From the NCBI RefSeq assembly GCF_019431455.1, contig NZ_JAHYSR010000017.1, forward strand, positions 1-64,000: 64,000 nucleotides of DNA, written 5' to 3'. This stretch comes from Paracoccus bogoriensis (GTDB taxonomy: Bacteria; Pseudomonadota; Alphaproteobacteria; Rhodobacterales; Rhodobacteraceae). Within the stretch, counting starts at the first letter, position 1; each line of letters starts with the position of its first letter. Both the position numbers and the translations under genes were made by a program. This document shows positions 1 to 64,000 of the stretch, one piece after another. The notes below the pieces were generated by a model. That model ran no database searches and had not been told where the DNA came from. It was given only the letters and a program-made list of their open reading frames with translations.

Positions 1-1
1 C

Positions 2-103
2 CTCAAGGCCCACAAGCAGCTGCCCATCCTCAAGGCCGCCCTCCTGCGCCACCGCGAGGCAGACCCCGCCACCGGCGCTGACCACACCGCAGCGGCCGCA
101 TAA
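2..103 (+). CDS. C-terminal fragment of an unidentified protein
   Basis: The frame from base 2 stays open to a TAA at 101-103 and encodes about 33 residues ending in an alanine-rich tail (GADHTAAA). The gene begins outside the window. The fragment is basic and helical in character (LKAHKQLPILKAALLRHRE). I do not recognise the family. Because decayed insertion-sequence DNA lies immediately downstream, it could be the end of a transposase, but nothing in these residues proves that. Confidence 0.35.
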   Translation, partial: LKAHKQLPILKAALLRHREADPATGADHTAAAA

Positions 104-162
104 CCATGAGCCCGGCAACGCTGCCCCGACCCGATTTCAACATTCATCGGGACATCCCCCAA

Positions 163-548
163 ACTGTGAAGGCGGCGCCGGCGCGTCACGGCACGCCCGA
201 GATCCTCAACAGGGAGCAGGATCACGCCATGGGTCCAAGCGGCCATCCGAGATCAGGGCAGCCAGTTCACCTCGACCGGGTTCATCAAGGTGCTGGCCGC
301 CCGCAAGATCAGGATCAGCATGGATGGCAAGGACGCATGGCGCGACAATGTCTTCGTCGAGCACCTGTGGCGGACCATCAAATACAAAAAAACGTCCTGC
401 GGGCCTGTCCAGCGTGTCCAGGGCACGCGCCGCGATCGGGCAAGATCCGGGCTTCCACAACAGCCGCCGCCCATATTCATCGCGTGACGGGCAAATCCCC
501 GATCAGGCCTGTTTCAACCAGCCGATACCCAAAGCGGCGGCGGCGTGA
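163..548 (+). pseudogene. Decayed IS3-family (IS51/IS407-type) transposase remnant
   Basis: Pieces of an rve/DDE integrase-core transposase are readable, but in different frames. GTPEILN is seen near 190-210. DQGSQFTSTGFIKVL begins at 251, followed by WRDNVFVEHLWRTIKY. The C-terminal block with GFHNSRRPYSS and DQACFNQPIP lies in another frame and ends at 548. In intact IS3 relatives these blocks are contiguous, and the first two are separated here by about 40 extra bases. No terminal inverted repeats or OrfA are visible, so this is an old, inactive remnant. It is the C-terminal half of the catalytic domain only. Confidence 0.75.
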
Positions 549-802
549 CCGAGGCGAAACCCCTGGAAACCGCCTGGAACCTGTTCAGGTCAACCGAGCC
601 ACCTCTGTTGCAAGAGGGGACGGGCGTGACGTTCGGACGATCCCGCCGCCATCGCCGCCACCAGATCGTCGAACCGGGATGTTCGATTGCCAAGCCGGAA
701 ATCTCGGACATCCGTGCCGCAGAATGGCGCAGCAGCAGGATGGCGAGCCGTCGCGCCATGTGGCACAAAGACGGATCGATCAGGTCCATCCAAGGGCTTG
801 AA

Positions 803-889
803 TGGTGCGGTCGAGAAGACTCGAACTTCCACTCCGGTTAGGGAACAGCGACCTCAACGCTGCGCGTCTACCAATTCCGCCACGACCGC
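803..889 (-). tRNA. tRNA-Leu (anticodon GAG)
   Basis: On the minus strand the acceptor stem GCGGTCG (889-883) pairs with CGACCGC (813-807), followed by A and an encoded CCA at 805-803. The D-loop GGTAGACGCG, the anticodon stem CAGCG/CGCTG around loop TTGAGGT, a long variable arm typical of tRNA-Leu, and the T-loop GTTCGAGTC are all present. The anticodon reads GAG. Length is 87 nt including CCA. Confidence 0.95.
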
Positions 890-940
890 ATCCGGGCAGT
901 GCCGGCCTGATAGCCGGTCCCGCGCGGATTGAAAAGGGGG

Positions 941-960
941 AAAACGCATCTTGCCATGCG
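941..960 (-). terminator. Weak hairpin downstream of the ABC permease gene
   Basis: On the minus strand, just past the stop of the permease, a 5-bp stem (CGCAT/ATGCG, 960-956 and 949-945) is followed by a short T run. It may end the permease operon before tRNA-Leu. The stem is short, so this is tentative. Confidence 0.3.
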
Positions 961-975
961 GCGCCGGGAAGCGCG

Positions 976-3513
976 TCAATCCTGCGCCCGCAGAATCTGT
1001 GCGGGGCGCGCCGAAAGCGGCCTCCAGACAAAGGCAAGGCCTGCCAGAAGCGTTGCCAGAACGCCGCCCGCGACGATTCCGATGGCGGAAATTGCATCAA
1101 AGCGGAAGTCGGTCTCCATCACGAAACGCATCACCGCCCAACCAGCCAGCCCGCCCCAGAGCAGCGCGACAAGCCCCGCCGCCGCCCCCAGCAATGCCGA
1201 ACGCAGCGCGAAGGAGGCCAGCACCCGCCCGCGCACCGCCCCAAGCGTCTTGAGCACCGCAGCCTCGAAGACGCGGGCACGCTCGCCCGCCGCCGCCGCG
1301 CCGATCAGCACGACGAACCCCGTCAGCAGGGTGGCCGCTGCCGCCCAGGAAGTCGCGGCAGCGATACCTGACAGCGCCTCGGCCGCGCGGTCGATGGCCT
1401 CGCGCACGGGAACGGCGGTGATGTTGGGGAAGCGGTTGCCCAGATCGCGCAGGATCGCGGCCTCGGCCTCGGGCGGGGCATAGACGGTGGCAATATGGGT
1501 ATGCGGGGCGCCCTGCAACGCGCCAGGATTCATCGCCATGACGAAGCCGATACCCGCCGTGCTGAAATCGACCTCGCGGAAGCTGGCGATGGTCGCCGTG
1601 ATGTCGCGGCCCAGAATGTTGACCGTGACCGTGTCGCCAAGGTTCAGGCCGATTTCGCGCCCGATCTCGTCGGAGATGCTGACAAGGGGCGGGCCGGCGT
1701 AATCCTCGGGCCACCATTCGCCTTGCGTCAGCACTGTGCCGGGCGGAGGCGTCGCCGCATAGGTCACGCCCCGGTCGCCGCGCAGCACCCAATGGCCCGG
1801 CGCGACCTCGGCGGCCGGACGGTCCTGAAGGCGCGTGATGATGCCGCGCAGCATCGGCGCGGTCTCGACATTCGAAACAAGGGGGTCGTCCTTCAACCGG
1901 GCCATGAACTCGGGCAGTTGGTCGGTCTGGATATCGACGAAGAAATAGGCGGGGGCGCGTTCGGGCAATTCGTTCTGGATGGCGGATCGCAGGTTCGATT
2001 CGACCTGCCCCACGGCGGCCAGGACCGTCAGGCCCAGCCCAAGCGACAGGATCACCAACATCGCCTCTTCGCGCGGGCCTCCGATCGCGGCCAGCGCCAG
2101 CCGCAGCGCCGGGCGCCCCCGCACCAGCCGCCTGCGCGCCAGCGCCCGCGCGAGGCGCCGGACCAGCAGCGCGGCGACAAGCAGCACGAGGAAGGCCCCG
2201 AGGATGCCCACCGCAGCCCCGAAGGCGAGTTCCGGCACACCAGAGAACCACGCCGCAGCCCCGATCAACGCTGCCAAGGCCGCGATCATCGCCAGAAGAT
2301 GGCGCATGCGCGGCCTGCCCTGCGCCGCGAAACCCATGCCGCGGAACAGCGCTGCCGCGCGGACCTGTTCGCTGCGCGCCAGCGGCCAGAGCGTGAAGAC
2401 GAAGGCCGTCAGAAGCCCATAGAGCGCCGCTTCCGCCAGAGGCGCGGGATAGAGGCCAAAGACCGCAGGCACCGGCAGACGGTCGGCCAGGATTGGCGAC
2501 AGCAGCAGAGGCACGCCCGCGCCAAGCGCCAGACCGGCCGCAACGCCGATCAGTGCCATCACGCCGATCTGGATGAAATAGACCCGGAAGATCGTGCGCC
2601 CCGGCGCGCCGAGCGTCTTGAGGATCGCGATCACCTCGGTCTTGCGCGCCAGATAGGTCCGGACCGCCGCCGAGACGCCGACGCCGCCGACGGCCAGCCC
2701 CGTAAGGCCCACCAGAACCAGAAACGCCGCGATTCGGTCCACGAACATCTCGATCCCCGGCGCGGCGCGCCGCGCATCGCGCCAGCGCGCGCCGCTGTCG
2801 GGAAAGGCCTCGCGCAAAGCCGCGCGCAAGGCATCGGGATCGGCCTCGGGCGGCAGCATCATCCGGTAGCGGCTGTCAAACAGCGTGCCCGCGCCCAGTA
2901 GCTGACTATCGGCCAGAGACTCGGTCAACACCAGCGTGCGCGGTCCGAATCCGAAGCCCGCCGCCCCCGCATCGGGCTCACTGACCAGGGCGGCGGTCAG
3001 CTCGAATTCCTGCACGCCAAGCCGGAAACGGTCGCCCACCTGAAGCCCCAGGCGGTCGCGCAGAAGCGGCTCGACAACCGCGCCGGGCAGGCCCGAAGGC
3101 TGAACCCCAAGCGCCTGCGCGATGGGTATATCGGGGTCCAGCACAGCCTGCCCGACCAGCGGCCAAAGCGCGTCCACGCCCTTGACCTGGGTCAGGGCAC
3201 GTTCGGCCTCGGCGCCCTCTCCAACGACGATCATCGAACGGAAATCTACTATTTCTGAAACGGTTAGACTGTTTTCCTCGAACCATTCGCGCTCGGCTTG
3301 GTCGGCGAACCGGTAGGTCAGGCTGACCTGCGCATCGCCCCCCAAAAGCGCCGCGCCTTCGCGTTGCAGCCCGGCCTCGATCGCGGCGCGGACCGTGCCG
3401 ACGCCGGCAATGGCCGCCACGCCAAGCGCAAGGCAGATCAGCAGGATCCAGAATCCGCGCAGCCCCCCCCGCAATTCCCGGCGCGCGATCCGAGCGGCGA
3501 TACGCAGGCTCAT
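976..3513 (-). CDS. ABC transporter permease, FtsX/YbbP type
   Basis: An 845-residue inner-membrane protein with the double-length FtsX architecture. A first membrane helix lies at about residues 20-45 (FWILLICLALGVAAIAGV), followed by a large periplasmic MacB-like domain. Further helices lie in mid-protein, then comes a second periplasmic domain and three more helices near the C-terminus. The start ATG overlaps the stop of the upstream ATPase gene by 4 bases (ATGA), so the two are translationally coupled. E. coli has the same trio (ybbP, ybbA and divergent tesA). Such permeases usually work as mechanotransmission systems or in lipid/lipoprotein handling rather than as solute channels. The substrate cannot be told from sequence. 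Confidence 0.85.
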   Translation of the reverse strand: MSLRIAARIARRELRGGLRGFWILLICLALGVAAIAGVGTVRAAIEAGLQREGAALLGGDAQVSLTYRFADQAEREWFEENSLTVSEIVDFRSMIVVGEGAEAERALTQVKGVDALWPLVGQAVLDPDIPIAQALGVQPSGLPGAVVEPLLRDRLGLQVGDRFRLGVQEFELTAALVSEPDAGAAGFGFGPRTLVLTESLADSQLLGAGTLFDSRYRMMLPPEADPDALRAALREAFPDSGARWRDARRAAPGIEMFVDRIAAFLVLVGLTGLAVGGVGVSAAVRTYLARKTEVIAILKTLGAPGRTIFRVYFIQIGVMALIGVAAGLALGAGVPLLLSPILADRLPVPAVFGLYPAPLAEAALYGLLTAFVFTLWPLARSEQVRAAALFRGMGFAAQGRPRMRHLLAMIAALAALIGAAAWFSGVPELAFGAAVGILGAFLVLLVAALLVRRLARALARRRLVRGRPALRLALAAIGGPREEAMLVILSLGLGLTVLAAVGQVESNLRSAIQNELPERAPAYFFVDIQTDQLPEFMARLKDDPLVSNVETAPMLRGIITRLQDRPAAEVAPGHWVLRGDRGVTYAATPPPGTVLTQGEWWPEDYAGPPLVSISDEIGREIGLNLGDTVTVNILGRDITATIASFREVDFSTAGIGFVMAMNPGALQGAPHTHIATVYAPPEAEAAILRDLGNRFPNITAVPVREAIDRAAEALSGIAAATSWAAAATLLTGFVVLIGAAAAGERARVFEAAVLKTLGAVRGRVLASFALRSALLGAAAGLVALLWGGLAGWAVMRFVMETDFRFDAISAIGIVAGGVLATLLAGLAFVWRPLSARPAQILRAQD

Positions 3514-4205
3514 TCGGCGGCCTGCGGGATGGTCGAGGCCGCGATCCGGCCATCCGCCAGGCGCACGACACGGTCGCAGCGCGCGGCCAGATCAGGCGCG
3601 TGGGTCACCAGGACCAGCGTTGCGCCATGGTCGGCGCGCAGGCCGAACAACAGATCCATGATAGCCTGCCCGTTCACGCCGTCCAGATTGCCCGTCGGCT
3701 CGTCCGCCAGCAGGATCGCCGGGCGTGGCGCCGCAGCGCGGGCCAGCGCGACGCGCTGCTGTTCGCCCCCCGACATCTGGCTGGGATAATGGTCCATACG
3801 CGCGCCCAGACCCACCCGGCGCAGTTCCTCGGCCGCGCGGTCGAAAGCGTCGGCCCTTCCCGCCAGTTCCAGCGGGGTCGCGACATTTTCAAGCGCCGTC
3901 ATGGTGGGAATGAGGTGGAAGGACTGGAACACGATCCCCATATTGCCCAGACGAAAGCGGGCCAGCGCGTCCTCGTCCAGGGCGGTCAGATCCTGACCAA
4001 GCGCCTGCACCCGCCCCCCGGTGGCGCGTTCCAGCCCGCCCATGACCATGAGGAGCGACGACTTGCCCGAACCCGATGGCCCGACCAGCCCCACCGTCTC
4101 GCCGCGCGTCACGTCCAGCGTGATGCCCCGCAGGATTTCGACCGGACCGGCATTGCCTTGCAGCGTCAATCGGGCGTCTTCAAGGCGGATCACGGGCTCG
4201 GTCAT
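3510..4205 (-). CDS. ABC transporter ATP-binding protein, YbbA/LolD type
   Basis: A 231-residue ATPase partner of the downstream FtsX-type permease. Walker A is GPSGSGKSS, the signature is MSGGEQQRVALARA, and Walker B is ILLADEPTGNLD, the LolD/MacB-class form. I chose the ATG at 4205 because AGGGA sits about 8 bases upstream. An ATG at 4214 is also in frame, and a longer open frame runs to 4292 but would intrude on the divergent esterase gene. The gene is divergent from the tesA-like gene, with which it shares a very short or overlapping upstream region. Function is assigned by family and by the conserved ybbA-ybbP-tesA neighbourhood. Confidence 0.87.
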   Translation of the reverse strand: MTEPVIRLEDARLTLQGNAGPVEILRGITLDVTRGETVGLVGPSGSGKSSLLMVMGGLERATGGRVQALGQDLTALDEDALARFRLGNMGIVFQSFHLIPTMTALENVATPLELAGRADAFDRAAEELRRVGLGARMDHYPSQMSGGEQQRVALARAAAPRPAILLADEPTGNLDGVNGQAIMDLLFGLRADHGATLVLVTHAPDLAARCDRVVRLADGRIAASTIPQAAE

Positions 4206-4221
4206 CGCGCTCATCCCTGCT

Positions 4222-4926
4222 TTGCTTCGGCTTTTCGCACCTGCGGCAGGATATGGGGCGCGGCGCGCGCTGCGCAACCGCGCGGCGGTCACAATCCTGC
4301 CGGTGATGCTGGCGGCGTCGCCGGTAGCCGCGGAACCGCTGGTCCTGACGGCACTGGGCGACAGTCTGACGCAGGGCTATGGCCTGCCGCAGGACGAGGG
4401 TTTCGTCCCCGTGCTGCAGGATTGGCTAACCGAACGCGGCCATGACGTGACGGTGATCAATGCGGGCGTCTCGGGCGACACGACGGCGGGCGGAGCGGCC
4501 CGCATCGACTGGACCCTGGCCGAGGCGCCCGATGCCATGATCGTCGCGCTTGGCGGCAATGACCTGCTGCGCGGGATCGACCCGGCCGCCAGCCGCGCCA
4601 ATCTGGACGCGATCCTGACCGCCGCGGGCGCGGCGGGCGTGCCCGTCCTGCTGGCGGGCCTGCCCGCACCCGGCAATTACGGCCCCGATTTCCGCCGCGA
4701 TTTCGAGACGATGTATGTCGATCTGGCCCAGGAACATGACGCGATCCTGGTGCCCGACTTCCTTGGCCCTCTGGGTGAAAAGGCGACGCAGGGCCTGTCG
4801 ATCGCCGATCTGATGCAGGACGACCGCATCCATCCCAATGCCGAGGGCGTGCGCCAGATCGTCGCGGCCATCGGCCCCGAGGTCGAGCGCCTGCTGGAGC
4901 GCGCCCGCGACAGCAAGGCGCCGTGA
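4222..4926 (+). CDS. tesA: Periplasmic arylesterase/lysophospholipase, SGNH hydrolase (TesA-like)
   Basis: An SGNH/GDSL hydrolase with all blocks visible: block I GDSLTQGYG carries the nucleophile Ser, block III is GGNDLLRG, and block V is DDRIHPN with the catalytic Asp and His. A secretion signal precedes it (AAVTILPVMLAASPVAA, cleavage expected before EP). Family members hydrolyse acyl esters and lysophospholipids in the periplasm. The start is uncertain. The TTG at 4222 gives a complete signal peptide, but GTG at 4303 is also in frame, and the open frame runs back into the divergent ATPase gene. It pairs with the ABC/FtsX genes as in many proteobacteria. Confidence 0.85.
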   Translation: MLRLFAPAAGYGARRALRNRAAVTILPVMLAASPVAAEPLVLTALGDSLTQGYGLPQDEGFVPVLQDWLTERGHDVTVINAGVSGDTTAGGAARIDWTLAEAPDAMIVALGGNDLLRGIDPAASRANLDAILTAAGAAGVPVLLAGLPAPGNYGPDFRRDFETMYVDLAQEHDAILVPDFLGPLGEKATQGLSIADLMQDDRIHPNAEGVRQIVAAIGPEVERLLERARDSKAP

Positions 4927-5007
4927 TGCGCCGTTGACGGCCGCTGCCCGGTTGCGGGCAGGCGCGGGCCACGCTATCCCCGGCCTGCACAGACAGGAGC
5001 GCCGCCC

Positions 5008-5172
5008 ATGATCGTCATCGTCGCCGCCATCCTCGGAGCGCTGCTCGGCTGGCGCCGCGCCGCGCAATTGCGCGGCAATCGCCGCGACAAGGCGCAATAT
5101 GCCTTTGCCTACGGGCTGGGTTTCGCGATGATCGGTGTCTTTGCCACGATCATCATTCACCGGATGGCCTGA
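5008..5172 (+). CDS. Small membrane protein (54 aa)
   Basis: A short ORF with an N-terminal hydrophobic helix (IVIVAAILGALLG), a basic stretch (WRRAAQLRGNRRDKAQ) and a second hydrophobic helix (GFAMIGVFATIIIH). It has a good ribosome site (AGGAG near 4995). Its TGA overlaps the ATG of the VWA gene, so the two are coupled. Two helices with a basic loop suggest a small inner-membrane protein. I do not recognise a named family. The coupling suggests a role alongside the VWA protein. Confidence 0.7.
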   Translation: MIVIVAAILGALLGWRRAAQLRGNRRDKAQYAFAYGLGFAMIGVFATIIIHRMA

Positions 5173-6353
5173 TGTTTCTGCCCTTCCTCGACAGCCTGCG
5201 CCGGAATGGGGTTCCGGTCTCGCTGCGGGAATGGCTGGATCTGATCGCGGGGCTGCAGGCCGGCGTCGCCGGCTGGACGGTCGAGGGCTTCTACCACTTT
5301 GCCCGTGTGGCGCTGGTCAAGGATGAACGGCATCTGGACCGCTTCGACCGGGCCTTCGCCGAAAGCTTCTCGGGACTGGCCGAGATCCCGCTGGAGTCGC
5401 TTGTCAGCGAACGCGCCCTGCCCCGCGAATGGCTGGAAAAGCTGGCCGAAAAGCTGCTGAGCGACAAGGAAATGGCCGCCGTCAAGGGCATGGGCAGTTT
5501 CGAGGCGCTGATGGAGGCCCTGCGCGCGCGCCTGGCCGAGCAACAGGGTCGCCACCAGGGCGGCAACAAATGGGTGGGCACGGCAGGCACCTCGCCCTTT
5601 GGCGCCTATGGCTTCAACCCCGAAGGCGTGCGGATCGGTCAGGATGCCAGCCGCCACCGCAGCGCCGTCAAGGTCTGGGACAAGCGCGAATTCCGCGATT
5701 ATGATCATTCGGTGGCCCTTGGCACGCGCAACATCAAGGTTGCGCTGAAACGCCTGCGCCAATGGGCGCGGCAAGGCGCGGCCGAGGAACTGGACCTGCC
5801 CGCCACGATCCGCGCCAGCGCCGATCACGGCTATATCGACGTGCAGACCCGACCCGAACGGCGCAACGCGGTCAAGGTGCTGCTGTTTCTGGATGTGGGC
5901 GGCAGCATGGACGACCATATCCGCGTCGTGGACGAGCTGTTCAGCGCCGCGCGGGCCGAGTTCAAGCACATGCAGCATTTCTATTTCCACAACTGCCTCT
6001 ACGAGGGGCTATGGACCGACAATCGCCGCCGCTGGACCGAACAGACGCCGACGCTTGACGTGCTGAACCGCTTCGGACGCGACTATAAATGCGTCGTGGT
6101 GGGCGATGCCTCGATGTCGCCCTACGAGATCGCTGTCCCGGGCGGTGCCAATGAGCACTGGAATCCCGAATCGGGCGAGACCTGGCTGCGCCGCCTGACC
6201 AGCGCCTTTCCCGATCATGTCTGGCTGAACCCCGTCCCCGAGGCGCATTGGCACCGCACCCAGTCCATCGCCATGATCGGCCGCATCTTCGAGAACCGGA
6301 TGATGCCCCTGACCCTGGAAGGGCTGACCCGCGCCATGCGCGTTCTGGGTTAG
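5172..6353 (+). CDS. VWA domain-containing protein, CoxE-like
   Basis: A 393-residue protein with the usual CoxE-like layout. The N-terminal part begins FLPFLDSLRRNGVPVSLREWLDL, and a von Willebrand A domain occupies the C-terminal half. A MIDAS-like motif appears as DVGGSMDDH, so the usual DxSxS has G in place of the first S. Members act with MoxR-type AAA+ ATPases in assembly or metal insertion of enzymes. No MoxR gene is in this window next to it. The start overlaps the stop of the small membrane protein gene. Confidence 0.85.
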   Translation: MFLPFLDSLRRNGVPVSLREWLDLIAGLQAGVAGWTVEGFYHFARVALVKDERHLDRFDRAFAESFSGLAEIPLESLVSERALPREWLEKLAEKLLSDKEMAAVKGMGSFEALMEALRARLAEQQGRHQGGNKWVGTAGTSPFGAYGFNPEGVRIGQDASRHRSAVKVWDKREFRDYDHSVALGTRNIKVALKRLRQWARQGAAEELDLPATIRASADHGYIDVQTRPERRNAVKVLLFLDVGGSMDDHIRVVDELFSAARAEFKHMQHFYFHNCLYEGLWTDNRRRWTEQTPTLDVLNRFGRDYKCVVVGDASMSPYEIAVPGGANEHWNPESGETWLRRLTSAFPDHVWLNPVPEAHWHRTQSIAMIGRIFENRMMPLTLEGLTRAMRVLG

Positions 6354-6401
6354 GCGTCGCAGCCTCTGGCGGGGCGGCGTCTTCGCGCCCATATTCCGGA
6401 C

Positions 6402-7085
6402 ATGCGCTATCTGCCTCTGCTTCTGCTGGTGCTCTATCTGGCCGCGATGTGGCTCTTTTCTGCGTGGCGCCTGAAAAGGGAACTGAACCGGAACTCGACG
6501 CCATTGCGCCATCCGCGCCTGACGCCCATGCTGGAACGGCTGGGCCGGGCGATGGACCTGCCGCCGATCCAGGCCCATATCTACGAGGTCGAGCCGGTGA
6601 ACGGCCTTGCCGCCCCGGACGGGCGCATCTTCCTGACGCGCGGCTTCATCCGCAAGCTGGACGCCTGCGAGGTCACCGCCGAAGAACTGGCCAGCGTCAT
6701 CGCCCACGAGCTGGGCCATGTCAGCCTGGGCCATGCGAGGCGGCGGATGATCGACTTCGCCGGGCAAAACGCGATCCGGCTGGCTCTGGCCGGGGTCGTG
6801 GGCCGCGTTCTTCCCGGTCTTGGCGCCTGGATCGCCAATCTGGTCGCGACCGCCATCGCCGCCCGCCTGTCGCGTCAGGACGAGTTCGAGGCCGACCGCT
6901 TCGCCAGCGCGCTGATGATCAAGTCCGGGCTGGGGACCGCGCCGCAGAAATCGCTTTTTGCCAAGCTGGACCGCCTGACCGGCAGACAGGGTCCGGGCGC
7001 GCCGGCATGGTTCCTGTCGCACCCCCCCGCCCCGCAGCGCATCGCCGCCATCGAGGCGCTGGAGGCGCGCTGGCAAGCACGCTGA
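6402..7085 (+). CDS. M48-family zinc metalloprotease
   Basis: A 227-residue membrane-anchored protease. One N-terminal membrane helix (residues 3-20) is followed by the zinc motif HELGH at residues 102-106. The third ligand is probably the Glu in DEFEADRFA. This is the short form of the family, with one N-terminal helix. A hydrophobic segment (LALAGVVGRVLPGLGAWIANLVATAIAA) lies between the two motifs, as in HtpX/Oma1 relatives. Such enzymes degrade damaged membrane or periplasmic proteins. Confidence 0.87.
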   Translation: MRYLPLLLLVLYLAAMWLFSAWRLKRELNRNSTPLRHPRLTPMLERLGRAMDLPPIQAHIYEVEPVNGLAAPDGRIFLTRGFIRKLDACEVTAEELASVIAHELGHVSLGHARRRMIDFAGQNAIRLALAGVVGRVLPGLGAWIANLVATAIAARLSRQDEFEADRFASALMIKSGLGTAPQKSLFAKLDRLTGRQGPGAPAWFLSHPPAPQRIAAIEALEARWQAR

Positions 7086-7164
7086 ATCTGCGGCAGGCTT
7101 GTCCCAGAGACTTGCCGCGCGAGGCGCAGCCTCTATCCTGCGGGGCAACAGAAAGGCTCTTCGG

Positions 7165-8349
7165 ATGACCCGCCCCTTCCGCCGCCGCGTGCTGTATCTG
7201 CCGGGCTTCGACCCGATCCCGCCACGCCGCTACCGCGAACTCTATCGCCGTGAGGGTGCGGAACAGGCGCGGATCTCGGGCCATGAACTGTCCATGCTGC
7301 CAACCGGGCCCGACCCGCAGCGTTTCTCGTGGGGCGTCGCATCGCGCATGGGCGATGCCGAGGCGGAGACCCGGATCGAGGTTCTGGTCTGGTCCGACAT
7401 CGTGCAGGCCTCGATGCGGGCGGGCATTCCTGGCACCTATGCCCAGCTTCTTCGCACCGCCTGGACCTATATCGCGACTGGAACGCTGACGCGGCTGATG
7501 CGGCTCAGGCGCGGGCCGGTCATCGCCGCGCTCTATCCGATCGCAGTCCTGTCGGCGCAATTCCTGCTGGCCGTGCTGGCGGGATTACTGACGGCCTGGG
7601 CGGTCGCTGCGCTTGCCGGGATCTGGGCCGGGCTTGTGGCGGGGCTGGCCGCGTTCTGCGGCATCCTGATCCTGGGGCGGCGGCTGGATCACCGGCTTTT
7701 CGCCTATTACCTGATGCACGACTACGCCTTCACCGCGGCCCATCGCGGCGCCTACCCGCCCGCGCTGGAAGAGCGGCTGGCCCAGTTCCGCGCCCGCCTG
7801 ACCGAGGTTCTGGACGAGGATCTGGACGAGGTTCTGGTCGTCGGCCATTCCTCGGGCGCCTATCTGGCCGTGTCGCTTCTGGCCGATCTCTTGCGCCACG
7901 GTCGCCCGGCGGGGCCGGACCTGTCGTTGCTGACGCTTGGCCATGTCATCCCGATGGCGGCCTTTCTGCCCGATGCGAAATGCCTGCGCGAGGATCTGGC
8001 CTGGCTGTCGCGGCGCGAGGACATCTTCTGGCTGGACGTGACCGCGCCGGGGGATGCCTGCTGCTTTGCGCTCTGCGATCCGGTCGCGGTCTGCGGCGCG
8101 GGGGGCAAGGGGCAGCTTTGGCCGCTGGTGATCTCGGCCGCCTATACGCAGACCCTGTCGCCCGAAAAGCAGCGCGAGATCCGCAACCGCTGGTTCCGGC
8201 TGCATTTCCAGTATCTCTGCGCCTTCGACCGGCCGGGCGATTACGATTACTTCGCCATCACCGCCGGGCCGCAGACGCTGGCGCAGCGTTTCACGGGTCG
8301 CAAACCTTCGCCCGGACGGATCACCCGGCCGGTCGGCGCGCGGCCATGA
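7165..8349 (+). CDS. Membrane protein with alpha/beta-hydrolase motif
   Basis: A 394-residue protein beginning MTRPFRRRVLYLPGFDP. Two adjacent hydrophobic segments lie near residues 115-170, and a nucleophile elbow GHSSG follows near residue 230 (VVGHSSGAYLAVSLL). The C-terminal part carries a conserved-looking W/F-rich block. This suggests a lipase/esterase-like enzyme anchored in the inner membrane, with substrate unknown. The start was chosen at the ATG 7165. A longer frame from 7099 would add an unlikely Arg/Ala-rich leader. The stop overlaps the ATG of the P450 gene, which implies co-expression. Confidence 0.72.
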   Translation: MTRPFRRRVLYLPGFDPIPPRRYRELYRREGAEQARISGHELSMLPTGPDPQRFSWGVASRMGDAEAETRIEVLVWSDIVQASMRAGIPGTYAQLLRTAWTYIATGTLTRLMRLRRGPVIAALYPIAVLSAQFLLAVLAGLLTAWAVAALAGIWAGLVAGLAAFCGILILGRRLDHRLFAYYLMHDYAFTAAHRGAYPPALEERLAQFRARLTEVLDEDLDEVLVVGHSSGAYLAVSLLADLLRHGRPAGPDLSLLTLGHVIPMAAFLPDAKCLREDLAWLSRREDIFWLDVTAPGDACCFALCDPVAVCGAGGKGQLWPLVISAAYTQTLSPEKQREIRNRWFRLHFQYLCAFDRPGDYDYFAITAGPQTLAQRFTGRKPSPGRITRPVGARP

Positions 8350-9680
8350 CCGCCCCGCGCCCGCGCGGCGCCGAAGGGCGCGGCACGCTTCTGGGCCTGA
8401 TGCGCGGCTTTCGCAGCGACCTTCTGACCGCCCTGCCCGAACGGCTTTACCGCGCCTGGATGGCCGAGTTCCGCAATCCGCTGATCCACAGCTTTTTCTG
8501 CAACGATCCCAATTTGTTGAAGGTCATTCTTCAGGAACGGCCCCAAGACTTCCCGAAGTCGAACCGGATGCGCGAGGGGCTGGCTCCGCTGTTGGGCAAC
8601 GGGGTCTTCATCTCGAATGGCGAGGATTGGGCGCATCAGCGGCGCATCATCGACCCGGCCTTCGAGGGCGGGCGCGTCCGGCACAGCTATGCGGCGATCC
8701 TGGACGCCGCCCGCGCCGCCGCCGCGCGCCTGCCCCAGGGCGCCGTCGATATCGAACCCCATGCGGCCCATGCGGCGGCGGATGTTATCTTTCGCAGCCT
8801 GTTCTCGATTCCGGTGGAAGATGACATCGCCGCCGAGGTCTTTGCCGCCTTTCGCGAGCATCAGGAGGCGCAACCGCTGGTCAATCTGGCCGCTTTGCTG
8901 CCCCTGCCGCGCTGGCTGCCCCGCCCCCATTCGCGCCGCACGCGACGGACGGCAGGGCGCATCAGGAGCCTGATCGCGCGGCTGGTCGCGGAACGCATGG
9001 CGGCGATCCGGGCGGGGACTGCGCCCGACGATCTGGCGACCAAGATCATGACGACCCCCGATCCGCAGACCGGTGCCTGCTTCACCGAGGCCGAGATGCT
9101 CGACCAGGTCGCGGTGCTGTTTCTGGCCGGGCACGAGACCAGTGCCTCGGTCCTGGCCTGGGCGCTCTGGCTTCTGGCCGAACATCCCGAATGGCAGGAC
9201 CGCGTCGCCGCCGAGGCCGCGCTGCTGGGCGAGGATTTCGCCTGCGTCTCGCGGCTGACGGCCAGCCGGGCGGTGTTCCGCGAGGCGCTGCGGCTTTATC
9301 CCGCCGTCGCCATGTTCGCGCGCGAAGCGACGCGGCCCGAACGCTTCCGCGACCGTGACGTGCCGAAGGGGGCCCAGCTGACCATCTCGCCCTGGCATCT
9401 GCACCGTCATCAGCGCCTGTGGGACAGGCCCGACGACTTCGACCCGGCGCGATGGGACAGCCCCGAGGGCAGGGCCAGCGCCCGGCAGGCCTATCTGCCC
9501 TTTTCCGCCGGTCCCCGCGCCTGCCCCGGCGCGGCCCTCGCCATGGTCGAGGGGCCGGTGATGCTGGCCGCGATCGCCGGAGCGCACCGGATGGAGGTCA
9601 CGGAAAACCGCCCCCGCCCCGTGGCGCGGCTGACGATCCGGGCCGCAGACGGGATCTGGCTGCGCCTGACCCCGCGCTAG
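8346..9680 (+). CDS. Cytochrome P450
   Basis: A 444-residue soluble P450. The haem-thiolate loop is FSAGPRACPG, with the ligand Cys at residue 393. The I-helix oxygen-activation motif is LFLAGHETSA, and the K-helix ExxR is EALR. The open frame runs upstream to 7329, but that part is the out-of-frame shadow of the hydrolase gene; the P450 begins at the ATG that overlaps that gene's TGA. Substrate cannot be predicted. Coupling to a membrane hydrolase gene hints at lipid or hydrophobic-substrate oxidation (inference). No ferredoxin or reductase gene is adjacent. Confidence 0.92.
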   Translation: MTAPRPRGAEGRGTLLGLMRGFRSDLLTALPERLYRAWMAEFRNPLIHSFFCNDPNLLKVILQERPQDFPKSNRMREGLAPLLGNGVFISNGEDWAHQRRIIDPAFEGGRVRHSYAAILDAARAAAARLPQGAVDIEPHAAHAAADVIFRSLFSIPVEDDIAAEVFAAFREHQEAQPLVNLAALLPLPRWLPRPHSRRTRRTAGRIRSLIARLVAERMAAIRAGTAPDDLATKIMTTPDPQTGACFTEAEMLDQVAVLFLAGHETSASVLAWALWLLAEHPEWQDRVAAEAALLGEDFACVSRLTASRAVFREALRLYPAVAMFAREATRPERFRDRDVPKGAQLTISPWHLHRHQRLWDRPDDFDPARWDSPEGRASARQAYLPFSAGPRACPGAALAMVEGPVMLAAIAGAHRMEVTENRPRPVARLTIRAADGIWLRLTPR

Positions 9681-9683
9681 AAC

Positions 9684-10781
9684 CTAACGGAACAGGATCA
9701 GCGAACCGGGCGACCAGGCAAGACGGGTCCGCGTGCCGACCTCCTGCACGTCGCGGCCAAAGACGTTACGCATCGAGATGCGGACCACCTTGCCCGCCCC
9801 GTCCAGCCGCAGATCGTAATAGGTCATGTCGCCGTAATAGACGACCTCGTCGATGACCGCCTCGGATTCACGCGGCTGGTTGTGGGTCTGGCCGGCCGTC
9901 AGCAGCGTCATCGTCTCGGGGCGGAAACCGATGCTGGGGCCATCATCATCGGGGCTGGCGCGGCTGATCTGGTCGGCGGGGATCCGGACCTGCCCGAGGC
10001 CCGCCACATCGACCAGCGCGCCTTGCGCGTCCTCGGACAGGATCGTCACCGGCAGGAAGTTCATCACGCCGATGAAATCCGCAACGCGGCGCGTGGCGGG
10101 GCGGGCATACAGCGCCTCGGGGCTGTCCATCTGCGCGATCTCGCCCTCGAACATCACGGCGATGCGGTCGGACATGACCAGCGCCTCTTCCTGGTCATGC
10201 GTCACCAGAACGAAGGTGATGCCGACCTGGCGTTGCAGTTTGATCAGCTCGACCTGCATCTGTTCGCGCATCTTGCGGTCCAGCGCGGACAGGGGTTCGT
10301 CCAGCAGCAGAACCTTGGGCTTGAGAATCAGCGCACGCGCCAGGGCAACCCGCTGGCGCTGCCCGCCCGACAGCGCATGTGCCGCGCGTGCCCCATAGCC
10401 GCGCAGGCCGACCATGGCCAGCGCCTCTTCGACCGCCGCCGCCTTTTCGGCCCTGGACCTCGGATCGCGGCGCAGGCCGAAGGCCACGTTCTCGGCAACC
10501 GTCAGATGCGGGAAGATGGCGTAGGACTGGAACACCATGTTTGTCGGCCGCCTGTTCGCAGGCACCTCGTCCATGCGGCGTTCGTCGATCAGGATGGCGC
10601 CGTCGCTGATCCCCTCGAACCCCGCGATGGTCCGCAGAAGCGTGGTCTTGCCACAGCCCGACGGCCCCAGAAGCGAGAAGAACTCGCCCGCGCGGATGGT
10701 CAGGTCGATCCCGCGCAGGGCGTGATATTCGCCGTAATATTTGTGCACGCCCTGGCATTGGATCATGGGCTTTTCGGTCAC
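9684..10781 (-). CDS. potA: Polyamine-type ABC transporter ATP-binding protein
   Basis: A 365-residue ATPase of the PotA/spermidine-putrescine family. Walker A is GPSGCGKTT, the signature [17 protein letters not shown], and Walker B VLLLDEPLSALD. The C-terminal TOBE-type regulatory region has FRPETMTLL. I chose the GTG at 10781, which overlaps the stop of the permease gene; an ATG at 10766 is the alternative. It is the last gene of the run and ends only 3 bases from the convergent P450 gene. Polyamine uptake is the family default, but without the binding protein the substrate stays open. Confidence 0.87.
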   Translation of the reverse strand: MTEKPMIQCQGVHKYYGEYHALRGIDLTIRAGEFFSLLGPSGCGKTTLLRTIAGFEGISDGAILIDERRMDEVPANRRPTNMVFQSYAIFPHLTVAENVAFGLRRDPRSRAEKAAAVEEALAMVGLRGYGARAAHALSGGQRQRVALARALILKPKVLLLDEPLSALDRKMREQMQVELIKLQRQVGITFVLVTHDQEEALVMSDRIAVMFEGEIAQMDSPEALYARPATRRVADFIGVMNFLPVTILSEDAQGALVDVAGLGQVRIPADQISRASPDDDGPSIGFRPETMTLLTAGQTHNQPRESEAVIDEVVYYGDMTYYDLRLDGAGKVVRISMRNVFGRDVQEVGTRTRLAWSPGSLILFR

Positions 10782-11593
10782 AGCAACCCTCCGGTGGGTT
10801 TGGCGCCGATACGGGCATTGCCCCGGCGGCGGAAATATTCGCCAAGCGCCAGCAGCACGATGGACAGGATCACCAGCACGGTGCCAAGCGCCATGATGAC
10901 CGGGATCGCGCGCGGAAAGCGCAGCTGGCTGAAGATGTAGGTGGGCAGCGTCGGCTCGTTCCCCGCCAGGAAGAAGGCGATGATGAACTCGTCCAGGCTG
11001 ATGGTGAAGCTGATCAAGAGCGCGCTGATGATGCCCGGCATGACCAGGGGCAGCGTGACCAGGCGGAAGGCGCCCCATTTCGTCTCGCCCAGATCATAGG
11101 CGGCCTCTTCAAGGCTGCGGTCCAGGCTGGAAAAGGCGGTGGACAGGACCGCGATCGCATAGGGCATGCAGATCAGCGTATGGCCGACGATCACCGTCAG
11201 GATCGACAGCTGCACCCCCAGGCCCAGCAGAACGACCAGCAGCGACATGGCGACGATGATCTCGGGCAGGACCATGGGCAGCATGATGAAGCCCATCAGG
11301 CCGCCCTTCAGCGGAAAGACATAGCGCGTCGAGGCGCGCGCCGCGAAGACGCCGAGGCAGGTCGCCAGGATCGAGGCCGAGACCGCGATGGTCAGCGAAT
11401 TCGACAGCGCGCGGCGCAGCGTGGCATTGCCCCACATCTGCGCGAACCAGTCGGTGGTGAAGCCCTGCAACGGAAAGGCGATCACCGTTCCCGAATTGAA
11501 GGCGAAGATCGGCAGAAGCAGGATCGGCGCGTAGAGAAACAGCAAATAGAGGATGACATAGGCCTGAAGGCCGCGCCCGGATGTCGCCTTCAT
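10778..11593 (-). CDS. potC: Polyamine-type ABC transporter permease, PotC-like
   Basis: A 271-residue inner-membrane permease. It begins with a hydrophobic helix (AYVILYLLFLYAPILLLPIFAF) and carries the EAA loop (EEAAYDLGETKWGAFRLVTLPLVMPGI) that docks the ATPase. Several further membrane helices are visible. It abuts the potB-like gene at 11593 and overlaps the potA-like gene by 4 bases, so the three form one transport complex. Confidence 0.87.
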   Translation of the reverse strand: MKATSGRGLQAYVILYLLFLYAPILLLPIFAFNSGTVIAFPLQGFTTDWFAQMWGNATLRRALSNSLTIAVSASILATCLGVFAARASTRYVFPLKGGLMGFIMLPMVLPEIIVAMSLLVVLLGLGVQLSILTVIVGHTLICMPYAIAVLSTAFSSLDRSLEEAAYDLGETKWGAFRLVTLPLVMPGIISALLISFTISLDEFIIAFFLAGNEPTLPTYIFSQLRFPRAIPVIMALGTVLVILSIVLLALGEYFRRRGNARIGAKPTGGLL

Positions 11594-12462
11594 CAGCGCC
11601 CTCTCAGGAATCGGCGGTTCAACGCCAGGAACAGCACGCTGACCAGCGCCACGATCACCATCGTCGTCACCGCCAGCGCCGAGCCGAGCGGCCGGTTGTC
11701 CAGCGCCAGCATCTGCACCTGGATGAGGTTTGCGATCATCGGGATCTTGCCGCCGCCGATCACTTCGGGGGTGACGTAATCACCGATGGTCGGGATGAAG
11801 ACGATCAGCGTCGCCGCGATCACCCCCGGCATGGCCAGGGGCAGCGTGACGCGCCAGAAGGTCATCAGGCGGCTCTCGCCCAGATCGCGCCCGGCCTCCA
11901 GCAGCGACCGGTCGATCTTTTCCAGCGCAATGAAAATCGGCAGGATCGCAAAGGGCGCGTAGGCATGGGCCAGCGTGATCACGATGGAATTGACGTTATA
12001 AAGGATGAAGGTCAGCGGCGCGTCGATGATGCCAAGCCCGGTCAGCGTCGTGTTGACCACGCCGTTGAAGCCCAGGATCACCTTCCACAAAAAGACCCGG
12101 ATCAGGTAGCTGGTCCAGAAGGGGATGGTGATCAGCAACAGCCACATCGCCTTGCGCTCCGGGCGGACATGGAAGCTGACGTAATAGGCAACCGGAAAGG
12201 CCAGAACGACCGTTACCAGCGTCACCATCGCCGCCACGCCAAGCGAGCGCAGCATCACGACCCGCACGATGGGATCGGTGAAGACCTGCGCGTAATTCCC
12301 AAGCGTCGGCTCGCGGATGATTTCCAGATAGCCGTCGGTCAGAAAGCTGGTCGCAAGAATGGTCAGCAGCGGCGCCGCAAGGATCAGCAGCGCGAACAGA
12401 AGCGGCGGAGAGATCAGCGCCAGCCCCGCCCGCCCCTCGGCATCAAGTCTGCGTCCGGCCAT
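11593..12462 (-). CDS. potB: Polyamine-type ABC transporter permease, PotB-like
   Basis: A 289-residue permease with a first helix ALISPPLLFALLILAAPLLTILATSFL. Its EAA loop reads EAGRDLGESRLMTFWRVTLPLAMPGVIA. I chose the ATG at 12462 because it overlaps the TGA of the upstream 31-aa ORF (TGATG) and gives the usual cytoplasmic leader. It partners the PotC- and PotA-like proteins. No PotD-type substrate-binding gene lies in this operon, so the binding protein must be encoded elsewhere. Confidence 0.85.
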   Translation of the reverse strand: MAGRRLDAEGRAGLALISPPLLFALLILAAPLLTILATSFLTDGYLEIIREPTLGNYAQVFTDPIVRVVMLRSLGVAAMVTLVTVVLAFPVAYYVSFHVRPERKAMWLLLITIPFWTSYLIRVFLWKVILGFNGVVNTTLTGLGIIDAPLTFILYNVNSIVITLAHAYAPFAILPIFIALEKIDRSLLEAGRDLGESRLMTFWRVTLPLAMPGVIAATLIVFIPTIGDYVTPEVIGGGKIPMIANLIQVQMLALDNRPLGSALAVTTMVIVALVSVLFLALNRRFLRGR

Positions 12463-12557
12463 CACTCCCCCGCCACAATCGCCGCCTGCGCGACCCCGTC
12501 CGCCAATTCCTTCCATAGCTCGGGCGGCAGGAAAAGAGCCTTTTTGCGCAGCCTCAT
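12462..12557 (-). CDS. Candidate 31-aa overlapping ORF (unknown)
   Basis: An ATG at 12557 overlaps the stop of the upstream squalene/phytoene-synthase-like gene (ATGA). The ORF ends at a TGA that overlaps the start of the potB-like gene (TGATG). It encodes 31 residues beginning [11 protein letters not shown] and ending AIVAGE, a basic N-terminus followed by a short amphipathic stretch. The perfect fit between two coupled genes suggests it is translated, either as a small protein or as a ribosome bridge. No family is recognised. Confidence 0.4.
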   Translation of the reverse strand: MRLRKKALFLPPELWKELADGVAQAAIVAGE

Positions 12558-13324
12558 CGCCACCAGCGTCCCGTCAGCGCCAGACGGGCCAGCGAGGCCC
12601 GGCGCTGAAAGGCCGAAATGGCGGGAACTTCGGCGAAGGCGTCGATACGCCCTGCCGCGATCTCGGACAGAAGGCGCGGCACGCGGGGGCCGGGATAAAG
12701 CGCCGCTGCCGCGCGTTTGGGCAGCTTGCGATGCATCCGGGCAGCCATGCGCAGCCCGTCACGGGCGGCCTCGGCCAGCAGGACCAGATCCTTCGGGTCC
12801 GGATCGGCCAGGCCCAGGCCCATCGGCTGAAGCTGCGGCAGCGCGCGCAGCCAGGCGGCAAGCCCCGCACCCCGTGCCTGCGCCGCCACGATCTCGCGCG
12901 TGCTTTCGGGCGCGCCAAGCCGTGAGGCTGCCGCCCAGACCAGCCCGCCCGCCGTGGCGTCGGCATAGGCGATCACTTCGTCGGGGCTGCCAAAGGGCTC
13001 GCGCGCACAATCGCGTCTGCGCGCCTCGGCCAGGGGCACCAGCGCGCCCGCGTCGGTGCCCCAGACCTCCCACAGGGGGGTCAGCACGTCATGCGGCGGC
13101 GGCGCGGTCCCGCGCCCCATCTCGGCCAGCCTATCAACCCACCATTGCAGCCGCATCTCGGCCAGTATCGGCTCGGCCGATTGAAAGGGCGCCCGCGCGA
13201 TCTCCAGGTTCAGCGCATAAAGCGTGACCAGGGCGGGCCGGTCCTGCGCATCGGCCACCAGAACCGCACCGAAGCGCGATGGGTCACGACTGCGCAGCGT
13301 CTCGGTGCAGGTGTCAAGGCTCAT
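12554..13324 (-). CDS. Squalene/phytoene synthase-fold protein (NDUFAF6-like)
   Basis: A 256-residue protein of the all-helical squalene/phytoene synthase superfamily ([11 protein letters not shown] and [11 protein letters not shown] regions). The Asp-rich DxxxD metal-binding motifs of true prenyl synthases are not evident, and no carotenoid genes are near. It therefore looks like the alphaproteobacterial homologue of the complex I assembly factor NDUFAF6, which has unknown biochemistry. The start ATG at 13324 overlaps the cysS stop; the frame upstream to 13390 lies inside cysS. Confidence 0.7.
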
Positions 13325-14757
13325 GTCAGCCCCAGCTCGCGGGCCAGAGCGTCCAGCGCCTTGGCGTCGAACCCGGCCGCCAATGCCCATTCGGAACCGG
13401 TGGCTGTATCCTTGACCTCGACCCCGGCGGCGGCAATGCCGTCACGGATCGCATCGGCGCGGGCGAAATCGCGGGCCTTGCGCGCCGCGGCGCGCGCCTC
13501 CAGCAGCGCCTCGATCCGCGCCGCCACCGCATTGTCGGCCTCGGCCCAACGGCCCATTTCGGGCAGAAGCAGCCCCAGCATCCGCGCCGAAACCAGCAGC
13601 CGTGCCGCATCGCCACGCGCCGCCAGTTCGTGCAACACCGCAAAGGCGCCCGCCGTGTTCAGGTCGTCGGCAAGCGCCTCGACCAGCGCGGGCGCCGGGC
13701 TTGTTGCGGGCTCGATGCCCGCAACAAGCCCTCGCCACCGCCGAAGCACGGCTTCGGCCTCGGCGGCCTTGGCTTCGGTCCAGTCCATCGGCTTGCGGTA
13801 ATGGGTGGACAGCATCACGAAGCGGATCACCTCGCCCGGCACGCCGCGATCCAGCAGGTCGCGGACGGTGAAGAAGTTGCCAAGCGACTTGGACATCTTC
13901 TTGCCCTCGACCTGCAACATCTCGTTATGCAGCCAGTAGCGGGCGAAGTCCTCGGTGGGATGGGCACAGCAGCTTTGCGCGATCTCGTTCTCGTGATGGG
14001 GGAATTGCAGGTCGATGCCCCCGCCATGGATGTCGAAGGACGGCCCCAGCAGCGCCGCCGACATGGCCGAGCATTCGATATGCCAGCCTGGGCGCCCCCG
14101 CCCCCAAGGCGAATCCCAACCCGGCAATTCGTCGTCCGAGGGCTTCCACAGGACGAAATCCATCGGGTCGCGCTTGAAGGGCGCGACCTCGACCCGCGCG
14201 CCCGCCATCATGTCATCGACCGACCGGCCCGACAGCTTGCCGTAATCGGGAAAGGATCGCACGTCGAACAGCACATGCCCCTCGGCCTCGTAGGCATGGC
14301 CGCGCGCGATCAGGTCCAGGTTCATCTGGATCATCTGCGCGATATAGGCCGTGGCACGAGGCTCGGCCAAGGGCGTCACCTTGCCCCGGATATGGGGGCG
14401 CATGGCGCCAAGCGCGTCCATGTCGGCGTGATACCAGGCGATGGTCTCTTCCGAACGCTCGGCCACCAGCGCCTCCAGCGACAGGGGCGAGCCCGCAGCC
14501 TTGCGGCGCTGCGCCTCGGCATTGATCTTGTCGTCCACGTCGGTGAAGTTGCGCACATAGGTCACGGCCTCGCGGCCATAGACGTGATGCAAGAGCCGCA
14601 CCAGCACATCGAAGACCAGGACCGGACGGGCATTGCCCAGATGCGCGCGGTCATAGACGGTCGGCCCGCAGAGATAAAGCCGCAGATTGGTCGGGTCGAT
14701 CGGCTGGAAATCCTCTTTCCGGCGCGTGCGGGTATTCGTCAGGCGGATCTGCACCAT
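13321..14757 (-). CDS. cysS: Cysteinyl-tRNA synthetase
   Basis: A 478-residue class I synthetase that charges tRNA-Cys. The N-terminal signature is [19 protein letters not shown] (HIGH variant HLGN). The KMSKS loop is KKMSKSLGN. Zinc ligands fit the Cys in LCGPTVYD, the Cys in WHIECSAM and the histidines in FPHHENE. Length is normal for the family. It heads the minus-strand run that continues into the NDUFAF6-like gene and the Pot transporter genes, each overlapping by a few bases. Confidence 0.96.
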
Positions 14758-14787
14758 CTGGAGCCTCTTGCGTCAGGTCGGGCAGGC

Positions 14788-16011
14788 TTAGCGCATCGTC
14801 CCGCCGCTTTCCACCCAGGCAATCAGGCGCGGCAGGCAATGGGCGCGCAGGTCATAGCCATCAAGGATCGTTCGCCGCGCGGCCTCGCGCAGGCTTTCGG
14901 CCCAAGGGTCGCCCGCAAGGCCCCGGGCCAGCGCTGCCGCCAGCCCTTCGCGGTCGAAGAACCCGACCAGATGCCCGTTCGCGCCGTCGCGGATCAGTTC
15001 GCGGACGGGTTCCGTATCCGAAGCCACGACATAGGCGCCCGCCGCCATCGCCTCGGTCAATGACCAGGACAGCACGAAAGGATAGGTCAGGTAACAATGC
15101 ACCCGCGCCACCTGCAACAGAGACAGGTAATCGGCGTATGGCACACGACCGAGAAAATGCAGGCGCGACAGGTCCAGACGCCCCTCAAGTTCAGCCAGCA
15201 TCCTGGCTTTCCAGCTTGGCGCATCGGCTGGCGGCGCACCATAGCTGACCCCTTCCCCGCCCACGATCACGACCTGCGCGCCGGGCCGGGCGGCCATCAC
15301 TTCGGGCAAGACCCGCATGAAGGCATGAAAGCCGCGATAAGGTTCAAGCGACCGCGAGACATAGGACAGCACCTCATCGCCCGCCGCCAATACCTGCCCC
15401 GAGGGCAGAGTCAGGCGGGCCTGCGGGTCTGGCCGCACGCGGTCGGTGTCGATCCCGTCATGGATCACGGTGATCTTGCCGCGCAATTCGGGCGGAAAGC
15501 TGTCGGCCTGATAGCGGGTCGGCGCAAGGGCGGCATCGGCCTGCACCATCGCCTGCACCAGATGGGCCGAACGCGCGACCGTCAGAAACCGCGTCTCATC
15601 GCGGTCGGGGCTGATCTCGGGGTCGAAACCCACGTCATGGCCGCGGGTGCGATACATCAGCTCGGCATAGAGCAACAGGCGCGCCTCGGGCCAGATCTCG
15701 CGCAAAAACAGCGTCTCGCCCCATCCGGGATGGCCGATGATGATATCGGGCGAGAAACCGTGCCGGTCGCGCAGCGCCCGCGCCCCGCGCGCCGCCATCA
15801 GCCCGCGTTCGGCATAGTCCGAATAGGTCCGGCCAAGCGCGCTGGCCCCGGCCACGGGCTCGGGCGCCTTGTAGCGCAGGGTCGTGACGGGGCTGGGGCG
15901 CCGGTTCTTTTCGTCGGTCAGCGCCAGAACTTCGTGGCCGCGCGCGGCCAGGGCCGGTGCCAGATGCGGGAACTGGCCGGGAAAGTTCTGGTGAACGAAC
16001 AGGATCCTCAT
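14788..16011 (-). CDS. Glycosyltransferase family 4 protein
   Basis: A 407-residue GT-B glycosyltransferase. The N-terminal acceptor domain starts [28 protein letters not shown], typical of the Glyco_trans_4_3 group. The C-terminal Glyco_transf_1 domain includes LSWSLTEAMAAGAYVVASDTEPVRELI, with the E-x7-E nucleotide-sugar motif. It likely acts at the cytoplasmic face in polysaccharide synthesis. Its start overlaps the stop of the yejF-like gene by 4 bases, an unusual partner for a glycosyltransferase. No other polysaccharide genes are in the window. Confidence 0.87.
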   Translation of the reverse strand: MRILFVHQNFPGQFPHLAPALAARGHEVLALTDEKNRRPSPVTTLRYKAPEPVAGASALGRTYSDYAERGLMAARGARALRDRHGFSPDIIIGHPGWGETLFLREIWPEARLLLYAELMYRTRGHDVGFDPEISPDRDETRFLTVARSAHLVQAMVQADAALAPTRYQADSFPPELRGKITVIHDGIDTDRVRPDPQARLTLPSGQVLAAGDEVLSYVSRSLEPYRGFHAFMRVLPEVMAARPGAQVVIVGGEGVSYGAPPADAPSWKARMLAELEGRLDLSRLHFLGRVPYADYLSLLQVARVHCYLTYPFVLSWSLTEAMAAGAYVVASDTEPVRELIRDGANGHLVGFFDREGLAAALARGLAGDPWAESLREAARRTILDGYDLRAHCLPRLIAWVESGGTMR

Positions 16012-17732
16012 TCCGCCGCGACGGGGAAGGCGGCCGCCAGAAGCGCGCGAGTGTAATCCTCGCGCGGGGAATCGTAGATCTGCGCGGTGTCGCCCTGCTC
16101 GACCACATCGCCGGCGCGCATGACCATGATCCTGTGCGACATGGCGCGCACCACGCGAAGATCGTGGCTGATGAACAGGAAGGCTAGCCCGTATTTGCGC
16201 TGAAGCCCGCGCAGAAGCTGCACGATCTGGACCTGCACCGTCATGTCCAGCGCGCTGGTCGGCTCGTCCAGCACCACGACCTTGGGGCGCAGGATCATCG
16301 CGCGGGCAATCGCGATGCGCTGGCGCTGGCCGCCGCTGAATTCATGCGGATAGCGGTGCATCAGATCGGGGTTCAACCCGACCTCGGCCATGATCTCGGC
16401 CACCATCTGGCGGCGGTCGCGGCCTGGTTCGACCCCATGCACGCCCAGGCCCTCGGCGATGATCTGTTCGACCGTCATGCGGGGCGACAGGCTGCCATAG
16501 GGATCCTGAAAGACGATCTGCATGTCGCGGCGCAGGCGGCGCAACCGCTTTCCGCCCCATCGCGAAATGTCCTGTCCCATGTAGAGGATCGGCCCTTGGC
16601 TTTCGATCAGCCGCATCACCGCCAGTGCCAGGGTGGTCTTGCCGCTGCCCGATTCGCCCACGATGCCAAGCGTCTCGCCCGCGCGCAGGGTCAGGCTGGC
16701 GGCATTCACGGCCTTGACGTGGCCCACAGTCCGACGCAGAAGCCCGCGCTGGATCGGAAACCAGACGCGCAGATCGCGCGTCTCGACGAGCACCGGCGCG
16801 TCAGCGGGGATCGGTTCGGCCAGGCCCTGCGGCGCGGCGGCCAGCAGCTTTTGCGTATAGGGGTGCTGGGGGTCGGCAAAGATCGACTTGACCGGGCCCT
16901 GTTCGACGATCTCGCCATCCTTCATCACGCAGACCCGGTCTGCGATGCGGCGCACGATGCCCAGATCATGGCTGATGAACAGCATCGACAGGCCCTCGGC
17001 CGCCTTGAGTTCCGCCAGAAGGTCCAGGATCTGCGCCTGGATGGTCACGTCCAGCGCGGTGGTCGGCTCGTCCGCGATCAGCAGTTGCGGGCCGTTCGCC
17101 AAGGCCATGGCGATCATCACGCGCTGGCGCTGCCCGCCCGACAACTGGTGCGGATAATCGGCCAGCCGCGTTTCCGGGTCGCGGATGCCCACGCGGGTCA
17201 GAAGCTGGACGATCCGCGCCCGCGCCGCGGCGCCGGTCAGGCCCTGATGCAGGGCCAGGCTTTCGGCCAGCTGCTTTTCCAGCGTGTGCAGCGGATTGAG
17301 CGAGGTCATCGGCTCTTGAAAGATGAAGCTGATGTCATTGCCCCGGATCTGGCGCAGCAGTTTTTCGGGCGCGCCCACCAATTCGCGGCCCGCATGTTTT
17401 ACCGATCCCTCGACCAGGGCCGAAGAGCCCAGAAGCTGCACCGTGGACAATGCCGTCACCGACTTGCCCGAGCCGGATTCGCCCACGATGGCGACCGTCT
17501 CGCCCCGCGCAATCTGGAAACTGACGCCGCGCACGACCCGATGAATACGCCCCTCGGAGCGAAAGCCGACGCGGAGATCGCGGACCGACAGAACCGCATC
17601 CGAGGCGGGCGCGGGCGTCGCTTGGGTCCGGGGCGCGCCGGGCATCGTGCCGCCATGGCGTTCCTCCAGCGGCAGAGGGGCGCCCTGGGGCGCGCCCGGA
17701 ACCGGATGCGGGCCAAGGGGGGGCTGGGTCAT
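16008..17732 (-). CDS. yejF: Oligopeptide ABC transporter, tandem ATPase (YejF)
   Basis: A 574-residue fusion of two ABC ATPase domains. The first has [29 protein letters not shown] and [12 protein letters not shown]. The second has [31 protein letters not shown] and [11 protein letters not shown]. Both carry the oligopeptide/nickel-type extension ([25 protein letters not shown]). It energises uptake through YejB and YejE. Both nucleotide sites look intact. It overlaps yejE by 4 bases. YejABEF systems import peptides, including microcin C-type compounds in enterics. Confidence 0.93.
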
Positions 17733-18832
17733 CGGAAGGTCTTTCGCGGATCGAAGGCGTCGCGGATGCCCTCGAAGATGAAGACCAGAAGCGACAGCAT
17801 GATGGCAAAGGTGAAGAAGGCCGTGAAGGCAAGCCAGGGCGCTTGCAGATTCTGCTTGGCCTGCAAAGCCAGTTCGCCAAGCGAGGCCGAGCCCGCGGGC
17901 AGCCCGTAGCCCAGGTAGTCCAGCGCTGCCAGGCCGCTGATCGTGCCGGTCACGACAAAGGGCAACATGGTCAGCGTGGCGACCATCGCATTGGGCAGGA
18001 TATGGCGGAACATGATCTTGCGGTCGCTGACCCCAAGCGCGCGGGCGGCGCGGACATATTCAAAGTTCCGCGCGCGCAGGAACTCGGCCCGGACCACGCC
18101 CACCAGGGCGGGCCAACCGAACAGGATCGTCACGAAGACCAGCAGCCAGAAACTGCGGCCGAGGATCGCAAACAGGATGATGATGACGTAAAGCCCCGGA
18201 GTCGAGGCCCAGATTTCCAGGATGCGCTGAAAGATCAGATCGGTCCGCCCGCCGAAATAGCCCTGGATCGCGCCCGCCGCGATGCCGATGGCTGATGCAA
18301 TGACCGTCACGATCAACGTGAACAGGATCGAGGTGCGGAAGCCATAGATCACCCGCGCGGCCACGTCGCGCGCGGTATCGTCGGTGCCCAGCCAGTGGTT
18401 CGCATCCGGCGCGCTTGGTGCGGTGCCCACATTGTTGATCGTGCGGTAGTGATAGGGGATCGGCGGCCAGATCATCCAGCCCTGTTCAGCCTTTGGCACG
18501 TCGGTCAGGCCCGCGCGGACATCAGCCATGAAGCCTTCGGGGTCATCCCAGCATTCCTCGCGCCCGCCCGACACGATCAGACATTGCACCTCGGCCTCGC
18601 GGTAAACCGCCTCGGTGCCGAAATCGCCGCCAAAGGCCGTTTCAGGATAGAACCTGTAAGCGGGCCAGTAGAGTTCCCCCTGGAATCGCACCACGATGGG
18701 TTTGTCATTGGCCACGATCTCGGCCAGCATCGCGATCACGAACAGGACCGAGAAGATCACCAGCGACCAGAAGGCCCGCCCGTTGCTGCGGAAATTGCGC
18801 CAGCGGCGGCGGTTCAGTTCGGACATGGCCAT
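17729..18832 (-). CDS. yejE: Oligopeptide ABC transporter permease (YejE)
   Basis: A 367-residue permease of the DppC/OppC group. A basic N-terminus (RRRWRNFRSNGRAFWSLVIFSVLFVIAM) leads into helix 1. A long periplasmic loop of about 100 residues containing WPPIPYHYRTI is typical of YejE. The EAA loop is RAARALGVSDRKIMFRHILPNAM. It pairs with YejB and overlaps yejF. A second ATG two codons in (18826) is an equally possible start. Confidence 0.93.
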   Translation of the reverse strand: MAMSELNRRRWRNFRSNGRAFWSLVIFSVLFVIAMLAEIVANDKPIVVRFQGELYWPAYRFYPETAFGGDFGTEAVYREAEVQCLIVSGGREECWDDPEGFMADVRAGLTDVPKAEQGWMIWPPIPYHYRTINNVGTAPSAPDANHWLGTDDTARDVAARVIYGFRTSILFTLIVTVIASAIGIAAGAIQGYFGGRTDLIFQRILEIWASTPGLYVIIILFAILGRSFWLLVFVTILFGWPALVGVVRAEFLRARNFEYVRAARALGVSDRKIMFRHILPNAMVATLTMLPFVVTGTISGLAALDYLGYGLPAGSASLGELALQAKQNLQAPWLAFTAFFTFAIMLSLLVFIFEGIRDAFDPRKTFR

Positions 18833-19908
18833 CAGCCCGCCCTCTTTTCAAAGTCGATGCGCGGATCGACGAAGACATACATCAGGTCGGACAGGATGCC
18901 GACGACAAGGCTCATCAGGCCAAAGACATAGAGCGTGCCGAAGATCACCGGATAGTCGCGCTGCACCGCCGCCTCGAATCCGAGCCGCCCCAGACCGTCC
19001 AGCGAAAAGATCGTCTCGATCAGGATGGAGGCGCCGAAGAACACGCCGAGGAACATCGCCGGAAAGCCCGCGATCACGATCAGCATGGCGTTGCGAAAGA
19101 CATGGCCATAAAGGACGCGGCCCTCGGTCAGGCCCTTGGCGCGGGCGGTCATCACGTATTGCTTGTTGATCTCGTCCAGAAAGCTGTTCTTGGTCAAGAG
19201 CGTCAGCGTGGCGAAGCTGCTGATCGTCATGGCCAGCACCGGCAGGGTGGCGTGCCAGGCATAATCCTTGACCTTGCCCCACAGCGAGAGGTCGGCAAAA
19301 TTTTCGCTGGTCAGCCCGCGCAGGGGGAATATCTGCCAGTAGCTGCCGCCCGCGAACAGCACCATCAGCAGCACCGCGAACAGAAAGGCCGGGATCGCAT
19401 AGGCCATGATGATGATGCCCGAGGTCCAGGTATCGAAGCGCGACCCGTCGCGCACCGCCTTGCGGATGCCCAGCGGGATCGAGATGATATAGGCGATCAG
19501 CGTGGACCAGAGGCCAAGCGTGATCGAGACGGGCATCTTCTCGATCACCAGATCGACGACGCTGATCGAGCGGAACCAGGACGTGCCGAAATCAAAGCGC
19601 AGGTAGTTCCACAACATCTGGAAGAAGCGTTCGACCGGCGGCTTGTCGAAACCGAATTCGCGCTCCAGCTGGGCGATGAATTCGGGCGGCAGGCCCCGTG
19701 CGCCCTCGTAGCCCGATGGCGCCTGCTGGCCCGCCTCGGCGCCGCCGCCAGAGATGTTGCGGAACACGTCGCCCTCGCCCTGGATCTGGGCGGCGATCTG
19801 TTCGATCGGGCCGCCCGGAACGAACTGGGTCAGCGTGAAGTTGACCAGCATGATCCCGAACAAGGTCGGGATGATCAGCAGCAAACGCCGCAGGATATAG
19901 GCGCCCAT
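18832..19908 (-). CDS. yejB: Oligopeptide ABC transporter permease (YejB)
   Basis: A 358-residue permease starting [34 protein letters not shown], the standard DppB/OppB start. It contains a YejB-type periplasmic insertion (residues about 40-90) and the EAA loop [23 protein letters not shown]. Its stop overlaps the ATG of yejE. About 94 bases separate it from yejA upstream, in which I see no gene. Confidence 0.93.
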
Positions 19909-20002
19909 CTTTCCCTGGCCCTTTCACGCCGCGACCCCTTGCCGGGCCGTCTGATTGATCCGCCTTGTCGATCCTTGGTGCGCGGAAATCAAGCGCCTTG
20001 CC

Positions 20003-21871
20003 CTAGCGCCGGATCGCCCCTGCCGCACGCAATGCCTCGGCCCGGGACTCGTCGAACCACCAGAAATCCATTTCGCCCAGAGCATAGGGTGGCAGGTTTT
20101 CCGGCCGGCCATACAAATCGTAATAGGCCACCAGATGGTTCGGATTATACCATTGCGGCACCCAGAAATGCAGGCTGCGCAGCGCGCGGTCCAGCGCATG
20201 GACAGCCGGAACAAGCGCGTCACGGGTCGAGGCGGCCTCGACATGGGCGATCAGGCGGTCGATGGCGGGATTGGCCACGCCCGCCACGTTGAACACATCC
20301 CCCACCGCGGCCGAGCCGAAATATTGCTGCAACCCCGCGCCCGGGATTTCCGACTGACCCAGATGAGCGCCGATCATGTCGAAATCAAAGCTGCGCCTGC
20401 GATTCTCGTATTCGGCATTGTCCACACGGCTGTTGCGGGCGTCGATCCCCAAGGCACGCAGGTTCTCGACAAAGGGGTTGATCACGCGGTCGAAGGTCTG
20501 ACTGTCGTTCAGGATTTCGAGCCGCAGCACCTGACCGGCCTCGTTGCGGCGCATCCCGTCGGAGCCGGTCCGCCAGCCCGCCTCGTCGAGCAAGGCTGCC
20601 GCACGGCGCAGGTTGCCGCGATCCAGCTTCCGATCGCCGCTGACCGAAGGCGTTATGGCATCCTCGGTCAGAATCCCCTCGGGCAGGTCGGCAGCCAGCG
20701 GCTCCAGCAGCGTCAATTCCGCGTCCGAGGGCGCGCCCGTCGCCTTGAGATCGCTGTTTTCCCAGAAACTTTCGACCCGATTGTAAAGACCGAAGAACAG
20801 CACCCGGTTCGACCATTCGAAGTTGAACATCAAGCCGATCGCCTGCCGCACGCGCGCATCCTGCAGGATCGGGCGGCGCAGGTTCAGCACCCATGACTGC
20901 CCCGAAGCAACGGTGCCGTCGGGCAATGCCTCCTGGCGGACCCAGCCGTTGTTGACTGCGGGAAAATCATAGCCCGTCGCCCAACTGCGGCTGCTGACCT
21001 CGCGGCGGAAATGATAGACGCCTGCCTTGAAGGCCTCGAAAGCGGCATCGTAATCCGAGAAATATTCATAGCGGATCAGGTCGAAATTGTGCCGCCCTCG
21101 ATTGATCGGCAGATCGGCGCCCCAGTAATCGGGATTGCGGCGATAGACGACAAAGCGGTTCATGTCGGCGCGATCGAACATGTAAGGCCCCGAGCCGACG
21201 AACGGCACCTGCGATGTCTCTTCCAGATTGCGGCCATTGGCCTCGAAATCGGCGCGGCTGAAGACCGGCAGGCCACCGACCGACTGGATCAGGTCGCGGC
21301 GGGGATAATCGGGCGTGAAGTCGAAGCGGATTCGGTGATCGTCCAGCACCTCGGCGCCCGCGACCTGCTGGGCCAGCACCATGCGAAAACTGGACAGGCC
21401 CTGGTCGCGCAGGGTCTCGTAGCTGAACAGCACGTCATGCGCGGTCAGCGGCGTGCCGTCGCTGAAGCGCGCCTCGGGGCGCAGGTTGAAGATGACCCAG
21501 TCGCGGCTTTCGGGATATTCGAGGCTCTCGCACAACAGGCAATAAGCTGCGCCGATCTCGTCGGCTGTGCCCGTCAGGATGGATTCCAGCATGATCGAGG
21601 ACAAGGCCGCCGCCCGCCCGCGAAAGGTGAAGGGGTTGTAGTTGTCGAAGCCTGTCGCGTTCGGGATCGCTTGCGACATCTCGCCGCCCTTGGGCGCGTC
21701 GGGATTCACATAGGGCAGATGGCTGAAGTCGGGTGGCAGGCGCAATTCGTCGAAGATGGCGATGCCATGCGCGCGCGTCACGACCTCATCCTGCTGGGCA
21801 AGGCCGACACCCGGAGCACTCAGCCCAAGCAGCGCGGACAGGACGGTAGCAGTCAGGGTGTTCTGGCGCAT
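20003..21871 (-). CDS. yejA: Oligopeptide ABC transporter substrate-binding protein (YejA)
   Basis: A 622-residue periplasmic binding protein of the SBP_bac_5 family. The signal peptide is MRQNTLTATVLSALLGLSAPGVGLAQ, with cleavage expected after AQ. The mature part begins with the YejA-like block HGIAIFDELRLPPDFSHLPYVNPDAPKGG. I chose the ATG at 21871 because AAGGAGA precedes it; the open frame to 21964 adds residues with no signal features. First gene of the yejABEF run, and it probably sets the peptide specificity. Confidence 0.94.
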   Translation of the reverse strand: MRQNTLTATVLSALLGLSAPGVGLAQQDEVVTRAHGIAIFDELRLPPDFSHLPYVNPDAPKGGEMSQAIPNATGFDNYNPFTFRGRAAALSSIMLESILTGTADEIGAAYCLLCESLEYPESRDWVIFNLRPEARFSDGTPLTAHDVLFSYETLRDQGLSSFRMVLAQQVAGAEVLDDHRIRFDFTPDYPRRDLIQSVGGLPVFSRADFEANGRNLEETSQVPFVGSGPYMFDRADMNRFVVYRRNPDYWGADLPINRGRHNFDLIRYEYFSDYDAAFEAFKAGVYHFRREVSSRSWATGYDFPAVNNGWVRQEALPDGTVASGQSWVLNLRRPILQDARVRQAIGLMFNFEWSNRVLFFGLYNRVESFWENSDLKATGAPSDAELTLLEPLAADLPEGILTEDAITPSVSGDRKLDRGNLRRAAALLDEAGWRTGSDGMRRNEAGQVLRLEILNDSQTFDRVINPFVENLRALGIDARNSRVDNAEYENRRRSFDFDMIGAHLGQSEIPGAGLQQYFGSAAVGDVFNVAGVANPAIDRLIAHVEAASTRDALVPAVHALDRALRSLHFWVPQWYNPNHLVAYYDLYGRPENLPPYALGEMDFWWFDESRAEALRAAGAIRR

Positions 21872-21981
21872 GAAACTCTCCTTGAGGCCTGGAAAGGCTA
21901 GGGCAGCAGACCCCCGCCGATCAAGCCGCGTTTTCGTGAACGCGCGCACCCTTCCAGCCGGCAAGCCATTGCATCAAATGC

Positions 21982-22009
21982 AAAAACGCGCGTTCCGGGG
22001 AACGCGCGT
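21982..22009 (-). terminator. Rho-independent terminator after cycM
   Basis: A near-perfect inverted repeat (ACGCGCGTTCC at 21986-21996 against GGAACGCGCGT at 21999-22009) is followed on the minus strand by TTTTTG. It lies 26 bases past the cycM stop, in the right orientation to end that transcript before the yejA promoter region. Confidence 0.85.
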
Positions 22010-22035
22010 CGCAAGATCCGAAGGGATTGGCGATG

Positions 22036-22557
22036 TCACGGATTGCTTGCCAGGAAGGCGATCAGGCTGGCGCGGGCCTGGTCGTCGCGGATGCCGGCGA
22101 AGCTCATCGTGGTGCCCGGCATGTAGCCGCGCGGGTTGGCGATGAATTCGAACAGGTTCTCGGGCTCCCAGACACCGGGCATGGCCTGGGCGGCCGCAGA
22201 ATAGTTGAAGCCCGGGACCGAGGCCTTGTCGCGGCCCACGACGCCGTTCAGATGCGGGCCGACCCCATCGGTGCCGTTCAGCTGGTGGCAGGACCGGCAC
22301 TTGGCCCATTCACGCTCGCCCTGGGCCAGATCGGCCGAGGCCATCAACGCCTCGAAATCGACCTCGACGACTTCGGCCTCGGCGGCGCCATCGCTTTCCG
22401 GCACGGGGATCGTATAGGCTTGCGCGATTTCCTCGTCGCCATGATGGTCGTGACCCACGCGATACAGCTCGCTGGCACCCCAATTGGCCAGCATCAGGAA
22501 AAGCAGGGCGCCGATGAAGCCGCCGGCTGCCTTCGTCAGGGTCATGGTGTCAAACAT
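22036..22557 (-). CDS. cycM: Membrane-anchored cytochrome c552 (CycM-like)
   Basis: A 173-residue protein with an uncleaved N-terminal anchor (residues 8-28) and an acidic linker. A class I cytochrome c domain follows with haem motif CRSCH at 87-91 and a Met ligand in YMPGTTMSFAG. The sequence MFDTMTLTKAAG closely follows Paracoccus CycM, which carries electrons from the bc1 complex to the aa3 oxidase. The start at 22557 fits that family; the frame extends to 22590. It is divergent from pheA, with about 120 bp between. Confidence 0.93.
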   Translation of the reverse strand: MFDTMTLTKAAGGFIGALLFLMLANWGASELYRVGHDHHGDEEIAQAYTIPVPESDGAAEAEVVEVDFEALMASADLAQGEREWAKCRSCHQLNGTDGVGPHLNGVVGRDKASVPGFNYSAAAQAMPGVWEPENLFEFIANPRGYMPGTTMSFAGIRDDQARASLIAFLASNP

Positions 22558-22678
22558 CGCGTGCGGTCCCCGCCTTGGTAAGCTCGTCAAGTCGTGGCGT
22601 ATCTATCCGCTTTCGCTTTCGGGGATCAAGGTATAGTTACCGCCGGACAGTCAAAATTCGACCATTCGGGGCCGCGTC

Positions 22679-23533
22679 ATGTTGACCAATCGCATTGCCT
22701 TTCAGGGGGAACCGGGCGCCTACAGCCACCAGGCCTGCAAGGCCGCGCGACCCGGAATGGAGGCTCTGCCTTGCCGCACCTTCGAGGATGTGATCGAGGC
22801 CGTGCGCTGCGGCGAGGCCGATCTGGCGATGCTGCCGGTCGAGAACTCGACCTATGGCCGGGTGGCCGATATTCACCATCTGCTGCCCGAATCCGGGCTG
22901 CATATCATCGACGAGGCCTTCCTTCGTGTCCATATCAGCCTGCTCGCCCTGCCCGGCACGGCGCTGGACCAGGTGCGCCAGGCGATGAGCCATCCGGTTC
23001 TGCTGGGGCAGTGCCGGGGCTTCCTGCGCCAGCACGGGATTCGCACGATCACCGGCGCCGATACGGCCGGATCGGCCGCCGAGGTCGCGCGGCGCGGCGA
23101 TCCCTCGCTGGCCGCCCTGGCCGCTCCGCTGGCGGCCGAGATCTACGGGCTTGACCGGCTGGCCGACCAGATCGAGGACCGCCAGAACAACACCACGCGC
23201 TTTCTGATCATGGCGCCCATCCCCGATCACAGCCGCCGCGCCGAGCAGATGCTGACCAGTTTCGTCTTTCGCGTCAGGAACATTCCCGCCGCGCTTTACA
23301 AGGCGATGGGCGGCTTTGCCACGAACGGCGTGAACATGACCAAGCTGGAAAGCTACATGGTGGATGGCGTCTTTACCGCGACGCAGTTCTATGCCGATAT
23401 CGAGGGCCATCCCGACGACGCCAATGTCCGTCGCGCCCTGGAGGAACTGGGCTATTTCAGCTCGATGCTGAAGGTTCTGGGCACCTATCCGGCCGATCCG
23501 CTGCGCGAAAGTCAGCGGATGCCGGCGGAATAG
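22679..23533 (+). CDS. pheA: Prephenate dehydratase
   Basis: A 284-residue monofunctional enzyme converting prephenate to phenylpyruvate in phenylalanine synthesis. The catalytic domain begins RIAFQGEPGAYSHQAC, and the key TRF motif lies in NNTTRFLIM. A C-terminal ACT domain has GALYKAMG-like NIPAALYKAMGGFATNGVNMTKLESYM, the Phe-binding ESRP-type region with ES preserved. No chorismate mutase domain is attached. It is divergent from cycM. Confidence 0.94.
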   Translation: MLTNRIAFQGEPGAYSHQACKAARPGMEALPCRTFEDVIEAVRCGEADLAMLPVENSTYGRVADIHHLLPESGLHIIDEAFLRVHISLLALPGTALDQVRQAMSHPVLLGQCRGFLRQHGIRTITGADTAGSAAEVARRGDPSLAALAAPLAAEIYGLDRLADQIEDRQNNTTRFLIMAPIPDHSRRAEQMLTSFVFRVRNIPAALYKAMGGFATNGVNMTKLESYMVDGVFTATQFYADIEGHPDDANVRRALEELGYFSSMLKVLGTYPADPLRESQRMPAE

Positions 23534-23553
23534 ACCGCCCGCGCCAGGCGGCG

Positions 23554-24012
23554 TCAGGCGGCCTCGCCGGTCACGCTGCGGACGTATTCCTCGATCCGTC
23601 GGGCATAGCGGCGGTCAAGTTGCGCCTTGCCCAGCTTGGCTGTCTGTATCATCAGCCGCGCCCGCATGTTGCGCGGCTTCAGCTCGGTTTCAAAGATCAG
23701 GCGCGACCTGGAGCGGCTGAGTGCCACGAAGGTCAGTTTGAGCCAGATGTCCAGCGCCTCGGAACTGCCCGCCATGACGATCTGCTCGGGTCGGTCGAAG
23801 CGGCTGACCACCAGCAGCAGCCTGCGCGCCCTGCCGCGCCAGTCGAAACCGATCTTCCAGCCCATGGTAATGCCGGGATCCTGCGCAGGGTCGATCCGCT
23901 TGACGCTGGCGCCGCGTCCGATCAGCGTCCGCTCGAACGCCTCGAAATCACCGACCCTGTCGAACAAGCATTCAGCGGTCATATCGGTGTCGATTCGCGT
24001 CGAGAACTTCAT
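23554..24012 (-). CDS. SRPBCC-family protein (unknown ligand)
   Basis: A 152-residue protein beginning MKFSTRIDTDMTAECLFDRVGDFEAFERTLIGRGA. It has the alternating pattern of the START/SRPBCC helix-grip fold and a long C-terminal helix (AQLDRRYARRIEEYVRSV). Such proteins bind hydrophobic ligands or act as chaperone-like factors. No catalytic residues can be named. It is convergent with pheA, with 20 bases between. ATG 24012 is preferred to the ATG two codons upstream (24018). Confidence 0.7.
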   Translation of the reverse strand: MKFSTRIDTDMTAECLFDRVGDFEAFERTLIGRGASVKRIDPAQDPGITMGWKIGFDWRGRARRLLLVVSRFDRPEQIVMAGSSEALDIWLKLTFVALSRSRSRLIFETELKPRNMRARLMIQTAKLGKAQLDRRYARRIEEYVRSVTGEAA

Positions 24013-24245
24013 GAACAACCTGCATATCGCAACAACAACGCCCGAGGCGTTCCGACCGCCGGTTCGCCTCTGATCGTGGATAGTCCATTTCGCGACACAG
24101 GTTCAACAAGTTCGGCAGACGTTGCAGCCTGTCGAATATGCCATGACAAAGTGATCGCGTTGCGCCGAAGCCACTCATGCGGCTTGGACAACCACAAGGC
24201 ACAATCCAGGGTTGTTTTCCAACCGCCAAGTGCCTTAATGCGGGC

Positions 24246-26168
24246 ATGACCGGACGCAGCGACACTGCCAGCCTCCCGCAAGCAGCCTTGATTTCCCAAG
24301 GTGGGAAAGGCCGTGGCAATGCGGGTAGTTTGCCCGAGGCTCCGCGCCTGTCGCTGCGTGTGCTTGCGACCTCGGACGTGCATATGCACCTGTTGCCCCA
24401 TGATTACCTGACAGGCCTGCCCAGCCCACGCTTCGGGCTGACGCGGACCGCCAGCCTGATCGCCGCGCGCCGCGCCGAGGCCTCTGCCTGCCTGCTTCTG
24501 GACAATGGCGATTTCCTGCAAGGCTCGCCGATGGGCGATATCGCGGCGCGCCCCCAAAGCGGCAGACGTTCGGCGATCCATCCCGCCATTGCGGCCATGA
24601 ATGCGCTTGGCTATGACGCTGCCGCGCTTGGCAATCACGACTTCAATTATGGGCTGAGGGCCCTGCGGCAGGCGCTGTCGCGGGCGCGCTTTCCGGTGCT
24701 GGCGGCCAATCTGCGGATGCATCAGGGCCCCGCACGCTGGACGCTGATCACCCGTCGGATCGCGGATCAGCACGGCGCGCGGCACATCGTCACGATCGGG
24801 GTGATCGGCTTCCTGCCGCCGCAGACGGTGGACTGGGACCAGGATCTGACCGGCGCCATCGCCTGCGACGACATCGTCGAGACCGCCCGCACCGCCCTGC
24901 CCGCCATGAGAGCGCAGGGCGCGCAGATCGTCATCGCGCTGGCCCATAGCGGGATCGGCGCGCTGGAGCCCTCGCCCAGGATGGAACATGCCGCGACGGC
25001 GCTGGCGGCCCTGCCCGGGATTGACGTGGTGATTGCCGGCCATACGCACGAGGTCTTTCCCGGACCGCATATCCGCGCCGGGCCGGGCATCGACCCGATC
25101 GCCGGCACGCTGGCCGGAAAGCCCGCCGTGATGCCGGGTTTCGGCGGCTCGCATCTGGGCGTCATCGACCTCGACCTGACTCTGGCGGCCGAAACCGGCG
25201 CGGCCCCGGCGCTGCGCATCGCTGGCTACAAGGTCCGGTGCGAGGCCGTGGACCCGGCCCTGCCTGGCTTGGCCGAAGTCACGCGCCCGCTGATGCGCGC
25301 CCATCGCGCCACGCGCCGCCAGTTGGGCAGCCGCATCGGGCGCTCGGCGGTGGCGCTGTCCAGCCATCTGACCCTGCTGGGTCAGGATGCGGGGCTGCGG
25401 CTGGTCTGCCAGGCGCAGCGCTGGCACATACGGCAGGTTCTGAAAGGGACGCGCTGGCAGGATGTTCCGATCCTGTCGGCCGCCGCCCCCTTTCGCGCCG
25501 GAGGCCGCGGGGGGCCGGATCACTTCACCCATATCCCGCCCGGCCCGCTGGATCTGCGCCATATCTCGGCGCTTTACGCCTTTCCGAATCGGATCGCGGC
25601 GATCCTGTTGACCGGGAGCGATGTCGCGGAATGGCTTGAACGGTCGGCAAGTCTGTTCGCCCGCGTGCCTGCGGGGGCAAGGGACATCGCCCTTCTGGAC
25701 CCGGATTTTCCGGCATATCAGTTCGATGTGATCGACGGGCTGCGCTGGCAGATCGACCTGTCGCGCCCGGCCCGCTACCGTGTTGATGGCAGCCTGGCCG
25801 ACGCTCGATCGCGGCGGATCACCGGCCTGACCTTTCGGGGCCGTCCGCTCGCGCCCGATGCCTCTTTCGTGCTGGCCACGAACACCTATCGGCTGGCCAG
25901 TTGCGGCCTTTTCTCTCCGTTGGTGCGCGACCGACCGGTTCTGGTGAAAAGCGATCTGCTGTGCCGCGACGTTCTGCGCGCCTATATTCACAGGCGCCGG
26001 CAGGTCGCCCCGTCCGACCTGCCCGCCTGGCGCTTCGTGGCGCAGCCGGGCAGCAGTGCGTTGCTGCCCACCTCGCCAATGGCGCAGCCCCAGGACGTGC
26101 TGGCTCATGCCGCCGAATGCGCGGGCGAGACGGCGGACGGTTTCCGCCTGATCCGGATCCTGCTGTGA
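24246..26168 (+). CDS. cpdB: 2',3'-cyclic-nucleotide 2'-phosphodiesterase/3'-nucleotidase (CpdB-like)
   Basis: A 640-residue two-domain enzyme. The metallophosphatase domain has the metal motifs ATSDVHMHLLPHDY, DNGDFLQGSP, GNHDFNYG and VIAGHTHEVFPGPH. The C-terminal 5'-nucleotidase domain contains ADARSRRITGLTFRGRPL and VLATNTYR. It hydrolyses cyclic 2',3'-nucleotides and 3'-nucleotides, normally in the periplasm. Oddly, I see no hydrophobic signal peptide after the chosen ATG at 24246, so either export differs or the true start is elsewhere. The 230-bp upstream gap shows no gene. Confidence 0.88.
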   Translation: MTGRSDTASLPQAALISQGGKGRGNAGSLPEAPRLSLRVLATSDVHMHLLPHDYLTGLPSPRFGLTRTASLIAARRAEASACLLLDNGDFLQGSPMGDIAARPQSGRRSAIHPAIAAMNALGYDAAALGNHDFNYGLRALRQALSRARFPVLAANLRMHQGPARWTLITRRIADQHGARHIVTIGVIGFLPPQTVDWDQDLTGAIACDDIVETARTALPAMRAQGAQIVIALAHSGIGALEPSPRMEHAATALAALPGIDVVIAGHTHEVFPGPHIRAGPGIDPIAGTLAGKPAVMPGFGGSHLGVIDLDLTLAAETGAAPALRIAGYKVRCEAVDPALPGLAEVTRPLMRAHRATRRQLGSRIGRSAVALSSHLTLLGQDAGLRLVCQAQRWHIRQVLKGTRWQDVPILSAAAPFRAGGRGGPDHFTHIPPGPLDLRHISALYAFPNRIAAILLTGSDVAEWLERSASLFARVPAGARDIALLDPDFPAYQFDVIDGLRWQIDLSRPARYRVDGSLADARSRRITGLTFRGRPLAPDASFVLATNTYRLASCGLFSPLVRDRPVLVKSDLLCRDVLRAYIHRRRQVAPSDLPAWRFVAQPGSSALLPTSPMAQPQDVLAHAAECAGETADGFRLIRILL

Positions 26169-26242
26169 CAGGCCGCAAGGACGCTGCCGCCAAAGTCCTC
26201 TACGGGTTGCAACCCGCGCGGTTTCGTCCTATCTGATCGGTC

Positions 26243-26336
26243 GAGAGGCTGGCGCGGGCAGGCGCCTCGCCAACCCGGTCAGGTCCGGAAGGAAGCAGCC
26301 GTAACGAGTCCCGCCTGGGTCGCAGTCCAGCCTCTC
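26243..26336 (+). ncRNA. ffs: Signal recognition particle RNA, small (4.5S) type
   Basis: A hairpin RNA of about 94 nt. GAGAGGCTGG (26243-26252) pairs with CCAGCCTCTC (26327-26336). The apical domain carries the strongly conserved core AGGTCCGGAAGGAAGCAGCC, with the GGAA tetraloop and the symmetric loop bound by Ffh. It is the bacterial small SRP RNA used in co-translational membrane targeting. Confidence 0.95.
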
Positions 26337-26824
26337 ACCCCCACTTCAAGCGCATATTGTTGCATGGAAATCGGGCGTTTCCCGGGACGCAGCCCGAACG
26401 CGCCGCCGCACCCCGGCTCGCCATCCCATGCCGGCCACGATCTTGTCCGATGGCTGGCCCATCACAGAAGCTCTGGATGACCGCAAGCCGTTTACCTGCT
26501 GCAATTTGCGGTGCCGGATTTCCGATTGCTCACGATGGATCTGCTGCATCCTCAGAGCCACATCGGCGCGCGCGATCTGACGTGAACCGGGCCAGGACAG
26601 CCAATGGCTGCCACCCTGAGCCACGATCCCGTCCGCCAGCCTCGCAAGGCGTTGCATGGAATGACTCGCATCGAAAGATCGGGCACAAAAGAGATCGGCA
26701 AGCGCGTTTGTGCGATCCATCGCCGAAATCGGGAGAGGATGCACGAAATCTCATCCTGAAGCCTGTCGCAGCTTACGGGTTCTTTACCTCTGTTCGCTAG
26801 GGTCGTCCGGAAAGAGAGGTGCAG
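26337..26824. other. Stretch without a convincing gene
   Basis: About 490 bases between SRP RNA and the H-NOX-like gene. A 132-aa open frame (26346-26744, minus) and a 147-aa frame (plus) overlap here. Neither has a clear ribosome site or a recognisable domain. It may be a decayed gene. The last 15 bases hold the ribosome site AGAGAGG of the next gene. Confidence 0.5.
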
Positions 26825-27397
26825 ATGAAAAGGCTGGTTGACCGCACGATCGAGGAATTCCTGCGCATGACCTATGGCGACGACCTCGTGCAGGTTCTTG
26901 CCGACGAACTGGCCTTGCAGGAGGGGGGGCTACCTCGCGACGACCTGCAGGGCTGCGGAAAGCAGGCGCTGATCCTGGTCGCCGCGCAGATGGCGAAATC
27001 GCGTGCCGAGATGTTCGAGGATATCGGCGCATGGCTTGCGCGGCTTGAACCGATCCGCAGGCTCTTGCGCTTTTCGGGGAACGATTTCCGCGACTTTCTG
27101 CTGGGGCTCGAGGAACTGCCGGGCCGTGCGCATCTGGTCCTGCCCCAACTGGCGGTGCCGGACCTGACCATCACGCGGCTGTCGGGCGCCATCCAGATCA
27201 CCGTTCGGGCCGAGGATCCAGACTGGCAGCCGGTGCTGATCGGTCTGGTGCGCGGGATGGCCGACGATTACGGTGCGCTGTGCCTGATCGACGCCGACGG
27301 CCCCGACATCCGTGTCGAAATCTGGGACGACCGCTTTGCCGAAGGACGCAATTTTCGCCTCAGTTCCGAAATTGCGGCCCAGGGGGGGCGCGCATGA
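26825..27397 (+). CDS. H-NOX (heme NO-binding)-like sensor protein
   Basis: A 190-residue protein resembling the H-NOX fold along its length, with RTIEEFLRMTYGDDLVQVLADE at the start and FRDFLLGLEELPGRAHLVLPQLAVPD around the axial-ligand helix. His103 fits the proximal haem ligand, and VLIGLVRGMADDYG matches the C-terminal part. The YxSxR motif that holds the haem propionates is not seen (ITVRAED there instead). Haem binding is therefore uncertain. It overlaps the downstream cyclase gene by 4 bases, the classic H-NOX/cyclase pairing that links NO sensing to c-di-GMP. The start was set at the ATG 8 bases past AGAGAGG; a GTG at 26819 is also possible. Confidence 0.75.
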   Translation: MKRLVDRTIEEFLRMTYGDDLVQVLADELALQEGGLPRDDLQGCGKQALILVAAQMAKSRAEMFEDIGAWLARLEPIRRLLRFSGNDFRDFLLGLEELPGRAHLVLPQLAVPDLTITRLSGAIQITVRAEDPDWQPVLIGLVRGMADDYGALCLIDADGPDIRVEIWDDRFAEGRNFRLSSEIAAQGGRA

Positions 27398-28455
27398 TGA
27401 CCGCCCATTCCCGAAAGGACGCGGCGCCCGCAGCCGCGCTGCCCTTGTCGCCAGATGCATTGTCGCGCATCCTGCCCATGCATCTGCGCCTGGACGCCGT
27501 GGGGCGCGTGCTTTCGGCGGGACAAACCCTGCTGAAGATCGTGCCCGGCCTTTCGGATGGCGTTCAGGGCCGGCTGATCCCCTTGCGCGCGCATGAGGGG
27601 CGCGACGTGATCGAGACCGTCCGCCAGGCCTCATCCGAAGGACGGCGCCTGTTCCTCGGCTTGAGCCACCGCCCCGATATCGTGCTGCGCGGCCATGCGG
27701 TCAAGGCAGAGGATGGCACGATTCTGCTCAATCTGGGCTTCGGCCCATCCTTGCGCCGCGCGATCGCCGCGTGCGACCTGACCGATGCCGATTTCCCGCC
27801 GACCGATCTGGTAATGGAGTTCCTGTTCCTGCACGAGGCCAATCGGGGCGTCCTGTCGGAATTGTCGCGGTTCAGCGCCCATCTGGAAACCGCCCGCCGC
27901 ATGGCGCTGTCCCAGGCGCATAGCGATGCGCTGACCGGCCTTCTGAATCGCCGGGGTCTGACGCTTGCGCTGGCCGCTCTCTTGCGTCCGGGTCAGGCCG
28001 AGGGGCCGCGCCCCTTTGCGCTGGTGCAGCTGGATCTGGACCATTTCAAGCCGGTGAACGACCGGCTAGGCCATCAGGCGGGCGACGCGCTGCTGATCGA
28101 GATCGCGACCGCTTTGCGCCAGACGATCCGGCAGGCCGATATGGCGGCGCGGCTTGGGGGGGACGAATTCGTGGTAATCCTGCGCGACATGACCTGCCGC
28201 GAGCAGCTTGCGCGCATGGCCTCGCGCATCATGGAGGCGGTCGAGGCGCGCAGCCCCGAAGGAATCGCACCGCTCAAACTCGGCGCAAGCCTCGGCATCG
28301 TGACCTGTCAGGGGGCGTGCCGGCTGGGGGCCGAGGCGATCCTGGCAGCCGCCGATCGCGCCCTCTATCGGTCGAAGAATGCCGGTCGCGGCTGCGCGAC
28401 GATCGAGGATCTGGACGCCGGCGTCGGCAGTAACCCTTGGCAAGGGCCGCCCTGA
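27394..28455 (+). CDS. Diguanylate cyclase with N-terminal HNOBA/PAS-like domain
   Basis: A 353-residue protein. Residues about 15-150 resemble the H-NOX-associated (HNOBA) PAS-like domain (DALSRILPMHLRLDAVGRVLSAGQTL). A coiled linker leads to a GGDEF domain. The active site GGDEF is at 255-259, and the product-inhibition I-site RQAD sits five residues before it, so it should make c-di-GMP and be feedback-inhibited. It overlaps the H-NOX-like gene, which is presumably its partner sensor. Confidence 0.88.
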   Translation: MMTAHSRKDAAPAAALPLSPDALSRILPMHLRLDAVGRVLSAGQTLLKIVPGLSDGVQGRLIPLRAHEGRDVIETVRQASSEGRRLFLGLSHRPDIVLRGHAVKAEDGTILLNLGFGPSLRRAIAACDLTDADFPPTDLVMEFLFLHEANRGVLSELSRFSAHLETARRMALSQAHSDALTGLLNRRGLTLALAALLRPGQAEGPRPFALVQLDLDHFKPVNDRLGHQAGDALLIEIATALRQTIRQADMAARLGGDEFVVILRDMTCREQLARMASRIMEAVEARSPEGIAPLKLGASLGIVTCQGACRLGAEAILAAADRALYRSKNAGRGCATIEDLDAGVGSNPWQGPP

Positions 28456-28508
28456 CGCGCCCTGTCTCGCCATCCGGACAAGATTGCGCGCCGCTGTCAG
28501 ATCGCGCC

Positions 28509-29180
28509 ATGAACATCCTGCTGGTCAAGGACGATCCGGATCCGGGCGAGGCGACCACACCCCGGCTGCGCGCGCTCGGCCATCAGGTGATCTGGAACAC
28601 GACCCGGGAGGGAATGCCCGACAATGTCGCGACGGGCCAGATCGACGCGGAGGCTCTGGCTCTGACCCCGCCTTCGGGCGACGGAAACACAATCCTGCGC
28701 GGGCTGCGCCGGACTCGGCTCAATCTGCCTGTGCTCGTCATTACCGCCCGGACCGAGATCGCCGACAAGGTCGGTCTGCTGGAGCTGGGCCGCGACGATT
28801 ACCTGGTCACGCCTTCGATCTGCGCGAGTCCGAGACACGCCTGCGGGCGGTCGTGCGCCGCCCTTCGGGTCAGGGCTCTTCGGTGGTGGATCTGGCGCGG
28901 TTTCGCCTCAATGAGGCGGGGCATCGCTTGTGACGGGACGGCAGCCTTGTCGAGCTGGGCCCGCGCGAGTTCCGGCTGCTGGAAATCCTGATCTCGGCGC
29001 CGGGCCGCGTCATCACCCGCGACCGTCTGATGGCGCGCCTGGAGAATCCCGAGGATGGCGGATCAGAGAACGCCCTGGAACAGATCGTCTCGCGCATGCG
29101 TCGCAAGATCGCCGGATCGGGCGTGCAGATCGTGACCATGCGCGGCGTGGGCTACATGGCCAGGATCAGAGGGCGCACGG
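28509..29180 (+). pseudogene. Decayed OmpR-family response regulator
   Basis: The receiver domain starts MNILLVKDDPDPGEATTPRLRALGHQV and is readable to GRDDYLVTP, where the frame is lost. It resumes in another frame as DLRESETRLRAVVRRPSG. A TGA at 28931-28933 then interrupts, probably from TGG. The winged-helix domain follows (LVELGPREFRLLEILISAPGRVITRDRL to VTMRGVGYMARIRG). The phospho-acceptor Asp is also lost (ALALTPPSGDG where DLxLPxxDG is expected). Three independent lesions show it is inactive. Confidence 0.85.
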
Positions 29181-29204
29181 ATAACCGTAGCGCGCGCCTT
29201 GTCG

Positions 29205-29326
29205 ATGCGCCAGCGCTTTCTGGCACCGGTGATGCCCGTCAGGGCAGCGATGCCGCTGGCAATCTTCATCGACGATTACGCGCAGCGCGCCTCGGACCGG
29301 GCATTCGACCGACCGCTTTGGGCCTC
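29205..29326 (+). pseudogene. N-terminal fragment of a sensor histidine kinase
   Basis: Directly after the broken regulator, the frame from ATG 29205 (or TTG 29199) reads MRQRFLAPVMPVRAAMPLAIFIDDYAQRASDRAFDRPL. This matches the start of TctE/QseC-type kinases (first membrane segment, then YAxxAxDRAFDR). Nothing further of the kinase is present; the frame runs into a terminator. It is the partner of the decayed regulator. Confidence 0.6.
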
Positions 29327-29349
29327 AGCCCCATCGCTTGGGGCTTTTT
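29327..29349 (+). terminator. Rho-independent terminator
   Basis: A 6-bp stem (AGCCCC at 29327-29332 with GGGGCT at 29340-29345) is followed directly by a run of T. It is oriented to end plus-strand transcripts from the decayed two-component region before the integrated element. Confidence 0.7.
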
Positions 29350-29454
29350 GTCTGACGAGTCGCATAAACCGAGCCGGTTTGATGTCCCGCTCGACTGCTC
29401 CGGTTGACAGGGAGAGGTCAGAGCCAGGGCCCGTCTTTCACTTGAAAGATGAAT

Positions 29455-29471
29455 TGGCTGGGGCGGTAGGA
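29455..29471. repeat. attL core (17-bp direct repeat of the tRNA-Gln 3' end)
   Basis: TGGCTGGGGCGGTAGGA is identical to 46558-46574, where it forms the CCA end, acceptor stem and start of the T-arm of tRNA-Gln. The bases on either side differ between the two copies, so this defines the crossover segment and the left end of the element. Confidence 0.88.
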
Positions 29472-29540
29472 CAGTAATCCAACTTTTTCTAAGGCTATAT
29501 TTTCCAATAAGTATCTGACATTCATTGCACATTCTGGCTG

Positions 29541-29555
29541 AGACTGCTACACATG
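29541..29555 (+). repeat. Candidate integrase arm-type site, left
   Basis: AGACTGCTACACATG occurs here, 70 bp inside the left core, and again in the same orientation at 46494-46508, 50 bp inside the right core. Repeats at this distance from both att cores, inside the element, are what tyrosine integrase arm-binding sites look like. A related string (AGACTGTTACA) is at about 36924. Confidence 0.55.
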
Positions 29556-29589
29556 ACTGTAACATACGACCCTTCCACATGGTGCAGTC

Positions 29590-31389
29590 ATGGCCCGGAT
29601 CAGCCACCTTGTCAGACGCGGTTCCGCCTATTCGGCACGAATCCGGGTGCCCCTTGATCTGGTCGAGATCGTGGGCAAGCGGGAACTTGTGAAGGCCCTC
29701 GGAACCACCGAGGAAGCCGAGGCGAAGCGCCGCCTGTATCCGGTCATCGCCAACTGGCAGCGCGAGTTCGACGACCTGCGCGCCCGCCGGGCGCTGGTGC
29801 CTGCCGACCGTGATCATGCCGTCTGGGATCACTACACCGCTACGCTGGACCGTGACGACGAAGCACGGGCGAAGCTGCCGGGGGATGCCGAGATCGAAGC
29901 CGAGCGGGCCGCCGTCATCGCGAAGGCCGAGCGGGGCGAGATCGCCAGCACCGACCCGCTGGTGATCTTCGACGCCACGCTTGATCTGAAGGTCAAACAG
30001 TCGGCGGGCGAACTTGCCGCCGAGGCACGGAAGGTCAAGCTGGCGGAACTGCGCAAGCATCTGTCCAAGGGCGAAACCGCGCTGATCGCCCATGAGGTTG
30101 ACGACTACCTGCACCGCAACCGCCTGCTGGTGGATCGGGGAACGCCCGACTGGATCAGCTTGGCCCGGCACATGATGCGCGCCGAGATCGAAGCCTTGGA
30201 GCGCACCCTTGAGCGCGACCGGGGCGACTACTCCGGCCAGCCCGCCGACCCGCTGGTGAAGCCCGCCATCGGCCAGCGCCGCGAAGCTGCCCGGCCCGGC
30301 GAAACGATCATGGAGATATTCGAGGTCTTCGCACGCGAGAACAAGCGCGGGGTGGCGAAGGATCGGATCGACCAGTGCCGCCGCGACATTGGCACCTTCG
30401 TTGAAATCGTTGGGGCCAGCTTCCCCCTTGCGAAGATCACCAAGGCCGAAGTGCGCGAATGGAAACAGCTTCTGATGCAATACCCGGTCAAGGCCACCGA
30501 GACGAAGGCTTTCGAGGGCATGACGATTCGGCAGATCGTCAAGGCCAATGCCCAGATCGGCAAACCGGTAATCGCGGATCGGACGGTGAACCGCTATCTG
30601 TCCAGCCTGAGCGCCTTTCTGTCCTGGGCGGTAGACAACGGGTATCTGGACCGGAACCCCGTTGAAAAGCTGATGCTCAAGAAAGAGTCGAAAACTCCGA
30701 CCTTCCCCTTCAACACCGAACAGCTTGTCACCCTGTTCAATTCACCCTGGTTCACCGGCTGCAAATGCGCCGACGAATGGCGCAACGTCGCCAAGCCCGG
30801 CCCCGTCCTGATCCGTGATCACCGCTACTGGGTGCCCTTGATCATGCTGTTTTCCGGCGCGAGGCCGGGCGAGATCGGCCAGCTTGCCGTTTCCGATGTT
30901 CGACAGCAACACGGGCACTAGATCATACACATCACGACCGAAGGTGACGACTCTGGCGAAGGCAAGTCGGTGAAGACCGCCGGTTCCATGCGGGTGGTGC
31001 CGGTTCATCCCGAACTGATCCGGCTTGGCTTCATCCGATACCATGAACAGCGGGTGAGGGACGGCGGGGCTGCATTGTTCCCCGGCGCCAAGCGCAATGC
31101 GCGTGGGCAGATGATGGCCGATGTGTCGCGCGAGTTCGGGCGGTATCTGACCCGTATCGGCATCAAGAACGGGCGCGGCCTGTCCCTCTATTCATTCCGC
31201 CACGGGGCGACGGATGCCCTTCGCCGGGCTGGGCATCTGGACCAGCAATTCGGTTTCATCCTTGGCCATGCCGAACCGAGCATGACCGGCAAGTATGGGA
31301 TCATGCCGCAAGGGATGCTGGAACAGCGTGTGGAACTGGTGAACGCCATTGCCTATCCGGGCCTGAGCCTGGATCATCTGGTGGTGTGA
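29590..31389 (+). pseudogene. Tyrosine-type site-specific integrase, interrupted by an amber codon
   Basis: The frame from ATG 29590 encodes an N-terminal DUF6538-like start (MARISHLVRRGSAYSARIRVP), a SAM-like core-binding domain and a catalytic domain. A TAG at 30919-30921 (codon 444) interrupts it. The same frame then continues uninterrupted to 31389, and read-through would give 599 residues. Catalytic Arg425 (GARPGEI) lies before the stop. The FRHGATDALRRAG box, LGH, and the Tyr in MTGKYGIM lie after it. The context H-stop-IIHIT suggests TGG (Trp) mutated to TAG. Without suppression the product lacks its active-site tyrosine. Confidence 0.87.
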
Positions 31390-31424
31390 TAAGATAACAT
31401 TCTTCTTGCAGCACGATTCCGCAA

Positions 31425-31444
31425 TGTGGTATCATGATACCGTT
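31425..31444. promoter_or_regulatory. Shared palindromic control site, copy 1 (before portal gene)
   Basis: The 20-bp block contains the perfect palindrome GGTATCATGATACC (31428-31441). It matches 18 of 20 positions with the block at 36951-36970, which precedes the other structural gene set. It sits just upstream of the portal gene starts. It is likely an operator or activator site for the element's structural genes. Confidence 0.6.
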
Positions 31445-31463
31445 GTGAATGTGCGAGTGCTGC

Positions 31464-32669
31464 ATGGGTATCATGTCCCGCCTTGGCCGAGTTTTCGGCC
31501 AAGGCGCCCCCGATCAGAAGTCCATCCGCCTGACCGACCCCGAGGCGTTCCCGCTGTTCGGGGTGATCGCATCGGCGGCAGGCCAGTCCGTGACCGCCGC
31601 CAGCGCCATGCGGGTGCCCGCTGTGCGGCGGGCCGTGTCGTTGATTGCCGAGTCCGTCGCCACCCTGCCGTTCAAGGTCTATGACCGCGACACGCGCGAG
31701 GCCGTCAGGGACCACCCCGCCTATCCGCTGGCGCATGACTGGGCGAACGACTGGACCAGCGCCGAGGCCCTGCGCGAAGCCCTGACCGCCGATGCGCTGC
31801 TGACCGGCAACGGCTATGCGCAGGTGGTGCGCAATGCCGAAGGCAAGCCGCTGGAACTGCACCGGATGGACCCCGGCGCGGTCTGTATCGACCATGACGA
31901 CTATGGCGAACCCAGCTACCGCATCCGGCTGAAGGACGGCAGCGAAGCCTTCCTGGCCCATGGGGACGTGCTGCACATTCAGGCCATCGGGGGCGTGTCC
32001 CCGATAACCCTGGCGCGCGAGGCCATCGGGCTGGCGCTGGCCGCCGAACACCACCTGGCCGGGTTCTTCAAGAACGGCGCGCGCCCCTCGGGCGTGATCC
32101 TGCACCCGAACAAGCTGGAAGCCGAGACGATGAAGAAACTGGCGGCAAGCTGGTTCCAGTCGCACGGCGGGGAACAGGCCGGGTCCACGGCCATCCTGGA
32201 TGAAGGGATGACCTTCAAGGAAATAGCGGTGAAGCTGGCCGATGCCGAGTTCTCGGAAGTGCGCCGGGAACAGGTGCGCGAGATCGCCCGCGCCTTCAAC
32301 GTGCCGCCCGCGCTGCTTTACGAATTGTCGCGCGGCACCTGGTCGAACTTCGAACAGTCGCACAGCGACTTCCTGACCGGCACCCTGCGCCCCTGGGTGG
32401 CCCGCTGGCAGGCCGCCTATGCGCGGGTGCTGCTGACGCCCGAGGAACGCGCCCGGCTCTATGTCGAGGCCACGCCGGATGACATGCTGTCGGTGGAGTT
32501 CGCCGCCCGCGCCACCGCCTTCAGCCAATATGTCGCCATGCGCGCCCTGACCCCGAACGAGGTCCGGGCCGCGCTGAACCGCCCGCCGCTGCCCGGTGGC
32601 GACGTGCTTCAGAACCCCTTCACCACCAGCGCCACCGCGCCCGCCACCGAGGATGCCCCGAATGTCTGA
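31464..32669 (+). CDS. Phage portal protein (HK97 family)
   Basis: About 401 residues of the HK97-type portal, the dodecameric ring through which DNA enters the capsid. Recognisable stretches are PAVRRAVSLIAESVATLPFKVYDRD, LTGNGYAQVVRN, LAAEHHLAGFFKNGARPSGVI and ALLYELSRGTWSNFEQSHSDFL. Three in-frame ATGs (31449, 31464, 31473) compete, and none has a strong ribosome site. The spacing from the upstream palindrome, compared with the second copy, favours 31464 or 31473. Length is normal and the gene looks intact. Confidence 0.9.
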   Translation: MGIMSRLGRVFGQGAPDQKSIRLTDPEAFPLFGVIASAAGQSVTAASAMRVPAVRRAVSLIAESVATLPFKVYDRDTREAVRDHPAYPLAHDWANDWTSAEALREALTADALLTGNGYAQVVRNAEGKPLELHRMDPGAVCIDHDDYGEPSYRIRLKDGSEAFLAHGDVLHIQAIGGVSPITLAREAIGLALAAEHHLAGFFKNGARPSGVILHPNKLEAETMKKLAASWFQSHGGEQAGSTAILDEGMTFKEIAVKLADAEFSEVRREQVREIARAFNVPPALLYELSRGTWSNFEQSHSDFLTGTLRPWVARWQAAYARVLLTPEERARLYVEATPDDMLSVEFAARATAFSQYVAMRALTPNEVRAALNRPPLPGGDVLQNPFTTSATAPATEDAPNV

Positions 32670-33042
32670 CCTTATCACCCACCGCGCGTTTTTCGGTGAC
32701 AGTGAACGCGCCTTCTGCCTGACCGATGCCATGCTGGCCGAACTGGAACGGATCACCGGGCTGGGCGTGGGGGCCATGTATTTCCAGCTTGTGAACATGG
32801 CCTATCCCGCCGAAACCCTGCGCGAGATCATCCGGCTGGGCCTGATCGGCGCAGGCACCGCGCCCGAGACCGCCAAGCGCCTGTGCGACACCTACGCCGC
32901 GAACCGCCCGCTGGCCGAGACCTTCCCGCTGGCCTTCGAGATCATGGAAGCCCGCTGGACCGGCACCGGCACCGATCAGACCCCCGAGGATGTGGACCGC
33001 GCTGCAAGCGCCGACTTTGAAGCCCTGTCGGTGGCCGCATGA
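32662..33042 (+). CDS. GTA gp10-like / tail-assembly-chaperone-like protein
   Basis: A 126-residue protein beginning MSDLITHRAFFGDSERAFCLTDAMLAELERITG. The short beta hairpin followed by LTxxxLAELE and a helical part resemble the GTA-gp10 family (PF11836) of gene transfer agents and phages. That family sits in tail modules, next to the tape measure gene. Here it lies between portal and protease-capsid, an unusual place. It overlaps the portal gene by 8 bases and the next gene by 4. The family call is by eye. Confidence 0.6.
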   Translation: MSDLITHRAFFGDSERAFCLTDAMLAELERITGLGVGAMYFQLVNMAYPAETLREIIRLGLIGAGTAPETAKRLCDTYAANRPLAETFPLAFEIMEARWTGTGTDQTPEDVDRAASADFEALSVAA

Positions 33043-34547
33043 CCGACCGGCTGGAAATCAAGGCCGCGCTGGCCGTCACAGATCAGGGCGAGATCACCGG
33101 CACCGCCTGGCCCTTCGGTTCGCCCGACCGCGTGGGCGATGTGATCGAGAAAGGCGCCTTCACCGGCCCGGCCACGCTGCCGATGCTGTTCAGCCATGAC
33201 CCCGCGCAGGTGATCGGGGTGTGGGATGAGATCAGCGAAACCGATACCGGCCTGACCGTGAAGGGCCGCCTGCTGGTGGAGGATGTGGAGCGCGCCCGCG
33301 AAGTGCGCGCCATGGTCCGGGCGGGCGCCGTCTCGGGCCTGTCCATCGGCTTCGTCACGAAACAGGCCAGGCGCCATGCCAAGGGCCGCACGATCAGCGC
33401 CCTTGATCTGCATGAAATCAGCCTTGTTGCGGTCCCGGCGCATCCGGGGGCGCGGATTACCTCTGTCAAGTCCGTCACGAGTAATGGAGTTCCCGACATG
33501 GACAATGAAGACCACCAGACCCCGGCCAGTGCGCCGGATATCGACACCAAGGCGTTCAACGCGGTCCTGGCCCGCCTGGACAAGCTGGAAGCCCGGACGG
33601 GCCGCCCCGCCGCGCCCGCTGTCGCGCAGGACACTGACCAGCCCGAGCGCAAGGCGTTCATCACCTTCCTGCAATCGGGCCAGATCGACCAGAAGGCCCT
33701 GACCGTTGCCAATGACGCCCCGGCCTATGTGCTGGCGCCCGAGGAAACGGCGGGCGAGTTCATCCGCAACCTGGTGGAGTTCAGCCCGATCCGGTCCATC
33801 GCGGATGTGCGCACCACCGGCAGCCATACCATCCTGCTGCCCAAGCGAACCGGCATCACGAATGCGCTGTGGGTGGGCGAGACCGCGCCCCGCACCGCCT
33901 CGGAACCGACGTTCGACCAGATGGAAATCGCGGTGAAGGAACTGGCCACGCATGTGGATATCTCGCTGCGGATGCTGGAAGATTCGGCCAATGTCGAAGC
34001 CGAAGTCCGCCTGGCCCTTGCCGAAGACTTCGGCCAGAAGGAGGCGCTGGCCTTCGTCAACGGCAGCACGGCGCTGGAACCGACCGGCTTCATGACCGCC
34101 CCCGGCATTGCCGAGACGAACAACGGCCACGCCGCGAACCTGTCGGCGGATGCGCTGATCGCCCTGCTTTACCAGATGCCCGCGACCTATCGGAACCGGG
34201 GAACCTGGGTGATGAACGGCACCACCCTGGCTGCCGTGCGCAGGCTGAAGGACGGCCACGGCAACTATCTGTGGCAGCCCAGCTATCAGGCGGGCCAGCC
34301 CGAGACGATCCTGGGCCGCCCCGTGGTCGAGGCGCTGGACATGCCGAACATTGCCAGCGGTGCCACGCCGATCATCTTCGGTGACTTCCGCGCGGGCTAC
34401 CGCATCTATGACCGCGTGGCGCTGGACGTGCTGCCCGATCTGCTGACCCAGCGCACCAGCGGCCTGGCCCGCTTCCACGCCCGCCGCCGTGTCGGTGCCG
34501 GTGTGGTGCGCCCGGACGTGTTCCGCAAGCTGAAGATGGCCGCCTGA
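33039..34547 (+). CDS. Prohead protease-major capsid protein fusion
   Basis: A 502-residue protein. Residues 1-145 are an HK97-type prohead protease (U35), with the catalytic His in LFSHDP (H53) and Ser in SGLSIGF (S102). From about residue 155 follows a delta-like segment (DNEDHQTPASAPDIDTKAFNAVLARLDKLEA), then an HK97-fold major capsid protein (SPIRSIADVRTTGSHTILLPKRTG to YRIYDRVALDVLPD). No stop separates them. An internal ATG at 33498 with GGAG eight bases upstream could also yield the capsid part alone. Confidence 0.88.
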   Translation: MTDRLEIKAALAVTDQGEITGTAWPFGSPDRVGDVIEKGAFTGPATLPMLFSHDPAQVIGVWDEISETDTGLTVKGRLLVEDVERAREVRAMVRAGAVSGLSIGFVTKQARRHAKGRTISALDLHEISLVAVPAHPGARITSVKSVTSNGVPDMDNEDHQTPASAPDIDTKAFNAVLARLDKLEARTGRPAAPAVAQDTDQPERKAFITFLQSGQIDQKALTVANDAPAYVLAPEETAGEFIRNLVEFSPIRSIADVRTTGSHTILLPKRTGITNALWVGETAPRTASEPTFDQMEIAVKELATHVDISLRMLEDSANVEAEVRLALAEDFGQKEALAFVNGSTALEPTGFMTAPGIAETNNGHAANLSADALIALLYQMPATYRNRGTWVMNGTTLAAVRRLKDGHGNYLWQPSYQAGQPETILGRPVVEALDMPNIASGATPIIFGDFRAGYRIYDRVALDVLPDLLTQRTSGLARFHARRRVGAGVVRPDVFRKLKMAA

Positions 34548-34553
34548 TCCGTC

Positions 34554-35162
34554 ATGCCCGGCATCGCCCCCGCGCCGGAAGTCCCGCTGCACCATGGCCC
34601 CCATGCCGTGACGCTGCGGGCGTCCCTGCGGGCGGCGGTGGCGCTGGACGCCATGCCGGGCGGCTTCGCCGCCGTCTGGGATGGCCTGGCCGGGCAGAAG
34701 CTGACCACCCTTCACGCGGTGATCCGGGCCGCCGCCACGGATCGGGCCGAGGCCGAACGGCTGATCGCCCATACCGCCACCCATCCGCTTGCGCAGTTTG
34801 CCCTATGCGCGCAAGCGGCCTGCCTCGCCCTGATCGCGGCCTATCTCCCCGTTGATCAGGGCAAGGCACCCCTTTCAAGCGCCCCAGCCCGGCCCATCCG
34901 CGACCACCTGGCCGACCTTTACCGCTTCGGCACCGGCTGGCTGGGCTGGCCGCCGTCCGAAGTCTGGAACGCCAGCCCGGCGGAACTGGAAGCGGCCGTC
35001 CTCGCCCATGTGGATCGGCTGGTGATGATGACGCCCGATGCCGAGGCGCCCGAGGATGCCGCCGCCAGGAACGCGCAGCGCCAGGCAAACATCGCCGTCG
35101 GTCTGGACCCCGAGTTCGAGCGCGACGCCCTGCGCGCCCTGAAGGCGAAGCACTGCGCATGA
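34554..35162 (+). CDS. Tail-assembly-chaperone-like fusion protein
   Basis: A 202-residue protein in two parts. The first 85 residues (VTLRASLRAAVALDAMPGGFAAVWDGLAGQKLTTLHAVI) resemble a GTA-gp10/DUF-type domain. Residues about 110-160 (HLADLYRFGTGWLGWPPSEVWNASPAELEAAVLAHV) resemble the short TAC_6 chaperone of Rhodobacterales phages and gene transfer agents. In those systems the two are separate genes before the tape measure gene; here they appear fused and sit right after the capsid gene. The call rests on sequence pattern only. Confidence 0.6.
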   Translation: MPGIAPAPEVPLHHGPHAVTLRASLRAAVALDAMPGGFAAVWDGLAGQKLTTLHAVIRAAATDRAEAERLIAHTATHPLAQFALCAQAACLALIAAYLPVDQGKAPLSSAPARPIRDHLADLYRFGTGWLGWPPSEVWNASPAELEAAVLAHVDRLVMMTPDAEAPEDAAARNAQRQANIAVGLDPEFERDALRALKAKHCA

Positions 35163-35500
35163 GCCGCCCGCCGCGCCTGTGTGCCTGTGGGGTGATCGTG
35201 GCCGCCGGGGCGATCTGCGCCTGCCAGCGCGACACCATCCGCGCCCGAGGGCGCCGCCACGACGCCCGCCGCCCGAACAGCCGCCAGCGCGGCTATACTC
35301 GCCAGTGGGAAGCCCTGCGGGCCGAGTTCCTACGCCTGCACCCGGCCTGTGTGATGTGCGGTGCGCCCGCTGAACACGTTGACCACATCACCCCGCACAA
35401 GGGGAACCCGGCGCTGTTCTGGAACTGGAACAACCTGCAAGCCCTCTGTGCGCACTGCCACAACAGCGTGAAGCAACGGCAGGAACGCGCCGATGAATGA
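35159..35500 (+). CDS. HNH endonuclease
   Basis: A 113-residue HNH nuclease with the motif AEHVDHITPHKG...NLQALCAHCHNS. Zinc-binding Cys pairs are CVMC and CAHC. In cos-packaging phages such HNH proteins assist terminase in cutting concatemers, and the gene usually sits beside terS. Here terS lies 3.6 kb downstream. It overlaps both neighbours by a few bases. The N-terminus (CACGVIVAAGAICACQ) carries extra Cys residues that may form a second zinc knuckle. Confidence 0.88.
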   Translation: MSRPPRLCACGVIVAAGAICACQRDTIRARGRRHDARRPNSRQRGYTRQWEALRAEFLRLHPACVMCGAPAEHVDHITPHKGNPALFWNWNNLQALCAHCHNSVKQRQERADE

Positions 35501-35789
35501 CCTGCCCGAACGCTGGAACCCCGAACGCAACCTGTGGCGCGAAGTCCTGTTCCTGGCCGTTGACGAAGCCCTGTTTGGCCCGAAGCACGTCAACGACCGC
35601 CAGCACTTCATCCGCATGTGCCAAGAAGCCCGCGACTACCTGACCAAGCCCAGCCGCGACCTGTCCATGGTCTGCAACCTGGCCGGGCTGGACATGCAGC
35701 CGGTCATGGAGCGGATGCGGGCAAAGATCGGCAAGGCGGCTGCGCCCGAGGTGCTGGCGGTGGGGCGGAGGAAATGCCAGACGGCATAG
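35493..35789 (+). CDS. Conserved-looking phage protein of unknown function
   Basis: A 98-residue mainly helical protein (NLWREVLFLAVDEALFGPKHVNDRQHFIRMCQEARDYL). It overlaps the HNH gene by 8 bases and ends directly at the convergent stop of the next minus-strand gene. The pattern RDYLTKPSRDLSMVCNLAGLDMQPVMERMRAKI is reminiscent of small proteins found near terminase/HNH genes in alphaproteobacterial prophages. I cannot assign a function. Confidence 0.65.
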   Translation: MNDLPERWNPERNLWREVLFLAVDEALFGPKHVNDRQHFIRMCQEARDYLTKPSRDLSMVCNLAGLDMQPVMERMRAKIGKAAAPEVLAVGRRKCQTA

Positions 35790-36212
35790 CTACTGGCGCA
35801 TGTTCAATCGGATCATTACCGCGATAACGTGTTCAGTCACTAAGTCGGAAAAATATCTGATTTCCTCGATGCTAACTTCTTCGCGGTTCAGTTGGTCACT
35901 GGCAGTTAGCAGGGCGCTTGAATATAACTGCGACGGGCACAGCGCAACGAGCGCGAGGAAGTGTCTTCTATACTGAGCGTAAGTTTCCAAAGGCGGCGGT
36001 ATTAAGTTAGATGATCCGTCTATTACTGCTCGATATTGCGCGTTACGTTCCCTTTGAGTTTGAAGGTGCCGTTCAGCTACGCATTCAGCAAGAAAAATTG
36101 AATTTGGCAAAAATAAGCTGCTTGCTTGCTCGCTAGCGACTGGAAGTGGAAATAAAGCAAGGAGTGAGACCAACAGCATTGCAATTGGATTCGCCGACGG
36201 CTTACGAGACAT
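35790..36212 (-). CDS. Secreted small protein, unknown; AT-rich cargo gene 1
   Basis: A 140-residue protein on the strand opposite to all structural genes. A signal peptide (NPIAMLLVSLLALFPLPVASEQ) precedes a helical mature part with two Cys (AECVAER and VALCPSQ) that could form a disulphide. Base composition is clearly more AT-rich than in its neighbours, and codon use is mixed, which indicates separate acquisition. It fits a lysogenic-conversion (moron) gene, but no family is recognised. Confidence 0.6.
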   Translation of the reverse strand: MSRKPSANPIAMLLVSLLALFPLPVASEQASSLFLPNSIFLAECVAERHLQTQRERNAQYRAVIDGSSNLIPPPLETYAQYRRHFLALVALCPSQLYSSALLTASDQLNREEVSIEEIRYFSDLVTEHVIAVMIRLNMRQ

Positions 36213-36341
36213 CGTTTCGATTATGCTCCATCAGCTTGAGGAGAGGAAGGACAAGCGAGCGGTTGCGGTGCGCTACTTTGAGCACCAGATAGTGTCGCGG
36301 TGCCCACGAGGTATTGGCCGTGGGGCGAAGGTCAAAATAGT

Positions 36342-36779
36342 CTACCTGATTTCCGCCATGTCAGCACATTGAAGAAGAAGGCGAACATGGCGCTGAAATA
36401 CTTCGGTGTATTCGCGCGGGCCATATCGCGGCGCGGCGCGCAGGGCATCTTGTAATTCACGGAACAAGAGATTGTCCATTGGGCGCAATCGATTCCCAAG
36501 TTCTTGCCTAGTGATCCCGTTCTCTTCAGCAATCAAAGCAGGTAGCTCTTCAATGAAAAACGACGTAAGTCTCCGATAATGGCGAAACTCTGCCTCCGAA
36601 ACATTCAGAAATATCCCGATTCTTTCAAGCTCAGAAGACTGCTGCAGTGACAACTCGACAGCTACTGCTCCGGGTCCACAGATTTCATATTGATCCAAGC
36701 GTATGATCGTTTGGCCGTTTGCCAACTCGCCATTCATTAGAAATAGTGCGATCATAGCTACTTTGGTTATGTGATTCAT
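36342..36779 (-). CDS. Secreted small protein, unknown; AT-rich cargo gene 2
   Basis: A 145-residue protein with a signal peptide (ITKVAMIALFLMNGELANGQ). The mature part is helical (LSLQQSSELERIGIFLNVSEAEFRHYRRLTSFFIEELPALIAEENG) with Cys in YEICGPG and LLLQCAD. A ribosome site GAGG lies ahead of the ATG. Like the next gene it is AT-rich, minus-strand and likely periplasmic. About 130 bases separate the two. It was probably transferred together with its neighbour; function unknown. Confidence 0.6.
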   Translation of the reverse strand: MNHITKVAMIALFLMNGELANGQTIIRLDQYEICGPGAVAVELSLQQSSELERIGIFLNVSEAEFRHYRRLTSFFIEELPALIAEENGITRQELGNRLRPMDNLLFRELQDALRAAPRYGPREYTEVFQRHVRLLLQCADMAEIR

Positions 36780-36950
36780 GTTTCCTCTACGTTGATCACG
36801 TTCGTGTCATGAGGCGTCGGAAACTGCAAGCATGTTTGTTTTTGACAGTTTAGCCCAAACAAAGGGGGGGGCAACTCATTCTTTTGACTCTTTCAGGGAA
36901 CCGGCGCCGGGAGCCACGCGCAAGACTGTTACAATATAACTTTCCATGAC

Positions 36951-36970
36951 TGTGGTATTATGTTACCGTT
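36951..36970. promoter_or_regulatory. Shared palindromic control site, copy 2 (before connector genes)
   Basis: This block matches the site at 31425-31444 in 18 of 20 positions, with centre GGTATTATGTTACC. It lies 31 bases before the first connector gene in a 220-bp AT-rich intergenic region, after the divergent cargo genes. It probably marks the promoter of the connector-to-tape-measure operon under the same regulator. Confidence 0.6.
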
Positions 36971-37001
36971 CAAGGGTGTTCTGACCTTGTGAGTAACGAG
37001 T

Positions 37002-37304
37002 ATGCCCCCGCCGCTGCCCCTCGCCCTGATCCGGGCGCATCTGAACCTGGACGATGACCGCGATTCGGACCTGCTGACCCATTATGCCCATGTGGCCGCG
37101 CAGCGGGTGCAGGCTTACACCGGCCAGCCATTCGCCCCCGACAACCCGCTGATGGCACAGGCCGCCCTCTTGCTGGTCGCGCATCAGTATGAGGCGCGCA
37201 AGGCCGTCAGCTTCGCCAATGGCTACCGGCTGCCCTTCGGGGTGCATGACCTGCTGTCGCCCCTGAAGGACCGGATCACCGGCCACCAGCCCGAGGCCGC
37301 GTGA
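37002..37304 (+). CDS. Head-tail connector protein (gp6/Phage_connect_1-like)
   Basis: A 100-residue helical adaptor. It starts PLALIRAHLNLDDDRDSDLLTHYAHVAAQRVQAYTGQPF, the standard pattern of the HK97 gp6-like adaptor that forms a ring under the portal. It leads an eight-gene operon with 1- to 4-base overlaps up to the tape measure gene. The ribosome region GTGAGTAACGAGT resembles that of the tape measure gene. Confidence 0.85.
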   Translation: MPPPLPLALIRAHLNLDDDRDSDLLTHYAHVAAQRVQAYTGQPFAPDNPLMAQAALLLVAHQYEARKAVSFANGYRLPFGVHDLLSPLKDRITGHQPEAA

Positions 37305-37762
37305 TGGCCAAGCTGGTGACAGGTTCCGATGGGCTGGCCCGGCGGCTGGCCGCCATCCCCGATGATGTGCTGGACGCCCTGCGACCGGCGCTGACCAGAT
37401 CGGTGGCCGAGATCGCCGCCGATGCCCGCACGCTGGCCGAAGCATCGCGCCGCACGGGCGCGCTTGTGGCGTCCATCGCAGAAACAGGGCCAGGCGAGAC
37501 GACCCCGGCCTTCGCCTCGGATGGTGGCCAGCGCACCGCCGGGCCGAACGAAGCCTTCGTGACCGCTGGCAGTCCCGAGGCCCGGCATGGCCATCTGGTG
37601 GAGTTCGGCACCGGCGAACGCTTCCACAAGGACGGCCACCCCACCGGCATCATGCCCGCCGCGCCCTTCCTCTTGCCTGCCTGGCGGCTGAACCGGGCGC
37701 GGGTGGAACGGCGGATCAAGCGGGCGATCAGTCAGGGCGCGAAGAAGGCGGTGGCGGAATGA
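37304..37762 (+). CDS. HK97 gp10-family neck protein
   Basis: A 152-residue protein of the HK97-gp10 family. The start (AKLVTGSDGLARRLAAIPDDVLDALRPALTRSVAEIAADARTLA) and the typical HxxLVEFGTGERFHKDGHPTGIMPAAPFLLPAW block are present. It helps build the neck/tail completion complex. I chose the ATG at 37304, which overlaps the preceding TGA; a GTG at 37301 is one codon upstream. Confidence 0.85.
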   Translation: MAKLVTGSDGLARRLAAIPDDVLDALRPALTRSVAEIAADARTLAEASRRTGALVASIAETGPGETTPAFASDGGQRTAGPNEAFVTAGSPEARHGHLVEFGTGERFHKDGHPTGIMPAAPFLLPAWRLNRARVERRIKRAISQGAKKAVAE

Positions 37763-38181
37763 TCGACCCGACCCTGGCGCTGCAAAGCCTGATCGGGGAT
37801 CGGCTGGCCGCCGATCCGGCGATCACCGCCCATGTGAACCCGGTGAACATACGCGCCGGGTCGATCCGCCCCGACCACCTGCCTGCCATCGTGCTGGCAC
37901 CGGCACGTGTCCGGCTGCTGGGCCGTGCCTCGGGCGGGCAGATCGTGGCCGAGGTGCGCGCCTTCCTGCACATCTGGGCGATTGAGGATGGTTCGACCGT
38001 GGCGCAGGCCATCGCCAGCGCCGTGCTGGCCGCGCTGATGGACCCGCCCGCCGCCACCGGCTTCAGCATTGACGACTGGGAACGCCCGGCCCTGGTCTGG
38101 GCGCGCGACCCCGACCCGGCGCGGGCCATGATGCAAGGCACCGTGGGCTTGCGCGCCGTGCTGCGGTGGAGGGTGGATTGA
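37759..38181 (+). CDS. DUF3168 tail-completion/terminator protein
   Basis: A 140-residue protein beginning DPTLALQSLIGDRLAADPAITAHVNPVNIRAGSIRPDHLPAIVLAP, the pattern of DUF3168 (gp17-like tail terminator). It contains AEVRAFLHIWAIEDGSTVAQAIASAVLAALMD. It caps the tail tube at the head side in siphophages. Its presence without a tube gene is one of the oddities of this element. Confidence 0.82.
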   Translation: MIDPTLALQSLIGDRLAADPAITAHVNPVNIRAGSIRPDHLPAIVLAPARVRLLGRASGGQIVAEVRAFLHIWAIEDGSTVAQAIASAVLAALMDPPAATGFSIDDWERPALVWARDPDPARAMMQGTVGLRAVLRWRVD

Positions 38182-38492
38182 TGCGGGCGGGAAAGCTGCA
38201 ACATCCCATCGAACTGCAACGCATGACCGAAACCCTCGGGCCGGGGCGGGTGGCGGTGCAGACCTGGACCACCTACGCCAGCGGGCGCACGGAACTGCGC
38301 CAGGCGGGCGTATCCGAGTTCCTGACCAGCTATGGCGAGGGCACCAGCACCAACGCGGTCTTCGTCATCCGCTGGATTCCGGGCGTGGCGCTGTCCGACC
38401 GTATCCTTCACGGCGGCAAGGTCTGGAACATCGTGGCCCTGGCCGAGATCGGGCGCAGGCGCGGGCTGGAACTTCGGGCGGTGGCGGCATGA
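38181..38492 (+). CDS. Head-closure/head-tail joining protein (gp16-like)
   Basis: A 103-residue protein of the Phage_H_T_join family. It starts MRAGKLQHPIELQRMTETLGPGRVAVQTWTTYASGRTELRQ and has VIRWIPGVALSDRILHGGKVWNIVALAEIGRRRGLEL. It seals the DNA-filled head. The ATG at 38181 overlaps the previous stop by one base; the open frame reaches 38166. Confidence 0.85.
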   Translation: MRAGKLQHPIELQRMTETLGPGRVAVQTWTTYASGRTELRQAGVSEFLTSYGEGTSTNAVFVIRWIPGVALSDRILHGGKVWNIVALAEIGRRRGLELRAVAA

Positions 38493-39133
38493 AACCCGTG
38501 GCCATCTTCCTATACGAACTGTCCGGCAAGTCTGCCGAAACCTTCGCGCAAGCGGGCTGGGATTGCTACTGCATCGACATTCAGCACCCCGGCAACACCA
38601 GCAAGGGCAACATTCACTTCATCCGGGCCGACGCCCGCCGCTGGAAGCCGACCCGCGACATGGTAGAGCGTTGCCGGTTCTTCGCGGCCTTCCCGCCCTG
38701 CGACGATCTGGCCGTGTCCGGTTCGCGCTGGTTCAAGGGCAAGGGGCTTCATGCGCTGTCCGACGCCATCGAACTGTTCGCGGTGGCCGCCGAATGGGCC
38801 GAGTTCTTCGAAGTGCCCTATCTGATCGAGAACCCGCGCAGCACGATCAGCACCTATTGGCGCAAGCCGGATTATGCCTTCGACCCCTGCGACTATTCCC
38901 AGCTTGCACCCTCGGATCACTACACCAAGAAAACCTGTCTCTGGACCGGCGGCGGCTTCGTCATGCCGCCCAAGGCGCCGCTGCCCGGCCCGCCTGCCGT
39001 CAACGTGATCCGCGACATGAAGGGGAAGGGCCGCGACCGGGCGAACGCGCGCAGCGTAACGCCCATGGGCTTCATGCGTGCGGTGTATGATGCCAACTTC
39101 GGGGCGCCCGTGGCGCAGTCGGTGGCGGCATGA
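38489..39133 (+). CDS. DNA cytosine methyltransferase-like protein
   Basis: A 214-residue protein with an SAM-like N-terminal fold (VAIFLYELSGKSAETFAQAGWDCYCIDIQHP) and the loop AFPPCDDLAVSGSRWF, which matches the PPC motif of cytosine-C5 methyltransferases. LIENPRSTISTYW fits the ENV-like motif. It lacks a separate target recognition domain of usual size. It lies between head closure and terS and overlaps both by 4 bases. It may mark or protect the element's DNA; activity is unproven. Confidence 0.7.
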   Translation: MKPVAIFLYELSGKSAETFAQAGWDCYCIDIQHPGNTSKGNIHFIRADARRWKPTRDMVERCRFFAAFPPCDDLAVSGSRWFKGKGLHALSDAIELFAVAAEWAEFFEVPYLIENPRSTISTYWRKPDYAFDPCDYSQLAPSDHYTKKTCLWTGGGFVMPPKAPLPGPPAVNVIRDMKGKGRDRANARSVTPMGFMRAVYDANFGAPVAQSVAA

Positions 39134-39522
39134 GCAAGCACCTGCGCGGGGTGAAGCCTGCTGTTCGGCCCGATCAGGAACCCCTGAGCCGCGTTCCGAA
39201 GGGGCCTGCCTGGTTCGGTGCCCATGCGCGCGAGGAATGGAAGCGGGTGCTGCCGATGCTGGTAGCGCGGCGGGTGATCTGTGCCGCCGATTTGGCGCAG
39301 GTGGAAACCTACTGCTGCATGGCCGGGTTGGTGCGCCAGATCGAACAGGAACGCCAGCGAAGCGGCGGGCTGATCGACGTGAAGCTGTTCGGGATGCAGA
39401 ACCGGGCCGCGCAGACCGCGCGCCAGATCGCGGCCACCCTCGGGCTGGACCCGGTGAGCCGGGCGCGGCTGGGCAGCGCCGCCCCCGAGGATGACGCCGA
39501 CAACCCGCTGGCGGTGACATGA
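39130..39522 (+). CDS. Phage terminase small subunit, P27 family
   Basis: A 130-residue protein with the P27 pattern: PLSRVPKGPAWFGAHAREEWKRVLPMLVARRVICAADLAQVETYCCMAG and a C-terminal NRAAQTARQIAATLGLDPVSRARL. It recognises the packaging site and recruits the large subunit. It overlaps the large-subunit gene by 4 bases. Its position after the neck genes, not before the portal gene, is unusual. Confidence 0.88.
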   Translation: MSKHLRGVKPAVRPDQEPLSRVPKGPAWFGAHAREEWKRVLPMLVARRVICAADLAQVETYCCMAGLVRQIEQERQRSGGLIDVKLFGMQNRAAQTARQIAATLGLDPVSRARLGSAAPEDDADNPLAVT

Positions 39523-41135
39523 CCGCCGCCAGCACCTTTCCGGCCTGGATATACGATGGTTCGCCTATCCCCGATCCGCTGGGCCATGGCGAACGGGCGG
39601 TGACGTTCCTGAAGCGCCTGCGCCACCCCGCCAGCACCGCGCCGGGCCGGGCCCTCCAGTTGCACGACTGGCAGGAACGGATCGTGCGGCGCATCTATGG
39701 CCCGCGCCACGCCGATGGCAGCCGGATCGTGAAGACCGTGCTGCTCTTGTTGCCGCGCGGCAACCGCAAGACCAGCCTGGCCGCCGCCCTGGCGCTTCTG
39801 CACCTGTTCGGCCCGGAAACCCGCCCCGCTGGGCAGGTGATCTTCGCGGCCTGCGACCGCGAACAGGCGTCCATCGGCTTCAAGGAGGCCGCCAACATCA
39901 TCCGCGAAGATCGCCGCCTGTTGAACGCAGTCACGATCCGCGATGCCTTCAACAGCAAGAAGCAGATCACCTTCGGGCGCAACGGGTCCACCCTGACCGC
40001 GCTGGCCAGTGACGGGGGCGCCGCCCATGGCCTGACCCCCAGCTTCACCCTGATTGACGAAATCCATGCCTGGCGGGGCCGCGACCTGTGGGAAGCGATC
40101 AAGAGCGGGCAGGCCAAGACCGATGACACGCTGATGGTGATCGCCACCACCGCCGGGCGCGGGTCCGAAGGGCTGGCCGCCGATCTGTTCGGCTATGCGG
40201 TCAAGGTGGCGGCGGGCGAGATCGTCAACCCCGAGTTCCTGCCGGTGCTGTTCATGGCCGAACCCGGCGACGACTGGCAGGATGAAGCGGTCTGGCAGCG
40301 GGTGAACCCCGGCCTGGCCCATGGCTTTCCGTCCCTGTCGGGGCTGCGCGCCCTGGCGAAGGAAGCCGAAGGCAACCCGGCGGAACTGGCCAGCTTTCGG
40401 CAATTCAACCTGAACATATGGCAGGCCAACAGCCGTGATCCGCTGTTCGACCTTGCCGCCTATGACGCGCGCCGGTTCGATGACGACCCCGCCGACCTGG
40501 ACGGGCTGCCCGCTTATGTGGGCGTGGATATGTCTGTTTCGGGCGATCTGACCGCCGTGGCCATCGCCTTTCGCCATGCCGATGGACAGATCACCCTGCG
40601 CGCCCGCGTCTTCGTGCCCGAGGATGGCTTGCGCGAACGATCCGCCCGCGACGGGGCGCCTTACCGCCGTTGGGCCGATGACGGGCTGATCACCCTGTGC
40701 CCCGGCCCGATCATCGACAACGCCATGGTGGAAGATCATGTGCGCGAGTTGTGCGCTGCCCATGAGGTGCAGGAACTGGCCTTCGATCCGCACCTGGCCC
40801 GCGTGGTGATGCAGCACCTGCACGATGATGGCCTGCCGGTCTTCGCCTTTCCGCAACGCCCGCTGACCATGGGGGTGGCGGCGGGCGATCTGGAACGGAT
40901 CGTCACCGGGCGGCTGATCCGGCATGACGGCTGCCCGGTGCTGCGCCATCACTTCGGGAATGTTGTCACCAGCCGCAACCCGACCACCGGGCTGGTGCGG
41001 ATGCACAAGGCCAACACCGCCAGCCGGATTGATGCCGCCGTGGCCAGCGCCATGGCAGTGTCGCGCGCCGTCACCGCCCACAACACCAGATCGCGATACG
41101 CCAGCCCCGAGGTTCCGGGGCTGGTGATGCTGTAA
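39519..41135 (+). CDS. Phage terminase large subunit
   Basis: A 538-residue packaging motor. The ATPase domain has a Walker A variant LLPRGNRKTS (residues 78-87) and Walker B plus catalytic Glu in LIDEIHAW (178-185), with TTAGRG as the coupling motif. The C-terminal nuclease domain carries Asp in YVGVDMSVSGDLTAV and a later DPHLARVV region. It is of the HK97/T1-like lineage that usually pairs with P27-type small subunits. Full length, and it appears functional. Confidence 0.93.
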   Translation: MTAASTFPAWIYDGSPIPDPLGHGERAVTFLKRLRHPASTAPGRALQLHDWQERIVRRIYGPRHADGSRIVKTVLLLLPRGNRKTSLAAALALLHLFGPETRPAGQVIFAACDREQASIGFKEAANIIREDRRLLNAVTIRDAFNSKKQITFGRNGSTLTALASDGGAAHGLTPSFTLIDEIHAWRGRDLWEAIKSGQAKTDDTLMVIATTAGRGSEGLAADLFGYAVKVAAGEIVNPEFLPVLFMAEPGDDWQDEAVWQRVNPGLAHGFPSLSGLRALAKEAEGNPAELASFRQFNLNIWQANSRDPLFDLAAYDARRFDDDPADLDGLPAYVGVDMSVSGDLTAVAIAFRHADGQITLRARVFVPEDGLRERSARDGAPYRRWADDGLITLCPGPIIDNAMVEDHVRELCAAHEVQELAFDPHLARVVMQHLHDDGLPVFAFPQRPLTMGVAAGDLERIVTGRLIRHDGCPVLRHHFGNVVTSRNPTTGLVRMHKANTASRIDAAVASAMAVSRAVTAHNTRSRYASPEVPGLVML

Positions 41136-41147
41136 GGAGTAACGAGT

Positions 41148-43655
41148 ATGTCCGAGGTTCAGGGCCTGATCATCAGCCTGGAGGCCCGCACCGCGCAGCT
41201 TGAACGCGGGCTGAAGCGGGCCAATGAGGCGCAGCGCCGGGCCGCCACCCAGATGGAGCGCCGCGCCCGCCAGTCTGCCGAGCGGATGGAAGCGGCCTAT
41301 GCCCGCGTGCCCGAGGGCATCGCCGCCAGCTTCAACCGGCTGCGCACCCTGGCCTTGCCCTTCGCGGGCGGGCTGCTGGGCGGGGTGATCGGCGGGCTGG
41401 GGGTGGAGCGGCTGACCAGCACGGTGCGCGCCCGGCTGGCGGATATTTCCGAGTCCATCGGCAAGGCCGCCGACCGCGCCAGCATCGGGGTGGAGGCGCT
41501 GCAAGGGCTGCAACACGGCTTCGGGCTGGCCGGGGTGGCCACGAACGAGTTTAACGGGGCGCTGGAACGCTTCGCGCAGCGGGTGGGCGAGGCCGCGACC
41601 GGCGGCGGGGCGCTGGCCACGGTGCTGGACCGCTACCGGATCGGCATCCGCACCGCCAATGGCGAGATGCGCAGTCAGATGGACCTGTTGCGCGACCTGG
41701 CCGAACTGATCCGCCGCGCGCCCTCGGATCAGGAGCGCAGCGCCATCGCGCAGGCCGCTTTCGGCAATGCGGGCCGTGCCATGGTGCTGGCACTGCGCGA
41801 AGGCGGGGCCGGGCTGGATGCGATGATCGAGCGCGCCCGCGAAGGCGGGTTCGTGATCGAAGAAAGCCTGGTGCGCCGGGCCGAGGAACTGGACGACCGC
41901 TTTTCTGACCTGACGAACCGTATCGGCATCTTCGGCAAGCGCCTGGCGGTGACGCTGGCCGATGCCGCCGTGGAACTGGCCGACTTCCGGGCGCGGCTGG
42001 ATGAAATCTTCAGCACCGAGGCCGAGGGCCGGGCGAACCTGGGCGATGACATCTATGATGCGCTGGCCCGCGACCGCGACATGGTGGAGGCGCAGGCCGA
42101 GACACTGGCCCGGCTGCGCCAGCAATACGCGGCCCTGGGCGACGAAGCCCGCACTGCGTCCAATGCGCTGGCGGGCGCAGTGCCGCAGATCGCCGCCTGG
42201 GGCTATACCGAACAGGCCCGCGCCCTTGCCGATGTGGCCGCCGAGATGCGCCAGCTTGCATCCGACTTCGGGGATGGCCGGATCAGCGCCGAAGACTTCA
42301 CCGGCCGCATGGCCGATCTGCAACAGACCGCCAGCACCGCCTTCGCGACCCTGGAAGCGGGCGACCGGGTGGAGTTCGGGGGCGTCATCGCGCAACTGAA
42401 TCGGCTGGGCGGGGTGATCACCGGCATCATCGCGCTGGCCAACACCATGACCGGCGCGCTGGCGCGGGCGGCGGGCGTGGCACCCGATCAACAGGCACAG
42501 CGGGCGCTGCGCCAGCGCCATGAGGCCGAAGCCGAGTCGATCCGCAACTATGAAGCGATGCGCCGGGCGAACGAAGCCTTCGCCGCGACCGAACAGGCCC
42601 GCAACGCCGCGACCAGCGAACAGCTTCGCCTGGAACGCGAGATAGAGGCCGTGCGCCGCCGGGCTGCGGAGGCCGGGGCGACCTTGACCGCGCAGCAAGC
42701 CGAGGATGCCGCCCGCGCCGCCCTGGCCGCTGCCGATGCCCGCGCTGCCGCTGAGCGGGCGGGCCGATCCTCGGGCCGGGGTGGTGCTGGCATCAACCTG
42801 GATGACTTCGCCCGCGAGGCACAGGCCATCCGCGACCGCACCATGGCGCTGGAAACCGAAGCCACGGTGCTGGCCAGCCTGACGCTGATGCAGCGTCGCC
42901 ATGGCGAAGCCGCCGCCTTTGCGCAGGCCAAGACCGAACTTCTGGTGGCCGCGCAACGGGCCGGGCGCGAGATCACCCCCGCGCTGGAAGCCGAGATCGA
43001 CCGGCTGGCCGATGCCTATGCCCGCGTGGCCGAACGGGCGGGCGAGGCGCGCAGCGCCATGCAGCGGGTGCAGCAAGAGTCGCGCCGGGGTGCTGATGCT
43101 TTCACCGATCTGTTCATGGCCGGGCTGGACGGGGCCGATGCCTTCAAGGCCGCGCTGCTGGACCTGGCCCGCACGATCCTGCGCAATCAGCTTCTGCGCC
43201 TGTTCATGATGATGCCGGGCGTGGGCAAGCTGGGCGGGCTGTTGCTGCCGCCTTTTGCCGAAGGCGGCTACACGGGCGACGGCGGCAAGTATGAACCGGC
43301 GGGTGTGGTCCACAAGGGCGAATACGTCTTCAGCAAGGAGACGGTGCAGCGCCTTGGTGCCGACAACCTGGACAGACTCCATAGGAGCGCCAGGCAGGGC
43401 TATGCCTCGGGCGGGCTGGTGGGTGCCAGCGGACGGGTGATGAAGGCCGCCAGCGGGCTTCCCTTGGAGTCTGCGCGGGCATCCGCACCCGCCATCACCA
43501 TCAACGCCCCGGTGACGGTGAACGCGAACGGCGGCACCCCCGAGGCGAACGCCGACCTGGCCCGCCAGGTGGCCGATCAGACCGAACGCGCCATGCGGGG
43601 CCTGATCCAACAGGAACTGGTGCGCCAGATGCGCCCCGGCGGGATGCTGCGCTAG
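41148..43655 (+). CDS. Phage tail tape measure protein
   Basis: An 835-residue protein. The start [46 protein letters not shown] is coiled coil. A glycine-rich hydrophobic stretch follows ([19 protein letters not shown]). Long helical segments rich in Ala, Glu and Arg come next, then the typical tape-measure end [35 protein letters not shown]. It sets tail length in siphophages. A ribosome site AAGGAG precedes the ATG. No tail tube, chaperone pair or distal tail gene flanks it, which is abnormal. Confidence 0.88.
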
Positions 43656-43830
43656 GACTCCACAGGAAGGCCGTGGAGCGGCCTGGACGCCCGAGGGTGG
43701 GGAAGGCGCCCGAAGACCCGGAACCCGCCTGTGTGGGCTTCCCGTGGAGTCTGGCGGGCCGCCACGTCCGAGGGTGAGCCCGAGGGAGGGAAGCGGGCGC
43801 AGCCCGCGACCGACCGGGGAAGGTTATGAT

Positions 43831-43870
43831 CCTCCGGGGGTGAGTGGGAAGCCTCACAGTCCCCCGGAGG
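43831..43870. repeat. Perfect 10-bp inverted repeat (hairpin)
   Basis: CCTCCGGGGG (43831-43840) pairs with CCCCCGGAGG (43861-43870), with an inner TGAG/CTCA pair. It would form a strong hairpin 175 bases after the tape measure stop. There is no T run, so it is not a simple intrinsic terminator. Confidence 0.75.
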
Positions 43871-43876
43871 TGGGCA

Positions 43877-43955
43877 CGTTTCTCCGAATTTCTTGCCTGT
43901 TATATGTCTTCTTGAGGTAGAGTTATACTATACAAGCAAGAAATTCGGAGAAACG
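43877..43955. repeat. Perfect 20-bp inverted repeat around a 39-bp AT-rich spacer
   Basis: CGTTTCTCCGAATTTCTTGC (43877-43896) is repeated exactly in inverse orientation at 43936-43955. The spacer is AT-rich and contains TTATACTATA. The arms and spacer stand out from the GC-rich surroundings. An origin or packaging element, a cruciform, or an invertible segment are all possible. Confidence 0.85.
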
Positions 43956-44117
43956 CTTCGCCTACCTGCCTTACTACACACCCCCGGTGGTTCGCGGGCT
44001 GCGCCCGCTCCCCACCTGCGGATGATGTGGGGCTGGCCGTCGCGGCCCGATCTTCCCCGGTCCAATGAGGGAGCGTAACGGCCAAAACGACACGGATGTA
44101 GTTACCCCTTGCATATT

Positions 44118-44133
44118 TAGGCACCAGTGCCTA
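44118..44133. promoter_or_regulatory. Palindromic operator before the RHH-like gene
   Basis: TAGGCAC-CA-GTGCCTA is a perfect 7-bp inverted repeat, flanked by ATATT and TATTC. It sits 34 bases before the ATG of a gene whose N-terminus looks like a ribbon-helix-helix DNA-binding domain. That arrangement is typical of an autoregulated repressor. Confidence 0.6.
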
Positions 44134-44167
44134 TATTCAGGCCATCAGCAACAGCAAGGGTGCCGTG

Positions 44168-44611
44168 ATGGCCTTCAATCTCAAACTGCCGGTGGAGCGC
44201 GGAAAACAGCTCCAGATGATCGCGGAAGCCGAGGGCAAGACCGTGGTGGACGTGATCACCGACCACATCCGGGCCAAGGTGGCGGCGGGCGTCATCCCCG
44301 AGGCCATCCCCGGTATCGACGTGGCCAAGGACGGCCCGGCGATCAGCATCAAGGCGCCGGGCTTCGAAGCATCGGTTCCGCTGAACGAAGGTCCGACGCT
44401 GGCCGATCTGTTGAAGGACGCCGCCAGTGCCACCGACGACCCCGAACGCAAGGCCCGCTGGATCGAAGGGCTGGCCGCCCTGTCCGGGGTGAAGGTCAAG
44501 CGCATGGGCGCGGGCGTCAAGCTGGTCTCGCCCCTCACGGGCAAGGAATACCCGCTTGCCTCGGGCGTGGCCGCAGACCTGGCCGACCAGATCAAGCTGG
44601 CCGCCGAATAA
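44168..44611 (+). CDS. Ribbon-helix-helix-like putative regulator
   Basis: A 147-residue protein. Residues 1-37 (AFNLKLPVERGKQLQMIAEAEGKTVVDVITDHIRAKV) follow the beta strand plus two helices of RHH (CopG/Arc-like) DNA-binding proteins. The remainder (KDAASATDDPERKARWIEGLAALSGVKVKRMGAGVKLVSPLTGKEYPLASG) is unrecognised. It follows a palindrome at 44118. It may be the element's only transcription regulator, since no CI-, Cro- or AlpA-like gene is present. The start was set at the ATG after a GTG at 44165. Confidence 0.55.
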   Translation: MAFNLKLPVERGKQLQMIAEAEGKTVVDVITDHIRAKVAAGVIPEAIPGIDVAKDGPAISIKAPGFEASVPLNEGPTLADLLKDAASATDDPERKARWIEGLAALSGVKVKRMGAGVKLVSPLTGKEYPLASGVAADLADQIKLAAE

Positions 44612-44674
44612 GAAACAGGGGCCAGCGCGGCAACGCTGAACCCCTGCAAGTCACTCCAAAGCTGGGACAAATAT

Positions 44675-45202
44675 ATGGAATCCCAAGACGAAACGCAAAC
44701 GCGCGGGCTGTCCGAGACGCGGAAAAAGCTGATCCGCGACTACCTACAGAAGATCGAGGCCGACAATGCGCGGCAGCGCGATGAGCGCAACGCCCGGCGC
44801 TGGAAAGCCGAACGCGACCCCGAAGAATATGAGCGGCAGAAAGCCAAGCAGCGCCACCAGTATGCCGATGCACAGGGCGGTTCTGTGCGGTCCTATTCGA
44901 AGATCGAAGCCACCACGCGGACCGAACATGCGGAGAAGGCGAAAGCCCGCGACGCTGCGCGCCAGAAGGCGCGTTACCACGCAATGACCCCCGCCGAACG
45001 TCAGGCGAAGTCCGATCAGATCGCGGACAAGCGGTTTGTCGAACGCCGCCGGGAAAAAGGCATCCCCGAAGACTTGATCCAAGCGGCGCTGGCCGTGCGG
45101 ATCAGAGAACGTGAGGCCGAACGCGCTGCGAAGGCGCAACAGGAAACGGATGAAGCTGCGATGCGCGCCTTGGCCACCTACGGCATCATGGGCGGCTCCT
45201 AG
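44675..45202 (+). CDS. Highly charged helical protein, unknown
   Basis: A 175-residue protein made almost entirely of Arg/Lys/Glu/Ala-rich helix (ADNARQRDERNARRWKAERDPEEYERQKAKQRHQYADAQ). It has a probable coiled coil at each end and no hydrophobic segment. It may bind nucleic acid. It lies 63 bases after the RHH-like gene in the same direction, probably in the same operon. No family recognised. Confidence 0.6.
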   Translation: MESQDETQTRGLSETRKKLIRDYLQKIEADNARQRDERNARRWKAERDPEEYERQKAKQRHQYADAQGGSVRSYSKIEATTRTEHAEKAKARDAARQKARYHAMTPAERQAKSDQIADKRFVERRREKGIPEDLIQAALAVRIREREAERAAKAQQETDEAAMRALATYGIMGGS

Positions 45203-45260
45203 CTATCCGGCCAACTGGCTATATAGCTACTAAGCTACTGATAAAACACAACATTCAGGC

Positions 45261-45290
45261 TTGACGCCGGATTCCCGGCCCGCCTAGACT
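45261..45290 (+). promoter_or_regulatory. Sigma70-type promoter
   Basis: TTGACG (45261-45266) and TAGACT (45285-45290) are separated by 18 bases and lie 33 bases upstream of the 61-aa gene. The sequence just before it (about 45226-45255) is AT-rich with the repeated word AGCTACT. Confidence 0.5.
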
Positions 45291-45322
45291 CACCCCATGG
45301 AGCACCCCAAGGAGCCGCCCCG

Positions 45323-45508
45323 ATGCCGCACTTCATCCCCGACGCCACCTATGCCCGCCTGCTGGACGGCCTGACCGGCGCCTTCATGACTGCCGCCACC
45401 AGCCCCACCACCGACCTGCGCGACACGCTGGCCGAGGCCCTGGCCGATGCCGACCTGCTGCCCGAGGTCTGCCGGGGCGACTTTGCAGGGGAGGTAAGGA
45501 CGGCTTGA
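45323..45508 (+). CDS. Small protein of unknown function (61 aa)
   Basis: MPHFIPDATYARLLDGLTGAFMTAATSPTTDLRDTLAEALADADLLPEVCRGDF, a short acidic helical protein. The ribosome site AAGGAG lies 11 bases before the ATG, and a promoter-like pair is upstream. No domain recognised. The 230 bases after it (45509-45740) hold no clear gene. They begin with an inverted pair GTTTGCA/TGCAAAC. Confidence 0.5.
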   Translation: MPHFIPDATYARLLDGLTGAFMTAATSPTTDLRDTLAEALADADLLPEVCRGDFAGEVRTA

Positions 45509-45740
45509 GTTTGCAAATCGGCGCTGAACTTGGCGAGTTTAGAAATTTTCTGCAAACCCCCGACCACAACGACCTGATATAAAAAGATAAAGACTGCAAA
45601 GTTGTCCCGACAAAAGCCTAAGGACAGACCCCGAAAACGTGTCTAATAGTAGGTTTGCCCGCAGCGGTTCCCGCCGCCACGGGCAACACTTGGCGGGTGT
45701 GACAGCACCGGCCCTTTGCAACGCTCAAACGGAGAAACCC

Positions 45741-46019
45741 ATGTCCGAGCACTACCAGACCACCCACTACAGCAATCGCCAGAGTGAGATCGTCATGCCT
45801 AACACTTACATGACCATCACCGAAGCGGCAACGCCCCACAAGCACGGAGCGGTGACCGTCCAGTTCAACGGCCTGACCGTTCATGTCGGGTTCGACATTC
45901 ATGCGGAAGTCCCGGTTGACCAGAAGGAAGACCTGATCCGCATGGCAGCGCTTCGGTGCGTCGCTGACTTCTTCGATTCCTATCGCGGTGCCCAGGCCCT
46001 CGAAAGCGAGGCCGTGTGA
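45741..46019 (+). CDS. Small protein of unknown function (92 aa)
   Basis: A 92-residue protein starting MSEHYQTTHYSNRQSEIVMPNTYMTITEA. Beta-rich middle (GAVTVQFNGLTVHVGFDIHAEVPVD) and a helical end. GGAG precedes the ATG by 8 bases; an upstream extension to 45639 lacks support. The stop overlaps the next ATG, so the two are coupled. No family recognised. Confidence 0.6.
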   Translation: MSEHYQTTHYSNRQSEIVMPNTYMTITEAATPHKHGAVTVQFNGLTVHVGFDIHAEVPVDQKEDLIRMAALRCVADFFDSYRGAQALESEAV

Positions 46020-46381
46020 TGGCGTTGAATCCTGTGTTCCTGAAGCTGATCCGGCAGACGGCTGATGACTACGATCCCGAGAAGCATCTGAGGCGTGAGG
46101 TGAGGTTTCAGGTCAACAAGCATCGGAACAGGATCAGCAAGGCGCGAAGCGACTTGTTCAACCAGTCCTACCTGCCGCGTATCAGCGTTCTGGCGCAGCT
46201 TATGCGCCAGGATCGGGAGGCGGTGATCGCGCATTACCGCGCGAAGGAACTGCGCAACGTTGCCGACTCCATGCACGAAGGCAACTACCGCACCCTTGGC
46301 CTTGCGCGGAAGCGTCTTGAGCGCGTGAATGAGTTGGCAAACACGTTTGCAGAAGTCGATCAGGAACGCCGCTTGACCTGA
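46019..46381 (+). CDS. Small basic helical protein of unknown function (120 aa)
   Basis: A 120-residue basic protein (EKHLRREVRFQVNKHRNRISKARSDLFNQSYLPRISVLAQLMRQDREAVIAHYRAKELRNV) with predicted helices throughout. It is the last gene before the right end of the element and is coupled to its upstream neighbour. It could act with the integrase as a recombination factor or bind DNA (inference from position and charge only). Confidence 0.55.
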   Translation: MALNPVFLKLIRQTADDYDPEKHLRREVRFQVNKHRNRISKARSDLFNQSYLPRISVLAQLMRQDREAVIAHYRAKELRNVADSMHEGNYRTLGLARKRLERVNELANTFAEVDQERRLT

Positions 46382-46405
46382 TCACCAGCAAGCCGACTCA
46401 CACGG

Positions 46406-46430
46406 GGCGGGCATCCTTGGGGTGCCCGCC
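46406..46430. terminator. Strong hairpin closing the element's rightmost operon
   Basis: GGCGGGCA (46406-46413) pairs with TGCCCGCC (46423-46430), 25 bases after the last gene. Only a short pyrimidine tail follows (TCTG), so termination may need Rho. Confidence 0.45.
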
Positions 46431-46493
46431 TCTGACGTTACACGCCCCGCTTACGAACCGAAACGGGCGCGCGGTCCATGTGGAGCATCCACC

Positions 46494-46508
46494 AGACTGC
46501 TACACATG
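46494..46508 (+). repeat. Candidate integrase arm-type site, right
   Basis: AGACTGCTACACATG, identical in sequence and orientation to 29541-29555, and 50 bases inside the right core. See the left copy. Confidence 0.55.
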
Positions 46509-46557
46509 TCCTGATTGGTAGCCAGACAAGTCTTTGATTTTCATTGATATTTTGAGA

Positions 46558-46574
46558 TGGCTGGGGCGGTAGGA
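46558..46574. repeat. attR core (overlaps tRNA-Gln 3' end)
   Basis: This 17-bp sequence is identical to 29455-29471. It restores the CCA end and acceptor stem of tRNA-Gln, so integration leaves the tRNA gene intact. Confidence 0.88.
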
Positions 46575-46632
46575 TTCGAACCTACGGTACACGGTACCAA
46601 AAACCGATGCCTTACCACTTGGCCACGCCCCA
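46558..46632 (-). tRNA. tRNA-Gln (anticodon TTG)
   Basis: Minus-strand cloverleaf: acceptor TGGGGCG (46632-46626) pairs with CGCCCCA, and CCA is encoded at 46560-46558. The D-loop AGTGGTAAGGC, anticodon arm CGGT-TTTTGGT-ACCG (anticodon TTG) and T-loop GTTCGAATC are clear. It is the integration target of the element to its left. Confidence 0.95.
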
Positions 46633-46727
46633 ACTGTGCGAGCGTGATTACCCAAGGCCCGCGGCGGGTGCAAGACCGAAAATGCAGAAATCTTGTCCTG
46701 CCCCGTCTGCCGGGTTAACCGGATCGC

Positions 46728-47900
46728 ATGGAGCATTTCGACCTGATCATTCTTGGCGCCGGAGCCGCCGGTCTTTTCTGCGCGGGCTCTGCGCTGTCGC
46801 AGGGTCGCCGTGTCGCGGTGCTGGATCACGCGCGCAAACCGGGCGAAAAGATTCGCATTTCGGGCGGGGGGCGCTGCAACTTCACGAATCTGGCCACGGC
46901 CCCCGATCGCTTCCTGTCGGCCAATCCGCGCTTTGCCGCCAGCGCGCTGGCGCGCTATCCGGCCCGCGACTTCGTGGCGCTCGTGGATCAGGCCGGTATC
47001 GCATGGCACGAAAAAACGCAGGGTCAGCTTTTCTGCGACGGCAAGGCCACGCAGATCACAGACATGCTGCTGACCCGGATGCGCGGCGCCGATCTGCGGC
47101 TGGAGACGCCGATAGAGACCGTTACGCATCAAGGCGACCGGTTCCAGGTAACGGGGCCTTGGGGCGCGCTGACGGCGGCGCGGGTAGCGGTGGCCACGGG
47201 AGGCAAGTCGATCCCCAGGATCGGCGCGACCGGTTTCGCCTATGATCTGGCGCGCCAGTTCGGCCTGCGTCTGGTGGATACGCGCCCTGCCCTTGTGCCG
47301 CTGACCTTCGCCGAGCAGGATCTGGCGCTCTGCCGTCCGCTGGCGGGCGTCGCGGTAGAGGCGCGCATCGCCCATGGCGGCGGCGCGTTTCGCGATGCGC
47401 TGCTTTTTACGCATCGGGGTCTGTCGGGGCCGGTGATCCTGCAGATCAGCAGCTTCTGGAAACCCGGCGAGGTGCTTCAGATCGACCTTTGCCCCGATCA
47501 CGACATCGCCGCGCGCCTGAAAGAGGCGCGGGGCCGGAACGGCCGCCAGCAGGTGGCAACCGCGCTTGGCGCGATGCTGCCCGAACGTCTGGCGCAGGCC
47601 ATCGCGGGCGAGAAGGGGCTGGCACAAGCGCGGCTGGCCGACCAGAACAATGCCCGCCTTGACGCGCTTGGGGCGCGGGTCAATCGCTGGCGCATCACCC
47701 CCGTCGGGACCGAGGGCTACCGCACCGCCGAGGTCACGCTTGGCGGCGTGGACACCCGCGATCTGGATGCGCGCACGATGGCGGCCCGCGCCGTGCCGGG
47801 GCTGCATTTCATCGGAGAATGCGTGGATGTGACCGGCTGGCTGGGCGGCTACAACTTCCAGTGGGCCTGGGCTTCGGCCGATGCGGCCGGGCGCGCCTGA
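46728..47900 (+). CDS. NAD(P)/FAD-dependent oxidoreductase, HI0933/YhiN family
   Basis: A 390-residue flavoprotein. The dinucleotide-binding motif is ILGAGAAGLFCAG, followed by the family signature KPGEKIRISGGGRCNFTN. The end GLHFIGECVDVTGWLGGYNFQWAWASADAAGRA is typical of the HI0933-like (BaiN/aminoacetone oxidase-named) family, with physiological substrate unclear. It is a stand-alone gene convergent with fba. Confidence 0.9.
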   Translation: MEHFDLIILGAGAAGLFCAGSALSQGRRVAVLDHARKPGEKIRISGGGRCNFTNLATAPDRFLSANPRFAASALARYPARDFVALVDQAGIAWHEKTQGQLFCDGKATQITDMLLTRMRGADLRLETPIETVTHQGDRFQVTGPWGALTAARVAVATGGKSIPRIGATGFAYDLARQFGLRLVDTRPALVPLTFAEQDLALCRPLAGVAVEARIAHGGGAFRDALLFTHRGLSGPVILQISSFWKPGEVLQIDLCPDHDIAARLKEARGRNGRQQVATALGAMLPERLAQAIAGEKGLAQARLADQNNARLDALGARVNRWRITPVGTEGYRTAEVTLGGVDTRDLDARTMAARAVPGLHFIGECVDVTGWLGGYNFQWAWASADAAGRA

Positions 47901-47918
47901 ACGCGCCCGGCGCGCGGG

Positions 47919-48953
47919 TCAGTAGCGCGCGGCCATCGCCGACAGCGGCAGGGGCTTGATGCGGCTGGCGTGACCCGCCGTGCCGAAGGCCTCGAACCGG
48001 GCGCGGCAGATATCCGACATCGCCGCCATGGCGGGTTTCAGATAGGCGCGCGGATCGAATTCCTCGGGGCGTTCGGCAAGGAACTTGCGGATCGCCGCAG
48101 TCATCGCCAGCCGGTTGTCCGTGTCAATATTCACCTTGCGCACGCCGTGGCGAATGCCGCGCTGGATTTCCTCGACCGGGACGCCCCAGGTGGGGCGGAT
48201 ATCGCCGCCATGCGCGTTGATGATCTCTTGCAGATCCGCAGGGACCGAGGATGAGCCATGCATCACCAGATGCGTGTTCGGCAGGCGGCGGTGGATTTCC
48301 TCGATCACATGCATGGCCAGGATGTCGCCGTCAGGCTTGCGCGTGAACTTGTAGGCGCCGTGGCTGGTGCCCATCGCGATGGCCAGCGCATCGACTCCGG
48401 TTTCTTCGACGAACCGCACGGCCTCGTCCGGGTCGGTCAGCAGCTGATCCTCGGACAGCGTCCCGGTCGCGCCGTGACCATCCTCCTGATCGCCCATGCC
48501 GGTCTCAAGGCTGCCCAGCACGCCCAGTTCCCCCTCGACCGAGACGCCGCAGGCATGGGCCATCTGGGTCACGCGGCGGGTGATGTCAGCGTTATAGGCG
48601 TAATCGGCGGGCGTCTTGCCGTCGGCCTTGAGGCTGCCATCCATCATCACCGATGTGAAGCCGTTCTGGATCGCCGTGGCACAGGTCGCCAGATCGTTCC
48701 CGTGATCCAGATGCATACAGAGCGGAATGTCGGGAAAGGCCCGCGCCAGCCCGCCGATCAGCCCGGCCAGCACGGCGTCATTGGCATAGGCGCGCGCGCC
48801 CCGGCTGGCCTGCAGGATCACCGGGCTGTCCGTGGCGGCGGCAGCCTGCATGACCGACAGGCCCTGTTCCATGTTGTTGATGTTGAAGGCCGGCACGGCA
48901 TAGCCATGCTCGGCGGCATGGTCCAGCAGCTGGCGGAGGGTGATCATGGCCAT
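47919..48953 (-). CDS. fba: Fructose-bisphosphate aldolase, class II (Calvin/CfxA type)
   Basis: A 344-residue zinc aldolase. HLDHGND carries the catalytic and metal residues, and metal ligands also lie in GELG and [56 protein letters not shown] is the CfxA/CbbA-type signature. Such enzymes condense DHAP with glyceraldehyde-3-P and often with erythrose-4-P (giving sedoheptulose-1,7-bisphosphate). It is the last gene of the eryR-tpiA-rpiB-fbp-fba operon, 6 bases after fbp. That context points to use of erythrose-4-P. Confidence 0.93.
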
Positions 48954-48959
48954 CAGGCG

Positions 48960-49931
48960 TCATCCTTTGCGGTCAAGATAGGTGTGGATGGTCGCCACCT
49001 CATCGGCGGCGCCAAAGATCAGGGGGGTCATCTGGTGCAGGCTCTCGGCGGCCAGATCCAGGATCGGACGGCGCCCGTCGGTCGCCTGCCCGCCCGCCTG
49101 TTCGATCAGAAAGGCGATGGGCGCGGCCTCGTAGATCAGGCGCAACCGTCCCCGGTCATGGCCGGGCCGTGCGTCGGCGGGATAGAGAAACGCGCCCCCC
49201 TTCAACAGGATGCGGTGCAATTCGCCGACTGCGGCGGCCAGCCAGCGCATGTTGAAGCCGCGCCCCCGCGGACCGTCGGCGCCCGCACGCAGGTCCGCCG
49301 CCCAGTCCCGCAGGCCGGGCGACCAGTGCCGCTCGTTCGAGGCATTGTAGGCGATGGTCGATGCCTGCCGTTTCAGGCGCAGCCCCTCATGCGCGATGCG
49401 GAAATCGCCGCCCGGCTCCAGCGTGGCGACATGCACGCCCTGTCCGGTCGAAAAGCCGAAATCGACCGAATGGCCAAAGGAGGCATAGCCCGCCGCCACC
49501 GCCGTCCGGCCCGGCCGCAGAAAACTGTCCGGCCCCGAGGGCAACACGCTGAAAAGCAGGCCAAGCGGCGCGCCGATCCCGATACTGCCCGAGCCGTCGA
49601 TCGGGTCGATCGCCACGTCGAATTGGCCGCCCTCGTTCAGGGAGATGACCGCCTCGGCCTCTTCGGACAGGACGCGGCGCACGCCTGCCGCGCGCAGGGC
49701 CGCAAGCATGTGGTGATGGGCGGCCAGATCCAGCGCCTTTTGCCGGTCGCCGCTGTCATTCGTGCCGACCACGGTTTCGGGGTCTCCATGCAGGCGCCCC
49801 GCCGCCAGCCGCGCGGCAAGGGGCGGCACGGCACCGGCGATGGCCGCAATGACGGTGGCTGCGGGGGCGTGCTCCAACGCCTCGGAGAGGCGAGGGCCGG
49901 TCGCAGCCTTGTCGGTGGGAAGCCACAGCAT
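48960..49931 (-). CDS. fbp: Class I fructose-1,6-bisphosphatase (divergent; possible SBPase)
   Basis: A 323-residue class I FBPase. Metal-binding motifs are LSEEAE and DPIDGSGSIG (canonical DPLDGSSNI); the substrate region is RLIYEAAPIAFLIEQAGG. The motif differences mark a divergent branch. It starts at a single-base overlap with the rpiB stop and precedes fba by 6 bases. With this aldolase it could dephosphorylate sedoheptulose-1,7-bisphosphate as well as fructose-1,6-bisphosphate (inference). Confidence 0.9.
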   Translation of the reverse strand: MLWLPTDKAATGPRLSEALEHAPAATVIAAIAGAVPPLAARLAAGRLHGDPETVVGTNDSGDRQKALDLAAHHHMLAALRAAGVRRVLSEEAEAVISLNEGGQFDVAIDPIDGSGSIGIGAPLGLLFSVLPSGPDSFLRPGRTAVAAGYASFGHSVDFGFSTGQGVHVATLEPGGDFRIAHEGLRLKRQASTIAYNASNERHWSPGLRDWAADLRAGADGPRGRGFNMRWLAAAVGELHRILLKGGAFLYPADARPGHDRGRLRLIYEAAPIAFLIEQAGGQATDGRRPILDLAAESLHQMTPLIFGAADEVATIHTYLDRKG

Positions 49932-50392
49932 CAGACCTTGTTGTATTTGGCATCGACCGCGTCGATGGCGGCGACATTGCCCGCCGACTTGCCCGAAGCG
50001 TCGAAATTCAGCGTCTCGGCCAGCCAGGCATCAGCGATGGCCTTGGCAAGCTCTGGGCCGATGACCCGTGCCCCCATCGTGATGATCTGGGCGTTGTTGG
50101 ACAGCGCCGCGCGGGTCGCGGAATAGGTGTCGTGGGTCAGGGCGGCGCGAATGCCCGGCACCTTGTTCGCGGCAATGCAGACGCCGATCCCGGTGCCGCA
50201 GACCAGGATCGCACGATCCCAGGTGCCCTTCATCACGCCCGAGGCGACGCGGTCCGACAGATCGGCATAGAAGGCGTCCGGCCCCTCATCCGTGCGGCTG
50301 ATCTCGGACACGTCGAAGCGGTCCTTCAGGTGATCGGCCAGCACCTTCGCCAGCCCCTCGCCCGCGCTGTCCCCTGCAATGGCCAGTTTCAT
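49931..50392 (-). CDS. eryI: RpiB-type isomerase; D-erythrulose-4-phosphate isomerase (EryI)
   Basis: A 153-residue RpiB/LacAB-family isomerase. It begins [24 protein letters not shown], and [29 protein letters not shown] contains the catalytic Cys and phosphate-binding loop. In Brucella and rhizobia the RpiB in this context turns D-erythrulose-4-P into D-erythrose-4-P, the last step of erythritol breakdown. It overlaps tpiA by 4 bases. The ATG at 50392 fits the family; the upstream frame lies in tpiA. Confidence 0.9.
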
Positions 50393-51150
50393 GCCGTCTC
50401 TCCCATGGTTGCGGCGCAGCGCGCCAGAATGTCCAGATAGCCCGCCACGTCCCAGGCCGAGCGTCCGATGAACAGCCCGTCCACATGCGGACAGGCGATG
50501 AGTTCCGCACAATTGCCCGGATTGACCGACCCGCCATAGAGGCAGGGGATGCGCCGCCCCATGACCTCGCGCGCGACGGCGGCAATCTCGGCCTGTCTGG
50601 CATCGGCGTAATCGGCCGTGGCGGGGATGCCCCCCGCGCCGATGGCCCAGACGGGTTCATAGGCCAGAAGGATCGTCGCCTCGGACCCCGCCACCGGCTG
50701 CAACGCCGCGCGGACCTGCGCCGCCAGAACCTCGGTGGCGCGGCCCGCCTCGCGTTCGGCGAGGGTCTCGCCGATGCAGATCAGCGGGATCAGCCCATGC
50801 CGCAGGGCGGCGACTGTCTTCAGCCCCACCGTCTCGTCGGTCTCGCCGAAATGGGCGCGGCGCTCGCTATGGCCCAGTTCGACCAGATCGAGACCGCAAT
50901 CGACCAGCATCGGCGCGCTGATCTCGCCCGTCCAGGCGCCCTCGTCCTCCCAATGCATGTTCTGCGCGCCGACCTTGACATCGGTGCCCGCCAGCGCCGC
51001 CTTGACCTGACGGCAGGCGGTGAAGGGCGGCACGACAAAGCGCTGGATGCCGGGCAAGGGCGCCGCCGCGCGCAGCCCCTCGGCAAAGGCCAGCGCCTCG
51101 GGCAAGGTCTTGTTCATCTTCCAGCTGGTGCCGATCCAGAATGTCGTCAT
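50389..51150 (-). CDS. eryH: Triosephosphate isomerase paralogue; L-erythrulose-1-phosphate isomerase (EryH)
   Basis: A 253-residue TIM-barrel isomerase. Catalytic Lys in SWKMNK, His in LGHSERR and Glu in [10 protein letters not shown]; the phosphate loop is [25 protein letters not shown], rather than the housekeeping N-W-K-M-N, marks the TpiA2/EryH branch. In Brucella it interconverts L-erythrulose-1-P and D-erythrulose-4-P. It overlaps both eryR and rpiB. Confidence 0.88.
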
Positions 51151-51944
51151 TCCCTCCCTCCGCGGTCCTGTGAGATCGGAGCCGTCCTGGCGATGGTCAA
51201 AGCGATTCCGCCATGCTGCAGCGCCGCCAGTTGGTCGGGGGCCGGCGGCGCATCCGTAACGATCACATCGAAGTCGGCCAGGTCGGCCAGCAGATGAAGC
51301 GCGCTGCGGCCGAAGCGACGATGATTCACCAGCAGCACGCTGGCCCCCGCCGCCCGCATCATGGCGCGTTTTGTGCGCACCGCGTCCTCATCCATGTGAA
51401 AGGCCTGAAGCCCCGCCACCGCCGGGGTCGAGACAAAGGCCAGATCTGCGCGCAGACCCGCCAGCGCGCTTTCCGTGACCACGCCGAAAAAGCCGTTGAA
51501 CCTGGCGTTGTAGATGCCGCCAAGCGCGATCAGCGTGACGCCGGGCGCATCCTTCAGCCGCTCGATCACGGCAAAATTGTTGGTTATGACGGTCAGCGGC
51601 GCACGCCCGGCCAGGCGCGCCCCCAGCAACGCGGCCATCGAACCGTCATTGACCATCACCGTCATGCCAGGCTCGACCAGCGCCATGGCAGCCTCGGCCA
51701 TGCGGGCCTTGGCCTCGCGATCCTGCAACTCGCGGATGCGGAAATCGCTTTCGAACTGCGTGCCCGCCTCGATCGTCGCGCCGCCGCGCACCTTGCGCAG
51801 CAGACCCGCCTGGGCAAGGTCGTCCAGATCGCGGTGGATGGTCATGCGGCTGACCTCGAACCGCGTCGCCAGCGCGTCCAGATCGACGGCGCGGTCAGCC
51901 ACCAGCAGATCCATGATCGCCTGTCGCCTCTCTTCCCGCTTCAT
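51147..51944 (-). CDS. eryR: DeoR-family transcriptional regulator (EryR-like)
   Basis: A 265-residue regulator with an N-terminal DeoR winged helix (RRQAIMDLLVADRAVDLDALATRFEVSRMTIHRDLDDLAQAGLLRKVRGGA). The C-terminal DeoRC sugar-phosphate sensor domain includes VNDGSMAALLGARL and ITNNFAVIERL. It is the first gene of the operon with tpiA, rpiB, fbp and fba and probably autoregulates it in response to a tetrulose or erythrose phosphate. Confidence 0.9.
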   Translation of the reverse strand: MKREERRQAIMDLLVADRAVDLDALATRFEVSRMTIHRDLDDLAQAGLLRKVRGGATIEAGTQFESDFRIRELQDREAKARMAEAAMALVEPGMTVMVNDGSMAALLGARLAGRAPLTVITNNFAVIERLKDAPGVTLIALGGIYNARFNGFFGVVTESALAGLRADLAFVSTPAVAGLQAFHMDEDAVRTKRAMMRAAGASVLLVNHRRFGRSALHLLADLADFDVIVTDAPPAPDQLAALQHGGIALTIARTAPISQDRGGRE

Positions 51945-51980
51945 GCCATTGCTCGCCCTGCCCCATCTCTTCCGTCACCG

Positions 51981-51986
51981 ATCATA
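51981..51986 (-). promoter_or_regulatory. Probable -10 element of the eryR operon
   Basis: On the minus strand, TATGAT lies 37 bases before the eryR ATG in an AT-rich tract (51975-52040) that contrasts with the GC-rich genes. The direct repeat ATGTGA-TC-ATGTGA (about 52016-52029) just upstream may be an operator. The -35 element is poor. Confidence 0.4.
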
Positions 51987-52085
51987 ACACATTTTTCACT
52001 ATTTAAAACATTATTCATGTGATCATGTGACGATTTAGTGTGATGCAGCCGCGCGCAGCGCGGCGCAAGGCCAAGCGGCAGCGTC

Positions 52086-52108
52086 CGGGTCGGGCTTTGC
52101 CCGACCCG
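52086..52108 (-). terminator. Hairpin after eryD
   Basis: A perfect 10-bp stem (CGGGTCGGGC at 52086-52095 with GCCCGACCCG at 52099-52108) and a TTT loop lie 25 bases past the eryD stop. It separates the eryABCD-type operon from the eryR promoter. There is no T run on the minus strand, so efficiency is uncertain. Confidence 0.55.
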
Positions 52109-52132
52109 TCCCCCGAAAAGGGCGGGCGCCGA

Positions 52133-53083
52133 TCAGGACAGCAGGCTGCGGGCTGTCACCTCGTCGGTGATCAGGCCTGACAGATAGCCGCTGTTCAGCA
52201 CAGCACGGATTGCGGCGATCTTCTGGGCGCCCCCCGCGATCACGACGATTCGATGCCCCTGCGGGCGGTCCAGATCCACCGACAGCGTCCGCATACTCAG
52301 CGTCGTGGTCAGGACGCGGCCCTCGGCATCGAAGAAATGTCCCATCATCTCGCCCAGGGCGCCGGCGGCGTTGATCTCGTCGATCTCGTGGCGCTCGATC
52401 ATCCCCGAAGCGACAAGTTGCGCGCCCGCATCTGCCGACCCCATCCCCACCAGCTTGAGCGTCGCGCTGTTGGACAGGTCGAAGATCTCTCGCACACCGG
52501 GCTGCGCCAGCAGGATCGCCCGGTCGCCTTCGCTGTTGGCGAAAAACGGCACCGGCAGGACATAGGCCTGCGCGCCCGTCTTTTCCGCCAGGCTGTGCAT
52601 CACGTCATGAGGGTTCGCCGCGTAATTCCGCGTGAGACCGCCCAGAACCGAGACGAACCGCACCCCACCCGCATCGAACCGCGGCAGGTTGCGCACCGCC
52701 GCCGCCAGCGTCCGGCCATGGCCCAGACCGATGACCCGGTGCTCGCCTCGCTCGATCTCGCGGCGCAGAAAGGCCGCGCCGGCCAGGCCGAGTGCACGCA
52801 AGGGGATGCCCTCTTCGCCCAGATCAGGGGCCACGTCGCAATATTCAAGCCCGAAGCGGGCGCAAAGCTGATCCTCCAGCATGGCGCATTCGACGATCTC
52901 GCCGTCGATCGAGACCTTCACCACGCCCTCGGCCACGGCGCGGGCGATCAGCCGATGCGCCTTGACCCCCGGCACACCCAAACGCTTGGCCACCGCTGCC
53001 TGCGTCAAGCCGCCTGCATAATGCAGCCAGGCCGCGCGGATTGCCAGGCTCTGTTCGGGGTCAACCGTCCCGCGCCGCGCCAT
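52133..53083 (-). CDS. eryD: SorC-family erythritol regulator (EryD)
   Basis: A 316-residue SorC/DeoR-type regulator. The HTH is GGLTQAAVAKRLGVPGVKAHRLIARA. A large sugar-binding domain follows (VIGLGHGRTLAAAVRNLP and VVVIAGGAQKIAAIRAVLNSGYLSGLITDE). In Brucella, EryD represses the ery operon and is released by erythritol. Its start overlaps the stop of the Fe-ADH gene, so it is the last gene of this operon, as in Brucella. Confidence 0.9.
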   Translation of the reverse strand: MARRGTVDPEQSLAIRAAWLHYAGGLTQAAVAKRLGVPGVKAHRLIARAVAEGVVKVSIDGEIVECAMLEDQLCARFGLEYCDVAPDLGEEGIPLRALGLAGAAFLRREIERGEHRVIGLGHGRTLAAAVRNLPRFDAGGVRFVSVLGGLTRNYAANPHDVMHSLAEKTGAQAYVLPVPFFANSEGDRAILLAQPGVREIFDLSNSATLKLVGMGSADAGAQLVASGMIERHEIDEINAAGALGEMMGHFFDAEGRVLTTTLSMRTLSVDLDRPQGHRIVVIAGGAQKIAAIRAVLNSGYLSGLITDEVTARSLLS

Positions 53084-54231
53084 CAGCCCGCATCCCGCAT
53101 CAGGGCATGAAGGGCATCTGGCGACAGGACCGCGGGATTGGCCTTCATCGACGAGGACGAGGCCGCAGTCTGGGCCGCCCGAAGCTGCGCATCGGCGTCG
53201 ATGCCAAGCGCGGTCAGCGATGGCAGGCCGCAATTCCGCGACCAATCCGCCAGAAGACGCGCAGCCTGGTCCATGTTCGCGCCAGACACCCCGAAGGCGG
53301 CGCCGATCCAGCCTGCGACCTGGTCCAGCCGCGCGGCCAAAGCCGGATCGCCTGCCGCCGCCCGGTTTGCGCGCAGACCATGCGGCAACAGCACCCCACA
53401 GATCGCGCCGTGCGCCGCCCCCGTCAGCCCGCCCAACGGCCCCGCCAGCCCGTGCACGACCCCAAGCCCTGCATTGGCCAGAGCCAGTCCCCCGCACAGG
53501 CTGACCCAGGCCATTCGGTCGCGGGCCTCAGCGTCCTCGGATTCCATCAGGCGCATCAGCGCCGCCAGACCCTGCGGAATCGCATCGCGGCACAAGGCAT
53601 CGGTCATCGCATTGGCCCGCGTGCTGACATAGGGCTCGATCACCTGCGTGATCGCATCCAGACCCGAAGCCAGCGTCACGCCGCGCGGGCAGCCATCGGT
53701 CAGGTCCGGGTCCACGATGGCCAGACGGGGCAGCATCCGTGCGTCGCGCAGGCTGACCTTGCGCCGCGCCTCGGGCACGCCGATCACCGCATTGCGCGTG
53801 ACCTCGGCGCCGGTCCCCGCCGTCGTCGGAATGGCCACAAAGGGCAGAGGCGCCTGGTCCAGCGGCAGCCCTTGGCCTATGACCTCCAGATGATCCATCA
53901 GCGGACGCCTCATGGTCAGGCAGGCCGCCAGAGCCTTGCCCGCGTCGATGACCGCGCCGCCGCCCATGGCCAGGACGACCTCGGCCCCGCGCGCAAGCGG
54001 CAGCGCGTCCTCGATCATCGGCAGATCGGGCTCGCGCCCCACCGACAGCCGGATCAGCGAACAGCCTTGCTGCTCAAGCGCCCGGGCCAGCCCCTCGGCG
54101 CGCGCCCCCGTCGATCCGTGCACCAGCAACACCACCCGCCCCATTGCGGCAACGCGGGCGGCAGCGCCCGCCATCTGGCCGCGGCCGAACAGGATTTCCG
54201 TGGCTGTGGCAAAGGCGAACGGGCTGAGCAT
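53083..54231 (-). CDS. Iron-containing alcohol dehydrogenase (group III)
   Basis: A 382-residue Fe-ADH. NAD-binding GGGAVIDAGKALA, TTAGTGAEVTRNAV, and metal site residues from DPDLTD, HGLAGPLGG and GAAHGAICGVLLPH. The family oxidises polyols or reduces aldehydes such as lactaldehyde, and can act on glycerol-like substrates. It lies between eryC and eryD, overlapping eryD by one base. It is not part of the known eryABCD order and may add a dehydrogenase step for a related tetritol or aldehyde. Confidence 0.88.
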   Translation of the reverse strand: MLSPFAFATATEILFGRGQMAGAAARVAAMGRVVLLVHGSTGARAEGLARALEQQGCSLIRLSVGREPDLPMIEDALPLARGAEVVLAMGGGAVIDAGKALAACLTMRRPLMDHLEVIGQGLPLDQAPLPFVAIPTTAGTGAEVTRNAVIGVPEARRKVSLRDARMLPRLAIVDPDLTDGCPRGVTLASGLDAITQVIEPYVSTRANAMTDALCRDAIPQGLAALMRLMESEDAEARDRMAWVSLCGGLALANAGLGVVHGLAGPLGGLTGAAHGAICGVLLPHGLRANRAAAGDPALAARLDQVAGWIGAAFGVSGANMDQAARLLADWSRNCGLPSLTALGIDADAQLRAAQTAASSSSMKANPAVLSPDALHALMRDAG

Positions 54232-54257
54232 GGCCGAATTCCTGCTGTGTCGATCCG

Positions 54258-55187
54258 CTAGATATTCAGCTTATCCGTGCCGGTGTCGATATACGGCGCC
54301 CAGAAGGCGACGCTTTCGGCGATTTGCGCGATGACCTGCCGATCATTGGGTTCACGCTCCTTGAAGCTCAGCTCCAGGCAGATTTCGTTGTCGGTGGCGC
54401 CGCCCTCGGTCAGAGCGGCCAGCAGAGGTTCCGGCTGGATACGGCCCAAAGCGTTGAATTCCGAAGTAAAGGGCCGGTGCCCGCCCTTGTCCATCAGCGA
54501 TTGCTTGATGTGGATGATCGGACTGACGCGCGGCACGGCACGCGCCCAGGCATAGGGGTCGTAATCGGCCGGGTCGGCGCTGGTCACGTCGCCATGATCA
54601 ATGTCGGCCATCATCCACATCGGGATGGCCATGCCCGCCGACGCGATACGGTCCTGCAATGCCATGGCGGCCGGGATCGTCTCGCCGCATTCGCGCCCGA
54701 TGCTCATCGGCTCCCAGAAAAGGTAATCCAGCCCAGCGGCGCGGGCATGGTCGGCGACCTCGGCCCAGCACGCCAGCGCGGCCTGGATCAGCGCCTCGCG
54801 GCGGGCCGGATCGTCGTGATCGCGCCAGGTGAGGATCGCGAATTGCGTGCCCACCGACCGCCCGCCCAGTTCGGCGGTGATGTCGGCAAAGGTCTTGAAC
54901 CAGTCAACATAATAGCGCCGCACATCGGGGTCGGGATGGCCGAAATGATTGAGCCGCCCGTAAGGCCCGGTCATGCCGCTGGTCACGCGCACCCCGGTCC
55001 GCCTTAACGCGGCGCGCATCTGCCGGGTCAGGCGGCGGATCAGAGGCGCGGGCCAGGAGGGATTGATGAATTCATGCGTCAGCTGCAGGTCGCGGATGCG
55101 GATGTCGCGCGCAACCGTGTCGATCAGGTCGTCCGGATCGGCGATGCGGTTGACCAGGGGGTTGGTGTTCAGCGAAAGCGTCAGCAT
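54258..55187 (-). CDS. eryC: D-erythrulose-1-phosphate 3-epimerase (EryC)
   Basis: A 309-residue TIM-barrel protein of the AP-endonuclease-2 sugar-epimerase type. It begins MLTLSLNTNPLVNRIADPDDLIDTVARDIRIRDLQLTHEFINPSWPAPLI. Metal-site candidates lie in FWEPMSIGRECGE, MADIDHGD and ICLELSFKE. In the Brucella pathway EryC turns D-erythrulose-1-P into L-erythrulose-1-P. The start at 55187 was chosen on family start and spacing (10 bases after eryB). Confidence 0.88.
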   Translation of the reverse strand: MLTLSLNTNPLVNRIADPDDLIDTVARDIRIRDLQLTHEFINPSWPAPLIRRLTRQMRAALRRTGVRVTSGMTGPYGRLNHFGHPDPDVRRYYVDWFKTFADITAELGGRSVGTQFAILTWRDHDDPARREALIQAALACWAEVADHARAAGLDYLFWEPMSIGRECGETIPAAMALQDRIASAGMAIPMWMMADIDHGDVTSADPADYDPYAWARAVPRVSPIIHIKQSLMDKGGHRPFTSEFNALGRIQPEPLLAALTEGGATDNEICLELSFKEREPNDRQVIAQIAESVAFWAPYIDTGTDKLNI

Positions 55188-55197
55188 CGTCGTTCCT

Positions 55198-56715
55198 TCA
55201 GGCCGCGCAAGCCAGATCAGAGGCGTTGAACCATTCCGCAAAGGCAGCCTGCTCGGCCTTGGTCAGATGCAGGTAATGCTTGGTGCGGCGGGTCAGGATA
55301 TCTTCGGGCGTGCGCGCCCATTCGCGCGCGACCAGATAGCGCGCCTCGGCCTCGTAGAACTGGCCGCCGAAATGCCGGCCCAGATCGGCCATGCTCATGG
55401 CCCCCGCCACGACATCGCGGGTGCGCGCGCCGTAAAGCCGCCCGTAATGGCGCACCAGCGCCCGCGGCATCCAGGGATGCAGCTCGCGCAGCAGTGCCGC
55501 GAAGCTTTCGTAATCGGCATTGGCGATCTCGCCGCCCGGCAGGGGCGCGGTCTCGGTCCAATCGGGGCCCATCTGCGGGAAGATCTCGGCCAGGCGGTGC
55601 ATTCCGCGTTCGGCCAGTTCGCGAAAGGTCGTGATCTTGCCGCCGAAGATGTTCAGCATCGGCGCCCCGCCATTGCGGTCCAGGTCGAATACATAGTCCC
55701 GCGTCACGGCCGAGGGGTTCCCCTGCCCGTCATCGAACAGAGGACGCACGCCCGAGAAGGAATGGATCACATCCTCGCGCCGCAGCTTTTCCTTGAAATA
55801 CCGGTTCACGGCGGCCAGCAGATACTCGATCTCGGCTTCGTCGGCGGTCACGTCCTCGGCCCGGCCCTCATAGGCGATGTCGGTCGTGCCGATCAGCGCC
55901 ATGTCGCCTTCGTAGGGATTGATGAAGATCACCCGCTTGTCGTGGTTCTGCACGAGATAGGCGTTCTGCCCCTCCCACCATTTCGGGACGATGATGTGGC
56001 TGCCCTTGACCAGCCGCACCTTGCGGGCCGAGTTCGAGCCCGCGACCCGCGTGATCACGTCGCTGACCCAGGGACCGGCGCAATTGACCAGGCAGCGCGC
56101 GCGGAACTGGCGCGTCTGGCCGGTCAGGCTGTCGCGGGTGGTGACGGACCAGGCCCCGTCCTCACGCCGGGCCGAGATGCAGGGGCTGCGCGTCAGCACC
56201 GTCGCACCGCGCTCGGCCGCGTCCAGCGCGTTCAGCACGACAAGGCGCGCATCATCGACCCAGCAATCGCTGTATTCAAACCCCTTGTGATACTTGTCCA
56301 GCAGGGGCGCGCCTTCGGGGTCGCGGCGCAGGTCCAGAACCCGTGTTCCCGGCAGCTTTCGCCGTCCCCCCAGATTGTCGTAGAGAAACAGCCCCAGCCG
56401 CACCAGCCAGGCGGGCCGGTCATCGGGGCTGTGGGGCAGAACGAAGCGCATCGGCCAGATGATGTGCGGGGCGGCGCGCAGCAGCACCTCGCGTTCGATC
56501 AGTGCCTCGCGGACCAGGCGGAATTCGTAATATTCCAGATAGCGCAGCCCGCCATGGACCAGCTTGCCCGACCGCGACGAGGTGCCCTGCGCCAGATCGT
56601 CCTTTTCGCACAGCACGACCGACAGGCCGCGCCCGGCCGCGTCCCGGGCGACGCCCGCGCCGTTGATGCCGCCGCCGATCACGAACAGGTCGATCATCTT
56701 GGAGTCATGGGTCAT
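55198..56715 (-). CDS. eryB: Erythritol-phosphate dehydrogenase (EryB; GlpD-like flavoprotein)
   Basis: A 505-residue FAD enzyme of the aerobic glycerol-3-P dehydrogenase family. FAD motif FVIGGGINGAGVARDAAGRGLSVVLCEKDDLAQGTSSRSGKLVHGGLRYLE. Its place between a kinase and EryC points to oxidation of D-erythritol-1-P to D-erythrulose-1-P, passing electrons to quinone at the membrane. The ATG at 56715 overlaps the eryA stop; ATG 56697 is also possible. Confidence 0.9.
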   Translation of the reverse strand: MTHDSKMIDLFVIGGGINGAGVARDAAGRGLSVVLCEKDDLAQGTSSRSGKLVHGGLRYLEYYEFRLVREALIEREVLLRAAPHIIWPMRFVLPHSPDDRPAWLVRLGLFLYDNLGGRRKLPGTRVLDLRRDPEGAPLLDKYHKGFEYSDCWVDDARLVVLNALDAAERGATVLTRSPCISARREDGAWSVTTRDSLTGQTRQFRARCLVNCAGPWVSDVITRVAGSNSARKVRLVKGSHIIVPKWWEGQNAYLVQNHDKRVIFINPYEGDMALIGTTDIAYEGRAEDVTADEAEIEYLLAAVNRYFKEKLRREDVIHSFSGVRPLFDDGQGNPSAVTRDYVFDLDRNGGAPMLNIFGGKITTFRELAERGMHRLAEIFPQMGPDWTETAPLPGGEIANADYESFAALLRELHPWMPRALVRHYGRLYGARTRDVVAGAMSMADLGRHFGGQFYEAEARYLVAREWARTPEDILTRRTKHYLHLTKAEQAAFAEWFNASDLACAA

Positions 56716-58319
56716 CGTGCTTCTCCTGTCGTCGGGCGCGACCGGGCCAGGGCGGCCCAGACGGGCGGCATTGCGGCACGAGTCGCGGCAAAGGCGGGGT
56801 AAAGCCGCGCATAGGTCGCGGCCAGATCGGGGTCGGGCCTCTCGGGGGCGCCCAGAAGCGGCGTTACCCAATGGTCGATGCAGGTCCGCATGTCGGGCAT
56901 GGCGCCGATGGCGACGGCCGCCATCATGGCGGCACCGGCCGCCCCGGCCTCGTCACGGGCCGAGACGCGCAGCGGCGCGTTCAGGCAGGCCGAGAGGATC
57001 GCGCGCAGACCCGGCGAACGCGCAGCACCCCCGGTCAGCCGCAGTTCAGAAGGCAGCGGCCCCATCGCGGCGTAGCAATCGCGCATGGCCATGCCAAGCC
57101 CCTCGGCCACGGCGCGGACCAGATCGGGATAGCGATGCCCTGCCGACAGGCCCGTGAAACCCGCCCGCGCATCGGCATCGACGAAGGGGCCACGCTCGCC
57201 CGCCTCGGAGATGTAGGGATGATACAGAACCCGCCCCGGCGCGGCCTGCGCGAGCCAGCCGTCCAGCCGCGCGACCAGATCACGCTGGCCGACCGGATGG
57301 CCCATCTCGGACAGCAGGCCCGCCGCCAGCCCCAGAACCCAATCGAGGTTCAGCGTCGCCGCCATATTCGTCTGGACCTGCGTGACCATGCCCGGCACCG
57401 GCAGGCAGATCACATAGCCCGTGCCCTGATCGTTCAGATGCACCCGTTCCGCCGGAACCGCGCGCAGGTGCACCCCGGTCGAGCCAATGGTCGAACAGGC
57501 CACGTCGCCCGCGCCCTGCCCCTCGTGCCCGGCCAGCACCCCCGCGCCGAGCGCCGTCATGACCATGTCCACATAGCCCAGACAGACCGGCGTACCTGCC
57601 AGAAGGCCGGTGGCGCGGGCAGCCTCTGCCGTCAAAGGGTGGGTCGTCCGGGTGCCCTCGACGATCGGGGGCAGCAGGGCGCGACGATGGCTCAGGCCAA
57701 GCGCCGCGATCACCGCGTCGTCATAGCTGCGGCTGCGGAAGTTGCCGAAGGTAAAGCTGGCCTCGGACGGATCGGTCGCGCGGATCCCGGTCAGGTTCAG
57801 GTAAAGCCAGTCCTTGCAATGCAGCGCGACTTCGGCCCGGTCCAGCAGATCGGGGTGATGGGCGTCCATATGCGCCATCTGCGCGCCCTGCTGGCAGGTG
57901 TTCAGGCCGGTCCCCGTCGCCTCGAAGCGCGCGCGGTCCTGACCCAGCCGCATGACGGTCGGCGCGGCGCGGGCATCCAGCCACAGCCAGGCGTCGCCGA
58001 CCGGCCCGTCCGGACCCACCAGCCATGTCCCGTCGCCCTGCCCCGTCACCGCCAAGGCCGCCGTGCGCGCGGCAAGACCCGGCACATGATCGGCCAGACC
58101 GCGCAGCGCGGCTGCACAATCGGCCCAGGTCCGCGTCATGTCCTGCACCACCGAGCCATCCGCCCCGCTGCGGTAGCGGTTGGCAACCGCGGCCGCGCCA
58201 AGCTGATGTCCGGCGAGATCGAAGGCCACGGCCTTGATGACAGATGTGCCTGCATCGACGCCGATCAGGACATCGCGTCCGCCCGGCACGTCAGGGTTGA
58301 AGGCGCCCCCCTCGACCAT
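56712..58319 (-). CDS. eryA: Erythritol kinase (EryA, FGGY family)
   Basis: A 535-residue FGGY kinase. Phosphate-1 loop LIGVDAGTSVIKAVAFD; C-terminal ATP region LRLTGGAARSPGLRAILSACLNAPLRVSARDEAGAAGAAMMAA. It makes D-erythritol-1-phosphate. AGGGGAAG sits 6 bases before the ATG at 58319. It is the first gene of eryA-eryB-eryC-Fe-ADH-eryD, divergent from the transporter genes across a 210- to 360-bp control region. Confidence 0.92.
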   Translation of the reverse strand: MVEGGAFNPDVPGGRDVLIGVDAGTSVIKAVAFDLAGHQLGAAAVANRYRSGADGSVVQDMTRTWADCAAALRGLADHVPGLAARTAALAVTGQGDGTWLVGPDGPVGDAWLWLDARAAPTVMRLGQDRARFEATGTGLNTCQQGAQMAHMDAHHPDLLDRAEVALHCKDWLYLNLTGIRATDPSEASFTFGNFRSRSYDDAVIAALGLSHRRALLPPIVEGTRTTHPLTAEAARATGLLAGTPVCLGYVDMVMTALGAGVLAGHEGQGAGDVACSTIGSTGVHLRAVPAERVHLNDQGTGYVICLPVPGMVTQVQTNMAATLNLDWVLGLAAGLLSEMGHPVGQRDLVARLDGWLAQAAPGRVLYHPYISEAGERGPFVDADARAGFTGLSAGHRYPDLVRAVAEGLGMAMRDCYAAMGPLPSELRLTGGAARSPGLRAILSACLNAPLRVSARDEAGAAGAAMMAAVAIGAMPDMRTCIDHWVTPLLGAPERPDPDLAATYARLYPAFAATRAAMPPVWAALARSRPTTGEAR

Positions 58320-58390
58320 CAGCTTCCCCTTCGCTTGCAACGCCGCAAGGCGACCTGCCGCATCCTCGATATAACACGGCTTCGGATTAG

Positions 58391-58402
58391 AAAATGCATT
58401 TT
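58391..58402. promoter_or_regulatory. AT-rich palindrome in the divergent ery control region
   Basis: AAAATGCATTTT is a perfect 12-bp palindrome, followed by a second A/T block (GCAAAATTTTTC near 58416). It lies between eryA and the divergent transporter genes in an AT-rich island and is a good candidate for EryD or RNA polymerase binding. Confidence 0.45.
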
Positions 58403-58532
58403 TTTACGGACAGAGCAAAATTTTTCATCTAAGCTGTCTCTATCCGCCGGATTCCGGTGCCGGGACGGACGACGCATCGTCGCGCCTCGCACTGGGAAGC
58501 AAGCCCGGCGATGCCGAAGGGGAGGTCGGCTT

Positions 58533-58679
58533 ATGGCCATGAACAAAGCGCTTTTCCCGTGCCTTGCAGCGATTCATCCTGCCGCCAGCCGCGGCACGCT
58601 GCCTGCCTTTCCGTGCCTCGCCGGACTGCGGATCATCCTCGCCCGCCGAAACGTCACCGATCAGAGAGGCCGCCCATGA
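58533..58679 (+). CDS. Candidate 48-aa leader ORF, coupled to the DUF2291 gene
   Basis: ATG 58533 follows a strong ribosome site (GGGGAGG, 58519-58525). The ORF runs to a TGA at 58677-58679, which overlaps the ATG of the DUF2291 gene (ATGA). The peptide (MAMNKALFPCLAAIHPAASRG... ending NVTDQRGRP) has no recognised domain. A leader peptide that couples or controls translation of the transporter operon is the simplest reading. It would be missed by a minimum-length cut-off. Confidence 0.45.
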   Translation: MAMNKALFPCLAAIHPAASRGTLPAFPCLAGLRIILARRNVTDQRGRP

Positions 58680-59356
58680 CCGCAAACGCCGATCCCCGCC
58701 GGACCGCGCGCCAGCCCGATCCCCCCAAGGCGCCGCCATCGTCCCGGCGCGGGCTGTGGCTGTCTCTGGCCGCAGCTGTGCTTGTTCTGGGCGCCATCGC
58801 GCTGGACACGACCGTCGTTCATGTCGGGTCAGAGGCCGATATCCGCCAGCAGGCCTTTTCGCCCGACGCCTATGGCCAGCAGGAATTTCCGCGCATCCGC
58901 GACCTTGTCATCAGCCGCGCGGTTGATGCCCAGGTCCTGCACGCCGCCATCTCCGCCGACCAGCAGGCCGCCATCGCCGAATATGGCACACCGGCCTCGA
59001 CCGGGGCGATCTTCATGATCAACGTCACCGGTGTCGCAGGCACGCCCCGCGCGGGTGTTTATCCGCTGCAGGTCGAAGGTCTGCCCGAAGATCTGGTGAT
59101 CCGCGTGCAGACCGGACCCGCGATCAACGGCACCGACCTGCGTGACGCGCCGGGCGACATTGCCTTTGGCGACTTCCGCAATCAGATCGAGTTCCAGGAT
59201 GCCGGATCTGGCATCAACCGTGCCATGGCCGCCGAAGTGCTGGCGCCCATCGACACGGCCAACCTGACCGGTCGCACCTTGACCGTGACCGGCGCCTTCC
59301 GTCTGGTGAATCCGACGAACTGGATGATCACCCCTGTCGCGCTGGAGGTCCAATGA
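58676..59356 (+). CDS. DUF2291 family periplasmic protein of the erythritol transport operon
   Basis: A 226-residue protein with one N-terminal membrane helix (GLWLSLAAAVLVLGAIALDTTVV) and a periplasmic domain matching DUF2291 (AFSPDAYGQQEFPRIRD, INVTGVAGTPRAGVYPLQVEGLPEDLVIRVQTGPAINGTDLRDA). It is found beside RbsABC-type transporters in polyol loci of rhizobia. Its role is unknown, perhaps as an accessory or anchor for the transporter. It overlaps the ATPase gene by 4 bases. Confidence 0.82.
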   Translation: MTANADPRRTARQPDPPKAPPSSRRGLWLSLAAAVLVLGAIALDTTVVHVGSEADIRQQAFSPDAYGQQEFPRIRDLVISRAVDAQVLHAAISADQQAAIAEYGTPASTGAIFMINVTGVAGTPRAGVYPLQVEGLPEDLVIRVQTGPAINGTDLRDAPGDIAFGDFRNQIEFQDAGSGINRAMAAEVLAPIDTANLTGRTLTVTGAFRLVNPTNWMITPVALEVQ

Positions 59357-60855
59357 CCGGGATCGTCCTTGCCGCACGCAACATCGCCAAGTCCTACGGC
59401 CAGGTCCATGCCCTCAAGGGCGTGAACTTCGACATCCGCCGGGGCGAGGTGACGACCCTCTTCGGGGAAAATGGGGCAGGCAAATCCACGCTGATGAAGA
59501 TCCTGTCGGGCGTCATCCAGCCCTCGTCGGGCGAGATCGTGCTGGACGGCCAGCCCGCCCGGTTCGCCAATGCCGCCGAGGCGCAGGCGCGCGGCATCTC
59601 GATCATCCATCAGGAACTGAGCCTGGCGCCCAACTTGTCGGTGCGCGACAACATCTTCATGGGCCGCGAGATCATGACCCCCTTCGGCGTCGATTACGCC
59701 GAAGAGGAACGGCAGGTCCGCCGGCTGATGGAAGAGCTGGAGGAGGATATCGACCCTCGCACCCCGGTCGAGGAACTGCGTCTGGGTCAGCAGCAGATCG
59801 TCGAGATCGCCCGTGCCCTGTCGGTGGACAGCCGCATCCTGATCATGGACGAGCCGACCAGCGCCCTGTCGGCCAGCGAGGTCGAGGTTCTGTTCAGGGT
59901 GATCCGCGACCTCAAGGCGCGCGGCGTCAGCATCGTCTATATCTCGCACCATCTGGAAGAGGCGCTGACCATCACCGACCATGCGGTTGTGCTGCGCGAC
60001 GGCGTGATGACCGCCAGCGCGCCGCGCGACCGGATCGACCTGGAATGGATCGTCCGCAACATGGTGGGCGAGAATTACGATCTGGGCAGCCCGCCCGACA
60101 CCGTGCCCGGCAACGTGGCGCTGTCGATCCGGGGCCTGTGCGTGCCGGATGCGACCGGGCAGGATCTGGTGCGCGGCCTCGATCTGGACATCCGCGCGGG
60201 CGAGATCGTCTGCATCTACGGCCTGATGGGCGCGGGGCGGACGGAATTGCTGGAAGCCATCGCCGGACGCCTGCGCGCCAGCGCCGGGCAGATCGTGCTG
60301 GACGGGCAAGAGGTCGGCCACCTGTCCATCGCAGAGCGGATCGCGCGCGGTCTTGCGCTGGTCCCCGAGGATCGCCAGCGCGACGGGCTGGTCCAGACGA
60401 TGAGCGTGGGGCAGAACCTGTCGCTGGCCTCGATCGCGCGCTTCACGCGGGGCCTGTTCATCGATGCCCGCGCCGAGCGCGCCCTGATCGAGGACAGTAT
60501 CCGCAGCGTCACGATCAAGACCGCGGGCGGGGACGCGGCCATCGGCTCGCTGTCGGGGGGCAATCAGCAGAAAGTCGTGATCGGCAAGATCCTGGCCACG
60601 CAGCCGCGCGTCATCATGCTGGACGAGCCCTCGCGCGGCATCGACATCGGCGCCAAGGCCGAGGTCTTCCGCCTGCTGGCCGAAGGCGCGCGGCAAGGGC
60701 TGGCCGTTCTCTATTCGACATCCGAGGTCAGCGAATGTCTGTCCATCGCCCATCGGATCATCGTCATGCACAAGGGCCGCATCTCGGCCGAGTTCGACAG
60801 CAGCGTCACGAAGGAAAGGATCATGGCCGCCTCTGGCGAGTCCGTGGCCGCCTGA
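59353..60855 (+). CDS. Sugar/polyol ABC transporter ATP-binding protein (RbsA/EryE type)
   Basis: A 500-residue tandem ATPase. First half: Walker A GENGAGKST and LRLGQQQIVEIARAL with ILIMDEPTSAL. Second half: degenerate Walker A (GLMGAGRTELLEAIAG) and SGGNQQKVVIGKIL with MLDEPSRGIDIG. This is the normal CUT2 layout. It powers the permease encoded next, 16 bases downstream. Its place opposite eryA makes erythritol the likely cargo. Confidence 0.9.
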   Translation: MTGIVLAARNIAKSYGQVHALKGVNFDIRRGEVTTLFGENGAGKSTLMKILSGVIQPSSGEIVLDGQPARFANAAEAQARGISIIHQELSLAPNLSVRDNIFMGREIMTPFGVDYAEEERQVRRLMEELEEDIDPRTPVEELRLGQQQIVEIARALSVDSRILIMDEPTSALSASEVEVLFRVIRDLKARGVSIVYISHHLEEALTITDHAVVLRDGVMTASAPRDRIDLEWIVRNMVGENYDLGSPPDTVPGNVALSIRGLCVPDATGQDLVRGLDLDIRAGEIVCIYGLMGAGRTELLEAIAGRLRASAGQIVLDGQEVGHLSIAERIARGLALVPEDRQRDGLVQTMSVGQNLSLASIARFTRGLFIDARAERALIEDSIRSVTIKTAGGDAAIGSLSGGNQQKVVIGKILATQPRVIMLDEPSRGIDIGAKAEVFRLLAEGARQGLAVLYSTSEVSECLSIAHRIIVMHKGRISAEFDSSVTKERIMAASGESVAA

Positions 60856-60871
60856 GCGCGAGGAGGAAACC

Positions 60872-61909
60872 ATGTCCGCATCAACCACCAACCCCGCCTT
60901 GCCCAAGCGTCGCACGCTGAACCTGACGCGCATCTTGCTGGAGGGTCGCGCCTTCTTTGCGCTGATCGCAATCATCGCGGTCTTTTCGTCGCTATCGCCC
61001 CATTACTTCACGGTGGCGAACTTCCTGATCATGTCCAGCCAGGTGGCCATCTTCGGGATTCTGGCCATCGGCATGTTGCTGGTGATCCTGAATGGCGGCA
61101 TCGACCTGTCGGTGGGCTCGATCCTGGCGCTATCGGGGGTCGTGGCGGGCGCGATGATGCAGGGGGTGGAACTGGATGCGCTTGGCGTGATCCTCTATCC
61201 GCCGGTCTGGGCGGTGGTGGTGCTGACGCTTTGCGTGGGCGCGGCGGTGGGCGCGGTGAATGGCGTTCTGGTCGCCATCTTCAAGGTGCCGCCCTTCGTC
61301 GCGACGCTTGGCGTCATGTATGTGGCGCGGGGGATTGCGCTGCTGATGACCAACGGGCTGACCTACAACAACCTGCGCGGCCGCGAGGAACTGGGCAATA
61401 CCGGCTTTGCCTGGCTGGGCTTCAACCGGCTGTGGGGCATCCCGATCAGCGTGATCGTGCTGGCCGGCATTGCCATCATCGCAGGGCTGGTCCTGTCGCG
61501 CTCGGCCTTCGGGCGCTGGCTTTATGCCTCGGGCGGGAATGAACGCGCCGCGGAACTGTCGGGCGTGCCGGTCAAGCGCGTCAAGATCACCGTCTATGTC
61601 GTCTCGGGGATGCTGTCGGCGGTCGCGGGGCTGGTGCTGGCCTCGCAGCTGACCTCGGCCGGTCCCACGGCGGGCATGACCTACGAACTGACTGCCATCG
61701 CGGCGGTCGTGATCGGTGGCGCGGCGCTGACCGGCGGGCGCGGGACGGTGCGCGGCACGATGCTGGGCGCCTTCGTGATCGGCTTCCTGTCGGCGGGCCT
61801 GGTGATCATCGGGGTCAGTTCCTACTGGCAGACCGTGTTCACAGGGGCCGTGATCGTGCTGGCCGTGCTGATGAACTCGATTCAATATGGCGGCCCCCGG
61901 AAGGGCTGA
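60872..61909 (+). CDS. Sugar/polyol ABC transporter permease (RbsC/EryF type)
   Basis: A 345-residue CUT2 permease. It has around nine or ten membrane helices. The family stretch ILAIGMLLVILNGGIDLSVGSILALSGVVAGAMM and the C-terminal AAVVIGGAALTGGRGTVRGTMLGAFVIGFLSAGL are clear. A strong ribosome site (GAGGAGG) precedes the ATG. It forms the channel with the RbsA-type ATPase. Confidence 0.92.
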   Translation: MSASTTNPALPKRRTLNLTRILLEGRAFFALIAIIAVFSSLSPHYFTVANFLIMSSQVAIFGILAIGMLLVILNGGIDLSVGSILALSGVVAGAMMQGVELDALGVILYPPVWAVVVLTLCVGAAVGAVNGVLVAIFKVPPFVATLGVMYVARGIALLMTNGLTYNNLRGREELGNTGFAWLGFNRLWGIPISVIVLAGIAIIAGLVLSRSAFGRWLYASGGNERAAELSGVPVKRVKITVYVVSGMLSAVAGLVLASQLTSAGPTAGMTYELTAIAAVVIGGAALTGGRGTVRGTMLGAFVIGFLSAGLVIIGVSSYWQTVFTGAVIVLAVLMNSIQYGGPRKG

Positions 61910-61926
61910 GGCCGCCCCGACCTTCC

Positions 61927-61980
61927 CCGCGCGGCCCGAAACGAGGGCGGACCGCGCGGAAAGACAGCCCCGCAAGGGGC
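61927..61980 (+). repeat. Two intercistronic hairpins before the binding-protein gene
   Basis: CCGCGCGG is repeated as arms (61927-61934 and 61952-61959), followed by GCCCC-GCAA-GGGGC (61967-61980). They lie in the 99-base gap between permease and binding-protein genes. Such hairpins often shield upstream mRNA or allow higher expression of the binding protein. Confidence 0.5.
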
Positions 61981-62008
61981 AGACCACCAACCCAAAGGGA
62001 GAGAGATA

Positions 62009-62959
62009 ATGTTGAAGATGACCCGCCGGATGCTGATGGCCGCCGTGGCAAGCGCCCCCCTGATGGCCGGCTCGGCCTGGGCCGAAGGCCTGATCACGAT
62101 CATCGTGAACGACCCCGCCAACCCCTACTGGTTCACCGAGGGCGAGGTCGCCCGCGCCACCGCCGAGGAGCTGGGCTATTCCGCCAACGTGGCCGCCCAC
62201 CGCGGCGATACCAATACCGAAAGCACCCTGATCGACACCGCGATCACCAACCAGTCGGTGGCGATCATTCTCGACCCGGCCAATGCCGACGGCTCGATCG
62301 GCGCGGTCCAGAAGGCCGTCGATGCCGGCATCCCGGTCTTTCTGGTCAATGCCGAGATCAACCAGGAAGGACTGGCCAAGGCGCAGCTTGTGTCGAACAA
62401 CGCTCAGGGCGCGGCGCTTGGCGCACAGGCCTGGGTCGAAGCAATGGGCGAAGAGGGCGGCAAATATGTCGAATTGTTCGGCAACCCCGCCGACAACAAC
62501 GCGCAGACCCGCTCGAACGGGTTCGAAACCGTGCTGAGCCAGTATCCCGAATTCGAAAAGGTCGGCCAGGAGGTCGCGAACTGGGACCGCACGCAGGGCT
62601 TCCAGCGCATGCAGTCGCTGCTGCAGGCGAACCCGGACATCAGCGGCGTGATCTCGGGCAATGACGAGATGGCCCTTGGCGCCATCGCCGCGCTGAAAGA
62701 GGCCGGGCGTCTGGACGGCATCGTCGTCGGCGGCTTCGACGGCAGCCCCGACGCGGTCGAGGCCGTGAAGGCGGGTGAGATGGCCTATACCGTCCTGCAA
62801 CCCGTGGCGGTCTTCGCGGCCGAGGCCGTGCGCCAGGCCGACAACTACATCCGCACCGGCGAGACCGGCGCTGACAGCGAAAAGCAGCTGTTCGACTGCC
62901 TGCTGATCACCGCCGAAAACGCGCATCTCTACAGCGCGCCCTTCGTTCTGGATCAATAA
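62009..62959 (+). CDS. Sugar/polyol ABC transporter substrate-binding protein (RbsB/EryG type)
   Basis: A 316-residue periplasmic protein. Signal peptide MLKMTRRMLMAAVASAPLMAGSAWA, with cleavage expected after AWA. The mature part has the Peripla_BP_4 pattern (TIIVNDPANPYWFTEGEVARATAEELGY, VDAGIPVFLVNAEI, VISGNDEMALGAIAALKEAG, VGGFDGSPDAVEAVKAG). It binds the imported polyol, probably erythritol. Ribosome site GGGAGAGAG. It follows the permease gene in the same operon. Confidence 0.92.
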   Translation: MLKMTRRMLMAAVASAPLMAGSAWAEGLITIIVNDPANPYWFTEGEVARATAEELGYSANVAAHRGDTNTESTLIDTAITNQSVAIILDPANADGSIGAVQKAVDAGIPVFLVNAEINQEGLAKAQLVSNNAQGAALGAQAWVEAMGEEGGKYVELFGNPADNNAQTRSNGFETVLSQYPEFEKVGQEVANWDRTQGFQRMQSLLQANPDISGVISGNDEMALGAIAALKEAGRLDGIVVGGFDGSPDAVEAVKAGEMAYTVLQPVAVFAAEAVRQADNYIRTGETGADSEKQLFDCLLITAENAHLYSAPFVLDQ

Positions 62960-63016
62960 GCCCTCTGGCGGCGGGGGCGCTCTGCCCCGGCCGCCGACCC
63001 TTCTCACGGAACCGGA

Positions 63017-64000
63017 ATGCGTATGCTGCTGCTGGGCATCGACAACGGGCTGACCGTCACCAAGGCTGTGATTTTCGACGCCTCGGGCCGAGTTCTGGCC
63101 ACCGCCCGGCGGCGCGTCGCGCAATCCATGCCCAAGCCGCGCCATGTCGAACGCGACATGGCCGATCTGTGGCACCAGACCGCCGCCGCCATCTCCGAGG
63201 CCATCGCGGTCTCGGGTCAGCCCGCATCGCGGATCGCCGCCGTGGCCGCGACCGCACATGGCGACGGGCTTTATCTGCTGGACCGCGCGGGCGCGCCTCT
63301 TGGCCCGGGCATCCTGTCGCTGGACAGCCGCGCGGGCAGCGTCGCCGAGAACTGGGCGCGCGACGGCACCGCTGCGCGGGCGCTGGCGCGGACGGGGCAG
63401 ATGCCCCATGCCTCGGCCCCGTCCGCGCTTCTCGCCTGGATCCGCGACAATCAGCCCGACCGCTTCGCCGCCATCGGCCATGTGCTGGCCTGCAAGGATT
63501 GGCTGACCCTGTGCCTGACAGGCCGGATCGGCACCGACCTGACCGAGGCCAGCACATCCTTTACCGCTATGCAGAGCCAGGACTACGCGCCCGACATCCC
63601 GGACCTGTTCGGCCTTGGCCCCCTGCCTCTGCCCGAGATTGCGCTGCCCGACCAGATCGTGGGCCATGTGACGCCCGAGGCCGCCGCGATGACCGGCCTT
63701 CTGCCCGGCACGCCGGTCGCGGCGGGGCTGCATGACGTGACGGCCTCGGCGCTTGGCGCGGGCGGCTACGGCGAAGGGATCGTCGCCATCGTCGCCGGGA
63801 CCTATTCGATCAACGAGACCGTCACCCGTCAGCCGCGGACAGATCCGCGCTGGTTCTGCCGCAACGGCATCGCCCGCGGCGAATGGAACGCCATGTCGAT
63901 TTCGCCAGCATCTTCCGCGAATTACGACTGGTTCCTGGACAATCTTGGCGCCGATGACGGCTCGGGCACACCGCTGCATTTTCAGGCCATCCCGCAGATC
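63017..64000 (+). CDS. FGGY-family carbohydrate kinase (5' part; runs off the window)
   Basis: The frame from ATG 63017 is open to the window end (328 codons seen). The start MLLLGIDNGLTVTKAVIFDASGRVLATARRRV is the FGGY phosphate loop. TAHGDGLYLLDRAGAPLGPGILSLDSRAGSVAENW and HVLACKDWLTLCLTG follow the xylulokinase/erythritol kinase-like layout. It differs clearly from EryA, so it is a second kinase tied to the transporter operon, with a different polyol or sugar as the likely substrate. An imperfect GC-rich hairpin lies between it and the binding-protein gene. Confidence 0.88.
   Translation, partial: MRMLLLGIDNGLTVTKAVIFDASGRVLATARRRVAQSMPKPRHVERDMADLWHQTAAAISEAIAVSGQPASRIAAVAATAHGDGLYLLDRAGAPLGPGILSLDSRAGSVAENWARDGTAARALARTGQMPHASAPSALLAWIRDNQPDRFAAIGHVLACKDWLTLCLTGRIGTDLTEASTSFTAMQSQDYAPDIPDLFGLGPLPLPEIALPDQIVGHVTPEAAAMTGLLPGTPVAAGLHDVTASALGAGGYGEGIVAIVAGTYSINETVTRQPRTDPRWFCRNGIARGEWNAMSISPASSANYDWFLDNLGADDGSGTPLHFQAIPQI

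Follow-up and report, generated by a model that had tools for sequence, protein, structure and literature searches.

The 64,000-nucleotide stretch of Paracoccus bogoriensis DNA analysed here (the window) carries a 17.1-kb element at positions 29455-46574, with an exact 17-bp repeat at each end. The left copy (attL, 29455-29471) is identical to the right copy (attR, 46558-46574), which forms the end of a tRNA-Gln gene on the minus strand (46558-46632), in agreement with the tRNA-Gln boundaries predicted by an initial annotation of the sequence. Next after attL comes a tyrosine integrase gene (29590-31389, plus strand) with an in-frame TAG at 30919-30921. Both pieces match phrog_1, the first also matches DUF6538, and the frame is identical on both sides of the stop. 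The gene is uninterrupted in some relatives, such as loci L019 and L038, and the stop suggests that the window copy may be stranded. At the tRNA-Gln site of congeners, no portal, capsid or TerL gene was present in 12 of 15 flanks, the 12 that were long enough.

Window ORFs were assigned by HMM search (Pfam, PHROG), and all the genes named in the initial annotation were recovered: portal, protease-capsid, four neck genes, HNH endonuclease, both terminase subunits and a tape measure protein (TMP), all on the plus strand. The portal gene (31449-32669; PF04860, 6.7e-93) is followed by a prohead protease fused to the major capsid protein (33039-34547; PF04586 and PF05065) and by an HNH endonuclease with a likely role in packaging (35159-35500; PF01844, phrog_589). 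The neck block (37002-38492) comprises a head-tail connector (37002-37304; PF05135, phrog_40), an HK97 gp10-like neck/tail completion protein (37301-37762; PF04883, phrog_5), a DUF3168 or gp17-type tail terminator (37759-38181; PF11367, 4.8e-13) and a head closure protein (38166-38492; PF05521, phrog_25). TerS (39130-39522; PF05119, phrog_83) and TerL (39519-41135; PF20441, PF03354, phrog_9) are placed after the neck genes, as the initial annotation had it. The 835-aa TMP (41148-43655) matches phrog_10574 (2.3e-39) and other TMP families, with no Pfam match. The structural genes of the window copy have open reading frames, and dN/dS of the portal, capsid, TerS and TerL genes against a relative, locus L037, is 0.10-0.17.

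Two further plus-strand genes flank the capsid gene. The upstream one (32662-33042; PF11836, 6.9e-23; phrog_8985), whose ORF is open from 32596 and whose start we set at 32662, encodes a predicted gpG-like tail assembly chaperone of the GTA-gp10/TAC_11 family. Its AlphaFold2 model consists of a beta hairpin and helices (pLDDT 86). Foldseek matched this model to a protein of phage RcapNL, with weaker matches to proteins annotated as tail assembly chaperones; some viral matches, at E 0.3 and weaker, are titled tail tube. The titles of PF11836 ('Phage tail tube protein, GTA-gp10') and phrog_8985 would likewise make the GTA-gp10 homologue a tube protein, an assignment that we rejected because the predicted structure is a beta hairpin with helices; we read it as a predicted helical chaperone. 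The downstream gene (34554-35162) encodes a predicted 202-aa gpGT-like chaperone with a C-terminal extension containing TAC_6 (PF09550 at residues 120-151). Its model (pLDDT 90.6) has the same hairpin-helix fold plus the extension, and the protein aligns with the TAC_11 profile in hhalign at E 6.5e-6. Compared with PDB folds, neither model had a match at E <= 0.001. Both proteins have a predicted chaperone fold (AlphaFold2, hhalign, Foldseek), and the pair as modelled resembles lambda gpG and gpGT, here encoded as separate genes. The roles of G and GT in tail assembly provide a precedent in the available text of PMC4493119, which also reports that TP901-1 particles made with only a permanent G-T fusion are non-infectious. 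This weighs against the scheme proposed below and means that the separate G gene must matter.

Further genes lie within the head block and beyond the TMP. A 98-aa protein (35493-35789, plus strand) has no family match and HMM matches in many relatives, and is followed by two minus-strand accessory ORFs, one of 140 aa (35790-36212) without PADLOC or Pfam match and one of 145 aa (36342-36779). Between the neck genes and TerS lies a plus-strand accessory gene (38489-39133; phrog_757, 5.8e-58) whose PHROG is labelled DNA methyltransferase; it shares about 90% identity with its counterparts in loci L020 and L029, against only 58-61% for TerS. Downstream of the TMP, a 20-bp perfect inverted repeat with a 39-bp AT-rich centre (43877-43955) is a candidate origin or operator. 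The four ORFs 3' of the TMP (44165-46381, plus strand) have no Pfam or PHROG match. They are a conserved 148-aa protein (44165-44611) from the most populous cluster of downstream proteins (29 of 150), a conserved, highly charged 175-aa protein (44675-45202; a cluster of 13 of 150) and two small ORFs (45639-46381). By eye only, the N-terminus of the 148-aa protein looks ribbon-helix-helix-like. PADLOC matches listed for 50 cargo and downstream proteins of the family (best 25 of 172 families) include some that resemble defence systems, namely Septu PtuA and type IV restriction. No induction, replication or anti-helper gene was recognised.

The same gene order recurs in Rhodobacterales and Hyphomicrobiales, often between tRNA repeats. 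Among the best TerL relatives, 59 of 67 full-length loci (window included) are collinear, and tRNA repeats 15.8-19.1 kb apart bracket 44 of 73 loci tested. By record title, almost all of the best 80 loci from the TerL scan belong to Alphaproteobacteria, and the capsid gene is present in 8 of 198 genomes of the host's own family (its own included). Three relatives are plasmids of 16.9-23.4 kb, including a Paracoccus marcusii form (17.5 kb, with a rep gene, its TMP read across the plasmid origin) and an M. populi form (23.4 kb). Head-only lineages also exist among distant members, with neither TMP, TAC_11/TAC_6, gp10 nor DUF3168 (full loci L112 and L114, cut loci L103, L113 and L115, and a Roseomonas plasmid), and in some relatives the element has clearly decayed; in L056, for example, the repeats lie only 8.7 kb apart.

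A TMP was found in 62 of the 67 full-length loci, and in 60 it directly follows TerL. It co-occurs with the chaperones, being present in 62 of 64 loci with TAC and in 5 of 8 without (Fisher p 0.008, although the rows are related and their independence is overstated). Three of those five TMP loci without TAC_11/TAC_6 have another chaperone family in the slot between portal and capsid, and none was found in the other two (L111, L116); conversely, in two loci with chaperones no TMP was detected by HMM. Between the window and L037 the TMP is 39% identical, against 86% for the capsid and 89% for TerL, a pattern that would fit swapping of the TMP to match helpers. Against L040 the capsid (51%) has diverged as much as the TMP (52%), and swapping is not seen in every pair; the 98-aa protein varies as much as the TMP.

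The initial annotation had found no tail genes beyond the TMP. This stands for the window, where Pfam and PHROG HMMs recognised no tube, tip, fibre, lysis or replication gene in the element, but not for the whole family, since a tube or gpM-like gene is present as well in some members. Five relatives have a gene for a tube-family protein, Phage_min_tail matches 7 of 150 downstream proteins, Lambda_tail_I (PF06805) matches 2 of 50 cargo and downstream proteins, and one downstream protein falls in a distal tail family of PHROGs. Locus L106, suspected in this respect from a BLAST match, gave an empty Pfam scan. Close relatives with a complete tail and lysis module, the finding that the initial annotation had said would speak against a satellite, did not appear among the best 80 genome loci or the annotated matches of three scans of viral contigs, queried with TerL, chaperone and TMP (best 80 each). 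In the scans the absence of tail genes was judged mostly from BLAST comparisons with three phages and a single GTA-like cluster, a method that misses diverged tip genes. No terminal repeat was found on any of the 80 best viral-contig loci, many of them short, and a sewage contig considered as a virome copy (MW091529) was rejected, as tube, TMP and peptidase genes are annotated in its record.

Taken together, the element represents a conserved, tRNA-flanked family encoding heads, packaging, neck, two predicted chaperones and a TMP, and it is probably a phage satellite that would borrow tube and tip from a helper. We infer a chimeric tail: head, terminator, chaperones and ruler would come from the satellite, tube and tip from the helper. 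Once a helper enters late gene expression, satellite TerS, TerL and HNH would pack satellite DNA into satellite capsids. The gpG-like chaperone may keep the satellite TMP soluble, while the C-terminal extension of the gpGT-like chaperone would bring helper tube subunits to it. Tail length would then follow the satellite ruler; tape measures span 0.15 nm per residue, and the 835 residues would give a tail of about 125 nm. The satellite terminator would cap the tube and join it to the satellite head, while lysis and the receptor-binding tip would come from the helper. Keeping the two chaperones in separate genes would fix the G:GT ratio, for which lambdoid phages rely on a ribosomal frameshift. 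That the satellite sets its own tail length is a prediction from its genes. The same genome contains a prophage that is a candidate helper, with genes for primase, TerL, portal, capsid, tube and TMP.

It is very improbable that the block is instead an ordinary siphophage from which, once integrated, the genes for tube, tip, lysis and replication were deleted. The stop in the integrase, the two minus-strand ORFs within the block and clearly decayed relatives such as L056 would suit such a history, but copies in many genera share the same order, the same last gene and a similar size, the structural ORFs are open with dN/dS below 1, and no undeleted ancestor appeared among the best genome and viral-contig loci. 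By the criterion that the initial annotation had set, a satellite is supported over a deleted prophage: this gene order, often bounded by tRNA repeats, recurs in two bacterial orders with no complete tail among the relatives examined. An unlikely alternative, though one deserving more weight, is an ordinary capsid-forming satellite that takes a helper tail with the helper's TMP, its own TMP and chaperones being anti-helper or spare. The TMP evolves fast, and the head-only lineages imply that it is not needed for the satellite lifestyle. However, TMP, chaperone and terminator genes are retained together in most full loci, and alternative chaperones occupy the slot in three.

The tail might also come from the host gene transfer agent (GTA), whose g10 shares a family with the TAC_11 protein. 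The host has a GTA-like cluster (G000:C44, recognised by gene order and size only), and nearly all of the best 80 TerL loci carry Alphaproteobacteria titles. Yet the element's proteins are distant from that cluster, with a portal identity of 31% that led us to reject it as a close relative, and the window TMP matches phage TMPs such as that of RcapNL; we give this donor very little credence. The least probable reading is a tailless or short-tailed particle whose TMP would act in DNA ejection with no tube present. It accords with the lack of a recognised tube gene in the window element, but the retained tail terminator and two chaperones, and the five relatives with a tube-family protein, argue for a tail. 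Returning to the chimeric tail, there is perhaps an even chance that it extends to a broader scheme: that satellites across the Alphaproteobacteria capture helper tubes with free gpG-like and permanently fused gpGT-like genes flanking the capsid gene, in place of the lambdoid frameshift; that their ruler and terminator dictate length; and that the grades from head-only, through head with chaperones, terminator and ruler, to an added tube or tip-proximal gene record stepwise gain or loss of tail independence, with the receptor-binding end always borrowed.

In the earlier picture satellites take helper tails whole, and the work on PLE satellites describes one family that builds hybrid tails. Hybrid tails may also be common in a further bacterial class and among elements that form their own heads, as the family described here suggests. 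If so, tail length, set by the satellite ruler, and host range, set by the helper's receptor-binding tip, would be uncoupled, and the family offers a test of which parts need to match: chaperone extension and tube, TMP end and tip, terminator and tube. No title listed in literature searches aimed at the family's hosts names such a family, although subscription journals are thinly covered there and an earlier description is possible; PMC12324425, as far as its available text goes, is unrelated.

The element shares the TAC_11 family with RcGTA and the RcapNL-type Rhodobacter phages, and its TMP is related to the RcapNL one. RcapNL, however, has a tube and further tail genes, and in the host GTA-like cluster the TMP is followed by additional genes; the element differs in both respects. 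In gene transfer agents the head genes are accompanied by a full tail cluster, g9 and g12-g15; HMM searches found that tail cluster absent from the window element. A module for regulation and replication, with genes such as alpA and pri-rep, is typical of PICIs. No AlpA, primase or repressor was found in the window ORFs scanned, and the element is therefore not a canonical PICI. Across window and relatives, Pfam searches of 150 of 162 downstream proteins revealed no such module apart from one DnaB-like match, and the PHROG matches listed for downstream proteins (best 25 of 32 families) likewise held none but DnaB-like.

The element is nevertheless like the capsid-forming PICIs (cf-PICIs), which the available text of PMC10690885 describes as having their own portal, protease, capsid, connectors, HNH, TerS and TerL with helper tails. 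It has this same head and packaging set, and neither the window element nor the relatives examined have a complete tail module. As to site-specific integration, att repeats are present, but the integrase is broken in this copy and uninterrupted only in relatives such as L019 and L038. Some cf-PICIs carry putative tmp genes (PMC12987554, available text), whereas here a TMP is the rule in full-length loci. The Streptomyces phage satellite MulchRoom also has encapsidation genes, and its authors inferred that it borrows helper tails; it belongs to a separate lineage and host phylum, and 'tape measure' does not occur in the available text of PMC10690885. The PLE satellites of Vibrio cholerae (PLE11, PLE1, PLE4) form chimeric tails from their own TMP and chaperone with the helper tube and tip (PMC12987554, available text), and the element likewise has a TMP and tail assembly chaperones without a full tail. 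By the same account, PLE modifies capsids of helper protein and uses the contractile tails of ICP1, whereas the element has its own capsid gene and genes that look siphophage-like. The suggestion in the initial annotation that a satellite setting its own tail length with a TMP would be new does not stand as worded, since satellites with a TMP have been published (PLE and some cf-PICIs, 2026), and the family is a further variant among satellites with a TMP rather than the first case.

The element spans 17,120 bp (29455-46574) and has an identical 17 bp at both ends, the right copy being the end of tRNA-Gln. Along one strand it encodes, in order, an integrase, portal, the TAC_11 protein (32662..33042 +), protease-capsid, the 202-aa TAC_6 protein (34554..35162 +), HNH, a 98-aa protein and four neck genes, followed by an accessory gene, TerS, TerL, the tape measure protein (TMP) and four small ORFs. 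An in-frame TAG at 30919 breaks up the integrase ORF; the structural genes read through without interruption. Tube, tip, fibre, lysis, primase, repressor and AlpA families had no Pfam or PHROG match among the window ORFs scanned, two labels aside: the tube title of the TAC_11 protein and, at the C-terminal end of the TMP, a match to a PHROG labelled endolysin. The accessory gene (38489-39133) has the PHROG label DNA methyltransferase and is about 90% identical in L020 and L029, elements otherwise more diverged, which suggests a recently exchanged cassette. At 35790-36779, a cargo spot where relatives have other genes, lie two ORFs on the minus strand that are similar in size and, judged by eye, seem to have signal sequences. 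Left of the element, at 28437-29184, ORFs in different frames resemble, by eye, pieces of a response regulator.

The same arrangement recurs widely. A TerL scan of an 84,980-species genome collection found 226 relatives, and TerL was called in 79 of the best 80, which were annotated. Flanks were examined up to 10 kb, so that the left end of some loci falls outside; 67 loci, window counted, were full, reaching no less than 9 kb upstream and 3.5 kb downstream from TerL. Portal and capsid are each present in 66 of these, TerS in 64, the neck/tail terminator genes gp10 and DUF3168 in 63 and 62, TMP in 62 (in L056 a mere 52-aa remnant), TAC_6 in 55, TAC_11 in 50 and integrase in 49. In 60/67 the start of a TMP longer than 400 aa lies no more than 150 bp from TerL. 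Fifty-nine loci are collinear, L101 trivially so with its TerL match alone; the other eight are L098, L099, L100, L107, L108, L112, L114 and L116. Relatives also occur on plasmids of P. marcusii (17.5 kb, with a replication gene and an 842-aa TMP when read across the record start), M. populi (23.4 kb, with TMP and MipZ) and R. mucosa (16.9 kb, without TMP or chaperones by the HMMs used). Some relatives have cargo resembling defence systems, with matches to Septu PtuA and type IV restriction, between head and neck genes or after the TMP.

A tRNA duplication of at least 14 bp marks 46 of the 73 loci tested (window and four plasmid-collection loci included), and the 27 without it include some whose left end falls outside the fetched stretch. 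L101, one of the 46, is not an element. The repeats lie 15.8-19.1 kb apart (median 17.9) in 44 of the remaining 45 loci, and 8.7 kb apart in L056, an internally deleted copy. The tRNAs used as sites are Gln, Val, Pro, Thr, Ser, Leu, Met, Gly and Lys. The gene on the right flank of the window element was found in 20 of 21 genus genomes, its own included, and in all 15 congener flanks fetched it adjoins tRNA-Gln. Portal, capsid and TerL are absent from all 15, of which only the 12 that extend over 4 kb towards the element side are informative; in one of these, L219, a distant integrase-like match adjoins the tRNA. On the left side of the insertion, a single gene was matched, in one congener.

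Viral collections gave a similar picture, in scans by best match that favour near relatives. TerL found 556 relatives in IMG/VR, and the best 80, annotated, showed the same arrangement wherever the contig was long enough; none had terminal repeats or a called gene matching by BLAST the reference tail and lysis genes, the tail references coming from three phages and one GTA-like cluster only. The 202-aa chaperone found 266 relatives; 69 new loci from the best 80 were annotated, and the 42 long enough were again such elements, 40 with a TMP. With the TMP as query (203 relatives, best 80), it directly follows TerL in 66 of 67 newly annotated loci. Among 50,697 phage records the best capsid match is below 60% identity. 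At L332, within a 51-kb viral contig, an element stands beside a second integrase and further genes, perhaps in tandem with another prophage.

For the TAC_11 protein the predicted fold is a beta hairpin and then helices (pLDDT 86). Its two best viral structural matches carry no function name, and one of them is from RcapNL; just below come proteins named as tail assembly chaperones (E 0.007 and weaker), and a few tail tube titles follow at E 0.3 and weaker. The 202-aa protein has the same predicted N-terminal order of elements, then a helical C-terminal extension holding the TAC_6 match, and the part common to both proteins aligns in a profile comparison (probability 85%, E 6.5e-6). In lambda-type tails, according to PMC4493119, gpG attaches to the TMP, and gpGT recruits tube protein through its T part; the same paper describes normal-looking, non-infectious TP901-1 particles when a permanent G-T fusion is the only form, so that the proportion of the two forms matters. 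In this element the last four bases of the gpG-like gene are also the first four of the capsid gene. A frameshift extension would have no room there, and a gene of its own encodes the GT-like form. Predicted fold and gene order lead us to infer a gpG-like protein with a separately encoded GT-like partner.

TMP and chaperones tend to occur together. Of 72 complete loci, counting the window and those from the plasmid collection, 62 have both, 2 a chaperone only, 5 a TMP only and 3 neither (Fisher p 0.0084, on related rows). Three TMP-only loci (L102, L106, L110) have a phrog_313 tail assembly chaperone between portal and capsid; no chaperone was found in the other two, L111 and L116. Recounting with phrog_313 gives 65/2/2/3 (p 0.0016), a figure biased by checking TMP-positive loci alone and again drawn from related rows. 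By the HMMs, TMP and both chaperones are missing from full loci L112 and L114, cut loci L103, L113 and L115, and the Roseomonas plasmid. Ten proteins picked from more distant loci were scanned for families: five (L014, L098, L108, L109, L111) match a tail tube family (phrog_158), four of them also PF08813, where the L014 protein alone passes the Pfam cut-off; four match phrog_313 (L102, L106, L107, L110), and one (L107) a family of unknown function. Downstream of the TMP, 150 of 162 called proteins were scanned, 12 short ones being left out; one matches a distal tail family and seven match Phage_min_tail, the family of lambda gpM. These seven are presumably the cluster of seven ~116-aa proteins right after the TMP (L040, L043, L062, L063, L090, L091, L111), of which those of L043 and L062, tested singly, match it.

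Six relatives were compared with the window gene by gene. Against Rhodobacter sp. SY28-1, capsid (86% identical, dN/dS 0.14) and TerL (89%, 0.10) are conserved, whereas the TMP is 39% identical with a dN/dS of 0.56, near saturation. In five of these pairs the TMP has diverged far more than the capsid; the exception is L040, where capsid and TMP are on a par (51% and 52% identical) with TerL at 83%, so the capsid has been exchanged too. The 98-aa protein is as variable as the TMP. A TMP that is retained yet changes fast is what one would expect were it to follow helpers; the change may instead reflect relaxed constraint. A possible helper is the prophage on contig C14 of the same genome (L125, L126), with primase, TerL, portal, capsid, tube, a 734-aa TMP weakly similar to that of the element (27%) and further tail genes. 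Contig C34 ends in a TMP-like ORF with partial matches to the element TMP (33-63%). The host genome also has a GTA-like cluster, judged by gene order and size (G000:C44:105000-124900, L036).

In 21 of 68 loci the TMP is followed by a perfect inverted repeat (15-31 bp), mostly with an AT-rich centre, similar in architecture and mostly different in sequence between loci; no such repeat occurred in 204 shuffles of three-base blocks or 64 capsid stretches. The window copy (43877-43955) is a perfect 20 bp around a 39-bp AT-rich centre, and a stretch of 140 bases that takes in this repeat and an adjacent GC-rich hairpin has a DNA folding z of -9.3. Such a repeat would fit a candidate origin, or a candidate operator of the next gene.

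The initial annotation held that a satellite with its own tape measure and chaperone-like proteins would set tail length itself, which would be new. TMP-bearing satellites are already published: according to PMC12987554, PLEs build chimeric tails with a TMP and chaperone of their own, and some cf-PICIs have putative tmp genes. In the literature searched we found no description of the Alphaproteobacterial family, its chaperone pair or its grades. Because the regulatory and replication genes of PICIs were sought among the ORFs scanned and not found, we do not class the family as PICI; we file it as a new variety within capsid-forming satellites. Its tail would work like that of PLEs, which likewise have a TMP and chaperone of their own.
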